Source of the DNA: Liolophura sinensis
Lineage: Eukaryota > Mollusca > Polyplacophora > Chitonida > Chitonidae
Direction: 5' to 3'
DNA: 64,000 nucleotides
Assembly (NCBI RefSeq): GCF_032854445.1
Contig: NC_088300.1
Location: forward strand, 33,773,608 to 33,837,607
Below, piece after piece: positions 1 through 64,000 of this stretch (the stretch's first letter is position 1; each line of letters starts with the position of its first letter). A program made the position numbers and the translations under genes. The notes under the pieces are model-generated. The model ran no database searches and was not told the DNA's origin. It saw nothing but the letters and a program-made list of their open reading frames with translations.

Positions 1-48
1 GGACCCATGACCATCTGCAGGTTGCTACAGGCCTTCCCACGTACAACT
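1..48 (-). mobile_element. SINE fragment (tRNA-headed, TAAA-tailed family)
   Basis: The segment matches the middle of the SINE that recurs through this window (GACCATCTGCAGGTTGCT, then CCTTCCCACGTAC). It is cut by the window edge and reads on the minus strand. Only the central part is visible. Confidence 0.6.
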
Positions 49-938
49 CCCATGAACATGCTGAATATTATATGAAATATACAATGAATTATTCATAAGA
101 TAACAGAATGTGTGCACTTCACTAAAATACAATAATAATATTTGAATTAATATGACAGAAAATTTGCTATACGCAAACGTGTTCAACTGTCCCATAAAAC
201 GATTTACGGGCCATTATCCCCCATTAAAATGAGTTAATTTCAAAGATGTTTCGTCGTAATATACCCTCAGAATTTTGGGCGTTTATTTTCCTCAATAAAT
301 CGGTTTACTCCCTCAAATATCCTCCATAAAATTATACACTTTACCGAATGTAAAGTTTTTTTATTTATTTATTTGTTTAAATGGGGTTTTATGTCGTACT
401 CGACAATATTTCCCTTATACCAGCATTATGGTACAGAGCCTGGGGAAACCCACGACCAGCACAAAAGGCTGTGCAGATACCAGCCAGTCAATGTTCACTT
501 TGTGAGGTGTGTAACAACTCAGATATCTCAACCAATAATATCTCAACAATATATACATGGCAATGAGATAACATTTTGTTCTCTAAAATCGTGATTTTCC
601 CAGTAATGCACAGTGATATTCTGTACAATAAACCTCATGCACGTGCACATGTAGACAACAATTTAAATTGTTGTCACTGCACTCTTGTATCAAGTTTTAT
701 GTAAATAATACTGTTTGGATGTAGTAAATGGTGAGACAGATGCTACATACCTTACAGTTCTTTTACGCATTATCAGTTCGCATTTCTGTCACTCATTCGC
801 TCATGTTACCCGCTGCGCCTGGTGGTCTTATCGCAATCAAGTTTCACCTTTGTCAGTTCTACGTCATCCACCTTGACTAGAGATCCAAATTTATAACATG
901 CTTGGGGTTTTTTCAACCTACTAAAATCGATACTTATT
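49..938. other. intergenic; SINE fragment, otherwise nothing recognised
   Basis: A degraded minus-strand SINE sits at about 361-465: ATTT tail, a TGTCGTACTCGACAATATTTC match to the family's GTACTCAAGAATATTTC block, then the GAAACCCACGACCAG block. The rest is AT-rich with no coding signal, tRNA or repeat that I recognise. Confidence 0.45.
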
Positions 939-1561
939 TTGAACTCTCACATTTTGCGCTCTCACAAAGACTGGATCATGCGGCTCCAATATTTAAGAAC
1001 CTCAAAATCCTCCCACTTGCACAAATACACTCCTCCTTACAAATTCCCACAGCTGTTCAAAAGGCAATCTGACGTTTACAATTACCAAACCAGATCCTAT
1101 TCTTTCAATCTCTATGTACTTTTTCTAACTTCAAATCTATCCTCACATTTCATCAGATCAGCAGCCCCAAGGGAGTGGAATAGGCTTCCTACAAACTTCA
1201 AAGCAATCAATGTCACGTCTTTATTCAAATCCAGGTTAAAAGATTTTTTAATTAACAAAACTTGATCCACATTATTCATACAATCTACGAAAAAGAAGGT
1301 GTCACACAAAATATTATTCCCACTACTGTATAGTTAACTTAGGTTTTGGTAGTGTTACATTTCTATGTGAGTTCTTTCCCCGAGTAAATTTGTTTTTTAT
1401 TAATACAACTGTTCAATAATTACCGCTCCTCATCAAGCATGCATGATTATTATTTGATAATAATGAGTCAGGGATCAGTCGGACTTTATTCCCACCATTT
1501 ACGAGATATGTAATTATACACATATTTACATATGGTGCATAAACATTCAATTCAATTCAAA
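939..1561 (+). mobile_element. 5'-truncated LINE: C-terminal end of reverse transcriptase ORF plus 3' UTR
   Basis: The frame 939-1265 encodes about 108 residues that look like the very C-terminal end of a non-LTR retrotransposon polymerase protein: a YNYQTRS motif, then FIRSAAPREWNRLP (compare the family pattern S..GP..WN.LP), then LFKSRLKDFL just before the stop. No catalytic RT motif is present, so the copy is 5'-truncated. Downstream the sequence continues to a short ATTCA-type tail (CATTCAATTCAATTCAA) at about 1542-1561, a usual LINE 3' tail. The clade (CR1/Jockey-like) is a guess. The element points at the 3' end of gene A and ends about 36 bp from its stop codon. Confidence 0.65.
1485..1490 (-). 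promoter_or_regulatory. candidate poly(A) signal for gene A
   Basis: The minus strand reads AATAAA about 107 bp downstream of the gene A stop codon, a reasonable cleavage-signal position. It lies in the antisense strand of the LINE 3' UTR, so the mRNA end may be supplied by the transposon. No transcript data are available. Confidence 0.35.
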
Positions 1562-1596
1562 GAAAAAAAAATAATACATGTACGAAACACTGTTCA

Positions 1597-1967
1597 TCAG
1601 GCATCATCAGCAAACTCCAAACCATCTTCATCCGTAGGAGTGAACGACAAAGGCCGTGTAGCGCTAGACGGTGCATCGCCTTTCTGCTGTGAAAACTTGC
1701 CATTTTTCTTTTCATCGACCACATTGTAACCTCCACCGTTTGATTTTCGAGAACTTTTAGGCGTTTCATCGTCACCACCCGATGCGATGCCTTTGTGTAT
1801 ATGCATTAGCTTCTTGGCTTCGTTGTTTATGTTAATGTCCTTTTCAACATTCCTTTTCTTACTCGCTCTGAAACTCCTCTTCTCGTCGATGACCGCTCCA
1901 GCTGTGAGACTTGCAAACGACGACAACGCATGTTTTTGCTTTTTTTGGAACTGACCGGCGATGCGAA
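1597..1967 (-). CDS. HVCN1-like: gene A exon 9 (C-terminal tail and stop)
   Basis: 371 nt, acceptor TTCAAATACAG. Begins VRIAGQFQKKQKHALSSFAS and ends EFADDA-stop. The paralogue tail shares only the first 30 or so residues (SSxASxxAxxVxDEKR); the rest is diverged low-complexity sequence rich in Ser, Lys and Glu. Confidence 0.82.
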
Positions 1968-4900
1968 CTGTATTTGAAGGGAAAGAGAAAAGAAACGTAA
2001 TCAGATCTAATTACCGAGTAACAAAAGCAAGCATCATGGCGATGCGAACTGTATACTGGCTGAAAAAGAAACAGATGATTTTAGCTCTGATCTGATCACA
2101 TTTTTTGGTAACGAAGGTAAGTTCCATGACGATGCCAACTTTATCATAATGGAAAGAGAAGAAAATGATCTTCAGCTCTAATTACTGAATAACAAAAGCA
2201 AGCATCACGGTGACGCGAACTGTATTCCGGGTGAAAAAGAAATAAATGATCGTAGGTCTGAAGCAAGAATTATGGCTGGGGAATATAGATACATGTACAT
2301 GTATTCATTTGTTATCTCTAATTAGCCAGTAACAATATTAAACTTGAGTAAACTGCCAGCAACCTGTGGAAACTGTGGGACTATTCTTGAGTACAGCGTA
2401 AAACACCAATCAAATAAATAAATATATAAATCATATGCTTACGCTTTAAAGACTATACCCGAGTTTTATATCCAAAAAATGTCAAGCCAATAAATGTTCC
2501 ACAATTACCAAGATTTCCCTTTCACGAAATATAAAACTTGTACCTCTACTATTTATAGAGTTAAATTAAATTAAAATTAAGTTTGAAAATGTTGTGATGT
2601 GACCCGCTTTATAAATATTAGGAAGTGTATTACTAATTTGAACAGTAACTCAAGCATATGAGGTTGATTTTTTGTGAAAGGTAAAAGTAAAACTTTTCGC
2701 CCAAAATCGATTTTGGGGACATTTACTCAGAAAAAATCTTCTTCAAACTAAATTAAGAGAATCAACACATGGCCATTTTCATAGACAAATTTTCATTTTA
2801 AAGGATTTTTCGTACATTATAACGCTACAAACCAATTAAGGCAATCTTACCAATTGTCTGATTAACAATCCATTCCTCTGTCCCAGCTTCAATGCACAAG
2901 GCTTTGACGGCATGAAGTTGTTTCTATAAATTGGATAAAGGATATTTATTTATTTATTTCATTGCTGTTTTCAAGAATATTTCACTTATACGATGGCGGC
3001 CAGCATTATGGTGGGAGGAAACCGGGCAGATCCCGGGGAAAATCCACGACAATCCGCAGGTTGAAAGCAGACCTTCCCACTTATGGCCGGTGAGGAAGCC
3101 AGTACGAGTTGGACTTGAGCTCACAGCGACCGTATGGGTGAGAGGCTTCTGGGCTAATGCACCGCACTGGCACGCGAAACACCTCGGCCACGGAGGCCTT
3201 CGGCAAAAGTGTATTAACAGAAAAACTTAATAAATCGCGACCATCCGCAGGTTATAACAGAGCTTCCCACTTAGGGCCGGCGAGGAAACCAGTATGAGCT
3301 GGACTTGAACTCTCATCGGCCGTATTGGTAAGAGGCTCCTGGACCATTGACGAAAAACTTAATAGATCGCGACCAGCTTAGATGTATGCCAAACTTTAAA
3401 AAATACAGAATGTTCAGATAACAACATAGAACCAAAAAAAAAAAATGCTGGAAAAATAAAACGATTCAATCTTACTCGAATCACATGTATATCCTCTTGC
3501 ATTTCGTCCATTTGCTTTTTCAGGTACTTTTTAGACTTGTACACCAGTAGGAGCTTGAAATGTTCATGATCCAAGACGGCCACAACCAAACCTGTGAATA
3601 AAATACGTAGTTAAGTATAACAGCAGACCATTCTGTCCACTGCTATGTAACACGGACACTCAAAAATTCTATGACAAAATGTGTATTGGTGAGGTTTTGC
3701 AAGTGATCCTCATTTTGAGAGCTAAAATTTCCAATTTCTAGGGAATCACTGTTTAGCATCTTTTGGAGACTTTATCATTTTTCTAAATATTTATTTTTCA
3801 ATTTGTAATTCACTTTAAATCCTGAAAATAAAAACGCCCCCCAGAACTGTATTAACAGGGTATTCCTGCCTCATCAAAATATTTACATGTATACATATAA
3901 GCAAGTTTCTAGCTTAAGTCAGGGCAGAAAGTACATACTATTCACGACTCGAATCACCCTCCAGGGTAAAATGAAGCTAAGTATGTAAGCAGACTCCTGG
4001 AGCGGAAGTGTCGTTATTCCTTCAAGGAAAGCCAGATCAATTATAAAGGAAACAATGACTACGAAGGCGTCGAACATCTAGAAATCAATACAAAACATGG
4101 TTTATGTGAATAACAACAAAATAATCAAATTCAGAGCACACATTTTCTGCAAAATTTTAAACTTGTGGAATATTCTCGATTGTTGATGTACATGCACTCA
4201 AATACACTCAAATGTTTGAATTCTAAGGTAGGCTTTTTGGATCATACTGAAAGTGGCAGGATAATGTGATGTGGCAGCAACTTTTCTCTGTATATTTCAT
4301 CTACATGCGATGTTTTTTTGCAGACATTATTTAACTTAAGACAAATACATCCAAATGTCAACTTCCAGTGCCAAAAACTAAGCATCGCGCACGGTTTTGA
4401 AATTTTGACTTACGTCAGAAAGGCTTTTGTGGAATTAGCCCTTCACGTCAACACCACAAAGCCAGGTTTGTTTTGAGTCATTAAATGATTTAAACGTTTA
4501 TTTTTGTATCGTACTTAAAATTATGGATGTTTGAAAAGCGTTAAGTGAAATCAAAAATATCAATATTTGGAAGTACAGGGCAATGAACTACGAATTAAAT
4601 TGAAATTTTGAATTCTGACCTAAAGTGAACATAAAATCTGCCATTATATATACATAGAAAAAAAGATACAGCTATCACAGGAAATGTGTAAAAAAAATTC
4701 TAAAACGTTTCGAAAGCCGAGAGGATGAAGTTCAGTATTGGGGATATGACACTGTCGGACAGTTCACTCAGAGTAGCTATGTTGAAGACGTCCTTATGAG
4801 CTTTGCCAATCACTAGCGCTGAAAGCGTCATGTGATAATTGCCAGTTACGTCAAAAAACCTATTAGCTCTGGATTGTCACTGTGGTTTCTTATAATGGAT

Positions 4901-7900
4901 AAACGGATATCATTCCAAAAAAATTGGATTTTCGGTTAGTTTAAGAATTAAACTGGTGCACTTTGGACCACACAATTATGAACAGGGAGCTGAGAACGGC
5001 TGCCGTGTCACAATGCGTACATGTTGGGCAGGAGACTGCAGTGACTTGTCAGGGTGAGCTGGCAAGAAAACCCCTTCGGGAGAGTCATTGCTTGATGAAA
5101 AATATTGTGACTTTGCATTGATTTTCTTTAGCAAACTCAGATTTGTTACGAAAATGTCTTCCCAAAATCTGAATGAAAGAGTCTGTTATCAAACAGAAGG
5201 TCTTGCTAAGTTCGGTACATTCCCTGAAATCGTTACAGCCAGTTTAATGCTAACACCCATGCAGGACGAGGACGAGAAGGACTGCTAAAACACAACATTG
5301 TGTCCACGAACATCGCACCAAAATAAAGGAAACACCAGCCCTTTAAACACGGAACAGAGCTGATACTCTTTGGTTGGGTACCAGGCGTTTTTCTTTGTAT
5401 TTTCTCATCGTCGCATTGTTAAATACCGATGTAGGGAAGACCTCCTAGGTTTTGTGACGTCACTCTAGATAGCTATAACATAGCAAGATGGCGTCACTAA
5501 ATGAGTGGCTAGGTACTGACGATTTTTTGCTATTTACTTTGTTGAGAAGCGGTGTAGATTTTTTAATATATATTTAGCACATTTCTGGAATACTGCTTTA
5601 TTAATTAATTTCGATTTAGTGACGGACATTATGTTCACTTTAAGCCAAGAAACGCTATATTCAATCGGCCCCAGCCATACATGAATCATAAAGACAACTA
5701 TAAAATTCGAATAATCATGTATTTAGTTCCCTTAAAATACAAAAAAGTATTAATTTTACTTGTCCGGTTGATAAACCATGCTCCATATTTTTAGCCTTCT
5801 TTTTCTTAAAAAGTCTATGTTCAGCAATACAAGTGTTTTCCATCCCCCAGTCTACTGACTGATGTTCCCTTCTACACCGACAAAAAAGTTAGGGTCAACC
5901 GGCTCAGTAGTATCAATTTCTTGTCAAAGAGAATTGATTCCAAGCATATTATAAGATCCGTAGACACCTGTTATTATGTTGTTGATTTCCGTGAGTAATC
6001 TAAAGACTCTTCAGACTTTATGAATCACCTAGGCAGTAATATTAGTCAGCGGACCCAGATTTGTCTCTCAGTGTATCAATCAAATTGTTAATTCTTGAAA
6101 AGAAAAATATTAATATAATAAAGAACTTGTACTGTAATCATAAATGAAGAAAGAGACTGTTACTCCGAAGTCTTTGAGGTCAAAACCTCACTGTAACAGC
6201 CTGTAACGGTTTATTGTTGACTCTACTGGGAGTATTTTTGCAATCAGCGATCAAACAAGTGACACATACAAACTACAAGAAGCATTTGTACTAATTAAAA
6301 AAAAGGAATGGTTTTTCAACTCACCTCAATCTTTTTATTCAGGAATTCTCTTCCTTCAAAGAATATCTTAAACAAAGTCTGGCAAAAGATAACAGTTAAT
6401 GAGTAATGTTTGGATAATAGTCTGTTAACAGATAACCTGTTTTCATAGAATATACCTGCACTCTGTACTTTGTCCAGTCGTACACATTTAGTTCGCGTCA
6501 CATGATATACTTTTTCAACATAAAAAAAATTGTAATTTTTCTAAACAAATTTCTTTCTTTCTACAGCAATTTGCCTACTTCTGTTGCACACTGTTGTTGG
6601 AAGTAGTCAATGCAGTATACTCACCTCTACCATAAGAATTCCTAGTATAGTAATGCTGGCAAAATGAAAGGCGTGCGCAACTTGCTGCTCAATGGAATGT
6701 GCATGGTGACCATCGCCGTGGTTTCCTGCATGGCCTCCTCCATGGCTGCCTTCTCCATGATTGATTTCCACATGGTCCCCTGTATTTCCGTGGTCCCCGT
6801 TAGCGACCCTGTCGTGCCCATCACCGTGAGCTTTGCTGTCAGATCGCCGATGCCTGGAGGAGTTGTATGCTGGGTTGGCCTCGTGTCCTTTCTCCCCATG
6901 ATGATCTACCAAAGCAGGCTCGTAGTGATTCACATCGGTTCCGTTGCCATGTGTTACTCCGCTATCGTGCGAATCTCCATGGCTTCCACCTGCTGCCTCT
7001 GTGTGTAAACAAGGACATTTTCAATTACATATCTGATAAGGTTTATTTATTTATAATTAAAGGACAACAGCATAGAGAGTAACACCAGATACAGAAACGA
7101 CTGTGTGATACTTGACAAGTGCATTGTGTTACCGATGAAATTCAAACACCTATAAATGGAAGTGACGATTATTTTATTATTTTAATATCTGAACTATGAG
7201 TAAAACATCAGGGGTGTCAGGACCAACCTTTAATGGCGTGCATGTCCAGAATGAGTTCTCCAATGACCAGAATGCAGTCAACGACGCAGAGGAAGACGAC
7301 AACAACGAGGACAATTCGTGAATGAAGAGCATGCTTTCCCTTGTGGCGGAACCTGGTGGATGAATATTTTTATGTTCAGGCGTGAAAAAAGCATTAAATA
7401 AATATTCTTTCACAAGAACCTTTCATCATAATAGATTAAAAATAGTACAAACTTCAACGGCCGAGTAACTTGATCGTATTGTACATGTAAAGCGGGTTTA
7501 ACATGAAATGTATGTATGTTCTTCACAGGATGAAAGAGGAAGAGCCAGTAATAAGCCTTTGGGCATATATGGCATTGCTAATCACCAAAATCTTGTTTAC
7601 AAAGCGCTGTATACTGGTAACTGGTACTTTTTGAATCTTTCATTATCCCATTTGGCTTTAATACCGCACTGGAGAAAATTGCACTGTTATGACGGCGATC
7701 CAGATTATTCAAGGAATCAATGGATGATTAGCGTTTTACGGCACACTGATCGTAATTCAACCAAATGGTGGAGAGGGTTATGACTGTGGATAACCTGGCA
7801 AATCCCGTAAGGAGGGACAACCACATCTCCCAAAAGGACCTGATTTCATACCGCACAGAGCAGAATTTCGGTTCGCTAATTATATCCAAACAGCTACCAC

Positions 7901-8358
7901 ATATCGTTAGATACATCGTCATAAGGACTGTGGATATCACATGCACACAATGGGATGTAACGGAAATATATGAAGTCTCACTTCTGGCACTTGTTTTTAG
8001 GTTTGTTTTCTTTCTGCCGCAGCTCATCATCCAGCTGGTTATCGAACTTGTCTTCGTTCTTAGCGAGTTTCGCAAACGCTGACGACTGCTTGGCAAAGCG
8101 CTGGAAAAGGAAATGAACGTTTACGCTTGTGTGGTAAGACATAAAGGCTTCAGGCATTCCAAAAATATGTATTTTACATCCTGAAATCCCAACCGTCTTG
8201 TTTGATTTATAATTACATCAAAATTGACAGTTCCCAAACATCTGGCCCAAGGAGTCTGACACTTAAGTCTTAACTTCGAAACAGATCTGAAGTTGTTACA
8301 TGCAATAGAAACTTTTATGTTAATACTTTACGCTGTCTTCGACTTTCTTGAGAAACAT
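1597..8358 (-). CDS. HVCN1-like: Hv-type voltage-gated proton channel paralogue A with His-rich S1-S2 loop
   Basis: Nine coding exons on the minus strand: 8332-8358, 7982-8100, 7228-7352, 6625-6998, 6325-6378, 3939-4077, 3476-3591, 2851-2923, 1597-1967. All introns are GT-AG and the frame stays open for 465 codons plus TGA. Seen: cytosolic N-terminus; S1 about 62-84 with CVVDCILVIGELILD (D74, E81, D85); an extracellular loop with 19 His in residues 92-191; S2 with H202 (human H140 position), E215 (E153) and K219 (K157); S3 with D236 and D247; S4 with ILPWRVIRVVN (W272, R273, R276, N279); a charged, possibly coiled-coil stretch about 288-335; and a Ser/Lys-rich tail. Known: Hv channels are dimeric voltage-sensor proteins that conduct protons across the plasma membrane. 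Odd: the first S4 arginine is Leu270, Pro271 precedes Trp272, the S2 Phe150 position is Leu212, and the His193 zinc ligand is absent. The first exon is the least certain part. Same architecture as gene B. Confidence 0.9.
1957..2225 (-). repeat. 81-90 bp degenerate tandem copies of the exon 9 acceptor region
   Basis: GGCGATGCGAACTGTA at the exon 9 boundary (1957) recurs at 2038, at 2128 (degenerate GACGATGCCAACTTTA) and at 2209 (GTGACGCGAACTGTA), each with similar neighbours (AACAAAAGCAAGCATCA). The intron therefore holds about three decayed extra copies of the last-exon splice acceptor. Confidence 0.7.
2354..2430 (+). mobile_element. SINE, tail end, internally deleted
   Basis: CCAGCAACCTG joins directly to GACTATTCTTGAGTACAGCG, AAAACACCAATCAAATAAAT and a TAAA tail, so the middle of the element is lost. 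It lies in gene A intron 8, antisense to the gene. Confidence 0.7.
2851..2923 (-). CDS. HVCN1-like: gene A exon 8 (C-terminal helix)
   Basis: 73 nt, the same as in gene B. Encodes KQLHAVKALCIEAGTEEW and onward; the paralogue has KQLIAAKKMCVDAGVEEW. Donor GTAAGA. Confidence 0.85.
2944..3200 (-). mobile_element. SINE, near full length, in gene A intron 7
   Basis: All parts are recognisable: ATTT-type tail, TCAAGAATATTTCACTTATA, GCGGCCAGCATTATGGTGGG, the ATCCGCAGG block, and a tRNA-like head ending GGCCACGGAGGCC. Read on the minus strand it starts as a tRNA-like head with A and B boxes. It is in the sense direction of gene A. Confidence 0.85.
3220..3374 (-). mobile_element. SINE head half flanked by 23-bp direct repeats
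   Basis: The head half of the same SINE (about 3238-3350) lies between two near-identical 23-mers beginning GAAAAACTTAATA at 3220 and 3352 (one mismatch). It directly follows the full copy at 2944-3200, so this is either a second insertion with its target duplication or a local tandem duplication. Confidence 0.65.
3476..3591 (-). CDS. HVCN1-like: gene A exon 7 (post-S4, cytosolic)
   Basis: 116 nt, the same as in gene B. Encodes LVVAVLDHEHFKLLLVYKSK followed by a charged helix-prone run; this is the position of the dimerising coiled coil in Hv1. Confidence 0.88.
3939..4077 (-). CDS. HVCN1-like: gene A exon 6 (S3 and S4)
   Basis: 139 nt, the same as in gene B. Contains S3 (MFDAFVVIVSFIIDL) and S4 (ILPWRVIRVVN). 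The S3-S4 segment is three residues longer than in human Hv1 and lacks the His193 zinc ligand. Confidence 0.92.
4078..6324. other. gene A intron 5; one dispersed repeat, a CRE-like site and a short ORF, rest unrecognised
   Basis: Holds a dispersed repeat at 4345-4435 (listed separately). At 5453-5577 a TGACGTCAC element is followed by GCAAGATGGCGTC and a 29-codon plus-strand frame, the form of a small promoter-plus-start; see findings. No further exon of gene A is needed here because exon 5 joins exon 6 in phase 0. Confidence 0.4.
4345..4435 (+). repeat. unclassified dispersed repeat, copy 1
   Basis: About 80 bp (TCAACTTCC, then CCAAAAACTAA, then TTGAAATTTTGACTTACGTC) matches the reverse complement of 32195-32290, with a weaker relative at about 14140-14215. 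No coding or terminal features are visible. Confidence 0.5.
6325..6378 (-). CDS. HVCN1-like: gene A exon 5 (S2 end and S2-S3 linker)
   Basis: 54 nt, 18 codons, phase 0 on both sides; encodes TLFKIFFEGREFLNKKIE. It aligns with IIFKLFVFRLEFFHHKFE of human Hv1 and with the 18-codon gene B exon 5. Lys4 corresponds to human K157. Confidence 0.88.
6625..6998 (-). CDS. HVCN1-like: gene A exon 4 (His-rich S1-S2 loop and S2)
   Basis: 374 nt against 191 in gene B, the difference being all loop. The first 100 complete codons include 19 His, many as GDGH/GNHG/GGGH motifs, and two N-glycosylation sequons (NGT, NSS). The exon then enters S2 with HAFHFASITILGILMVE. Acceptor TTTACACACAG, donor GTGAGT, phase 0 out. 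Confidence 0.9.
7070..7145 (-). repeat. unclassified dispersed repeat (R family), fragment
   Basis: GAGAGTAACACCAGATACAG with a following GTGTGATACTTG matches the start of the R-family copy at 63791-63950. It lies in gene A intron 3. Confidence 0.4.
7228..7352 (-). CDS. HVCN1-like: gene A exon 3 (S1 helix)
   Basis: 125 nt, the same length as gene B exon 3. Encodes the S1 helix with CVVDCILVIGELILD; the first Asp corresponds to human Hv1 Asp112, the proton-selectivity residue. The donor is a less usual GTTGGT. Confidence 0.9.
7982..8100 (-). CDS. HVCN1-like: gene A exon 2 (N-terminal cytosolic)
   Basis: 119 nt, phase 0 in and phase 2 out, acceptor CCTTTTCCAG and donor GTGAGA. Encodes RFAKQSSAFAKLAKNE and onward, aligning with EFARRSAQIAHFY in gene B exon 2. 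It is charged and without membrane segments. Confidence 0.8.
8332..8358 (-). CDS. HVCN1-like: gene A exon 1 (candidate 9-codon start exon)
   Basis: Encodes MFLKKVEDS and ends at a GTAAAG donor in phase 0, as the next exon requires. An in-frame TAA lies two codons upstream, so this ATG would be the true start. Gene B has a start exon of nearly the same size (10 codons, also KK at positions 4-5). Small exons can arise by chance, so confidence is moderate. Confidence 0.5.
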
Positions 8359-9934
8359 TAAAATTTACGCTTAAGTTTAAAACATAGTTTAGGAATTACA
8401 CCACAAGTTAAGTTTATGTCTGACTTAGGTCTAAGACAGATATATCACTTACTTCCAAGAGAAACTGGTTAGAAATTTTAAAATGTTATCAAGGAAATCA
8501 CAAGTACCTGGCACCGTGATTCGAAAGGATTTATGATGCATAACTTCATTTAACCACTTTAACAGAAAAAAAGTAAAAAAAAAAAAACTGAATAGCATTT
8601 GTTTGATGTGACGTGATGATATTCCTTTTGTGACACTGAATCAAACAGACATGGCGATATTAACGCATCCATATACATAATATAAATGACGACAGGAGCG
8701 TTTGGAAGCACAGCGTCATTAGTGGCTCTAGGCCGATGAGTGACACTATGTGTTTCAGCTGGACGTCACGACAGGCCAACTTGGAAGCGAATGAAAACGT
8801 TTGTTTCAGTAAGATCAAATTACAAAAGCAAATGGAATTATCTCGATCTTTTATCATTTAACATTTCATCTTAGACAGTAGATGATTTGTCACTCCATGG
8901 TTTAAGGCCGTTTTGTGATCATGCCGCAGCGTCAAAACACACGAGTTTTATCCCTTCACCCAACCCAATGGTGACGTCATTGGTGACAGCTGTCGAAACA
9001 ACTTTGGTTCGGGAAGAGCCTGTTCACAATATGTTCATCCATGACGTCATTTCCGAATAATCCCGATCTTTGACGGAAAATATGCATAAAATAGATGGGC
9101 TATTAAGCAATATACAATATGCCTCAAATATGAAAAAATAGTGTCTCGTTATCCGTCAATATCACAAGACATCCATACATCATCTGGTTGACAACTTTGC
9201 TCGCGGTATAGTAATTTTTTGTGTTTGTGAGTGAAAATCTGTCCACTCTGAAACACTGTCTGTGTACGAGTTAGAAAATAAGCTACATATACATCAGACG
9301 TATGCCTTCAGACTGCCTTGGCCGGTACGTAGTTGTAATTTGTATTGTAATTTGTTTAGTTAGTATTTTTTATACTCTGCTGATGTCTAGCCTGATGTCT
9401 ACACGTTACGCGTGGGAATGTAAGCTCATTCAGCGCTAAATGTACTAGTTCACGCATGACCGCTTAATGAATTACTTTTTCTCTCTCATATATGCATAAT
9501 CTGCGAATTTATGACGTCAAGAGAACAAAATTGTCTGTTATTATCTTTTCAAAACCATCTAACCTTGACCTGGTCAAACGGAAATACTGACCATGTAAAA
9601 ACACAACATATTTTATGTCCTACAGGCATCGCGGTAGTGTTTGTGAATGCGGCTTTCTGATTCATGATTCTAGACTAGTGCCTTAGTACTTGAATAGAAT
9701 CAGTCTCTTTTAGGTTATTCTCAGTATGAAATTTACATCAGCGGTGGCTAACCGTTAGACAAAGAGACCGACATACAATAGCTAACCAGAAAGGACCAAG
9801 TTTTATCCCGTGTATGTTAATATCAGATTACTGGACAGCATTTACATACAGTGTTCAGTAAACTATATTATCATTATCAATAAAACTGTCTGGGCATAAC
9901 ACAATTGACAATAATGTAACAAGCGTGATATCAT
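8359..9934. other. region upstream of gene A; nothing else recognised
   Basis: AT-rich sequence with the CRE/CCAAT cluster listed separately and a third TGACGTCAA at about 9511. No exon with homology to gene B exon 1 was seen beyond the candidate at 8332-8358. Confidence 0.35.
8965..9055 (-). promoter_or_regulatory. candidate upstream regulatory region of gene A (CRE and CCAAT sites)
   Basis: CCAATGGTGACGTCATTGG at 8964-8982 places a perfect TGACGTCA between two CCAAT-type half sites in opposite orientation; a second ATGACGTCAT is at about 9042-9051. Both lie 0.6-0.7 kb upstream of the candidate start exon of gene A. Function is inferred from motifs only. Confidence 0.3.
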
Positions 9935-10190
9935 TGTGTTGTCTGGTCATGTGTACCATATAACAACTTGACGTCAGTGTGTGTTTAGATGGACTATGCG
10001 CCATCTAACAGCGACATGAAATGTGAATATAGGTCCTATGTACCACATAACACCGTCACGTCACAGGTCTTCACAGGTCCTGAGTACTTCATAGCAGCCT
10101 GAAGTGAGTGTGTCTTCACAGGTTCTGTGTACCTCATACCAGCGTGACGTCAAAGTGTGTTTACAGGTCCTGTATATCTCATATTCTATT
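9935..10190 (+). repeat. degenerate ~45-bp tandem repeat, cluster 1
   Basis: About five decayed units of the type CCTGTGTACCTCATA, CAGCGTGACGTCA, GTGTGTTTACAGGT. Several units carry TGACGTCA. The same unit forms a better-kept array at 12715-12985. Confidence 0.6.
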
Positions 10191-10584
10191 ACCCTTCGAT
10201 TCCTTTTTATTACATACAAAGCACTGCTTGGCGCTATGCCAAGTGCACATTATCTGAGTCGTTAGATACCCCCCATCACGAGACAGAAGCGTTTGACTTC
10301 TGGACGGGTCTATTGTAGTTCTATGGGTGGATAGAGGATGTTCTTTACATTGAACAAAGCAGACGACAAATATAAACAAAGAAACAAAATGGCTATTTTT
10401 TAGAGAACGTTTATTTTAAAGAAGAAAAGTATCAGGTTACAGATAATTTAAAGCCCATAGGGACGTTTGAATGCTACACAAAAGAGATAATAATGGTTTC
10501 ACGAAAAGTTTTTTTTTCACATACGGAGCTGATAATTCTTCCTCCGAGTCTTTCTTTCAGCGGCCTCTCCTAAACGTCCCAGTT

Positions 10585-11100
10585 GACCACAAACTATCGT
10601 ATGGCAATCAACCAATGGGCCTAAAAAGATCGGATCCTTGATGTCTGATGTTTCCCGCGATGCAAAACTTAGCCGCCGGTACACGAATCACTGCGTCCGG
10701 GCTACGACAGCCACAGTTCTTGCTGATGCCGGGGTTTCTGTGATGGACGTTATGTCTGTGACAGGCCACCGCAATGAATCCAGTGTAGGGAGTTATGTCA
10801 CCAAACCGTCCGTTTCAAAACGCCGTGAAATCAGCATTATCCTGCATGCTTCAAGTGTCAGAAAATGCTGAAAGTGAAAATGCCGTTGAGTGAAAATACT
10901 CCCATATCAGTCACGCCACTCCCAGTGCAAATGCCCGACGCTGTCGACTGTAATGTTACACATGACAATAGCATTACAATCCAAATGGCAAAATTCCAGT
11001 TTTCAGTCACGCCTCAAAGTTTTCGAGGGCTGTTCAACAGTGCAACAATAAATAACAGCAGAGTTCACATCTTCACATCCTCTGGATGTTTTTTTTATCC
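10585..11100 (+). pseudogene. Crypton-type tyrosine recombinase relic (C-terminal half)
   Basis: The frame 10638-10871 encodes the catalytic half of a tyrosine recombinase of the Crypton/KIAA1958 kind: YTNHCVRATTATVLADAGV (HxxR box), MSVTGHRNESSVGSYV with the GH pair and the nucleophile Tyr (codon 10794-10796). Just upstream, in another frame, YGNQPMG gives the expected preceding motif, so a frameshift lies near 10625. A further tail (SVTPQSFRGLFNSATINNS, about 10985-11045) is in a third frame and resembles the C-terminal tails of such proteins. The N-terminal half, including the first catalytic Arg, was not found. Broken and 5'-truncated; not expected to be active. Crypton identity is from motif memory. 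Confidence 0.75.
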
Positions 11101-12261
11101 ACAATGTCAGTCCGTTTACTCATGTTTTCTCTCTGCGAACGCTATTGTCTGACTGCGGCCAATATATTGCCGTTGACCCAGATCTTCAAATTTGGTACAT
11201 CATGTGACCTTTATGCATGAGTGTGACGTGTAAATTTTACGTAACTGGTACGGCGCACTGAGTGAAACATGTGCACGGGGCTGGTTTAATGTACATATAA
11301 CTTTGTACAGATTGCGTCATTAAAAATTTAAATTGTGATAGCCATCCATTGTATTTCACAATACAATAAACGCAAATCATATTTATTTTCATGATACCTT
11401 CAACATATAAATTATAATATATTTATTTGCTTCCTTATAATAAGCATAAACACATATCTGTGATGTTTTTATTGTTTTGTTATTCTTCAACATATGTTGA
11501 GAAATTAATATTGAATTGAAAATATGAACTGAAGTGTTCCATTATTTCAACATTCGTTACCCAGTGTTTATGAATTTGATACAGAATACAAGACGACCGC
11601 AAAGCATTTACACAAGTAAACCAAGTAAAATTCAGTACTAAACTATTGTTAACCTAATTTTGTGTGTTTCAATTATTATTTTTTCGTACGTAATTCAGAC
11701 TTTAATTACGTTTAAACAGTTGAACTCCCCACTTTTGTTGTCGTTTTGCTAATGCCAGAGGTTTACAGCTCCCTTAGCTCTGTCAGACAGAATTTGGGAA
11801 AACTTTTGACCTGCCCGAGCTCTCGCTGCCAGCAACAAGCGACCTTCAAAGTTCACTGTCAGTGTTTGTCGCTGTTTGACACCGTGTCTGTCTTACCGAA
11901 GCCAACCCTGATAACAGGGTCTTAGCTGAAAGAAGGCCAACATGAATGCAGATGTTTTACTTTATAGTGCTATATTTTATAGTCGGAATTGTTTTCGAGA
12001 AAAAAACGCATTCTTTTTATTATTCCATTCTAGTCGTGAAGCACGTCGGTAATATTTAGCATCGCATTTTAACACCCCCTGTAAAACACATCATGGTTTC
12101 GTCCAGAATTAGGTCACGCCCCTTTAGAACGTTCGGTTGGACGAAAACAACGTGTCAGGGAAAGTGGGGGCGTTTTTTGCTGTTAATCTATACCGCAATG
12201 GCGTTTTCGTTATAATTACGAATACATTTTGCTTTTACCAAGGTAATAGAATAGAAATGTT
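11101..12261. other. intergenic; nothing recognised
   Basis: AT-rich from 11200 to 11730, then a more GC-rich stretch (11740-11950) around TGACACCGTGTCTGTC. No open frame of interest, no repeat match inside the window. Confidence 0.4.
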
Positions 12262-12700
12262 GTTCGCGTCAGGGTAGTCTAACGGTAGTTTTACTTCAAA
12301 TCGATTTTTTTTTTTTTTTTTTTTTAGATTGATGTTTTACGCCGTACTCAAGAATATTTCACTTATACGACGGCGGCCAGCATTATGGTGGGTGGAAACC
12401 GGGCAGAGCGCAGTGGAAACCCATGACCATCCGCAGGTTGCTGCCAGACCTTCTCACGTGCGACTGGAGAGGAAGCCAGCATGAGCTGGTCTTGAGCTCA
12501 CAGCGACCGCATTGGTGAGAGGCTTCTGGGTCACTACGCTGCGCTAGCGCGCTAACCGACTGAGCCACGGAGGCCCCCCCATCAAATCGATGTCGATGTC
12601 GAAGGCGAAGAGTGGAAGAGTTTACAAATTTTTTTTTAAAATATAAACTCTTCCACGTCGATTTGATGTAAAACTACCGTTAGACTACCCTGACGCGAAC
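12262..12700. mobile_element. foldback MITE interrupted by a SINE
   Basis: The ends GTTCGCGTCAGGGTAGTCTA (12262) and its reverse complement (ending 12700) are perfect inverted repeats over at least 33 bp. With the nested SINE and its target duplication removed, 153 bp remain that fold almost completely: a GAGTGGAAGAGTTTA arm near 12607-12623 pairs with TAAACTCTTCCACG near 12645-12658. A short palindromic element without coding capacity is typical of a non-autonomous DNA transposon. No clear target-site duplication of the MITE itself was seen. Confidence 0.75.
12306..12581 (-). mobile_element. full-length SINE nested in the MITE
   Basis: Full length from a poly-T run (minus-strand poly-A) to the tRNA-like head ending TGAGCCACGGAGGCC. 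Exact 10-bp target duplication TCAAATCGAT at 12296-12305 and 12582-12591, which is MITE sequence. On the minus strand the head reads GCCTCCGTGGCTCAGTCGG (A box region) and later GAGCTCAAGACCAGC (B box region). Confidence 0.92.
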
Positions 12701-12714
12701 ATTATTTCTTAAAC

Positions 12715-12985
12715 GTTGTGCCGTCAATGTCCTGTATACCTCATAACAGCGCAGCGTCAACGTGAGTTTACATTCTCTGTATACCTTAAAACAGGGTAGC
12801 GTTAATGTGTATTTACAGGTCCTGTATACCTCATAACAGCGCAGCGTCAGTGTGTGTTTACATGTACCGTATACCTCATAACAGCGCAGCGTCAATGTGT
12901 ATTTGCAGGTCATGTATACATCATAACAGTGTGGCATCAACGTGTGTTTACAGGTACTATGCACAGGTCATAAAAGCACAACGAC
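12715..12985 (+). repeat. ~45-bp tandem repeat, cluster 2
   Basis: Five to six units of CATAACAGCGCAGCGTCAA, GTGTGTTTACAGGT, CCTGTATACCT. The period of about 45 bp keeps one frame open in each direction, giving repetitive 15-residue peptides that are not a gene. Looser units continue to about 13100. Confidence 0.8.
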
Positions 12986-13284
12986 AACGTGTTTTCTCTG
13001 TTCTGTGTACCGCATAACATCGTGAGGTTAGATTTTGTTTGTACATGTTTTGAACTACATAGCAGGGAGACGTCAGTGTCAGTTTACAGGTCAGTGCTGT
13101 AACAGTATCATTATTTTATCACTCGGCCGTGTAGATGATTTTTTACGAAAAAAAAAACACAAATGTACCCTGTAAACCGTAACAGCAAAAATATAAGACA
13201 ACAGGTCAGTTATAGTGCACAATAAATACAAACATTTTAATGCATTTCAGGCATTTTGTCATGCAGAAGGGTGGTGCCAGGGGG

Positions 13285-13510
13285 AGTGTAATTCGTGAAC
13301 AGGTAGAATAAAACCCTAACGGAGGTAAAATGACAAGAGGCCGTATTTCACTGGTTAGGTCGTGGTGCTAGGAGACGTATAGTTTACAACTATTTAAGTA
13401 TTTACATGAACAGTTAACATAAAATCCTAACTGCGGTAGACTGACTGGTTACGTGTGACCATTTCATAGCTATCACACTGTCGTCGCTGTTCTTGTCTTA
13501 CTCGCCATGC
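13285..13510 (+). repeat. unclassified dispersed repeat (R family)
   Basis: Two overlapping partial units: GAACAGGTAGAATAAAACCC and, further on, GAACAGTTAACATAAAATCC with CTGGTTACGTGTGACCATTT and AGCTATCACACTGTC. Related copies lie at 32095-32195, 45345-45450 and (minus) 63791-63950. Confidence 0.55.
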
Positions 13511-15029
13511 GGTACATCGTCAGTTATATTAAGCCCTAGGCCAAGTTATCATATACACAAGTGACTTAACTGGAAAAATAAGCTCGATTATTTAATGGAA
13601 ATAATTAAGTTGGTAAATAAGTAAGTAATTAAGAATGGAAAAAGAAAAGTGTATTTACAGGTGCTATTAAACATTAAAACAACACGACAATGTCAAAATA
13701 CATGTATTACGTCTTCATTATTCGTCGTTACACTACATAACTTGTACATTACCGCTATCCAAAACATGTAAGTGTTACTACAATGCCTCTAAATACTCTC
13801 GTCAACGTAGATGTTGTACTCGAATAAAAGAACACTGAACTGTTTATGCACATAAGTGAAACCAAGGTATTTTAGTATGCTAGCGAGTCGCAAGATTTAC
13901 AATTGTTACAAACTGATTGTTTTGTCAACAGCTCTTTCCTGGCTTTCTAACAGAAAGTACAAACTTGGTAAATATTTAATGAAGATTTCGGCCGCTCGAT
14001 CACGCGATGTGTGTATTTTGGATAGGCATACAACCAGAATAGTTAGACTTTGCCGACTAATCATGAGAGGCCAACCCGGGCTTCTTAACAGACAAAATTG
14101 GATATAATTTATCTTTATATAGCATTTGGCCTATCGCATCACTGTTAACATCAAAGTTTCAAAAATTAGCGATAAAATCGAATTTCAAATTTCGACTTAC
14201 GTCAAAACTCCGCTAAGCGGAATCGGCCGAAAAATGCTTACAGACGAAACAGACGAAACGGAGGACCCACATGTAGCATTGTATGCTAATCTTATAATAA
14301 CGGTGATGTATCTTTATCACTGAACATGCGCACATTCCACGTCGTCAATTCTCTTTAAAGTACATTCATACACAAGACAAGTTCACATTGCATCTACTCA
14401 TTCGGTCATGATCTACTTTGCAGAAGTTAAGACCATCGCAAGAGCCAATCAAATAAGCCAGAACATACACATGCGCTCTAAATATTTAATAAACTGTTAG
14501 ACTTCTCTATATCACAGACTCTCCAGATACATGTACTCTAATACTGTCTCCATAAATAAACTCATCTCTTTGCAAGCTTTGAACAATGTTTATATTTTAT
14601 AATTTATGGTTTGTATTTTTTAAATTCTCAGAAACAGTCATTTAAATAACTGGACAAAAGCCTTAAATCAAATTGGTTGAACTGAACGTAATTTAACATG
14701 TCTTAGCCTATATTTTATTTTGTTTATTCATTCATTGGGTTATGGCATACCACACACAGTCCACATATCTGTGGCCTTCAGTTTTATGTGTGGGAAAAGG
14801 TTGGGAGGAAACTTCCGACCTACGGCAAGTTTCCAACGCACTTTTCCTCATGTGACTTACAGTAATGTACATCAAATTCTGGAAGTATAGGTGGCCTTCA
14901 AAGGGCTAAAGGAGCGTCGTCAACCGATTATTTTGCCACAAAGGCCCTCGAGGAATGAAAGCAGGGAAATCTGCAAATTACCGGTACAAAGATGGGTTTG
15001 TATGCGTGTCCTAGAAATGTTAATGGCTC
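13511..15029. other. intergenic; weak repeat relics only
   Basis: A weak copy of the 4345 repeat at about 14140-14215 and a third-family SINE relic at about 14730-14860 (GGGAGGAAACTTCCGACCTA, GGCAAGTTTCCAACGCACTT). No gene seen. Confidence 0.35.
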
Positions 15030-15150
15030 GTCTTATGTACTACTCGATCCTAACGATATATCTGACACGGAAGTGGGTCGGAAAATCCGCATAGGAAGGG
15101 CGTAATACCACAGGAAGGTGTTCACATCATACGCCGATCATACAGTCATC
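15030..15150 (+). repeat. unclassified dispersed repeat (U family), copy 1
   Basis: TACTCGATCCTAACGATATA, then CACAGGAAGGTGTTCACATC, matches 41470-41600 on the same strand over about 120 bp with scattered differences. Terminal structure is not apparent. Confidence 0.6.
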
Positions 15151-17342
15151 ATGTAGTAAGCAATATAAACACGCTCAGTATTTTTCAAATGCATACATAA
15201 GAGTTCAAAGAAAGATAAAAGCACTTATCACCGGGTTTCCAGTTTCTTTACTCTTTGCAAACGCTATAGGCTTTCCTGTAACAGAACTATTGAGCCATTA
15301 TTTAAATATTGCAGATAAAATGACGTGAACTGTAAAAGTGAAACTTAACTGTAATAACGCTTCCCTTTCCCGGATATTTTGTGCCTGCCATTACTTCTCC
15401 ATCAGCTTTGAATAACGACCGTCTGTTCCCGTAGACTGAAATGATTCACGACGTGGCGTGAGACTTCCTTCTGCGTTTTTGTCTGTATGCAAGCTTAATG
15501 AGAAAACCACAAGAATAGGTGCGTGCAAGCATTAGAACTGCACTTATCTAGGCCAGGGCAGGCCATGTTTTTCATTGAACATAACTGCCCATTTGTGGGT
15601 TGATGGGACTGGATCTGTTGATGGGACATGAATACACACTAGCCTTAAAAGAACGAACTGTTAATTTTGCGAGGGATAATGAGAATTTTGTCATAAGATA
15701 AACAAATCTGATAAATAAAGCTATTCCAAAAGCCTGCTTTAGAGAAACCAAGCACATCATTTCCTACCAGAAGGATTAAATAATTGACCTTAAAAGATTA
15801 CTATTATTATTAAAATGGTTGCATTGTGTTTTTCGTTGTTACTGTGACGTTATTTTTCCCTCGTTCTATTTTGCATATTTATTTAGATATCTATGAATTC
15901 ATCGACATGTATTTTTGTTTTATCATTCAATTGTCTCTCTAGCATTTGACGCTGTACTCGAATATTTCACAGATATGTGGACTACTTGTGATGAGAGAGG
16001 GTTTATTCTCGATTATCAATTCAATTATTTATTTATTTATTTCATTGGTGTACTCTAGAATATTTCCAGCATTACAGCGTAGGAAACCCATGACCATCCA
16101 TAGATTGCTGGATGATCTTCCCACGTACAACGGGAGAGGAATTTAGCAGGAGCTTGTCTTAAACTCCCACTCGTGACTAGATTCGTATTGTGAGCTGGTG
16201 ATGGATTCGAACACATGCGTTCATAAGCGCGATACTACTAATCTCCAGTGGACATTCGAAGCAATAGCAAGGCATTCATGATCCTGTTAGATTCCCAAGA
16301 TATAATTCATAATGTTTTTAATATGTGAACTTGTTTAGTTTTTGCAAGTCTTTGCAAGATGTTTTTGTTCTTTCATGGACGTAGTTTTTTCCATTACAAC
16401 ACCACCCTTTCATATAATGTTTTAATTAAATCGTTGACATACAGTAGCAGTTTTACATGCGCATGATTGTGAATGATATTTAGCGTAAAAGGGATAAAAA
16501 GGTGAAAGAGATACTTGCATACAGATATGATTATGTACGCCACACCATTAAAGGTCTGACAGCAACAAGTGGACAGTCGTGCCATAAAATGCTTTACCGC
16601 TATGGGTATCCTACATTTGCAAAGAGATTACATTTCTCTTGTTAGTTCGTTATTTTGGAATGCTTTGATTACTTAAATATAGAGAGATGTAGAAATAATT
16701 TTGTAAAAAACAGAGAAGCAATTTATCTAGACGATGTAGATGGGAGAGTGTTGGAATAATAAATTAAACACTTTGGAAAGTCAGAAGAAATTTATTGCTT
16801 CAGAGTATTTTTTTGTCTATCTTTATATCATCGGACCTCTATGGTGTGATACGATGAGAGTGAAGATAATTTAATGGAATTCTGTTTGTTTAATTGAATT
16901 GTGTGTATTTAGTAAGGCTATTAAATCATTGTCGGTTTGTTATATCATCATTATCTAATTTGCATACCGGTACGCAATACGCTTTTTTTTCGAATACCCG
17001 CCAATGCACGTTTTCTGATTCTGACAAGGGTACAGTGGATCGGATAAACGGTGTTGCAGACACTTGAAGGATAGACATACATACATACGAAAAAAGATTC
17101 CTTGTTTTATTGTTAGACAACATGTGTCACATCTTCATGTTGGCCAATATCCGTCAATAAGTTACACATGTTATGATCTCAAAAAGAACATTTAAAATAT
17201 GAACAGCTCTACAAGGTTGCTAACGCAACGACCAAGCTTTAAACTGACATAGAAACTTTTGACTGATCAAGGCATATGCACATAATAATCGTTTGCACTG
17301 GCATTTTACTACGCACGTAACAAAGTTATACAGCACGCTTAA
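15151..17342. other. intergenic; one SINE, otherwise nothing recognised
   Basis: A degraded minus-strand SINE lies at 16024-16225: ATTT tail, TCTAGAATATTTCCAGCATT, CCCATGACCATCCATAGATT, TTCCCACGTAC, CTTAAACTCCCAC. A fragment of its front block also occurs at 15945-15980. The rest shows no gene. Confidence 0.5.
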
Positions 17343-18110
17343 AATGGTGTTATATTCATGTTTGATACATGTGTGCCAAAATACGATGGTTGGTGTTGTA
17401 TCCATTTTTGATACATTTGTGCCAAAATACGATGGTTGGTGTTGTATTCATATTTGATACATGTGTGCCAAAATACGATGGTTGGTGTTGTATTCATATT
17501 TGATACATGTGTGCCAAAATACGATGGTTGGTGTTGTATTCATATTTGATACATGTGTGCCAAAATACGATGGTTGGTGTTGTATTCATATTTGATACAT
17601 GTGTGCAAAAATACGATGGTTGGAGTTGTATTCATATTTGATACATGTGTGCCGAAATACGATGGTTGGTGTTGTATTCATATTTGACGCAGGTGTGCAA
17701 AAATACGATGGTTGGTGTTGTATTCATATTTGATACATGTGTGCAAAAATACGATGGTTGGTGTTGTATTCATATTTGATGCATGTGTGCAAAAATACGA
17801 TTGTTGGTGTTGTATTCATATTTGATACATGTGTGCCAAAATACGATGGTTGGTGTTGTATTCATATTTGACGCAGGTGTGCCAAAATACGATGGTTGGT
17901 GTTGTATTCATGTTTGATACATGTGTGCCAAAATACGATGGTTGGTGTTGTATTCATATTTGACACATGTGTGCCAAAATACGATGGGCTGTGTTGTATT
18001 CATATTTGATACATGTGTGCAAAAATACGATTGTTGGTGTTGTATTCATATTTGATACATGCGTGCCAAAATACGGTGGCAGGTGGTGTATTCATGTGTG
18101 AATCTATGTG
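17343..18110 (+). repeat. 46-bp minisatellite, about 16 units
   Basis: A regular 46-bp unit (AAAATACGATGGTTGGTGTT, then GTATTCATATTTGATACATG, then TGTGCC). Units are nearly identical, with recurrent single-base variants (CCAAA/CAAAA, GATACATG/GACGCAGG) suggesting higher-order duplication. The period is not a multiple of three. Confidence 0.95.
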
Positions 18111-19202
18111 TCGAAACAGATTTCTGTATATTAGCCTTCCATCTATGGACGTTCCTGGTCAGTATTCGGTGGCCTTCGATATATTGCTGTCCAAGTGAGG
18201 ATAATTTACAATGCCAAAGACTGCGAGAGAGAAGAAACCGTTTTGGTGGGCGTTGTTGTATTCGTAATTGTTTTTTATTATTGTTATTATTATTATTTTA
18301 TTTCCTTACCACTTTTCTGTTTATTTTTACCAAGTTCATGGCAGTGTAGATCAATACAGGTAGGCGCACACTGATCAGGAAGAATTCATGTTGATTTGGA
18401 CATCATAAAAGTGAGCAGCCAAATAAAGCCAAATTTTATAATGCTTAGTATACATGGAAGACCGCTGTGTTATCCATACACCTGCTAATAGTTTTGGTCA
18501 ATAGAATTGAAACTGCTGACAGTAAATCAGACAGCAGTTTTGACTGTGCATGGTACATCCGAGTCTTAGAAGGAGTTAAATCACTGTAACCCTCGGCATG
18601 CGCCGTAAAGGAACACCTCACAAAAATGCTTGACGTCAGCGAAAGCCGATTTCATTTTGTTTTCCTTGTGTCATTAGGCCAGTATGTCAAGGCCTATGAG
18701 ATGGAAAGTTGGGAGTATTAAAGCGAATACAAGCCATATAACTGAGTGCCCTCTATGCCCTGAAGTGGAATTCAAATTCTCTCCTGAAAACACTTGTCCA
18801 CGCTTGGCCGATGACCTAAATTTAGCCACTCATCTGTACTACTTATAGCTGCTTCAGACAGCTTTATGTCACTTGTATTTCAAGGATCGTTAGAGTTCAC
18901 CAATCATACGCAGTCATACGTACAACTTTTTGATAGAATGAGCATAGACTATTAAGTGGCCAACTCAATCACCGCATCATTTGACATGAAATACCGTAAA
19001 CTAATTTAGTGGGTGAGCGTCAACAGAAATGTCATCTAATTTTTTTTTTGTGAAAGAATTTACGCGTCAGTGTTCATGACTTAACTGTGAAATGATTTAA
19101 AGAAAATGGAAAAGCTGGGATGAGCACATTTTACCTTCCCTCGCACCATTTATATACGTTTTCATTGATTCAACTATTTGTGTTTTTGCCCCTGACCATG
19201 CT
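18111..19202. other. intergenic; nothing recognised
   Basis: No repeat match or coding pattern identified. A TTATTATTATTATT simple run lies at about 18274-18302. Confidence 0.35.
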
Positions 19203-19400
19203 ATGAATGAATGAATGCTTTGGATTTTACGTCGTATTCAACAATGTTTTAGTCATAAGGCGACGAGGAGACATAAAGTGTGTGCACATATATAGTATTA
19301 TAGTATGAAGTATTATACCGGTGACACCAGACATGACACCCCACCTAGTCACATTATGCGGACACTGAACCAACCAGACCTGTTTTTCTTGCACTAGACT
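19203..19400 (-). mobile_element. SINE family 2, tail-proximal part
   Basis: GAATGAATGAATG simple tail, then TTTTACGTCGTATTCAACAA and GTCATAAGGCGACGAGGAG, is the reverse complement of the 3' ends at 22845 and 56700. Similarity fades beyond about 19400 (GACATGACACCCCACC is shared with 22490-22845). Confidence 0.6.
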
Positions 19401-22400
19401 CTCAGCGCTTATAGTGCCAGGGAACACAGCAAAAAGTACAATATTTTTTGTATATCTCAACCCGGGTTTTCTCCTATACTTAAAACAGAAAACAGCTGAC
19501 TTGAAGCAGAGCATGAGCAAGACATTATCGGAGACATGGTTATCTACAGAGAGCTCCAACACAATTTTTCATTTCAAACAACAGAGTTGAAAAGTCCAGT
19601 GTCTGGCAACAATCTGCGACGCATGCGCGTTTCTATAAATCTAAACTTTAAAAAAGATTTAATAATAGCTTGTCTGTTGAACCCTTTTCTCGAAAGGCAA
19701 TAAATAAAGCGTTATTCTAAAATAGCATGCCGGAGAACTTCTTCTTGTCTTTTCCTTTAATTAGTAGCTGACCTGTCTTTATCTGTTGATATGTGCTATT
19801 GATCCACTATATATGCCAAGTGTCAGAAAATTAACCCACATACTCCGATTCTTGCAGTTAATTTTTAAATCCACATTTAGAACCTGCGGGTCACTTGCTA
19901 AGTCATAGCACTCCGGTACATGCAGTTATAATTCCATCGTACAGTGAAAATATTAGTTTTAATCAAAGTAACGACTATCCGCAGGCGATGATTGCTATGT
20001 TATCGTCTTCATTGACGTCGTTCGACCTAAGATTTACACATGTGGTGATAAAACGACGATAAAAATCAGAGTGGGTTATCGTCGTTATAATGAAACTGGT
20101 TTTAGAATCATTACACGGAACACTGAAAAATAGGTTAACGTACGCTGTAACATCAAAAATATCGCCCCCACTCCATTCTCAGTTACGATTATCTTATTTC
20201 AATCTGTGTGATTAAACCTAAACTCAACTAGGGTGTACATTTAGGACAGAAACCTTTTGACGATAACGTAACAAAACACAAAAACAAGGCTTTTCTTTAT
20301 CTACATGTCATATTCATACGATGTGCTTAACATGGTGAAATAACATGAGGTCTGTGTTCTGTAACGGTAAACGTTTTAACGACACAACTGGGAAAGAATT
20401 AAGTTGTAGCAATCAATACAATCAATACAAAATGCTATTTTGTACAAGTCTGTATCTGAGCTTAATTCATTTTACTTATTAACATATGCACGTCAGTTAT
20501 ACCCTCCCTGTGTATGAAAAATTACATATTTCAGAAATCTCTGGAATGGCTTCTGGACTGATCGCCTCTGTTGCATGTTTGTAAAATTTCGGATGCATTG
20601 ACCGTTACTACCAGTATAAGAGCTTAGACCTGACATGCTGTATATGTATTAGCCTCTCTCAACATACGCCGCAACACACATAGCGCAGTTTTAACTTGAC
20701 TGCTTTTTTCATACTCGAAGTAGCAATAAGTGATGTCATTGACGTACTTACATAGCCGATGATAATAAAATCTTTCAAAACATCAACAAGAAAACAAGAG
20801 TATATATAAAGAAAAAAATATGACCGATGCACGGTCATAAACTGTGTGCTCATATGTGAGATGCTCGTCGCAGGTAATAAAAACGTTGTATCCCTTTTAT
20901 GAAGCAGTATTAATTTGCGCCTTGCATGAAAGCATGTAGTGAAGACAATGTTATTGTGTGTAATATAAAGTAACAACCAAAACAATAACCATAGGAAAGT
21001 CAAACGTCCATATGCATTTCATGCATTAAATGACCGGCTATTCTAAATATCTCTTACATCCAGATGCATAAGGACTTTCCATCAGATCAATGATACAAGG
21101 GCAATAGTCTACGATGATATGATTTTCACGAAGCGGGTGATGTTTGGAATGTTTGTCTCGTTTGAAACTTTTGTATTATTATGAATTCACCGGTTTAAAG
21201 CATTACGGGAATGCCTCAAACTGTGCTGATAATGGAACAGCTTTTTCTTCAACTTATTAATAATGCAATATAGATTAAACTGTAGCCTATAAATATAAGA
21301 CATTTAAAATGACCTTTGAGCTTTACAGACAGCACCAGAAAAATGGCTTTACATCTTGTATCAAATAAGGAACGAAGTCAAGTGGAAGATCCTTGGGAAC
21401 AATAATATAAATTGGTTGACCATAACTAACCAGTGTAAGATAAGAATTATTCATTTCATCTTTATCGCATCTTTGCTGTGCTGAAAGCAAATTCAATGCA
21501 GGATTGTAAATTTTAAGCATTAATGTCACAGCTTCATGAACACAAAGATTTACACATTTTTGAAGGTCTACAATCCTCGTATCCATGACAAAAGATTCTG
21601 TGCTGAATCTTTGGTGCAAGCATTGTAAAAGACACGAACAGAAGTAATTCACAAAGACGAACTTGAATCGGAATAACTGAAACGGAAGAGTCCACAGTGG
21701 GTGCAAACACTAATGTTACGCTACTGTTAATCTACATTGTTACATAAAGAATTCATCTGCAAACAAGACTGTCATAAAAAATTAGTAAATAAGAAAAACG
21801 TCCGACAGACAGCAACAAATATATGTCATATATATTAGCTATAGTCAGTTGAATCAGATGCGATGTTCGACCAAAAACCTTATAACTACTGCTCACAAAA
21901 TAAAATAAAATATTACTGATAGAAAAATTATGTGTAAACGTTTAACTAAGAACAGCAACAATGCACATATCAATAACTAATTCGTTTAATTAACATTATG
22001 CAGAAACTCACCCTAAGCGACCCATTTGGCGCACGATTCTGTGACTTTTTCCCCAGTCTTCCCATTTTGGCTGCACGGCATATACCACTGGGGTCACATA
22101 TATGAAATACACTGATTAGTGTGGGGTTTACAGATCTATGGGACGTTTGTGGGAGAGGGGGCAAAGGTTTATTAAGCTGATTTCTTTATTAGACTGTGTT
22201 CCAGATGGTTTATCATGCGTTAACTTTACAAGAGAATCAGCCCTGCAGGCTGCATTTTGAGAATGACCCGAAAGATTTCATCTCTCACCCGTCATTTTTT
22301 TTTTGCGCTGGTTTTTTTTTTGCACCTTAGCTTTGAAGAACTTTGTTATATTACTATATGCGCCCATACCCTACACTTTAGTCTGGTGGCTGTATACAAG

Positions 22401-22489
22401 CAAAGGGCCTACATCTGGTTGCCAATAAAGATATGTAGATCTTAAGTGCTGAATGAGGAGCGGCGGAGTAATATGCACTGGTATCCAAA
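19401..22489. other. intergenic; nothing recognised
   Basis: The longest open frame is 127 codons on the minus strand (21323-21706); I recognise no domain in it, it has no clear splice context or codon bias, and I do not call it a gene. No repeats shared with the rest of the window were noticed. Confidence 0.35.
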
Positions 22490-22845
22490 GCATCTCGTGT
22501 GGCCTAGTGATTGATTACATAGTCCGCCTGGAAATAAGGATACTTGGAATCAACCCCAGATCGGGTCACGCGAAAAACTTTAAAAAATGGCATTTGTTAC
22601 TGCCTCGCGTGGTACTCAGAACTTTGTGGTAAAAGCACGGAAACAGAACTGATCTCTCAGGTGTTAGTATTATCTGAGTGGGTGGGGTGTCATGTCTGGT
22701 GTATTCTGCATCACCCTTCAGTGACAACATTGTCTCGCCTTGCCGCAAAAAGACACATTATAGGCCCTATGTACACACACGTAATGACTCCTCGTCGTCA
22801 TATGACTGAAAAATTGTGAAGTACGACGTAAGACCCAAAGCATGC
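22490..22845 (+). mobile_element. SINE family 2, near full length
   Basis: Head TGTGGCCTAGTGATTGATTA resembles a tRNA A box; a weak B-box-like GGAATCAACCCC follows about 45 bp on. The 3' end is CGTCGTCATATGACTGAAAA, then GTACGACGTAAGACCCAAAG. It shares its end with 19203-19400 (reverse) and 56460-56700. Confidence 0.7.
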
Positions 22846-23332
22846 TTACACATGCATACATGTTTATGTGTTTATTGCTGTGTGTTGTATACATAATCAA
22901 GGATGTATTTGTACAAATCGAGAATTATGAACCATTTTCCGTCCACTTTGTATCGACTTTTAAACTTAATATTTTTCTCTTCCGTTAGCCTGTGACTAGT
23001 TTTTTTTTACTCCGCTCAGCAAAACAATGGCCAGTTGTGTTTTGGATAAGCCAGAATTTCCAACCGAATTCCTAGGGTATACCACAATCTCTGGAAGCGC
23101 AGCGACTTTTGATTAATCCTAGAAGCGAAACGTCTCACTTATAAAAAGAAACGACACATAATTATATTCTAAGCATAGGTAACTTGATTACTTGCCATTG
23201 ACATATCCTCTACGGAATGTGGGAAACATGCTACAAATGGCTTCCTTTAAATAATATGTAAAGTTTTTATGTGTAATACATGTAATATATATGCCAGCCT
23301 TAAGCTTGACAACACGTTTTTTGATTTACAGC

Positions 23333-23805
23333 TACAACCAAGCTTGCTGGATGACAATTTCAACCAAGCTAGCTGGATTACAAATTACAACCAAGCTAGC
23401 TGGATGACAATTTCAACCAAGCTAGCTGGATGACAATTTCAACCAAGCTAGCTGGATTACAAATTGCAACCAAGCTAGCTGGGTGACAATTTCAACCAAG
23501 CTAGCTGGATGACAATTTCAACCAAGCTAGCTGGATTACAAATTGCAACCAAGCTAGCTGGGTGACAATTTCAACCAAAGCTATCTGGATTACAAATTGC
23601 AACCAAGCTAGCTGGATTACAAATTACAACCAAGCTAGCTGGATGACAATTTCAACCAAAGCTATCTGGATTACAAATTATAACCCAGCTAGCTGGATGA
23701 CAATTTCAACCAAAGCTATCTGGATTACAAATTTCAACCAAAGCTATCTGGATTACAAATTACAACCGAGCTAGCTGGATGACAATTACAACCAAGCTAT
23801 ACGTA
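23333..23805 (+). repeat. 26-28 bp minisatellite rich in AGCTAGCT, about 17.5 units
   Basis: Units alternate between CAACCAAGCTAGCTGGATGA-type (26 bp, ending CAATTT) and CAAGCTAGCTGGATTAC-type (27 bp, ending AAATTA/G) in runs, with an AAGCTATCTGG variant in the second half. Most units contain the palindrome AGCTAGCT. Confidence 0.95.
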
Positions 23806-26029
23806 GACCTGTTGCGAACATTATGGCAGCTCAGTAAAAATGTTGTACGATGCATCACGGCGACAATAAATAAGGCCTACGACGTGCAAGGTTTAGGCCT
23901 AAAACCTCAGTTAGATATATGAGATGAAAATTAACAGATAAAGTGTGTGAAAAATTGGTATATTCTAGTTTACTCGATCCTTCGCAAGTTTCTTATACCA
24001 GCAGGGGATGTGATGGGGAGGAGGGGTGGGACATGTGTCAATATTAAACAACAAGACATCTTAAAAAGTGCGAATATGCCGGAACAACTACTTCGTCGGT
24101 GGGCTCCTTCAACAGAATTAAGATCCTTAATTCTTGCAGTAAAGATAAATAAGCCGCTGTATGTTATATTCACTTTGTACACCGGTGAGAAAAGATTCTG
24201 TGAATATAGCTTAAAATCACTAAACAGACGAGCACCATAAATGTCATATTTAAAGTAAAGCGTTTGAACTGAACAGGTCTTATTTTCAGCCTTGTGTGCA
24301 AGCAATAGGAGAAGGCGATTGTTTATGGGGGATTATTTTGTGATATAGGTAATAAATGTATAGACGGCTATAGCATTTTAGTGAACAGTTATTGGATTAC
24401 AAGGCATCTTAAAAAGAAATGAAAGGGATAAACAGAAAGCACGGAATTTCCTATTTTCCTGCACAGTTGGACCACGGTGTCATTAAATTTATTATTTATT
24501 AATAAAATTAACGCGTATGTCTTTATAAATTATTGTAAATCGATGTACTAGGCTATAAATTAAGATGTATTTATTTGATTCTGGTTTATAACCCAATTAT
24601 ATAGTTTTTATAATCTAATTCAGTACGGCAATGCAGTCGACTGATTTGTTTATTTCTTTTCTTTGTGTTTTATGCCGTACTCAAGAATATTTCACTTATA
24701 CGATGGTGTCTATCATTAAAGTCGGAGTCCTTGGGAGACCTAAGACCGTCAGGAGGTTGCTTGTGGAAAAAGCAAATAATTCACAGCCCATATCACAGCT
24801 TCTGGCGTCGCATAGTTTTTCTGTTTTAAATGCCTATTAACCAAACCATGAGTAAAATTGTTGTGAAAACTTTAAACATGTTCACTATGTAACATATATT
24901 CAGTTACATCAAACAGAGCATTAGAAACAAACAGCAAACAAGTCGTTCGGAACAGTATCTTATAAACATATCAGTTTCCCTCCCAGAATCTGAATGTGTT
25001 GTGTCAGTGATGCACATCCCAGACAATTTACTGTAGTTGTTACAAAAGTTACAACACAAGACCTGTTGATACACATACAGTTGATGCACGGCACACATCA
25101 TGACGTATATGCATGTATATTTTTTTGTAATGCGGAGGAAAACCCTTATTACCACATTACATAATAAACATCTCATTACCAGCACGGTTTTAATTTGCTA
25201 ATCCTTAATTTGATTTGACTGATTACCGTGTTTACCGACAACGTGGCGTTCGAAAAGTTCTACGCTGTAAAGCAGTAGGCTGAGTCAAACAGGATGGCAA
25301 AGTTTGACTTGGGTAATTAGAGGAAAGGATGGCAGAAAAAACATAAACGCTGTCATATGCATTCTCTTTATCTAAAATATACACAGAAGTGTTCTACCGG
25401 GCATCTTAAGGCAATTTTACTGAAAAATGCTGAATATAGTTCCGTGTAAAACTTGAGTAGTTAAACTAGGCCTGAGCAAGCCAGTGGCGGTATGTATCGC
25501 ACGAGTTCCAAAGGTCAAAGGTGTGTATTGTGACACTGAGGCTAAGTGAATGTAGACAGCAGCGCATGCACTATGAACAGTATAAGAAAGTAGGGGTTGT
25601 CAAAGTGGCCTACAGAAACGCCATGGCATTAGGGACAAATCCTTAAATATAACGTTAAACAACAATCAAAATAAATAAATAAATACACTGCAAAGTCAGG
25701 AAAGAGCAACACATGTCTTCTTCTCATGTTCTGCCTATGAAAAATGGAGTGTCAGAGGTATAATACTACTCTTCGCTCGTTACATGACAAACCCCATTAC
25801 TTAAGCCATAGCCAAACAACCGTTAGCTGTACTCGAGCATAGGAACTCATGAATAATTAAGGGTTAACTCTGGAATGTTAACTTCCCGGGATCGCGACAT
25901 TGATTGAGCTACAGTTTCACAGTTTGCGATAATCTCAAAAAAAAGGGTTTATTTCAGCCCTTCTGATTACATATAAAAGCAGTCTAACCTGTTCATTGGC
26001 CCATACACCTTGCAAACAGGTTTGCCAGA
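23806..26029. other. intergenic; SINE relics, otherwise nothing recognised
   Basis: A degraded minus-strand SINE at 24645-24775 (TTTATGCCGTACTCAAGAAT, TATTTCACTTATACGATGG). A short tail of another retroelement at about 25640-25690 (AATATAACGTTAAACAACAA then AATAAATAAATAAAT, plus strand). Confidence 0.45.
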
Positions 26030-26300
26030 GTGAACATATGATATGATAACAAATTTAATGATGAATATTCTTAGCAAGCATGTTAACTCATGATATCAAA
26101 TGTAACGCTGAATATACTTATCAAGCATGTTAACTCATGGTAACAAACATAAAGTTGACTATACTTATCAAGCATGAAAACTCATGGTACGGTAATAAAG
26201 TTAACGCTGGCCATACTTAGGGAGCGTGTTAACTCACAACTTTAACGTCAACTACATTTAGCAAACCTGTTAACTCATGATAACAAATTTAATTCATGAT
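26030..26300 (+). repeat. degenerate ~60-bp tandem repeat, about 4-5 units
   Basis: TTAGCAAGCATGTTAACTCA, TATCAAGCATGTTAACTCAT, TATCAAGCATGAAAACTCAT, GGGAGCGTGTTAACTCAC and AGCAAACCTGTTAACTCATG recur at roughly 57-64 bp, with AAC/AAATTTAAT-type spacers. Strongly diverged. Confidence 0.65.
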
Positions 26301-27482
26301 AAAATAGCTGATGATAAAACAAAGTGAATATGCTTTTAGACCATGGCATCGCGGAACAGGATGGTTCAATAGCTTATCCAATTCTCGCGCCATTTTTCTA
26401 GCCCTGTTTTCAAACATGTACACATTTAACCCAAAATGGGACATAACAAGTCTCCCTGGACTTTAATCCCGCCATACAGTCATCTATATGTACATAATTC
26501 TTAATGACTGCTATTACATTCTGTATTGTACAGTATTTCATGGTATACACTTGTATCCTGAATGTTGGTGACAATAAACAATATGATAAAGTTTTGTTTG
26601 GTAAAATCAGATATGGCCTACAAATCACATCATCTGCCAAAACCCATGTTTAGCAAACTAGACATTATGCATACATGTGCGTTCACTTAACATAAAAATG
26701 ATTTTCTTTCTCCATCTATATTTGTTGTAGAACAAAAAGAAACAGGACATAAGAATATAAATAAAAATTTATTTAAAACAAACAGTTCGTTAAACTACTG
26801 GCTTACACCCCTACTTATTCTGTGAAGCGCATTTTTCCCCGAGCAGTTATAGGAATGCCTAACCACCACCTTTTTGAGTCCGTTAAAATAATCACACGCT
26901 GTTGTCTGCTTTGTAGTGAGTTTTCCCATTATCATTTCAATATAACACATGAAAACACTTGCCGAAACAGTTAAACACGAAAACATAGCACCAGGTTGTT
27001 GAAGGCTTAAGATTTATACACAGCGCAGTTTCAAGCACTAAAACTAGCGACGTCGCTATGGGTTTGAAATTGTTGTAACGAACGACAAGCCAATGATAAG
27101 ACCTATCGATTAGGCCGCAAGTGGGAGGGAAAATAAGACATTAAGCTTACATTCGCTCAGCACCAATGCGCATTGCGTTTTCTGTAAAATTTGTAAGTAA
27201 TGATATATAAAGCTCCTTTCCGTAGCAACAGGGCAGCTTTTCAGTGCTAATACTAAATTAAAAGGTAGCTGGTGGGAATTTCTGTTATTCTCCTTAGTTC
27301 ACGATATATTCATTTTCATATCAGGATGTCCCAGTTTAACTTCCGGTGTAACAACTTCCGCTATTACATCCAAGTTTTGGATTTTAGTGACGATTTTTGT
27401 AGGAAATGCTGATGAAAAAAATGGAGTTGAATTTCCATTTCAACTATGACTAGAATTCCAAAAATGACTTTGTTTTCTCTCT
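26301..27482. other. downstream flank of gene B; nothing recognised
   Basis: No repeat or coding pattern seen. The first clear minus-strand AATAAA after the gene B stop is near 26765, about 0.7 kb away, so the 3' end of the mRNA is not defined. Confidence 0.35.
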
Positions 27483-27829
27483 TTACAAACGCGTGTTTTC
27501 CGTCTCGGATAGTGATTCCTTTTCACTGAGATTATTGCCTTCGTTGAGGCTGCCTCCGCTGTAATTCCCTTCATCCTCTTCTACCTTCCTTGTTTCGTTT
27601 GCTAGATGTGACCTTTGACCTCCAGCTTTGAGCGATTCAATTTTATGTTCCTCCGATTCGGACTTCGCATGACTTCGGCCATTTTTATCAGATTCGTCTT
27701 CTTTAACGCTGAGATGTGCTGGTGACTTTCCAGAGTATCTTTTTTCGTCAACCACTGAAGATGCACTGAAGCTGGCGAGGGATGAGATCGCGGACACCTT
27801 CTTAAAGTTGCTATTGCTGGCAATTTTCA
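27483..27829 (-). CDS. HVCN1-like: gene B exon 9 (C-terminal tail and stop)
   Basis: 347 nt, acceptor AATTTCTACAG. Begins KIASNSNFKKVSAISSLASF, then SASSVVDEKR shared with gene A, and ends in a Ser/Glu/Asn-rich tail (NLSEKESLSETENTRL-stop). Confidence 0.85.
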
Positions 27830-30800
27830 CTGTAGAAATTAAAAAAAAAGGTCGGATAAATATCAGTTAACTCATCCGAAGGAGGAAGGAAGGAAAGCGC
27901 ATTTCTTTATAGACTTATTTATTTCATTGTTGTTTAATGCCAAGCACTTTACACTTTTTTCACTTACACGCTGGCATTCGACTTTATGGTCGAGGTGAAC
28001 CACCGACCTTTAGCAAGTTACCAACAAACTATGTGGCGCACAGACTTAAATCGCATGAAGGAAGGCCGTAAGCTTCTTGCCAATTAAAGCCACAAACAGA
28101 AGACAGGAATCAGCAAAACATATCTCCTGCCTTACGGGATTTAACATGCAATTTATTTATTTATATATTTAATTGCTGTTTATGATTTATTTATTCAATT
28201 GGTGTTTTAGGCCGTACTCAAGGCTCTACGAAAATACGATTTTTATTTCTTCTGTCCCTTCAAAAACAAATTTGTGGAAATGCGGACGGTCGTGGATTCC
28301 ATCCAGGCCCTCCCCGATTTCCTCCCACCATAATGCTAGCCGCCGTCGTATAAGTGATATATTCTAGGGTATGACATGACACACCAATCAAATAAATAAA
28401 TAAATAAATGCAAAGAAAATCCTACAAAATATGTTTGTTAAAACACATTTCAATAGTAGCTTTACTGGTGGCGTCTCAAATGTTATAAATATATGTTCAA
28501 AGCAAAAATGTCTATAAATGCTCACGTAAAGACTGGTTAAACTTCCATTCCTCGACCCCAGCATCAACACACATCTTCTTTGCAGCAATCAGTTGTTTCT
28601 AAATATGAAAAAAGGTAAGCTTTAACCTGTTGTTGCTCAAAGAATGACAACTGTTTACATTTGGGGACACACTTAGTACTCTTATAATTGCTACTGCCGC
28701 TCATTTATCACAGAGTAAGAAGTGATTTTTGAGAATAATGGATTTTAAGGCTGGTGACATTTTTTTAGACTGCATTTTCTGACATGTATATGCGTGACGT
28801 CATTTGCATATGACCGTTTTACGTCACCAGTTTATTACACGCTACAGCGTCCGCTTAGAAATCCAATGGGACAGGTTATAAGTTCTCGCTACATGTACAT
28901 ATTGAATTTTCCAGTTCACCATCTTGCAACGCAAATACACTCTGTATTTCAATACCATGTGTGTGTAGAGCTGATTTCGTTCCCCTCACCTTTACTACCT
29001 ACATAAAGCCAAGGATATCGCACGGGAATTCTGGTCTAACTTTTACTGTTTTAAAAGTATTTACACAGAGAGCTTTTCTTACAAATGAGGACATAAATGA
29101 TGCTTTCGAAACGGTCAACTGTTTTCTGTCAAAAGAAAACAAGCGAGTCTTGCTGATCAATTTTTCTGATGCATTGCTCTGGGTTCGGTGCCTCAACAGG
29201 GGTTGGGGGGGCTTGTTCTATACGTTCTATTTTCTTAAACAAGGGGAGCAACTCGCATTGCAGTTTATTGCGACATTTTTTAATTGTGAACAGCTTCTCC
29301 CTTCTCCTAGTACTTTTCCAATAAAGTTTCAAATACATGTTACTAGGATGACAAATTCTCAAAAAATAAGTATTTTAATGAACAGTGGTATTTCATCTGA
29401 CATACCTGACATTAACTGTATCTGATATAAAATTTGGTATAAAAAATGCACCTGTGTATAAATGACGTAAGTGATACCCAACAAGGTGCTCTGCATCTCG
29501 GATCGTTCATCATCAGATACATTGTAAGTTGGGGTCTTCTTAGCAAAACTGTGTTCATTGGCCTAGGATACGATTTACAAACCTTTTTTCCTTGTGTTTA
29601 GGTTTTTTTGGTTTTGTATTGTTTTCTTCTTTTCAGGGAGGAGAGGATATGATGAAGTTTTGGGATGAGGTGGTACCACACCTTGTCATTTATATATCGT
29701 TTTGTTGCAAGTAATGTAAACCTGGGATAATTCAGTATACATTGACAGTATTGTACAAGTCTAAGGAAAAACCTCTTTACGTTATATTTGTGTACGTTCT
29801 GGCTCTTTGCTAAATATACACACACTTACCCTGGCAATGTCCAGATCTTCGTTAGCGTCTTTTAGCTCACGTTTCACATGTTTCTTGGATTGATACAGGA
29901 GTAACAGTTTAAAATGTTCGTGATCCATAACAGCAACGACTAAACCTGTGAAAACAATGACAAGAAAATCGTTATAATGATAAAACGTTTTGTAAAACAA
30001 ACGCATTGAATTTGCTTTTGTATCCATGTACAAATTGCCAGGTGCATAGAAAAAAAAACGGAAATTTGTCGAAAAGCAAAACCACATTAAATTGTATATT
30101 GAAAGGATATATATTTTTAGATAATTTAATTATAGCCAGTTGCACTAAACGTGCATTTGTTTTATGAAAAGATAGTATTTTGAGCAATTCTAGATCAGTG
30201 AAGCTTAATAAATTGAAAGCAACATCACTGCATTATACGTATTTCTGCTAAAGCTTTGGTACTTAAGGGTCTTTACTCCGAATGTACTACCATCTTATTA
30301 GACAGCTGCAGAGTAAATTATAGAACGACTTTTCTTACAATTACTTACTGTTGACAACCCGGATAACCCTCCACGGCAGGATAAAGCTGAGGATGTAAGC
30401 GGACTCCTGGATGGGTAACGTCGTGATACCCTTTAGAAAGACCAAGTCAATTATAAAGGAGGCCAAGACCACGATCGCATCAAATACCTGTGATGAAAAA
30501 CGAAAAAAAAACTTTTGGGGCATTGAGAATAAATAATATAAATTACCCAAACATGGACGTATATTGTTCAATTAGTAATTATCGTCTTTATATTTATCTA
30601 TTTATTTATTTATTTGATTGGTTTTCTTCATGCCTGGGTCAAGAACATTTCACTTATACGAAGGATTCCAGTATAATGGGTTAGGTCAGCCGGAAAAAGC
30701 CCGAGAGAAACCCATTCCGAGGTTGCTGACAGACCTTCCGACGTACGACAGGAGAGGAAACCAGCATAAATTGATCCTGAATTCACAAAGGCCGAATTGG

Positions 30801-33800
30801 TAAGACTCTCCAAGATCGCCCACCTTGGATTCGCAAGCCTGAGCAAAATTGGTTTGTCAGGAATCTGACAATTGTCCGCAAATAACAGGCCACTTGGAAT
30901 ACACGTGATCTATGCTTTTCTAAATAAAAGAACACTAGTAATTTCAACAATATAACAACCACCTTCATAACCGAGTCACATATATGTATATTTATAAGAA
31001 AATGGCTAACCTCCAGTGAGCGATGAAGAAACTGTCTTCCAAGGAAAAATATCTTCAAAATTGTCTAGAAGAAAGAAAACGCTTTTCATATACAGGTGAG
31101 CACATTAAAAAGTAAATCGTCAGATGTTATACCCCAAATATTACCAATACGTTTCTTTTTAACCAAGCAGTTTCACTTATTTCTTTGATTAGTGTTTTAC
31201 GCCACATTCAAGAATATTTCATTTATACGGCGGCGGCCACCATTATGGCTGGTGGAAACCGGGCAGAGCCCGGGGGAAACCCACGACCATCCGCAGGTTG
31301 CTGATAGACCTTCCAACGTACGGCCGGAGGGGAAGCCAGCATGAGCTGGACTTGAACTCACAGCGACCGCATTGGTAAGAGACTCCGTTTTACTTTTAAC
31401 CAGTGCTATACACAAAGGATCAAAACAATACTTTACCTTACGCTTTATCAAGGAGAATTATTTAAAATCAGTTTTCAAGGCACAAATGTTTGACGCATAT
31501 ATATTTATTTATTTGTTTGATGTTTTACGCCGTACTCAAAAATATTTCACCTCTGCGACGGCGGCCACCATTGTGGTGGGAGGCAACGGGCAGAGACCGG
31601 GGAAAACCCAGGACCTTCCGTTGGCTGCTGCAGTTTTGCCCATATAGGCTATGGAGGACGCATATATATGTATATTTTTATTGACAATATACAAAATCAA
31701 AAATGAAGATCCGATTTTGCATACTACGGCTGCTCTTGTATTACTGTTGTACTTTATATGGTGTCCTACCGTGTTAATTATCTAAACCAAAAATTAACCA
31801 CTAACCTCAATAAGGAGTACACCCAAAATTGCAATACTGGCGTAATGGAAGCCATGGGCAATCTTTTCTTCGATGGGATGCTCGTGGTGTTCATCTTGGC
31901 CGCTAGCACCGGATGCAGCCCTTTCTGTCCGATGGTGAACAACTGAAGAACTGTTGTCTTCATGAGCATTAGCTGACCCATGCTCAGATTTTAATTCTGT
32001 TCAGGAAATAATGGAGTAATTGAAACGGTGATTTTTGTTAAAACTGTCTTTTTTTAACCTAATTCTGTTTAACTAATGGCGATAGAAGGCGTTTAATATG
32101 TTACTATTTACCCATTTACATGAACAGTTAGAATAAAACCCAACTGTGGTAACATGAGGCTGAACTTCATATAGATTACCATACTTTGCCACTATTCCAC
32201 ACATTCGTTTCTGACTTAAGTCAAAATTTTGAAACTCTGTACGATGGTTAGTTTTTGGTACCGGAAGTTGAAATTCTGACACATTTAAGATAAGGTAAAC
32301 TTGGTTAGGTGGACTAAATAGTAATCTCTAAGCCCTCAAAATATAGTTTTATGAGCGTAATTTAAAATTTTGAATAAAGTAAGGAATGGTTCTGTGGAAT
32401 CAGCGCCAGTTGTTTATGTCTAGGAAGTGTGTATACCAAATGATGACAATATTGCATAATTGCATACTGCAGTTACGTGTAAACAGTTGTAGATATCACA
32501 CTCTTGTACACAAATTTCAGCATCTTATTCTGCTGAGAATCTAAAAAGTATAAACAGGGCAATGTGCATAAATAGGAAGACTATTAGAGTTGTATATCAA
32601 AATGTCTTTAATTAATTTTTATATAATTTGTTTTTTTTTCCGCAAAATTCGATAGTCAAATGTATCGACTGTAACATGTGATCCGCATTATTTGTAGTAA
32701 TAACATACCGTCGCGTACGTTTTTTTTACGTCTGAATGTACATGTATTTCTTATGATCTTTACTTACGTAAAGTGTGCTTGTGCCCGATGAAGTGACATA
32801 AAATATATATGTATTAGGGGCAGAGAAATGTGGGTATAGCGTCATCTGGTACATTATCAATACTGTGTATAAAGCCCAGTTTACATTTCAGGAAATAACG
32901 TCAAAAAAATTCTAAAATATTTATTGATGGCATCTTCAGATAATATTTGTGGTTTTTCTATTGACCCTTTTTTAATTCTTACGTTCTTTTAACTCTCCCT
33001 TTAGAATAGAGTGACAGGCAAAAAATTGTTCATATTTTGAATAAATACTGCAGCACTCCTTTCTTTCAGTGAAACACTTAAAAAAGTGTTTTGCTGCAGG
33101 CACCATGCATTGTTACGAACCCCGTTTTTAAACATTGTATTATATTTTTTACCTTAAATTTGCCTTGGGTAAATGTCTAACCTACATCTTCCCATTTGTG
33201 TACATTATAATCCAGTCAAGCATTCTCGACGCTTCAGTGTTCGTGCGTTTCGTGTCATTGTGACATTCTGGAAATATGTATCGGTGTTGTAAACATGTTT
33301 ACGATCAAACCATGCAGAATTTTTTTTACGTTAATCTATAAATATGAGCGACGGAGTCGTGAAAGTTGCATGTCCACTTGAGCGCAGTCATATTTACTAT
33401 CATCTAATCTACCGAGTTTGGAGATATCGGCTTTCACGACATTCGTCATTTGTACTCCATTTTCTGCACAGAACACCATGTGAGATTGTGTTTCGCCGCT
33501 TGCTATTATTTTTTTCAACGTTATTTTGGAGCTTGTTTATTCTGACAGTGACTTCCTCAACTCTTACGAGGAATGAAACATACATCGCTAGCTCGGCTTC
33601 AATGATACTACTGTCAACCCGCCCGCCCAGAGAGGCTACATCCTCAACCATCTTCAGCGTGCCGTGCCCAGTACCGCTTGTCATCATTCGATTAGAGAAT
33701 TCGTCTTGACTGTGGATTCTATATTTACGTGGACTGACTCGCCTGTGGAAGCCGGAATATTCCATCCGGATCACACGCTGTCATCAGTAAGAAACTATAT

Positions 33801-35938
33801 ACTTTGTATTTATTTGTATTGTTTTGTATGTTATTGTTAATTGTATTGTTTGTCTGTTTCGTTAAAATATATGTGTATTGAACTTATTCAAGTTTCTTCG
33901 TGTTCCCTTGTTTAGTCTTGTGTAAGGCCTGTTACTGGTCTAAGAGTTAAACAACGGGAGGGGGGGAGGGGGTTCTCACCAATGGCGTAAAACACCAATC
34001 AAATAAATAAATAAATGTTAATTTCCCGGCTTTTCAACCTAATTTGACTGAGTTATCAGATTATCATATTGTTACATATCCCAGTTAGTGCTGGACACAT
34101 CCTACACATTGTTTGCATCCGCATGTTTATTTGCCGTCGTTGCTGCAAGAGTTTTGGATGCATGCCTAGGAAAATCTTTTTCTTTCCATTTGTAGTGTAA
34201 ATTTGAAACTATGGGTAGAGTATTAAATTCCATGCTTTTTTAGTTATTCACTGTTTTTAATTTTGGTCGAATGAACCACAGAAAGCGTTATAGCATCAAA
34301 ACTTTTCTGACCATTTACAGTTTGTAATTTGATCGAATGAACCACAAACAGGGTTATACCATCCAAACTTTTCTGACCATTTACAGTTTGTTATTTGATC
34401 GAATAAACCACAAACAAGGTGATAACATCTAACCTTTTCTGACCATTTACACTTTGTATTTTGATGAACTACGGATTTTCTGGTAAAATCAAAAACTTTT
34501 CTGACCAATTACAGTTTTTACTTTGATCACATGAACCACAAAGTACTAGTAACATCTAACCCGTTTCTGACAATTTACAGTTTGCATTTTGATCGAATGA
34601 ACCGACAAACAGGGAAATGACATCCAATTTGTTCTTACCACTTTCATTGTGTATTTGATGTTATGCACAACAAACAGAGTTCTAGTAAAGTCCAACCGTT
34701 TCTGACAATCTACAGTCTGTATTTTGCTGAGCAGTTGCGACATTGCGCTATGCATTACCTTTAATAGCGTGCATGTCAAGGATCAGCTCCCCGATGACCA
34801 AGATGCAATCAACGACACAGAGGAGGACGATGATAATGAGGACAGGTCGACTGTGAAGCACATGCCTGCCTTTTCTTCGGATCCTGTCGCGAGAGAGAGA
34901 AGATGGCATATTGCTATACTTTATCAAACACAAAAATGGCTTTGAAGCTTTCATTTTCCTAAAAAATAGTTGCACTGAAAACCGTCAGACATATCAACAA
35001 GCTTGGTTAGAGCATATTTGTATGCAAATGTCAGGCAAAAGGGGGGAATGAATGAAACGAGACATGAATTGCAACGTTGAATACGACGATCTTCCCCTAG
35101 TCGCTGTGTTTTTTATTGAAGTGTATAAGATAATTGTCGAAGCTTTGCTTGCCAAAATACTGTATGTATCTGTTTTAGGAGAAAATACAACACGTTCTGA
35201 ATCAATATTCAGACTTAGTCTATTTTCCATGAATAACGTCTAGTGCTAGGGAACTTACTTCTGTAATCTACTTTTCGGTACATACTGCTCGGAACGAAGC
35301 TCAGATTCCAGGTCCGCGTCGAACTGATCGCATAAATGGCCATCATAAAAATGAGCTATTTGTGCCGAGCGCCGAGCAAATTCCTAAAAGAAAATGCACA
35401 TTTGCCAGTGTAGAATTTTTGTACAACCGATTATAAACCGATCTCGATTATGTCGTTGAAAAACACTGAAAACACATATCTGTATCTGGTGTTGCATCTT
35501 TAAATTCTTAACATGACTTGCTTGAAGGTGTATTGGGTTTCAAGTCTGGTATTAACTTCAGTCCAGGATGAAGTGTCATTTAATTTCTACTGAAATAAAA
35601 CTGGCATTTAGTAGTAAACCTGGCTTAACTTTTAATATACTTTAATATTATAACATTTATATAGAGTTGCATTTTTCAACACTTGTCAGGTGGATAACAT
35701 TGCTTATTTATTTATTTATTCGATTGGTGTTTTACGCCGTACTCAAGAATATTTCACTTATACGACGGCTGCCAGCATTATGGTGGAAGGAAACCGGGCA
35801 GAGCCCGGGCGAAACCCACGACCATCCGCAGGTTGCTGGAGGACCTTCCCACGCACGGCTGGAGAGGTAGCCAGCATGAGGTATACGTATTGTTAATGAT
35901 ATGCTTACCTTAACCAGGCTCTGTTTCTTGGCTGCCAT
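27483..35938 (-). CDS. HVCN1-like: Hv-type voltage-gated proton channel paralogue B
   Basis: Nine coding exons on the minus strand: 35909-35938, 35259-35383, 34759-34883, 31806-31996, 31011-31064, 30349-30487, 29830-29945, 28526-28598, 27483-27829. All are joined by GT-AG introns in consistent phase to give 399 codons plus stop. Seen: MAAKKQSLVK start; S1 with CVVDCILVIGELILD (D77, E84, D88); a loop of about 40 residues with 7 His; S2 with H144, E157, K161; S3 with D178 and D189; S4 ILPWRVIRVVN (W214, R215, R218, N221); post-S4 helix; charged C-terminal tail. Known: the S1 Asp gives proton selectivity in Hv1, and S2 and S3 acidic residues pair with S4 arginines. Odd: Leu212 replaces the first S4 Arg, Pro213 precedes Trp214, and Leu154 replaces the S2 Phe. 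It is a tandem paralogue of gene A about 19 kb away in the same orientation. Best guess is an Hv3-like channel. Confidence 0.93.
27914..28075 (-). mobile_element. SINE family 3 relic in gene B intron 8
   Basis: ATTT tail, then TTTAATGCC, CACTTACACGCTGGCATTCG, and ACCGACCTTTAGCAAGTTAC. This last block replaces the GACCATCCGCAGGTTGC block of the main SINE and recurs at 58755-58930, 62700-62835 and 57910-58140. Confidence 0.55.
28276..28409 (+). mobile_element. SINE, tail half, in gene B intron 8
   Basis: CCTCCCACCATAATGCTAGC, CGCCGTCGTATAAGTG and CACCAATCAAATAAATAAAT; head truncated. A minus-strand tail stub (28150-28235, TGATTTATTTATTCAATTGG) faces it, so the two tails lie head-out. Confidence 0.75.
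28526..28598 (-). CDS. HVCN1-like: gene B exon 8
   Basis: 73 nt, KQLIAAKKMCVDAGVEEWKF and onward, acceptor ATATTTAG and donor GTGAGC, phase 1 out. Confidence 0.87.
28599..29829. other. gene B intron 7; CRE-octamer motif, otherwise nothing recognised
   Basis: GTGACGTCATTTGCATATGA near 28795-28813 joins a perfect TGACGTCA to an ATTTGCAT octamer, with TTTACGTCACC 15 bp on. A 154-codon plus-strand frame (28961-29425) and shorter minus frames inside it show no recognisable domain and are not called genes. Confidence 0.35.
29830..29945 (-). CDS. HVCN1-like: gene B exon 7 (post-S4)
   Basis: 116 nt, LVVAVMDHEHFKLLLLYQSK followed by KKHVKRELKDANEDLDIAR, donor GTAAGT. Charged helix-prone region at the site of the Hv1 coiled coil. 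Confidence 0.9.
30349..30487 (-). CDS. HVCN1-like: gene B exon 6 (S3 and S4)
   Basis: 139 nt. S3 VFDAIVVLASFIIDLVFLKG and S4 ILPWRVIRVVN, with acceptor TTTTCATCACAG and donor GTAAGT. Confidence 0.94.
30597..30812 (-). mobile_element. SINE in gene B intron 5
   Basis: ATTT tail, GGTCAAGAACATTTCACTTA, GGTTGCTGACAGACCTTCC, CCTGAATTCACAAAGGCC; diverged but collinear to the head. Sense to gene B. Confidence 0.75.
31011..31064 (-). CDS. HVCN1-like: gene B exon 5 (S2 end and linker)
   Basis: 54 nt, TILKIFFLGRQFLHRSLE, phase 0 on both sides, acceptor TTTCTTCTAG and donor GTTAGC. Confidence 0.88.
31183..31386 (-). mobile_element. SINE in gene B intron 4
   Basis: TTTGATTAGTGTTTTACGCC, TTCAAGAATATTTCATTTAT, GGCGGCGGCCACCATTATGG, through GACTTGAACTCACAGCGACC; the outer head is lost. 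Sense to gene B. Confidence 0.8.
31504..31656 (-). mobile_element. 5'-truncated SINE with 12-bp target duplication
   Basis: TTTATTTGTTTGATGTTTTA, TCAAAAATATTTCACC, ACGGCGGCCACCATTGTGG. Flanked by exact direct repeats GACGCATATATA at 31492-31503 and 31657-31668. It lies in gene B intron 4 about 120 bp downstream of the copy at 31183-31386. Confidence 0.8.
31806..31996 (-). CDS. HVCN1-like: gene B exon 4 (S1-S2 loop and S2)
   Basis: 191 nt. The loop has SEHGSANAHEDNSSS and QDEHHEHP, 7 His and one NSS sequon; S2 begins IAHGFHYASIAILGVLLIE. It is 183 nt shorter than in gene A. Confidence 0.9.
32095..32290. repeat. two dispersed-repeat fragments side by side
   Basis: 32095-32195 (plus): CATGAACAGTTAGAATAAAA then CCCAACTGTGGTAACATGAG, R family. 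32195-32290 (minus): reverse complement of the 4345-4435 repeat, with TTCTGACTTAAGTCAAAATT and TTAGTTTTTGGTACCGGAAG. Confidence 0.5.
34260..34725 (-). repeat. 62-66 bp tandem repeat beside the S1 exon
   Basis: About seven units marked by TTTTCTGACCATTTACAGTT at 34303, 34369, 34435 and 34497, then diverged units (TTTCTGACAATTTACAG) to about 34710, alternating with GATCGAATGAACCACAAACA. The array ends about 35 bp from the donor of gene B exon 3. Confidence 0.85.
34759..34883 (-). CDS. HVCN1-like: gene B exon 3 (S1 helix)
   Basis: 125 nt. Begins IRRKGRHVLHSR and carries S1 (PVLIIIVLLCVVDCILVIGE) with the selectivity Asp77. The last 22 or so residues are identical to gene A. Confidence 0.93.
35259..35383 (-). 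CDS. HVCN1-like: gene B exon 2 (N-terminal cytosolic)
   Basis: 125 nt, acceptor TTTTCTTTTAG, donor GTAAGT, phase 2 out. Begins EFARRSAQIAHFYDGHLC; acidic and hydrophilic. Confidence 0.85.
35650..35853 (+). repeat. inverted repeat, left arm (SINE plus 3' flank)
   Basis: ATAACATTTATATAGAGTTG, TTTTTCAACACTTGTCAGGT, GGATAACATT, then the tail and first half of a minus-strand SINE. The whole 204 bp recurs inverted at 36541-36744, including about 50 bp that are not SINE. Confidence 0.88.
35703..35885 (-). mobile_element. SINE in gene B intron 1
   Basis: TTTATTTATTTATTCGATTG, GTGTTTTACGCCGTACTCAA, ACGACGGCTGCCAGCATTAT, to GGTAGCCAGCATGAG; the outer head is missing. It ends about 24 bp downstream of the exon 1 donor. 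Confidence 0.85.
35909..35938 (-). CDS. HVCN1-like: gene B exon 1 (start codon)
   Basis: 30 nt, MAAKKQSLVK, donor GTAAGC, phase 0. The ATG context (AGCATGGC) is acceptable. It lies in the 687-bp spacer of an inverted repeat. Confidence 0.75.
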
Positions 35939-38490
35939 GCTGTTCGTTGTTAACACACCGTTGACGTCGTCTGTGGACTGAGGTTAGATGTGCTTGAACC
36001 CATTTGTTATAACTAAAAACTGGCAAGTTCAGATATAGTGTGCTAATTGTTGTTGCACTCGAGTGGAGACAGGGCTTATTAAAATATATAAAAAAAATCT
36101 CAAAGTCTAGCAGAGAGTGACGACAATATTTTAATAGCTTGAAAACAGGATATGATAACACCGACTGTTGAGCTTGAAAGACCTTTTTTTAATTAGCAGA
36201 ATAACTTTTTTATAACTTATATAACTATTTTCAAAAGCACTTGAGTTAAAACTTGTTAAGACCTCTGGCGTTGGTGATGAGGATAATAATGACGAAGACG
36301 CGAGCGTGGGCCAATGCCTGATGCAGTGGTAGCGTTTTATTCATCATATCTGATTCATTAAATGCAAACCACAATATTGTCATCGCAATTTTTTCGTCTG
36401 ATTTCATTTACACTAAACAGAGCATATATGTTTTATTTTGTATACAATATACTCTGAAACTGATTAAGCCAATCTACACAATATATGACAAGCTTCATGG
36501 CGTAAACTCACATGGTTATGACCTGGATTAAGGATTTTTCACGTGGGAAGGTCTTCCAGCAACCTGCGGATGGTCTTTGGTTTCCCCCGGGCTCTGCCGG
36601 TTTCCTCTCTCCATAATACTGGCCGCCGTCGTATAAGTGAAATATTCTTGAGTACGGCGTAAAACACCAATAAAATAAATAAATAAATAAGGAATGTTAT
36701 CCACCTGACAAGTGTTGAAAAATTCAACTCTATATAAATGTTATATAGAGTTTCGCATGTCCTGGTTGATAAACAAGTTTCTTTCTTTGCTGTCATTAAA
36801 CACCTAAACATCACGTCATGCACGCGATGGGATCGGGGTCGGGATCTTAATGCGTGTGTTGCCATATAAATATAAATGCGCACACGTGAACTAAAATACA
36901 GTATTCTACTTCAATGCATTTCACAAACATTAGACGCTAACATTTACACGGTAATTGCGATGTTTCGGAACTTATTTACAGTCTGTGACTTAGATCAGTC
37001 AACCTTGTCGTAACTGATGTATTCATTTATTATTCACTTGATATTTGATTCGTAGTATACGCCGTATTCAAAAGTAATCCGTTTATACCACGATGAGCAG
37101 CAATGAGTACTTTGAGTCAAAAGGAAAACCATGACCGCCTGCAGGTTAATAACAGAACTTCCTATGTACGAACCTGTGGATGGTCGTGGGTTTCCCCCAG
37201 ACTCTGCTCGCTTTTGTACGGCGTAAAACACCAATCAATGAAATAAATAAATAAATCCTATGTATGACCCAAGAAGAAGCCAACATGTTGTTACTGATAC
37301 AGTTATGTGAAAAGTTAATTCAAAAAGGATAAAAATCAAAAATAACTGCATCGTGAAGATGCAGTGTGTTTCTTTTCTTTTTTCCTTACAACGCGTTTTT
37401 CAAACCGTCCAGAAAAGTTAAAAAAAAGTAATCTTGACTCTTTCCACCAATCTTGGACGTTACTAGTTTACTTTCCTTTCTTACACCCTAAACGACTAAA
37501 ATCATGCTGAGGCCAGCACAATCCCACTCCGCTGAAGGTCCGGTAAACCTGTCAGCCATGTGTCAATCTGCGTGACTTTAGATTAAATTTCTTGTGGTTT
37601 TGGCACAGTCACTCAGAAAACGTTATACATAGATAACTGAATCAAGAGGGTGAAATTTGTAACACTTGCATGCCTGTGTTTCACGTACACATAGCTGTTA
37701 TTACAATTGTTTTTCATAGCGAGAGCACGAGAGAGAAAAACGTTTTGAAACACGTGTTTGCATGTGGTTGTATAAGTGGGGGGAGGGGGAGATTTGCACT
37801 TAAGCTTTTCCGGCCCAAAGGGCCAATGCGCGCCAAAACTGGGCGTCACTGACAATGCTTTAACCTACATAACATATGAAGGAAGAATATATTATTTTGA
37901 CGTTAACTAGGCTTATTCATTTATTGTCAACATTTTACTTTAATACAATATATATTATAGCTTTACCTGACTTGAATTTTGGGCTTGATGACCATACAAA
38001 AAAAGAAAAAAAAATTTTAAGGAGTCATTACTTACTATAATGACCACTACTTCATGAAATTATATGATCAATGTATGCAGTATAACTGGGATAGGTATAT
38101 GCATTCAAGAGATTGTCGGGAAAGGTGGGCGTTGGAAAATTCGAGATGTTATAACATATATGAAACACGGAATATAGTATAAGGAGAGCTGAACAGCTAG
38201 ATAATACAGAGGCAAAACAGTAAAAGCGTCAGCTCATATCAGTTCCATATGGGTAAAAGCAACAACAATCACCATAAAAGCGACAGAAAGGCTGGTCCAA
38301 ACATGCTAACGCTAAAAAATATAACTTCATATTATTATTAATACTCAGGCACATATAATTACACAATCATATAAGTGTTATATACTACTGATTATTAAAA
38401 GCGACGACATCTGCTAAGAAAAGAGTAGCCAGAGTCTTATTTCGGTTTCTTTTAGGATTAGAACAGATGCTGAGGTAAAATGTCGAAGGC
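35939..38490. other. upstream flank of gene B; SINE relics, no gene
   Basis: Besides the inverted repeat, a degraded minus SINE (about 37030-37165, CCATGACCGCCTGCAGGTTA) directly abuts a plus SINE half (37170-37257, GGATGGTCGTGGGTTTCCCC to ATAAATAAATAAATCC). No convincing promoter for gene B; a CCAAT lies near 36311. Confidence 0.45.
36541..36744 (-). repeat. inverted repeat, right arm, with a plus-strand SINE half
   Basis: Reverse complement of 35650-35853. The SINE part (36541-36692, plus strand) runs ACGTGGGAAGGTCTTCCAGC to AATAAATAAATAAATAAGG, followed by the shared flank AATGTTATCCACCTGACAAG and onward. Confidence 0.88.
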
Positions 38491-38793
38491 CTATGGAGCG
38501 TAAGTCCCGGTAAAGAATACGACGAGCTTTAGAGTGCCGGGTACACGTAAAAGATGGGCAATATCATCGTTAACTAGGCATATATCACATAACCCAGATG
38601 GATGCAGATTCGTTCTAAATAAATAGGTATTTGTAGGCACATGTCCAGAAATAAGGGGAAAAACTAGTGTTTCATCTCGTCGAGAATGTAATGATAATGG
38701 CGAATTTAACAAAACAGAACGATTATACTCGTGAACAAACCTCCCCTTATCCAATTTGTTGTATAAGGGAAACTGTAATCTTGAGCAAATTAG
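38491..38793 (-). pseudogene. LINE relic: C-terminal RNase-H-region fragment
   Basis: A minus-strand frame runs from about 38793 to a stop at 38491. It reads QFPLYNKLDKGRFV, then FPLISGHVPTNTYLFRTNLH and PSGLCDICLVNDDIAHLL. The order GH-x-P-x-N-x-Y-L-x-R followed by a C-x-x-C block and H-L-L is what I know from the ends of RNase-H-carrying LINE ORF2 proteins. No catalytic core is seen, so it is a fragment. Confidence 0.6.
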
Positions 38794-41469
38794 TCATGAT
38801 CTCCCACTAGAGACCCTCACCAAAATTTGACCTTGTACAGTGAAGCAGTGAATTAGTCATGCATAGGTGCACACGTTCGTTTTCACGATAGCCCACTTCA
38901 GCTTAAAAGTAAAATTCGTCCACTTGTCGTTTTACGCCAGCTCAGGTCGTTTTACGCTAGTTCGGGTACTGTTCAGGTAAATGTTTAAATAGTGCCAGCT
39001 GACGAAAATGCCGCCATGTTAAGGGCAATTTCTTACACGTCACTGGTTTAGAATGATGCGTTGTCATGATATTTAATAAACAGTTACATGTAAACAATTA
39101 AGGCCTCGAAGACTTTTGTTTCACCAGCAGAATCTTGGTTTATGTAGGAATGCAGTACAAAAAGCTACAGCACAGATAATCTCCATAAAGAATTTTCATC
39201 TGTTAAAGAAGGAACTTAAGCCAAAGAATAGAAGAGTGTATAAGAACAAATGTGAATCATCAAACCCCCAAAATCTTTTGGACCATAAAATCTCCAGAAT
39301 CTGGCGAACCACAGTTAGTCACCATAACTACTGAACACTACCTAAGAATATCGGAACTACTGTATTCTAGAACTTTGCATTTTGCAATTTTTTCAGTTTT
39401 GGAATTTTTTAAAAATGTGACCAGTGGAACCAAAAGTCAAATTCTGCATTGTAAATAAGCACAGGGTTTTTGTGCTTTGGTTCCAGATATAATTGTCTTT
39501 TTTGTTTCCTCTTTACAAGTCCAATATTTTGTGCACATCGCACCTTTAATGGATTCGTTAGCCAGTTTCAGTAAGTTTGGGCAAACAGAGGGTGGATTCT
39601 TCATTTTTTGGTTAAGTGTCATTTTTTCTATACACATATTTTAAGCATATCTATGTTTTTTGCCAAAGGAAAAATTAGAAATAAAATCTATGGGTCAAAG
39701 TATACATTCATACGTATACCATCCGTCAATCAAAATGGACGTTCCAAGAAAATAATTGCAAGACAAATCCCAAAGAGACGTTTAACTCAAACAATTAAAA
39801 AACTCAGAAAGTATATAAAGTACAAATCTAGCAAAGAGAAGCTGTCAAAAGATTTCAGTGATGATGGAAAGACGCAGGGAATGTTCTAGGCAAATGAATG
39901 AAATTATTATCCAAATGCTGTACCAGGCGAATATATAAATATATAAGTCCAAATGAATATAACCCACACTGGGTGTTTTATTCGACCTTGCGTATTTTAC
40001 TGAAAATGTCACGGACCAAATTTGGAATATTGAATATATTGATGGTGTAGTGTTACGTAAAATATACCTCAGCCCAATGTTATATATCTACTAAATTATT
40101 TCCATCTCACTGTATGTTGAATGAATGTGTACAGCCACCAAATTCACGGCGGTATACAAGTGACGTGTTCTTGCCTTGTAGCCGTGGTGAGGTCGAGGTA
40201 TCGCAAGAGTTGTTCTGTTTAGATGACCATCTTAACACTCGTGGTGGAAGAAACATGCAAACCCATCAAGGAATACAGGTAGAATTCTTTTGAGTTACAT
40301 ACACAGGGACAAATTACTCTCTTTTAGCATGCCTGGAGTCTGTTTTACTTAACAATTTCAAACTGTGCGTGGCTTAATTTCCATGACAACATAGAGAGGA
40401 GAGATATGTCACTATGGTCAATGCTCTTGGCGTATCGAGTAACGACAACTTTGTAACATTAGGATAACGGACAAAATACTGAGACCATTTCACTGGAAAA
40501 GTTGTCTTTCTATCTCGATATAACCAATTAAATCGTGCCATTCAAATTCGAAATTCCTGAAATCCTATTTCCACTCGCAGCCAGATCAGCGTCGATTGTG
40601 CATGCCTTTAAGGTGGTACACTTTGTCTACTCGCCTAGACGGTCAACCCCGAGCTGGCCAGTGACCAGGCCCTCCTCTGCGGTTAACTTGTTTGTCTTTT
40701 ATTAGATAGGACATACGGGCTGTGCCTTCAGTCTCGATATTGGTCAAAGAATTCGTATATTATTAGATTCCACGCTCTCACCATTTGCTGGGAGTTTTAT
40801 GTATAGGGAACAATAACTGATGGAAGAAGTAAGTGCGCCTTTGAGCAATCTAACGTTCGTTGAAGATCAGTTATATTCCGGTCATATGTCCTGCAGATCT
40901 GTGCGTCAAATGAAGGATAGCTCATCAGTAACTTGGTCGGTGGTTTATTTCAGAACAATTTGGTTTCCTCCGAATAAAACTGACAGTCATCGAATCAGTG
41001 GCATATTCTGGAATACGGCGTTTAACAATAATACTCAAGTAAAATGAATCCTTCAATCAACAAATAAAGCAGAGAAAAGATAAAGAAAACACAAGAAAAA
41101 AAATGCCCATATACACAGCAATCTTACTATCTTACAGTAAATAATGTTCAGTGAAACCATGCAGATTGAAAAATTATGTGAACAGTCTTTATAGTTAACA
41201 GCATGGTTATGGCGACAGTGATGGCGGTGTACTAACTTGGTATATTGCGTTTTTGTCGAAAAAGACATTGTGTAGATTGCCGGAACAATTAAGAATGTAG
41301 CTGTCTGTGTATACACACGTACATGATTTAGACTGGATGCAAAGATGAACCGTACTTAAAGTTCGTCGGATTTCCCGTATCGCGTCATGGGGATTTAATT
41401 ACCTTAACCAGTAATCCGTACGTTAAGTAACCGTTAAACCACGGGTAATTCTGAAGCCTCCGAAAGGCC
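38794..41469. other. intergenic; unclassified decayed repeat, no gene called
   Basis: At about 39600-39960 a lysine-rich plus frame (RIPSVNQNGRSKKIIARQ) resembles a minus-strand peptide at about 43390-43460 (RLPADGQNGRSRSIIASH), and the sequence GATGGAAAGACG with a following GCAAATGAATGAAATTATTA is shared with 44530-44590. This suggests remnants of one repeat family. Elsewhere nothing recognised. Confidence 0.35.
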
Positions 41470-41600
41470 CTGGCGTATACAGTACTGCTCGATTCTAACA
41501 ATATATCTGGGACGAGTGTCGATCGGAACATCCACGTGGGAAGGGAGTAATATCACAGGAAGACGTTCACATCATACGTCGATCAGAGAGCCAAGATGGG
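41470..41600 (+). repeat. unclassified dispersed repeat (U family), copy 2
   Basis: TGCTCGATTCTAACAATATA, GGAACATCCACGTGGGAAGG, CACAGGAAGACGTTCACATC; same order and strand as 15030-15150. Followed at 41595-41665 by short repeats of ATCATCCGCG and GTAGGATCCG. Confidence 0.6.
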
Positions 41601-42291
41601 TATATCATCCGCGAATGATGGGTGTAGGATCCGCGTATGATGGGCGTAGGATCCGACCATCATCCGCGTAGGGTTTTACGACATACACTAACAATTAACA
41701 CATAAACTCATCTCACTTACAACAAATGCCACGTTTTTCGACACCAACCCTGTTACAGAACATTCACAAACGATCTAGTTCCTGGAGTGGTTACTAATTC
41801 GCTTTTAATGATAATAATACGTAGATTTTAATTTCAGCAAGTATTCGCTATTAAGTGCTAAATATAGTCTATAGTTATAACAGAAATTATACATGATAAT
41901 TTAGGCATAACGAATGGCTAATTTGTAATATTAGTACAGTTTTTGTCGATGAGCTTACGTCATCGGTTGTCCTGGAATGCGGTTTCGATTTTACTTTTCC
42001 ACTGGCACTAATAAACCTCGTCGAGAAACGGGAAAGCGAAACTCCAAAGTCATGCGTTGGACTAGCCCACGTTTTTACTGGCTTGAATGCATGAGAGCTA
42101 GGCAAATGATAAACCATTCACTGATAATTTTCTTGTCCCCACACCTGCATTACCAGGTCAGCAAACTGAACGTACCTCGTGTCATGTTTACAGCTTGCGT
42201 GTGAAATAGGGCAAAGTGCCTTAAAACGGTCTAAACAAGACTACATGTACCGGCCAATCAAGATCCCCGTAAGATGCGATCAGGATGGTGC

Positions 42292-42522
42292 CAACGTCCT
42301 GCACCATACTTTATGCGGTGGCGACCGGCATTGTGGTGAAAGGAAACTTGACAGATCAAAGTGGAAACCCACGGCCATCCGCAAGTCGTTGGCAGACCTT
42401 CCAACCTACGACCGCAGTAGAAGGCAGAATGAGCAGGACCTGAACTCACAGTGACCGCATTGGTAAGAAGTTCCTGGGTCATTGCTCCGTGCTGGGACGC
42501 TAACCATCTCCGCCACATCTCA
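42292..42522 (-). mobile_element. SINE lacking its tail
   Basis: GGTGGCGACCGGCATTGTGG, CCCACGGCCATCCGCAAGTC, CCTGAACTCACAGTGACCGC to ACGCTAACCATCTCCGCC. Diverged; the TAAA tail is absent. Confidence 0.75.
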
Positions 42523-42585
42523 ATTATCGTTGCAAATGCTGTCCTTATTGAAATAATATTTCAGTATATAGAAGTTACATTTGTA

Positions 42586-42698
42586 TTTATTTATTTGATT
42601 GGTGTTTTACGCCCTACTCAAGAATATTTCACTTATCCGACGGCGGCCAGCATTATGGTGGGTGGAAACCGGGAAGAGCTCAGGGGAAACCCACGACC
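42586..42698 (-). mobile_element. 5'-truncated SINE with 13-bp target duplication
   Basis: TTTATTTATTTGATTGGTGT to GGGGAAACCCACGACC, flanked by exact AGTTACATTTGTA at 42573-42585 and 42699-42711. A clean example of LINE-type reverse transcription that stopped mid-element. Confidence 0.92.
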
Positions 42699-42711
42699 AG
42701 TTACATTTGTA

Positions 42712-43549
42712 AGCCTTTCTGAAATATTTATTTCAATAAGGCCAATCCATGAGTTTTGGCATGCCACATGAAGTGTCTTATTGAAATGACCACGATAAGT
42801 TCAACACCTTTTCATGCAGATGTAATTTCGCATCTTTGCAACCTTTCTATATCAAATAACACAGCGAAGAGAGAGGTGGGTTTGGTGTTAATGTTAGTGC
42901 TTTATGACTGAGGTTTGTTTCAGCTTCTTGTTTCAGCCTGACCTAATTTCTAATTTGACATAATACTGAATTCTCCCTGTTTTTCAAATCTGCCCAACCG
43001 CCAATCAATAGTAGCTTATTTGATCAAAGGCAGCAATGCGATGAACCTTTTTGAAAACGGCCAGAAGTGTTTTCAAGTTGGATGTAGGGGTCCTAAACTC
43101 GAAAATATCTAGATATGGTGAAGCCTTATATCATCTTTAAATTCTTTTTGATTTTTATCTGGAAAACTATTTGGGCAAAAATAATTACAATCTTGTTCAT
43201 TTTGGGCGTAAGTGTCGGAAACTTTAATTTGATCCAGAACCTGGGGTGGTAAAGCCATAACACCACGATTCATTACAGTATGATGCACAGTTTTAAAAAT
43301 AGTCCAGCTGTTTGCTAAATAGCCATGGCTTTGTCCCCTGGGCACAATGGTCCGAAACTTTAAAGTGCTTTGTAGCTAAATAATGTGACGCCATGTGCGA
43401 TGCAATTATTGACCTGGAACGTCCATTTTGGCCATCGGCTGGTAAACGAATGTCTTGACACTTAGACCCGTGGCCTAGCAAATAGCGTGACCCAGCTAAG
43501 AGCCTCACATCAAATCGATCGGCCTCGGTGAGGTTAAGTTCAACTCACC
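42712..43549. other. intergenic; nothing firmly recognised
   Basis: Minus-strand peptides here (near 43390-43460) resemble the plus frame near 39720; see the 38794-41469 entry. No gene called. Confidence 0.3.
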
Positions 43550-43709
43550 CTGGCTTCCCATCTGCATGGTCGTGCGTGGGAAGTTCTTCCAGCATCCTGA
43601 GGATGGTAGTGGGTCTGCCTGGTTTCCTCCCATTATGTAGCTGAGTGTCGCCGTATAAATGAAATACTTTTGAGTGCAGCATAAAACATCGATTAAATAA
43701 ATAAATAAA
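43550..43709 (+). mobile_element. SINE, tail half
   Basis: CTTCCCATCTGCATGGTCGT, GGGAAGTTCTTCCAGCATCC, GGTTTCCTCCCATTATG to TTAAATAAATAAATAAAC. Head truncated, diverged. Confidence 0.7.
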
Positions 43710-46104
43710 CGGGAATCTTTTCGAAAACGTCTTCCTGGAATTTTTGAGTACTGCTTTACATTTTGTCGGCGACTTCACTGTATATCCTTTACAAACTGAA
43801 AGACATGGATTATCGGGACATGAAACATTGCCCGTGATAACAGCCACAAAATTATTTACAGCATAAATCGGCACAAAAATCTTGCAAAATAAGACTTGGT
43901 TGTTTTGCCAGAGGCAGTTTGATTATGCATTCGTACGGCAACAGACAATATATTTATGCGACAATAGAGTAAGTATATAGCCATGAACAATGTTCATATG
44001 ACCACAAACAATATCCATAAAACCACAAAGAATATTCATTTGACGTCGTTAAATAATGTTGACCGAAGCAATCGATATATGCGTCAGCAATCCCCACGAT
44101 GACTACAATGATGGGGCCTTAAACTGTAGCTACACCCTAAGCAATTACTCTTGGCTTAGCACAGGCATTTTTTAGTATTAAATATACGTACATGGTTCAT
44201 GCTGAAGGAACAGTTTACACGTAGCTTTCTGACTCTTCACTTATCATCACTGCGTCTCGTATATGACCCGGCGTTATTGCCTTTCAGAATAATAAATAAA
44301 CAGAGTCCATGAAATGTGATCATATTGGGTATTTGTTTAATGATTAAACTCATAAATATTTTATAATTTTGGGGCGCTGCGCCTTGGCATGGACACTAAT
44401 TTCCGGGTCTTCATTCTCAATATTAATTTCCAAAACAACGTTCAACAAATATTACTAAAAAAATAAGAATTTAGTTCTATAAAGAAATTAGCACAGAAAA
44501 TGCAACAAGAAGTAGACAACAGTTCTCAATGCTGATGGAAAGACGTAAGGAGGTTTCTAAGCAAATAAACTAAATCATTTTATCCAAGGCCTGTATTACC
44601 ATAGTTTATTAATTGTCAGTGATCAAAATGCTTGGCTCTGTTGCGCTTTAATTGCGACTGTTCACACATACAACGTGGTGATCTAATTTAACGCGACAAA
44701 TATAAGTCCCTTAGGCCCAGGTAAAGACACAGCTGCGAGGCATTACAAATATTCCAATATTTACTTTTTCTAACATGACTACCTCTTCACTACTGTGCGT
44801 TCTTTCAGAGAGTAGATGCTATCTTGTTGGTACAGCCTCTTGACTTCGCAACCAAATGAGCTTCTTATATGAGTAATTTTTGCAATTTTGGAACCACTTA
44901 ATGTTGTGGTATAACAGTACACCTCTCTAAAAGAAAGGTCTGATATTCTTAGCTCCTCCAGTGTAGATCGTTATAGAATGGGTGGACGTGGTGCTATGTA
45001 TTGAACAATATTTAGTTCTTCAAAAAGAATTTGATAGTAATACTTTTTGCACGAAATATAATATTGTTTGGAGCTTTGTTCGCAGGAACAATAATGTATC
45101 TTCTCTGACGGTCATCAGGTACCTTTTGGAAGGTACTGGTACAGTGTAGCCTACATTCCATAGTAATATGCATGTAGGCAGCAAATTACTGTTTATTTCC
45201 ATTTCTGCATTGTGCTTAGAGCATTGGTCATCTTGCGACAACAAGCGAGGAAGAACTGTAAAAAAAACATTTTAATTGGTCCTATGTTCACTTCTTTCGC
45301 CATCCTTGTCTTTCCCAATGCGTTAGACCATGCATTATTTAAGCATTTAGAAAAGTAAACTAACTGAGGGAAGCTGACATGAGGCCGGTTTTCACCAGTT
45401 ACGTGTGACCAGTTGCCAACTATCACACTGTTTTCGTTCCTCTGGTTTCACTCTATATGCTGTAAGCCTTCTTAAAATGTACATACTGAGTTCTCTCTGC
45501 AGGTGAAATCTGCCTGTCACTCCGGTTTGGTGGCCACTCGGGTCCTCCACCCATAGAAACAGTTCATCGTCATGTTTGTGAAATACTCTTGGGTTAACGG
45601 CCAATCATTCAGAGGCTTCTTGCGCAAAAGGATCAGAAGCCAAAGTGCAATGTGAGTCACTGGTATCGCGATCATAGTTCTAACATACAATCGATACTCT
45701 CTCGCACCAAGGGATTGCAATTTATATGCTAGTCATAAGTTACAATCGGGTCCAAAATCGCCCCTAAATTAATCTAGCACAAATACTTGCCTTAGGTATT
45801 CTGGTAGCTGGTCATTTTCGACCCTGTCCGCAAAGATGCGCAATTGAATTCTCTCAAAACGATTCTACAAGACATTTTTCACACGTTGCTACTGTAAGCT
45901 AACGGATCATTAAGATGTAAAACTGTTGAATATGAAGGCAAAGAAAAGGTTATCAAATTTGCTGCAGCCCCATTCTGCGTTCCTAACTCTGACAAGATAC
46001 CAGCACCCTAAAATTCCTTTGCAAATAAAAACTTATTTTTACAATTAATTGTAAACCCAAATATAGGGTTTACAATGGCTTGTAGATACGATCTTCGTGT
46101 TATT
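43710..46104. other. intergenic; one R-family repeat, no gene
   Basis: R-family copy at 45345-45450 (GAGGCCGGTTTTCACCAGTT, ACGTGTGACCAGTTGCCAAC, TATCACACTGTTTTCG). A match to 39840-39930 lies at 44530-44590. Otherwise nothing recognised. Confidence 0.4.
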
Positions 46105-46278
46105 TTATTTATTTATTTTATTTTATTTGTGTTTTACGCCGTACTCAAGAATATTTCACTTATACGACGGCAGCCAGCATTATGATGGGAGGAAACGGGG
46201 CAGAGCCGGAGGAAACCATCCGCAGGTTGCTGAAAGACCTTCCCACTTATGACCTGAGAGGAAGCCAGTATGAGCTGC
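46105..46278 (-). mobile_element. SINE, head truncated
   Basis: TTTATTTATTTATTTTATTT, GTGTTTTACGCCGTACTCAA, ACGGCAGCCAGCATTATGAT, GGAAGCCAGTATGAGCTGCG. Confidence 0.85.
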
Positions 46279-49261
46279 GATTTTTGTGTGCAAGCGGATC
46301 TAGATTTATAGGGAGTGGCTCATGTTCTGCTCCTGATAAGTTGGCAGTGTGTTTTTGTCAGAGAGTGCCATTTAGTGCAGTATACATCTTTCATTTTGTA
46401 GACAAAGCAAGTGTACCTCTGAGCTTTTTTTTTCCTTTGAATAATCAAGAGCTAAAAAGTAAATATAAGCACATTTTTCAGGGAGTTAGATCGATGTCCG
46501 CATGTGGCTTGTGCGTTACACTGACGTCATTCACGAGATCTACGTTTAAGTACTACTTGGATGTAACGCTTGTTGCTTTTTAATTAGTTATGTTAATGCA
46601 AATCAACTATCCCCGGCTACACTCACTTTAGCCGTCTGTTATTTAACTGAGATAAATATCTGCTCCGTTACATTCAAATGCACAAGTACATTGAGATGCT
46701 TTCTCTAAATAAAAAGAGTTTACAGTCTAAATAAAGCTTTGCCTCGGGGAAAGCGAATGAAGCTTTAAATTACACGAAGAGGGCCAGGTCATACCCATCC
46801 ATTTATAATACAAGGATGATAGGAACAGGGAACTAAACTGAGTTCGGTTACCATGTTGGATGAGAACTTAAATTACATGTAATAAATTGTTATGAAAGTG
46901 AAAATAAAACTTTCAACGAATATAATTAAAACAATATCACTTTTAACATATGTGTATTATAGCTCTCATAATTAATAGGAGAGATGGTGTTTTTCAAACC
47001 TAAATAAAGTCATTCCAGTTTGTAAGTTAAAACATGTATATATTGAATATAAAGTAAATAAAAATTGAGGATGAAATTTTTTCTCAAGTGAATTGTCCTT
47101 GATTGACTTCATTTAAAATTAAACCGGTGATGATAAAAAACAATCAATTTTATTAATGTTCGAAATGCAAAGTCTTGCAATTATGTGTAATGTTTTCAAA
47201 TGTACAGACTTAAACAATCGATAACTGTTGTTGCGAAACAAAAAGTCTTTGACTTTTCAGAATAAACCAATCTTTTCAATATATAGTAATAAAATATTAC
47301 CACCCCCCCCCCCCCACCCGTTATATTTTCTTTACAGTCACTTGCGTTTCACTTACAACTAATCTAAATAGATCTCAAATTTATGTTTAGAATCAAATCA
47401 ATCGATAAGGTGAAATTGTATCAAGTGGTAACGACAATAACAGCAACACCACGTGTCATTTAAAAAAAATGTATTGATATTTTTTAAACACAAGAACATT
47501 GATTTTCTGGTACGCGCTAAATCATGGGATACATATAATAAATAAGCAACACCTCAGTTATTAATACATTTGAACAAAAATATTTTTATAGAAAGTTAAC
47601 AGGCTTACCGCAATACCCTTTCCGGCTGTTATAGCATACCTCTGGCTGCTCTGACGAAAGGAACATTTATTACATTTACCTGGCCTCTTAACTATTAATT
47701 TTAGTACTTCTGATTATGAACATATCGTACCAGTCCACGGATAACAACCACGGACATATCAAGGACCAAAGTATGTTGTACTTCCACTGGCAATACACAG
47801 CATCGATCCGAAAGTCATTACCATGTCTTATGACATAATAGTAGCACCTAAAGAAGTTGCAAAGTTCTCAGCCAGACTTTCCGTCGATATATACATTCAT
47901 GTTTGTCCACAGAAGATACAATCCTCATTGATGACCCTGAATCAAAAGACACCAAAAAACAGTTCACAAATACCGCAGGCATCTAAGTACGATAGGAAAC
48001 ACTATACATCATTACCTCCTGAGTTGGCAAGACGACATAGGCTGTTCCCTCATGGACTCCACTGGGATGACGGGCTGTGATGGGTGTCTTGAAATAGAAC
48101 AGTATAATCTTCTAGAGAGAAGTGTCAAAATGTCTCAACTCTGTAATAGTGTGGCTTTTATCTTTGTGTTTTCGGGTTTTTGCCTCGGGTTTTAGACCTT
48201 TTACCAAGGCGAAAATGGGGAGTTAACTTCGCCCTTTTGCTATCCGGTTTCTGCTCTTTAGACTTTTGGTCTGCGCGTTTTATCAGCGTGCAGCATCAAG
48301 CGACCACGAACCCTTAGCGGGCCACTACACGAGAAAAATCCAAGGCATTATTACTAATGTTATGCCTGGCACCAAATATGCTGCATTAGTAGGTAGAGAT
48401 AGATTGCAAGAACTGCTCAATAACATTTCACCCTAGTTTTGCCCGGATACGAGGATAAATAAATAACATTTACATAATACAATATAGGCTTGTAGGCTAT
48501 TACTCGTTTATTTCTGTTTATTTCACAAATTTATCCAATTGTTCTTTTGTTTGTGTTTTATTTCATTTTCGCACTGTTCTATTTTTGAGAGAGTTATGCA
48601 TTTCCTGTGAAGTAGTCGTATTAATTCACTTTATCCACATGTAGAGAAGACATTACAGTAATGTTGGTTATAATTTCAAAACGACTATACTATGACTAAA
48701 AATATTTGCAGTCATGTTTATCCTATATATGAAATTTTAAACTATGTACACATGTTATAATTTCAAGTATGTACATTCAGTTTTAACCCCCCTTCCCCCT
48801 CTCGTTCACCCTGACTCAGTTACCCTGACACTGGGCACAAATCGTAAAAATGACTTACAGAATTCATTTCATACGCCTTTCCACACTCCAATCCGTTTTT
48901 GGAATTAAACCCATTTAAACTCTATTGGATATACAAGGACTATGTAAATTTTCAAAACATTCTAAACAATCCAACTACATCATTTATTTCTAATTTGTTA
49001 GAAATTTTGATTATAAAATGGAAAGGAAATTTTAACTTTACACGCGTTTTTGTTGTTCTTTGTTTTCGCGCTTTGCCCTTTCACGTTTTCGTGTATCAGA
49101 CCTTTTATCTGTAAGATCAAAAGTAAGAAAACGTGAAAGGCCGCAACCGGCTTCTAAAAACCTTTGAGTCTCCGATCGCAATACAAAACGACCATCTTAG
49201 GACTTTTAATATTTACATTAATCTGAACGTCTTGTGGAACCTTGGATGCATAAGAATTAGA
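46279..49261. other. intergenic; nothing recognised
   Basis: Long AT-rich stretch. A poly-C run of 15 lies at about 47303-47317. Several 70-130 codon frames (for example 46182-46583, which starts inside the SINE, and 47823-48080) show no domain and no splice context. Confidence 0.35.
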
Positions 49262-49536
49262 TTTTTGTTTTTGTTTTTTTTTTTTGATTGGTGTTTTACG
49301 CCGTACTCAAGAATATTTCACTTATACCACGGCAGCCAGCATTATGGTGGGTGGAAACCGGGCACAGCCAGGGGGAAACCCACGACCATCCGCAGGTTGC
49401 TGTCAGACCTTCTCACGTACGGCCGGAGAGGAAGCCAGCATGAGCTGGACTTGAACTCACATCGACCGCATTGGTGAGAGACTCCTGGGTCATTACGCTG
49501 CGCTTGCGCTTTAACCGACTGAGCCACGGAGGCCCC
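49262..49536 (-). mobile_element. full-length SINE with 13-bp target duplication
   Basis: Poly-T stretch, GATTGGTGTTTTACGCCGTA to TTTAACCGACTGAGCCACGG and AGGCCCC. Flanked by exact CATAAGAATTAGA at 49249-49261 and 49537-49549. Best preserved copy in the window, probably recent. Confidence 0.95.
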
Positions 49537-49549
49537 CATAAGAATTAGA

Positions 49550-51134
49550 GCATCCAATAGTAAAATTTACTCTTCAATACACCATACATTAGCTATGATT
49601 GAACATTGAACGTGTAACATTTTGAAATGTGTGTGGAAATGATAACCCAGGATAACCATTCTGCGATCTCCAACGAATTTCATGATGGACCACACAAGAG
49701 AGTTCAGTTGATTGCTTTCTTCCCGCAGAAAGACAGAGGTTAAATAAATATTTCAACGTACATTTAATATTTATATTTATTTTATATTTATTTATTGCGC
49801 TAAATGTGAATTGTGATTATTTTTAGATTTGCGTCACATCCTGGTTAAGAACATTCAATTTGTTATACAAAAAGAAATATCTACCAAGAGGTGGACCCAA
49901 ATCCTCACCGAGCAAATAATATTTTCAAATGTCAATTAAAACTCGTAAAACATATTTGAAAACCATATTTACAAATGACTTTTCACACTCTTTCAATGGA
50001 GGTTTACGTCATTTTCTTGTTTTCTCCACATTGAATACATCGCTGAAAATCCAAAGTGGAGTATAATCATTTTTTCTCAACTTTACTCGGATATTTTCTC
50101 ATCACAGAATCGACCAATCATTGGTAACAATGTGCAAATTGAATGAATAATTATGACTTAAAGCCAGTTTGGTAGTATTGCAGTCACTTGACTGTGAATG
50201 CATAAGATTAATACTAACATTGCACAATCAGGGAATTGCTTTTGTTGGGCAGGTATAGCACAGGGTGGCCATGTATGTAATACAGTATATTTCGTCTTCG
50301 TTCTCGGTGAAGGCTGTCAATTTGATCGTGTCTAGGATGGTTTACATAATTCCCGTTATAGGGTCTTGTGTTAACTCTTCATGCATTCTTCAATGCGTAT
50401 ATGTTTATTTGTTTATTTATTTATTTGATTGGTGTTTTACGCCGTACTCATATAGTTCACTTATACGACGGCGGCCAGCATTATGGTGGGTGGAAACCGG
50501 GCAGAGCTCGGGGGAAACCCACGACCATCCGCAGGCTGCTGGCAGACCTTCCCACGTATTTCCTCTATGTAATACGTCCCCTAGCACCGTAGCTTAAGCA
50601 GGACTATAATGTGATGTTAAGAATAGGAATTTAAGTGTTTCAAATACACGAACTTCCAATCAAAATGTGCATTTTAAACAGATAACAAACACTGAAGCGG
50701 CTCCCTACAGTCCACACAAACAGCATGTCAGTCTCATGGAAATGACAAAAGACTTTGTAATAAGCAAGTTCCGTAGAATGGAGTATACCCTATTCCCGAT
50801 CAAAAATAAGTTAATCGGACAATTTTCACGCATGTTACCCAAAATATAATTTCACTTGCCACAATCATATAGCTGTACATTACACTTTGTTGTCCCCATA
50901 AAGAGTTGAAACCCCACAAAAATGTCAGAACAAAGGACGTAGCTCTCACTGACGAGTGGCGCAATCACATTATAGCTAAAATGTGTCAGAAAATTACTCG
51001 CCTGAAATTCTTTCCCAGATCTTAATTCTTTGATCACCATTCTTAGTTTCCTATTCCCAGTTCCTAGTTTCTTATTCCCAGTTCCTAGTTCTCTATTTTT
51101 AAAGATCCACATAATTTCACCGTTGTCCTCGGTC
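49550..51134. other. intergenic; one SINE, otherwise nothing recognised
   Basis: A 5'-truncated minus SINE lies at 50402-50558 (GATTGGTGTTTTACGCCGTA, GGCCAGCATTATGGTGGGTG, GGCAGACCTTCCCACG). A short direct repeat TTCCTATTCCCAGTTCC-type is at about 51045-51090. Confidence 0.55.
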
Positions 51135-51370
51135 ACGCTGCATCATTACAAAGGGCAATGTATTGAGCATTAGATATCATATTATTTAGCCTGACACAAG
51201 TAAATTACTGCCTGCATATACTATACTGCTTGCATATGCTATACTCCCTCCGGGGAAGAATAAGATTTAAAAATGAATATAAATTCTGTGTTATCATGTA
51301 CCAGGCTGCAAAATACGTCATTACAAAGGGCAATGTATTTAGCATTAGATCTCGACCATTAGATATATCG

Positions 51371-51436
51371 CCCCCATCCACCCCCCCCCCCCCCACCCCC
51401 CACCCCCACCCACCCCCACCCCCACCCCCACCCGCC
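51371..51436 (+). repeat. C-rich tract (CCCCCACCC)n
   Basis: About 65 bp of C runs separated by single A or T. The minus strand is a run of G3-G6 tracts, able in principle to form G-quadruplexes. It lies inside the second unit of the tandem array. Confidence 0.9.
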
Positions 51437-51491
51437 CGAACCAAAAACTTTTAAAATTCACATAAAATCTTCTGTGTTATCCTGGGCCAGG

Positions 51492-52268
51492 TGTTATGTG
51501 CCCGACTGTCGTCGGTTTCTAAATATAGCTTGCCACTGTTTACATATGCTAAGTTCAGGGAGTGCTGTCTGCTTCTACCTTAGAATAATCCAGAATGCGC
51601 TCAGTTCGGTACCTGTTTGTTTACATCAAGTGTTCAGGAATTTTCTTATTCTGGACAATTCCACCAGGCTATATAAGACCTACGAGAGAGGGAGAAAACA
51701 GAGAGGAGAGAACAGAGATCGGAGAAAGGAGAATTATTGAGAGTTTGGATGCTTTCGCTGGGTATTATTTTAGTAGGCCTTTTGTGCTGAATTTTGGTGT
51801 CTCTATAGCCTCTGGCTTTGTTATATCCTATCTCCACCGAGCACTTGTTCAGTCTGAACTTGTATGTTTAATTTGTGCTCCTGTATACACAGTGTTTATT
51901 AGTACACGGACCCTGTCTGTGGAATTTTGTGTATATTTCGTCATACACTCAGTTATACTGTGGATTTTCCATCTTGTGAATTTGCCTCTGAGCTTTTATG
52001 CCTGTGTGGTATATATATATTGTGGAATATATGCGTCCGTTTGGACTTGACACCGTAAGTACCTTAGTATTTGTATAGATACTGCTATCCTTTCTTGTTA
52101 AACTTAAGTACCTTAATATTTGTATAAGTCTTATTATCTGTTCTTGTTAAGCTTATAAATTGTTGTAAAATAAAATCTGCTGGTTTTGGTTACTTTTTTG
52201 TGCGGCTAAACTGTCGTGTATTTCGAACAAGCCATCTCTTTATAATACAGGCAGTTTGGGTCGTAACA
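51492..52268 (+). mobile_element. solo LTR of an LTR retrotransposon (777 bp)
   Basis: Starts TGTTATG and ends CGTAACA (TG...CA with inverted TGTTA/TAACA ends), and is flanked by the 4-bp direct repeat CAGG (51488-51491, 52269-52272) that belongs to the surrounding tandem unit. Inside: a TATATAAG box at 51670-51677 followed by a purine-rich GAGAGAGGGAG leader, and AATAAA at 52169-52174 near the end, as expected for U3-R-U5. No internal region remains, so it arose by LTR-LTR recombination. Superfamily not determined. A 151-codon frame inside is not thought to be a gene. Confidence 0.88.
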
Positions 52269-53076
52269 CAGGCTACAACATACATCATTACAAAGGGCAA
52301 TGTATTTAGCATTTGAGGTCATATTATTTAGCCAGGCACAGAGTTAATTACTGCTTGCATATACTACTCTTTAGAATAGACTGATTTTCCATGTAAACTT
52401 TAAAAATTCACATAAATTCTGCGTTATTCTGTGCCAGGCTAAAACATACATCACTACAGAGGGCTATGTATTGTGCATTAGATGTCATGATATTTAGCCT
52501 TGGCACAGTAAACTATTTCATGTATACACTTCTTTAGAATATACCGATATCCCGGGAGTAATAAAATTTAAAATTTCACGTAAACTCAGTTTTATCCTGT
52601 GCCAGGACATAACTTACATTAACCTAAACAACAATGAATTGAGCATCAAATGTCATTATATGCCCTGGCACCTAAATAATAAATAATTTCCTGCATATGT
52701 TCTTAACATGATTTATCTTTCGGACATGGCTATATAGGCCTAACTACTGCGTGGGTGCCATTAACTGTTCGCTGTTTATCAGTCCAATTTTAAACCGGAA
52801 ATAATTTCTACAAACTTTTCATACAGTGTTAATCAATTTAAAAGTACACCCTGCTTTCACAGGGAAATACGAACTGAACGAAACAGGTGTCCGGCATATC
52901 AGGTGCCGCACCGCCTTGAAGCGTAACTAAAACGACTTTAATTATATACTGAACAGTCTTGAATAGACATAAAGACATCCCACTACTTAGATATTATTTA
53001 ATTTTTGTGAACAAGACGCCACGGGGCTGTGGATTTTTGGACCGGCGACATCTTGCTATTACATGAAATTTTCAAA

Positions 53077-53202
53077 ATGGCGGACGGTGACTCCCCTACC
53101 ACCAACCATCACATACCAGCTAAAAAAGGACGTAACGAACTGTTGACGATATCGGCTTACATAGTTTTATTTTTTATGGCTGTCGATTTCCTGCATGCTT
53201 AG
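53077..53202 (+). CDS. possible micropeptide or first exon (41 codons), uncertain
   Basis: ATG in a strong, YY1-like context (CAAAATGGCGGAC) opens MADGDSPTTNHHIPAKKGRN followed by a hydrophobic ELLTISAYIVLFFMAVDFLH and a stop. That is the form of a small tail-anchored membrane peptide. Alternatively it is a first coding exon whose donor lies inside (for example GTAACG after AAAAAAGGAC). I recognise no family. It could be chance. Confidence 0.25.
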   Translation: MADGDSPTTNHHIPAKKGRNELLTISAYIVLFFMAVDFLHA

Positions 53203-53262
53203 TTATATAGCAGTTGCATCTTTCTATCTACACACTGTCAAAAACATGTGCCTTAGACTAAG

Positions 53263-54319
53263 TGTTACGGTATTGAAAACAGCAACAGAAAACAGACTCA
53301 GTGACTCAACATTACAATGTAAACAATGCTTTATATATAAAATGAGACGTACAGTTTTACAGACAGTTCAACAACAACAACATAAAAAACATACACATCA
53401 GTATTACCGGTCTTTAAAAGTTTCCAGTTCACCTTTGCATCCCAAGGAACGTATTCCAGGAGATCCAACGTAAAGACCATGGGATAAACACACAATTCAC
53501 ACAAGTCACAAATTGTCTCAGTCAGGTACTTCGCTAGGTTAGCGAACGCGAACACAGTACACAGGTTACACAGAACTGGAACGTATTCCAGGAGATCCAA
53601 CGTAAAGACCATGGGATAAACACACAATTCACACAAGTCACAAATTGTCCCAGTCAGGTACTTCGCTAGGTTAGCGAACGCGAACACAGTACACAGGTTA
53701 CACAGAACTGGAACAGTCAAGCCTTTGAATGACGTCACACCCGCAGAGCACAACACAGGGTAAATTCAGGCATGGAGGTATAATCCACTTCAGAACAGTC
53801 ACAGCTCCCGCAGAAACTCACAAACGAGCCGTTCAGAGACGTAGAGTAATGTCACCTTGTGGCAGAACAAACGTCCTTTGCAAAACTGAAAACTTCAGTT
53901 TAGAGTCCGTGACGACCTTGTCGGTCAGGTGAGGTCAGCGTGTTAAACAAATTACACAGTCAACACTGTATAATCATAATAAAGATCCGAACACCAATAA
54001 ACGTGACTTCCGCAGAAATTCACTTAAACCAGACATCAGTACAACTGTGGTACACAAACGGTGCCGGCATAGAAATCTGTCCTCCCAAACGAAACTGGCA
54101 TCACCAGCTCATATCAATATAATGGACTCGATACGAGAGCGTCGCACACTCTCCTGGCTCCCAGTGGATGCAGCAAAAATATCTCCTCTCTGCACAGAAA
54201 ACACGGCTTATATACGTTCCAGGTGGATTCAACTATTCTTAAACACAGAATTAACAGCCAATAAAAAAAAACGAAGCATTGAACAAGGTGCTTTCGATCC
54301 GGTCCGCGCTGTACACATA
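53263..54319 (-). mobile_element. candidate LTR-like block with internal 132-bp duplication
   Basis: On the minus strand it would start TGTTATATGTG (54319), have TATATAAG at 54214-54207 with a following CAGAGAGGAG leader much like the solo LTR at 51492, and might end GTAACA at 53263. A 132-bp segment is present twice in tandem (53446-53577 and 53578-53709, about 98% alike). No target duplication found; the ends are guesses. Confidence 0.35.
53446..53709. repeat. 132-bp tandem duplication
   Basis: GGAACGTATTCCAGGAGATC to GTTACACAGAACT twice, almost identical, with the first bases of a third copy (GGAACAGTC). The period is 44 codons, so frames stay open through it. Confidence 0.93.
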
Positions 54320-56459
54320 TAACAGGGCCTGTTATGCTTTCACAAAGGTCCGCAGACTAACAGTACATGAAAACGTTAAATAATCATACATAACATAAGT
54401 CTCCTCGAGTCGTACAATTTATTCTAAGGCGAAGTTATTCCTACTGGCTTAATCTACTTTTCATTTTACCGGTCGAATGCGCATGCCGATTCTAACAGTA
54501 CACAGCTTGCGAGTAGCCAAGGCGCGTGAACATGCGGTGGAGCAGAATTCCGTCTTCAGAACAACAGTCCTCTGACATGATACTGTCTAGACATTTCGTT
54601 TAGTAAGGACCACACACAGCCACGACTGTACTGACACAATACATTTCACGTGTTCTGTACATGTATCTATCAAAATTACTTTTGACATCCGACCGGTCTC
54701 CTCCAGTGGCTAAAGGAACGACATGTCAGTGACCACTACCACCTCCAGTGGCCACCAGGGAGAGAGTGGAACGGACCCCGGTGAAATAAGACTGCTAATG
54801 GCTCCTTCGCCCCTCTCTCCCCACCCCACTCTCCTCACCACCATCTCCACTCTCTCTCTAAGTGATCTTAAATAAATCACAATTCACTTTTGCTACCACA
54901 AGGTGCATCGACTAATATTGGCCAGTATTATGTTTTACTACAAATGACTGCCACGTAACACCTTAATGTGCATGAAGATCGCGTGTGAAGCTCTGTATAG
55001 CTCGTATAAACTATTAAAGCCCAAAGTATAACAGGTAAGGAAAACACTAGAACGAAGTACATATCAGATAAAAGATAATTAAACACTGTTGAGGGAACTT
55101 TTTGGAGGTATTTTTTTAGAATGTTTCCATTGGAGTGAAATGGATTTGAAAGATCAGATTCTATGATGGTCTCTGATGACCCTGGGGATATCACTGAAGT
55201 CGCGTGCTTTCTTTGCTTAAAATAAAAACAGAACAAATGATATAGCCTCACCTTTGTTATTTTCGAAGAGAGAGAAAACGGGTCTAAATTGTCACAAGCA
55301 TTTTGTTCTGAAGTTCTTGGTACAGGTAACACCATAAAGCAACTTTTAATCGGGATTCTTACTTGGCTATGGGATGCGTACTTGGCAATGTGTTCTAGAA
55401 AACAAAAACAAAATGTCGCGTCACTCGTGCCACGCGCTCAGATGCCTGGTTGAAAGGCAAAACAGTGTTCTGTGTTATACTTTTTTTATGTGGGACACAT
55501 CTTCAATTTAGGTCTATTACAGCTGACTAAAAAAATAACATTTGACCACGCCGATCCTACAGTATACTGCTTTCATGCATTCTTCCACAAATCTTCCATG
55601 TCAAGTCTTGGAGATAAAGTTAACCAATTCTGAATAGTTTGTTCATCATAACGTAAATCAAACACACGCCAAAATAAGATAATACTTGCAGATTGATATC
55701 CATGAGGTCAAGCAATTCTAAAAATTCGTTTGTTCGATCCATTTAGACAGTTTTTAGTGTACACCTACTTTTGCGTTGATTTAATCAATTGCCAAAGGAC
55801 GGCAGCCACGAATGCGAAACTAACAATTCACGCAAGAAAAGTTCTCTCCATGGACAGAACTCTCTCCACAAGTGCCACTCCAGTTTCACCACAAAACCTT
55901 GTCAGTGTTAAGTAGATGCAACAAATAGCCTCGGGGAGGCGTGGCAAACTGCGTATTAGTTAGCTTAGAAGGGATTGACGGTATACGCACGGCCTCCGCT
56001 CATCCGTAATGCTGGTGACATGTTCATCCTTGTTTTGTTTATTGTTTATTGCCTTGTTTTTCTGTTTTTCGTTTAATTGCAAACATCTTTCGTGCAGACG
56101 GATGTGTTCACAAAGTGTCACATCAATTTGCGTGATAATGACAAAATATTAGATGATTTTCAAAATGCTGAATTTCCATTTTCGAAACGTCTAGATTTTT
56201 AAAGACATATTTTTCTTTTCAGTGTACATTTCACTAATTTTTTTTTCATTTCAGGGGGCATAACTTCGTATTGTATTTCGGTATTGTGAACTTCCCCAGA
56301 AGGGGCTAGTTCAGCACCTGTCTGTACTCTTGGTGCAAAACTGCTTGCAATATTTTTGCAGATGTTGTACATGCTACATACTGGTATACCATGACCAAGC
56401 ATGTCCGAAATGGCATCGAGCGAATTACCCCCGGATTCCAATCCGGATTGCTTGGCGTT
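54320..56459. other. intergenic; nothing recognised
   Basis: No SINE, no coding pattern. A 135-codon minus frame (54928-55335) has no recognised domain. A pyrimidine-rich stretch lies at 54807-54860. Confidence 0.35.
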
Positions 56460-56700
56460 CAGCATGAAGGGGATAGTGCAACGACTGGTTGACCCGTATC
56501 AGTATAAAGGCTCGGGCAGGGCGCCTTACTTGCCTTCGGTAAGTTGTCTCAGTGAAGCAGCACTAGATAAAAGAGCGGTGGAAATCCGTTCTGCAACAAG
56601 GAGGCACATTACATACACCCTAATGATTACTTCGTCGTTATATGACTGAAAAATTGTTGAGTACGACGTTAAACCCCAAGCACTCACTCACTCACTCCAA
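56460..56700 (+). mobile_element. SINE family 2, 3' part
   Basis: ACTTCGTCGTTATATGACTG, AAAAATTGTTGAGTACGACG, TTAAACCCCAAGCACTCACT with a short CACT repeat tail. Shares its end with 22490-22845 and 19203-19400. Confidence 0.7.
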
Positions 56701-56737
56701 TCCGGATCATGATTCCATGCACGATTGAAAGGGCTTA

Positions 56738-56962
56738 TATATTTATTATGTGGTTTACGCCATGCTCAAAAATATATCACTTATACGACAGCGGACAGCA
56801 TTATGGTGGGAGCCCGGGGGAAGCCCATGAACATCCTCAGGTTGATAGCAGACCTTCTCATGTATAGCCGGATAGGAAGCGAGAACGAGCTGGACTTGAA
56901 CTCACAGCGGCTGCATTGGTGTGAGGCTCCTGGGTCATAGCGTCGCGCTGGCACGCTAACCA
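56738..56962 (-). mobile_element. SINE, internally shortened
   Basis: TTTATTATGTGGTTTACGCC, CAGCGGACAGCATTATGGTG, GGACTTGAACTCACAGCGGC to GCTGGCACGCTAACCACTG. The GAAACCGGGCAGA block is deleted. Confidence 0.8.
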
Positions 56963-58382
56963 CTGTAGTTTGACTGCCAGTGTTAATTTTACCTATATGT
57001 ATCACATCTTCTTCTGTGACACCAGATTTTATGTAATCTCATATCACCATGCAATAATGACTTTTGGTATTGCAGAATTTCAAGGGGTTGTTCACTTTTT
57101 TCTTTGCATACATATGGAAATTCGCAAGTAGTACTACACGTACGAATCACTTTTCTATTTACATGTATATATGTACATGTAATATATAGTAGTGGTAACG
57201 TGAATCATTACTTTGAAAAACTTTATTGCTACGGACAGAAACCATATATTTATAAAATAATATACGACATATACGACATCTACATACGAGATGTACACAA
57301 TGTTAAACTCCAACTTATTTTAAGCTAAACCATTATAAGTATAGAATGTTCTGTAATCCAGCCAGTCAGGTTCATACGCTTGTTACGAATGTCTCATAAA
57401 CGGATGCATGGGAGCTATCTTATGCATTATCCATGAAGTCAAACGACATGAATAAAAATACATGAACAATGTAAACAAATGATAATTTCAAAGCTGTCCT
57501 TAGTAAAATATGATTTGCCCATTGGCAAAAATTTAACGAGCTGATATACATAACGGGAGATACTTTTCGGAAGTTGACAAACAATACAACAACAACAACT
57601 CCACCAAAAACATGATTGAATTACAGCGTTAGTACCTATATAAATTATAGGCACATCATTTGTAAGACATATCAATAAATTGTATTTCTTTATTACACTC
57701 ATATATTTTTTTCTTTATTTATTTATTTACCAGATTGCTTTTTAGCGCCAAGCTTATCCTTATGATTGGTTTTAATCGGATTTCCAGGAAAATCAACCGC
57801 CCTTCGCCAGCTACCTGACAAACTCATGACATAAAACTGCAGGCGAAACAACGAGGGATGGATTCATGTCTGCGATCTCATTAGTCAGCTGACCAGATCA
57901 GCTCTTTTATTTATTTATTTATTAATTTATTATGTATTATATTTAATGCCGAAATCAAGAATTTCACGATGAAATTGCGGCAATTAGTTTCATGGGTAGA
58001 GGAAAACGGAATGCCAGGAGTGAACCATGTACCTACGTCAAACGCGGGCCTAGGACACCCTCTGAATGATAGCCGCGGCCGAAACTTTGAGAGCTAGATT
58101 CGAACACACCACCCAAGTCAAGCCGTAGCATGATATCCATTCTCGTGCGATTAAAAATGACAGTAAAACTGCAGTACGCATTCTACAGCAGTGTTTGCGT
58201 TATACGCTGTATAGAACGTTATGCTGATGTCTCTAACAAACGGGAGTTATTTCAGATGCTGATGATTGATAAGTTAATCTCTCCTCACTGATAGTTAACG
58301 TAAACGCAGATCGATATCGGGTTTGTAAGCCATAACATCCAATTCATTCAAGTTCTGGAAATATTTACCGCGGAAAATGTCC

Positions 58383-58445
<63 letters not shown>

Positions 58446-59751
58446 CGTCAGTGTCTTAGGTAGATTGTCTGCGAAGTTTGCTCTCTGGTCGTGCGCGTGG
58501 GTTTGCATAGCGCTTGATGACGGGTCACGGTGGGTTTGCTTAAGCTCTGGCTGGGAGGCACATATTTGCTAGAGTGATATATTGCTATGTAAAGACAAAG
58601 TTTGCTGTGTGTACAGATAAACGAAACTGATCCCCTTGTTGTTCCGGCGCCGACACGAGTTCCTTAATGCCGGAATCTTGCTCTGACATTTCGCATATTT
58701 TGCGTCTAATTTGCTGACATCTACGTAGATTATGAATTTGACAATTCTTATGTTTATTCATACATTTATTTTTTATTTATTTGATTTTTATTTAGAGACA
58801 TACCCCCAGAATTTTTCACTTTTACGATGGTAATCAGTTTTATTGATGAAGAAAACCTTGGGGTAAGACACCGACCTTAGGCAAGTAACCGACAAACTTT
58901 TCCACTGGTGACGTGCAGATATACACACCACATTGCTGAAGTACAAGTGGTGTACAACGGAAGTGAATACGTGTATCGTCGACTGTTTATGGTGACATCA
59001 CGAAGGCCCCACATGCAGTGAGAGCAATTTATCCATACATATTTTTACTGATATATACCAAGTATGTCATATAGGGTATACTATGGCGACTTGTCAGAAA
59101 TCTTTATCAAGATTCAGGTGATAATCGAGGTTAGATTTATCGAGTGGTATTGAGTATAAAGTGCGACGTATCTTATCACACAGTAACATGTCCCAGAGAT
59201 CGTACGAACTGTCTCGCCGCCTAACTCATTGTTTGACCAACCCGGTTGGACCGTAAATAACACGAGCTATCGACCTCGCACACGTCACTTGATCCTCAGA
59301 TGGCTAATTGATTAACTGTAAACGGTCGTACAGCTTTACGACACTCTCTTTCATTTTATAACAAATGCTGAGATTAACCACTCGTCGCTTTCTCACGACG
59401 GACGGACGCATTGGGGTTTTAACAGCCAGTGGACTGTGAAGTGGGTGACCTATAGGTCCCATAGGTCGTCGAGGGTCGGGGAGAGAGTCATATTCTTACA
59501 GCGATAAGACCCGAACCAGGTGACCAGAAGTTTCTGACCAAGAGGAAACTTTCCAGAAACAAACTCCTCACTTATCCGACTATACAGAAAGTGTATGAAC
59601 CGACATGAGCTATTGCAATGTGATGCAAGATGCTAGTGGATGTTTGACTTTTACAGCCGTGACCCCATGATATACATCAAGTGATCCCATGATGTATATC
59701 CGGCGTGACCAAGCAATGTTGACTACTCACAATAAGACACCATAGAAAGAC
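56963..59751. other. intergenic upstream of the receptor gene
   Basis: Family-3 SINE relics at about 57910-58140 (GAGGAAAACGGAATGCCAGG) and 58755-58930 (GTAATCAGTTTTATTGATGA, ACACCGACCTTAGGCAAGTA), and an (AT) run of about 28 repeats at 58384-58441. The last 500 bp before 59752 must hold the receptor's 5' UTR or promoter, but no TATA or other clear element was seen. Confidence 0.45.
58384..58441. repeat. (AT)n microsatellite
   Basis: About 28 uninterrupted AT units. Confidence 0.97.
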
Positions 59752-59987
59752 ATGTCGACACACAGGAATACTAAAACCCAACCATGGGCTACCAGATTCA
59801 TCAGTCTTGCTGTGCTTTCTCTACTGTTTTGCTGCCTTCCCGGGTGCCAAATGGCATTGATACACATTGCCTGGATGGCTCCGGAAAAGCGCTACTCGTA
59901 CTTCAATGCCTCCAGCAGCGCCGGGGCATTAGCATTAGCATTGGAAGATGTCATTGATATGGACATACTACCAGGATACGAATTCAA
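59752..59987 (+). CDS. receptor exon 1 (signal peptide, start of ligand-binding domain)
   Basis: 236 nt, phase 2 out at AA|GTAAGTGC after codon 78. Confidence 0.8.
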
Positions 59988-62018
59988 GTAAGTGCTAAAT
60001 GATCTCCATGGCCTGAATGGCTGTGAAGTATAAATTTTCCACATTATGTACCTATTATTATTATTTTATAATAATATAGTACATGTAGATATCACAGACG
60101 AAGGGTAAGTAGAAGGGGGTCAGTCATTTTATACAGCCATGGTCAAATCACAGGATCTCTCCATACAGCGTCCAGACTGATAAAATGTTTACACCTGATG
60201 TGTACACATACCTACCTAACACACATAGATAACGGCATATAGGGGATAATATGCATTGCAGTGATATTCATGTGTACATACGTGTATGTATATGAATATG
60301 TTTCCGCCGAAGTCGGTCAGCCCAAGGCAGAATGTAGTTTTCGCTGGTATGGTTGCCAGGTTGAAAATAAGAATGCTTGTGAAATACATCTGGAAGGCGG
60401 TTTGTTTCATCGTTAATACCACCAAATACGTGAATACATATAAATGTATTTATTTATGTATTTATGTATTTATTTATTTATTTGATTGGTGTTTTACGCC
60501 ATACTCAAGAATATATCACTTACTATGAAGGCGCGCAACTAAATATATGGTGGGATGAAACCGGGGGAAACCGAGTTCGGGGGGAACCTACCTGCATCCG
60601 CAGGTTGCTGGCAGACCTTCTTACGTACGGCCGGAGAGGAAGCAGCATGCATGAGCTGGACTTGAGCTCATAGCGACGCGTTGGTGAGAGGCTGCTGGGT
60701 CATTGCGTCGCGCTGGCACGCTAACCAGTTCGATCACAGAGGCCCCGAATACATTTTGATACCGTAGCTTATGTTTTACATATATTTTCACATGACCTTT
60801 TCTCGCTATCACGGATCATCTTCAATTCTGAGTCTCAATTACTGGCATTCTAAAGGTGAACAATGTATACGTACGGCGTAACATTTACTAACAAAAACAA
60901 AATATTGTACATTTTTAAACTACCTGGCATGGTTTTCCTTTTGGCTCTATAGGATTACGTTTTTTTTTAGAAATCGTTGGCAATTTTGTGACTTCAGTAA
61001 AATATGTGAAGCAGAGGCACTTTACCAAATATATACCATTCTCTTGAGATATCCTGTAAGGTTTTACAGGTAGAGGGATATCCGTCATATATTTTAGAAG
61101 ATAAGTCTGAATATGATTTATTTATTTATTTGATTGGTGTTTTACGCCATACTCAAGAATATTTCACTTATACGACGGCAGCCAGCATTATGGTGGGAGG
61201 AAAACGGGCGGTGCCCGGTGGAAACCCACGACCATCCGCAGGTTGTTGACAGACCTTTCCACCTAGGGCCGAAACGGAAGCCAGCATGAACAGGACTTGA
61301 ACTCACAGCAAACGCATTGGTGAGAGTCTCCTGGGTCTTTACGCTGCGCTAGCGCGCTAACCAACTGAGCCACGGAGGCCTCCAGTATGAATATGTACGT
61401 TGCAATCTCAACAACACATGTAGCTTGCAATCTCATCAACAAGACATGAGACATTCAAAACGATGAACTTTTTATGGGAAAACAAAAACTTATCGTAAAT
61501 ACAACTTCATGCTCTCGCAACTTGTGATATACAGCTAAAACCTTAACTCTGAAGAATTGTAAGAAGTTACATCTCAGTCCACACAGTGTAACATGATCCG
61601 CTGTGAGAGCGTCATCAAAGTTCACATGTACATGTGGCGCCCTGAGTTCTAGGTCGGCGCCATAAGGTTAATGTTATTTATCTCCGACATGCAGCTTTAT
61701 AAGTCTGTGTCTGTCGGTTGCTCTGTCGTTCGCCCAAATTTTGAATATCCTGTGTTTTGACAAGGGGAATTTTCTTAACGAGGGGCCTGAACGCAAACCA
61801 ACATGGACATTTTGCTGGATGCCTCAAGTATTGCGAGTTTGAGCTTATCTTATCATTCCCTCGTAAGGGCCTAAACATTGTCGTAAAAATCTCGTTTTCG
61901 TTTTGCAGCATCACGTGGATAAACTCTGACTGCAGTAGTCAACAGAGTATTGGAAAACTGGTTGATTTATTAAACTCCATGGAGGTAGATTTCATTCTGG
62001 GGCCACCATGCACCAATG
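59752..62018 (+). CDS. receptor with natriuretic-peptide-receptor-type ligand-binding domain, probable receptor guanylate cyclase (5' part)
   Basis: Two exons, 59752-59987 and 61909-62018, joined in phase to give 115 codons plus one base; the gene continues past the window. The ATG is fixed by an in-frame TAG two codons upstream. Seen: N-terminal hydrophobic stretch about residues 16-32 (FISLAVLSLLFCCLPG), a signal peptide; then IHIAWMAPE, SAGALALALEDVIDMDILPG, YEFNITWINSDC and VDFILGPPC. Known: the order G-AL-LA-EDV, LPGY, W-DS-C and GP-C with this Cys pair (C87, C113 here) is typical of the ANF-receptor ligand-binding fold of receptor guanylate cyclases. N52 and N79 are N-glycosylation sequons. 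The cyclase domain is not in the window, so a clearance-type receptor or another ANF-fold receptor remains possible. Acts at the plasma membrane. Confidence 0.8.
60440..60746 (-). mobile_element. SINE with 8-bp target duplication in receptor intron 1
   Basis: TTTATTTGATTGGTGTTTTA to CGATCACAGAGGCCCC. Exact GAATACAT at 60432-60439 and 60747-60754. Antisense to the gene. Confidence 0.88.
61116..61387 (-). mobile_element. full-length SINE in receptor intron 1
   Basis: TTTATTTATTTGATTGGTGT to AACCAACTGAGCCACGGAGG. Flanking TGAATATG at 61108-61115 and 61388-61395. Antisense to the gene. Confidence 0.9.
61909..62018 (+). CDS. receptor exon 2
   Basis: 110 nt, acceptor CGTTTTCGTTTTGCAG, donor G|GTAAGT in phase 1. 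Encodes ITWINSDCSSQQSIGKLVDL and on to GPPCTN. No third exon was recognised before 64000. Confidence 0.82.
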
Positions 62019-63389
62019 GTAAGTTCTTAAAGTGAATGAAAAGTTAATTTACAAAGATATGTAAACGTTACTGGAAAGACAACTGAAAAACTTAAACATG
62101 ATATTTACATGTATATATTTTTTCTCTTGTTATTTTTTTTTGGCATAAAGTTATATCACAACGTCCTGTGAATGCCAAACTCCTGGTTTATTGGTATTTA
62201 AAGCGTCAGACGTATACATTTTTTGAACTTCACAATAATACAGTGATATTGAAAGTAGGGAAAAAACTCGGTATAATGTCACTCGCTAACCCACATTTTC
62301 AACGTGATTCGTAAACTACCTCATTAAAATTTAAGTATTCTATTGTAGTGTATGAAGTTCTTCAAAAATACTTCTAAGTTTTTAATGTAAATTTTGGTTG
62401 TCCTTAAGTTGGTGCCCACTTTTTTACCCACGCTTTGTGTTTATGTACAAAACACTTTTTTTTTCACTTGTATATGTCAATCGATGGATCAAGTCATAGC
62501 AGTTATAAATCCGCAGTCACTTTTCAAGTTTACTAAGGTGGTAAGTGAGTAGGATAACCTAAAAAAAATACCGATTTATCTGTTTTTGCCTCGCAAAGTG
62601 CGCTAAAACATCCGTGTCTAAATGTGTGTCAGTCCACTGGCAGATTAGATTAAATCATAAAGGACCACATTCATTCGACACTGTGGTTTACACTTCTTAA
62701 TATCTTTGATATGTACTGAACGTCATATTCAAGAATTGTTCACTTTCATGAAGTTTTTACCGGAGTGACCAGAGTAAACCACTGAGCTTTGGCGAGTTAC
62801 TGACGAACTTTCTCACGTGTGAGTTCAAATCTGAACGCGATACTGGTTAAAGACAAATGATCTTCAAAAGTAAGACTGCCAAAACGGATACAAGTGTGCT
62901 GTTGATTGTAACGACGCGAGCAGTGAAGGCGGGAGTACTTAGACATTCCCCGATAAAAATAAACCCGCATTCCGTGCCTTCCGCTCCTTTTGGGGCAGAT
63001 GTAAGACGTGGTTTAGTTACACGTAAAGGGCAGGCAAAGCTGGCAAGCACATGGTCCTCATACGTCTACCGTTATTTAATGGATAAAGTATATGCTGCCT
63101 GAAGGAATATTTGTATACATCTAACCGTGGAACAAGGTTCTACTCTTGTTAAAAAGACAGCCGTGCATGTGATGGGTCATCTTTAGTGACACCTTATACA
63201 AAGCGTATAGCATGGTATTATTGTATTTGTATAAATTAAAGTCATTCACAAAGAGCTGCCGTTTCTGCTCTACTGGAGGAAAGTATACATAATGTTTCAC
63301 AGCGCAAAGCTTAGTCTCTCGTGTACAATGTTCAAATGTTGAGAAATGATGTAACTAACAATTAAAATCACTATGTGTTGATCAGAAGC
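62019..63389. other. receptor intron 2; family-3 SINE relic, otherwise nothing recognised
   Basis: At about 62700-62835 GTCATATTCAAGAATTGTTC, then CTTTGGCGAGTTACTGACGA, is a family-3 SINE relic. An 81-codon frame (62857-63102) does not resemble the expected next part of the receptor. Confidence 0.4.
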
Positions 63390-63790
63390 ATTATGTAAAT
63401 GTGGGCAAATTGCGTTACCTGGGGAATTGGAGCGTGTTCACAAACATCTCTCATTGTAAGTCATTGTAAATTGTGTGCGCACGAAGCTCTTATGCAATGC
63501 GCAAATGTTGACAAATACGATTAGTATCTAGGAGAAGAATTGTGTGTGTTCGAAACTCAGGCGCAATATACCAGTGTTGGCAAATTACATCACCAGGTGA
63601 AGTCTTGTGTATCCACGGCGCTGGCATACATTACACAAGTGGTGACAAATGACATCACCAGGTAAAGTCTTGTGTATCCACGGCGCTGGCATGCATTACA
63701 CAAGTGGTGACAAATGACATCACCAGGTAAAGTCTTGTGTATCCACGGCGCTGGCATGCATTACACAAGTGTTGACAAGTGATTTCACTA
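63390..63790 (+). repeat. 65-bp tandem repeat
   Basis: Three near-perfect units from 63591 (CACCAGGTGAAGTCTTGTGT, then CACGGCGCTGGCATACATTA, then GTGGTGACAAATGACAT), with CACCAGGTAAAG at 63656 and 63721. Decayed units precede them from about 63390. It lies in the receptor intron. Confidence 0.9.
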
Positions 63791-63950
63791 GACTACAGTA
63801 TAGAGAGTAACACAGGAGTAGAGATGAATGTGTCACACTTGCAAATGGTCACTTGTAACCGGTGAATCCGGCATCTTGTTTTTACCTCAGTTAGGGGGTT
63901 TATTCTTTACTGTCCATGTAGACGCTTGAATAGAAGCAAATTGCAGAAAG
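63791..63950 (-). repeat. unclassified dispersed repeat (R family)
   Basis: Reverse complement reads GAATAAACCCCCTAACTGAG, CACCGGTTACAAGTGACCAT; collinear with 13285-13510 and 45345-45450. Confidence 0.55.
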
Positions 63951-64000
63951 AGTAGAAATGTGTACAAAAATGCACAGTGATGTTAACTGCAGTTTATTAG

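Follow-up and report, generated by a model that had tools for sequence, protein, structure and literature searches.

The window, a stretch of 64,000 nucleotides from contig NC_088300.1 of the chiton Liolophura sinensis, contains two neighbouring genes of the Hv proton channel family, here termed A and B. This raises the questions of how old the pair is, to which branch of the family it belongs and what kind of channel its products form. The anatomy of both genes, their kinship and the constraint acting on them are observations, which are given below. Taken together with the known properties of related channels, it is likely that A and B are intact-looking HV3-type proton channel genes, an old tandem pair in a set of six genes, and that their products act as a weakly voltage-dependent leak.

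Structure of the two genes

Both genes are located on the minus strand in the same orientation, with about 19.4 kb between them (27483 to 8100), and their internal exons are flanked by AG and GT. This agrees with the first-pass annotation of this DNA, which described two Hv genes of one orientation about 19 kb apart without naming the strand. Its statement that intron phases are the same and several exon lengths equal is likewise correct: A and B have seven introns in common, all with equal phases, and five exons of equal length (125, 54, 139, 116 and 73 bp). Gene A comprises nine exons (35938 to 27483), the first of which is tentative, and gene B eight secure exons (8100 to 1597):

35909..35938, minus strand: gene A exon 1 (30 bp), tentative; begins with ATG and joins exon 2 in phase 0 through a strong GTAAGC donor, with no support from paralogues
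35259..35383, minus strand: gene A exon 2 (125 bp), N-terminal region; AG/GT, weak similarity to exon 2 of B
34759..34883, minus strand: gene A exon 3 (125 bp), S1 with the Asp equivalent to D112; paralogue exons 125-126 bp
31806..31996, minus strand: gene A exon 4 (191 bp), S1-S2 loop and start of S2
31011..31064, minus strand: gene A exon 5 (54 bp), end of S2
30349..30487, minus strand: gene A exon 6 (139 bp), S3-S4, LPWRVIRVVN
29830..29945, minus strand: gene A exon 7 (116 bp), post-S4 segment
28526..28598, minus strand: gene A exon 8 (73 bp)
27483..27829, minus strand: gene A exon 9 (347 bp), C-terminal tail and stop; phase-1 acceptor, open frame, tail motif common to exon 9 of B and to gene E
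7982..8100, minus strand: gene B exon 2 (119 bp); candidates for exon 1 at 8358-8332 or ATG 8157
7228..7352, minus strand: gene B exon 3 (125 bp), S1
6625..6998, minus strand: gene B exon 4 (374 bp), His-rich S1-S2 loop with RHRR followed by Ser, start of S2
6325..6378, minus strand: gene B exon 5 (54 bp), end of S2
3939..4077, minus strand: gene B exon 6 (139 bp), S3-S4
3476..3591, minus strand: gene B exon 7 (116 bp), post-S4 segment, heptad-like together with exon 8
2851..2923, minus strand: gene B exon 8 (73 bp)
1597..1967, minus strand: gene B exon 9 (371 bp), C-terminal tail and stop

The earlier description of two complete nine-exon genes goes too far, since exon 1 of A is plausible but tentative and the start of B is represented by two candidates. 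One is an ATG exon of 27 bp (8358-8332), whose GTAAAG donor is weak, and the other an in-frame ATG at position 8157, which reads through the acceptor; donor scans gave no well-scored donor for exon 1 of B near 8.1-9 kb. Altogether, 66 open frames of at least 85 codons were listed in the window, including the exons of A and B. Pfam analysis of 26 of the other open frames gave one family above the cut-off, an integrase-type fragment.

Homology to the Hv family was detected with phmmer, in which A (query without exon 9) matched human Hv1 (5oqk, E 3.5e-12) and the chimera 3wkv (E 4.7e-11), and B was assigned to the family through its similarity to A. The Pfam Ion_trans scores of 24.5 and 21.8 bits are just below the cut-off of 25. 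Pfam VGPC1_C matched neither the genome nor the controls, so that its silence is uninformative. Both proteins possess the selectivity Asp in S1 (D112) and the S4 motif W-R-x-x-R.

A set of six HV3-type genes and the age of the pair

The view that there are only two such genes was rejected, because protein queries revealed six HV3-type loci (A-F) on one chromosome; loci of the RxWR type are located on two others. The four loci beyond A and B had been absent from the first-pass annotation. A, B, C and D adjoin at 33.8-34.0 Mb, and E and F, which exhibit the same exon structure as A and B, lie 7.6 Mb away. Six protein queries recovered these same six loci and no seventh one, with some queries missing some of them; G as query, for instance, retrieved A, C and F alone. 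Not counted were weak matches at C6:26.99, C7:39.79, C8:28.13, C8:28.145 and C10:16.31 Mb, for which Ion_trans was also listed, and two unassigned ones at C1:80.51 Mb (E 0.0018, two stops) and C6:2.73 Mb (E 0.86).

The trees do not include locus I, which is degenerate, locus J, a fragment, or locus K, for which no S1 exon was found; the chimera 3wkv, present in the alignment, was likewise omitted. In them, the six HV3-type genes form one clade (100/99). Whether A and B are tandem paralogues, as had been proposed, receives a divided answer: in the 187-column tree they are sisters at 91/97, whereas the 125-column voltage-sensor tree puts E beside B (49/85) and lacks the A-B sisterhood; the AU test does not reject the pair there (p 0.30). 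Judged from these alignments, A and B are probably tandem paralogue sisters. Holding A, B, C and D as a clade resulted in a tree 9.0 log-likelihood units below the best one (p-AU 0.13), and thus the best tree does not unite these physical neighbours as a clade.

The duplication of A and B is old and their amino acids are constrained. Over 186 codons dN is 0.22, and the age follows from the saturation of synonymous sites (pS 0.84) and from the restriction of DNA similarity to exons and to repeats, either dispersed or simple. If the pair had arisen by recent tandem duplication, or were one gene duplicated in the assembly, this would account for the same orientation, the short distance and the equal exon structure. 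Such an origin is nevertheless extremely improbable in view of this saturation, the confined DNA similarity and the occurrence of the same exon structure in the distant genes E and F. The end of S1 is identical in the two proteins, as previously noted; the last 21 codons of the S1 exon differ by 11 synonymous and 0 nonsynonymous changes. Gene conversion or a haplotype duplicate was rejected on account of these differences and of the synonymous saturation. The identity fits ordinary purifying selection and is neutral with regard to the split roles that had been suggested for the copies. Loop and tail have indeed diverged: the S1-S2 loop has 47 residues in A, where it is only moderately long, and 108 in B, versus 8 in the RxWR-type gene G, and the exon-9 tails have 115 (A) and 123 (B) residues.

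Residues of S4 and S2 and the predicted proton leak

In A and B, S4 contains LPWRVIR, and the first S4 arginine (R1 of RxWRxxR) is replaced by Leu, which is followed by Pro. The available parts of a review of the family (PMC10377628) give xPWRxxR with a replaced R1 as the HV3 signature (Leu in AcHV3) and treat the loss of R1 as the HV3 exception within the Hv family; the substitute is lysine once in the summary and leucine elsewhere, and leucine was followed here. The assignment as HV3-like with loss of the first S4 arginine is consistent with the motif LPWRxxR, the enlarged loop and tail, and the separation of the clade from the RxWR-type chiton genes and human Hv1. It is therefore supported that A and B encode HV3-type proton channels, with orthology to AcHV3 resting on motif and architecture.

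The second alteration concerns S2, in which a conserved phenylalanine, F150, is described as a feature of the Hv family in the same review (PMC10377628). The gasket of Hv1 consists of V109, F150, V178 and V179. According to the alignment with 5oqk, position 150 is Phe in G, H, K and the human protein. A new observation of this study is that the gasket Phe is absent in all six HV3-type genes: C has Met at this position and the other five have Leu.

In the proposed mechanism, the voltage-sensor domain itself would be the proton path. The N- and C-terminal regions would lie in the cytosol and the enlarged S1-S2 loop outside the cell. S1 would contribute the retained selectivity Asp and S4 the retained R2 and R3, with Leu and Pro at and after R1 and Leu instead of the gasket Phe in S2. 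Since sealing of the channel at rest is aided by R1, and the gasket has changed as well, proton passage through A and B most likely depends only weakly on voltage, and both would leak when "closed", as has been reported of AcHV3. Acid would then move in or out according to the pH gradient, and A and B would differ mainly in the C-terminal tail and in the outer loop, a short one in A and a long, His-rich one in B. Leu at position 150 may be a cause of the leak; this is weakened by the fact that Leu is still hydrophobic, whereas the published leak in the work on human Hv1 R205W, as far as that text is available, came from a more polar gasket (PMC11853527).

With D112, R2, R3 and the Trp and Asn of S4 retained and a hydrophobic residue still at position 150, A and B might instead be ordinary voltage-gated proton extruders that tolerate the loss of R1 and the gasket Phe and whose loop and tail set only trafficking. 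This is unlikely, since a characterised HV3 with an equal motif, AcHV3 of Aplysia, conducts, leaks and shows a shallow voltage dependence according to the accessible review text (PMC10377628), and the R1 mutation R205W likewise makes human Hv1 leak while closed and gate weakly in the available part of that report (PMC11853527). A loss of proton conduction, with A and B serving as voltage/pH sensors or adhesion-like proteins by means of the outer loop, would suit the strong divergence of the loops, with that of B rich in His (hypergeometric P 7.3e-6), and the altered key acids of two siblings (D112 to Glu in C; E119 to Gln in D). It is very unlikely, as the acidic residues for conduction are retained in A and B, amino acid changes are under strong constraint, and AcHV3 still conducts in the cited review passages (PMC10377628).

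With regard to the C-terminal coiled coil of the Hv family, the heptad score of the post-S4 segment was matched by 0.0022 of shuffles for B and by 0.33 for A; among seven segments tested, the scores of B, E, F and H were reached by <5% of shuffles, in contrast to those of A, C and D. Whether A dimerises is uncertain, because its segment has no significant heptad signal.

For the predicted leak it is of importance that the losses of R1 in S4 and of the gasket Phe in S2, each of which bears on the sealing of the closed path, are tied to the same six genes. Owing to this joint change, the conversion of a voltage sensor into a leak can be tested directly by mutation.

The S1-S2 loop and comparison with known proton channels

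A furin-type site (RX[RK]R) is present in three of the six HV3-type S1-S2 loops (RHRR followed by Ser in B, two sites in D, RHRR followed by Ala in F), which is also new here; the pattern was chosen after the loops had been seen. Related basic sites occur in A (RTER followed by Ala) and E (HRR followed by Ala), and none was found in the loops of C, G and H. In local alignments, the site of A aligns with the basic sites of D and F, and in A, B, D, E and F an N-glycosylation sequon lies between S1 and the basic site. It is distinctly unlikely, though conceivable from these motifs, that HV3 precursors are cut by furin in this loop, yielding a two-chain channel (S1 plus S2-S4) whose exposed new end, His-rich in B, would tune the leak to outside pH or metal. 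A search for proton channel, furin and Hv1 in titles and abstract openings gave no furin-cut proton channel. If the site were cut, this would be an unusual kind of proton channel control.

The earlier remark that most animals carry one Hv gene and Aplysia three is outdated by the gene counts in the available review text, where Aplysia has seven putative genes, a scallop eleven, and a bivalve as many as eight of the HV3 type (PMC10377628). HV3 is already known as a large molluscan family, and, gasket and loop observations aside, A and B are an ordinary extension of it. No paper on chiton Hv genes was found among those listed for proton channel plus chiton (one, unrelated by its title) or for Polyplacophora, HVCN1, gasket and similar terms (20 of 452). 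The data point to a clustered HV3 set in chitons, so that HV3 with the S4 proline probably predates the split of chitons from other molluscs, which fits the older origin given in the consulted parts of the review (PMC10377628).

The four-helix voltage-sensor domain of human Hv1 (HVCN1; 5oqk) and of 3wkv is also found in A and B, which keep D112, E119, D123, H140, E153, K157, D174, V178 and D185 as well as W207, R208, R211 and N214 of S4. Unlike human Hv1, they lack R1 and have Pro in S4, Leu at position 150, Cys at position 109, a long extracellular loop and a long C-terminal tail. The RxWR-type chiton genes G (C10) and H (C8) differ from A and B in keeping R1, Phe150 and RLWRVTR. G, a member of the same family with its 8-residue loop, has an S1-S4 frame followed by GT at the same phase-1 position after the S4 Asn as in A and B; H shares the 125/54/139/116-bp exons with them, and its His-rich loop is without a basic site. 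With AcHV3 and molluscan HV3, as described in the accessible review sections (PMC10377628), A and B have in common LPWRxxR, Leu in place of R1, the enlarged S1-S2 loop, longer cytosolic parts and several members per species. The replacement of the gasket Phe, the layout of the loop with a glycosylation sequon followed by a basic site, and the shared exon structure go beyond that description.

Gene models and identity of the neighbouring pair

Two Hv-type genes, designated A and B, were read off the minus strand of the window, which spans C6:33773608-33837607. The first-pass annotation had proposed two complete nine-exon genes; gene A would have nine with its tentative first exon, and gene B has eight secure exons and two candidates for its start:

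35938 to 27483, minus strand: gene A, nine exons (30, 125, 125, 191, 54, 139, 116, 73, 347 bp), 399 residues
8100 to 1597, minus strand: gene B, eight secure exons (119, 125, 374, 54, 139, 116, 73, 371 bp), 456 residues without the start
8358-8332, minus strand: first candidate start of gene B, a 27-bp ATG exon with a weak donor
8157, minus strand: second candidate start of gene B, an ATG in frame

The internal exons of both genes are flanked by AG and GT, and the intron phases agree at the seven common introns (2, 1, 0, 0, 1, 0, 1). Exon 2 of B and the stop of A lie about 19.4 kb apart.

Without exon 9, gene A matched human Hv1 (PDB entry 5oqk, E 3.5e-12) and a chimera (3wkv, E 4.7e-11); the Pfam Ion_trans score was slightly under the cut-off for both genes. 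Human numbering was applied with the S1 Asp fixed as 112 and the S2 His as 140 as anchors, and the residues at 109, 150, 178, 179 and 205 match those in published descriptions. Retained in both proteins are D112, E119, D123, H140, E153, K157, D174, V178, D185, W207, R208, R211 and N214; Leu205, Pro206, Leu150 and Cys109 are changes. In the available passages of a review, channels with LPWRxxR in S4, extended cytosolic regions and a large S1-S2 loop are called HV3 (PMC10377628). The earlier placement in the Hv family and HV3 is borne out by the 5oqk and 3wkv matches and the LPWRxxR motif; judged by sequence, A and B are real genes, rightly assigned and ordinary in kind.

A dispersed repeat of roughly 130-220 bp was also observed in both orientations, with some copies within introns of A and B, together with tandem arrays and a Phage_integrase fragment, which probably derives from a mobile element:

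2938-3147, 28281-28406, 30599-30805, 31165-31384, 35705-35880, 36543-36689, both orientations: dispersed repeat copies
17345-18095: tandem array, 46-bp unit x16.3
23335-23799: tandem array, 27/79-bp unit
53446-53714: tandem array, 132-bp unit x2.0, 99%
10587-10868, plus strand: Phage_integrase (PF00589) match, E 1.3e-6, above the cut-off

Hv loci of the genome and age of the pair

Protein searches of the chiton's own genome gave six HV3-type loci, all on the chromosome-level sequence C6 (B, A, C, D, F, E), and further Hv loci on C8 and C10; these counts are lower bounds, because the searches were run exon by exon and unsequenced stretches read as N.

C6 33.87-33.88 Mb, minus strand: gene C, HV3-type
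C6 33.99-34.00 Mb, plus strand: gene D, HV3-type
C6 41.36 Mb, plus strand: gene F, HV3-type
C6 41.41 Mb, plus strand: gene E, HV3-type
C10: locus G, a single exon holding S1-S4, with an 8-residue loop
C8: locus H, an Hv locus outside the HV3-type set
C8:33670000-33679900: locus I, frame disrupted in the His-rich exon 4, weak donor after S4; apparently a degenerate relative of H
C8: locus J, an S2-like fragment with stops nearby
C8 ~33.730-33.736 Mb, minus strand: locus K, S2 and S3-S4 exons, S4 RLWRLHK, Phe150 retained; no S1 exon was found when sought

Exon lengths of 125/54/139/116 bp are common to A, B, D, E, F and H; exon 8 of the D model measures 79 bp, against 73 bp for A, B, C, E and F. 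The paralogue models are incomplete, with a first exon in A only and a last exon in A, B and E only. Gene C deviates in exon 3 (126 bp) and exon 6 (142 bp). Since these lengths recur across the family, the structure common to A and B is a family structure and no sign of recent copying.

In gene F, an 83-bp tandem array (10.8 copies, 97% match, C6:41359626-41360522) covers the end of the S1 exon and the following intron. Its unit comprises the exon end, the splice donor and the intron start; the end of the exon has turned into a minisatellite in which the 5' splice site is repeated.

Two trees were calculated from an alignment of eight chiton sequences plus human 5oqk: one used 187 columns (voltage sensor and the next two exons), the other 125 columns of the voltage sensor. 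The six HV3-type genes formed a single clade (100/99) in both. With 187 columns, A and B were sisters (91/97), joined by E (84/91) and then F (94/96); C and D stood outside, D on a long branch. The 125-column tree did not recover the A-B pair and placed E next to B (49/85); the AU test on these columns did not reject the pair (p 0.30). Over 186 codons, A and B show 69% identity, a dN of 0.22 and a pS of 0.84, which is past correction, and beyond the exons only repeats are similar. The identical S1 end noted earlier was confirmed for the protein: across the last 21 codons of this exon, all 11 differences are synonymous. The duplication is an old one, with constraint maintained on each copy.

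Sealing residues and the outer loop

At the position of R1, the first S4 arginine, Leu occurs in five of the six HV3-type genes and Val in E, followed by Pro in all six. The S2 gasket Phe (human F150), part of the hydrophobic seal of the proton path, is absent from all six (Leu in A, B, D, E and F; Met in C) and kept in G, H, K and human. Other substitutions were observed at the S1 selectivity Asp of gene C (Glu), at E119 (Gln) and E153 (Val) of D, and at E153 (Tyr) of E.

According to the parts of the publications available, Aplysia HV3 (AcHV3), which shares the S4 motif, is a proton conductor with a closed-state leak and a voltage dependence of ~60 mV per e-fold (PMC10377628), and human R205W leaks when closed (PMC11853527). 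The gasket is reported to consist of V109, F150, V178 and V179, and a more polar gasket to cause leak. A and B have lost two sealing residues, R1 and the gasket Phe, and by analogy would probably leak protons under weak voltage control; the effect of Leu150 on leak is uncertain, because Leu is hydrophobic.

The S1-S2 loop comprises 47 residues in A, 108 in B, 138 in C, 146 in D, 63 in E, 50 in F, 8 in G and 98 in H. In comparison to the rest of the model, His is enriched in the loops of B (19/108, hypergeometric P 7.3e-6) and H (19/98, P 5.7e-6) and modestly in A (7/47, P 8.7e-3); for C, D, E, F and G the same test gave no P below 0.05. RX[RK]R occurs in three of the six HV3-type loops, namely B, D (two sites) and F. 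With 20,000 shuffles per loop, as many sites came up by chance at rates of 0.42% for B, 0.035% for D and 0.97% for F. The A loop has RXXR only (4.5% by chance) and the E loop HRR only (RR 9.6% by chance); scanning of the C and H loops revealed no basic site. All these chance figures are suggestive only, because the motif was chosen after inspection of the loops. In local alignments, RTER|A of A matches the position of the basic site in D and in F. The loops of A, B, D, E and F each carry an NxS/T sequon nearer to S1 than this site. The basic site is a possible candidate for cleavage, as far as its motif suggests.

Comparison with known Hv channels

In the literature searched, no Hv paper on Polyplacophora, the molluscan class of this animal, was found. 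HV4 is reportedly termed bivalvian-specific in the title of a paper. The S4 of locus K fits RxWRxxK, which the available review passages give as the signature of molluscan HV4 and fungal channels; these passages do not mention a gasket Phe loss common to HV3-type genes such as the six found here.

Worth retaining from this analysis is that the chiton carries an old set of six genes, that these have lost R1 and the gasket Phe together, and that the outer loop may contain a site for cleavage. The initial statement that most animals have one Hv gene and Aplysia three is outdated: the same passages put the number of putative genes at seven for Aplysia and eleven for a scallop, list as many as eight of HV3 type for bivalves, and report S4-proline channels also from brachiopods and phoronids (PMC10377628). 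In view of these large molluscan counts, the chiton genes are a new set within the already known HV3 kind.
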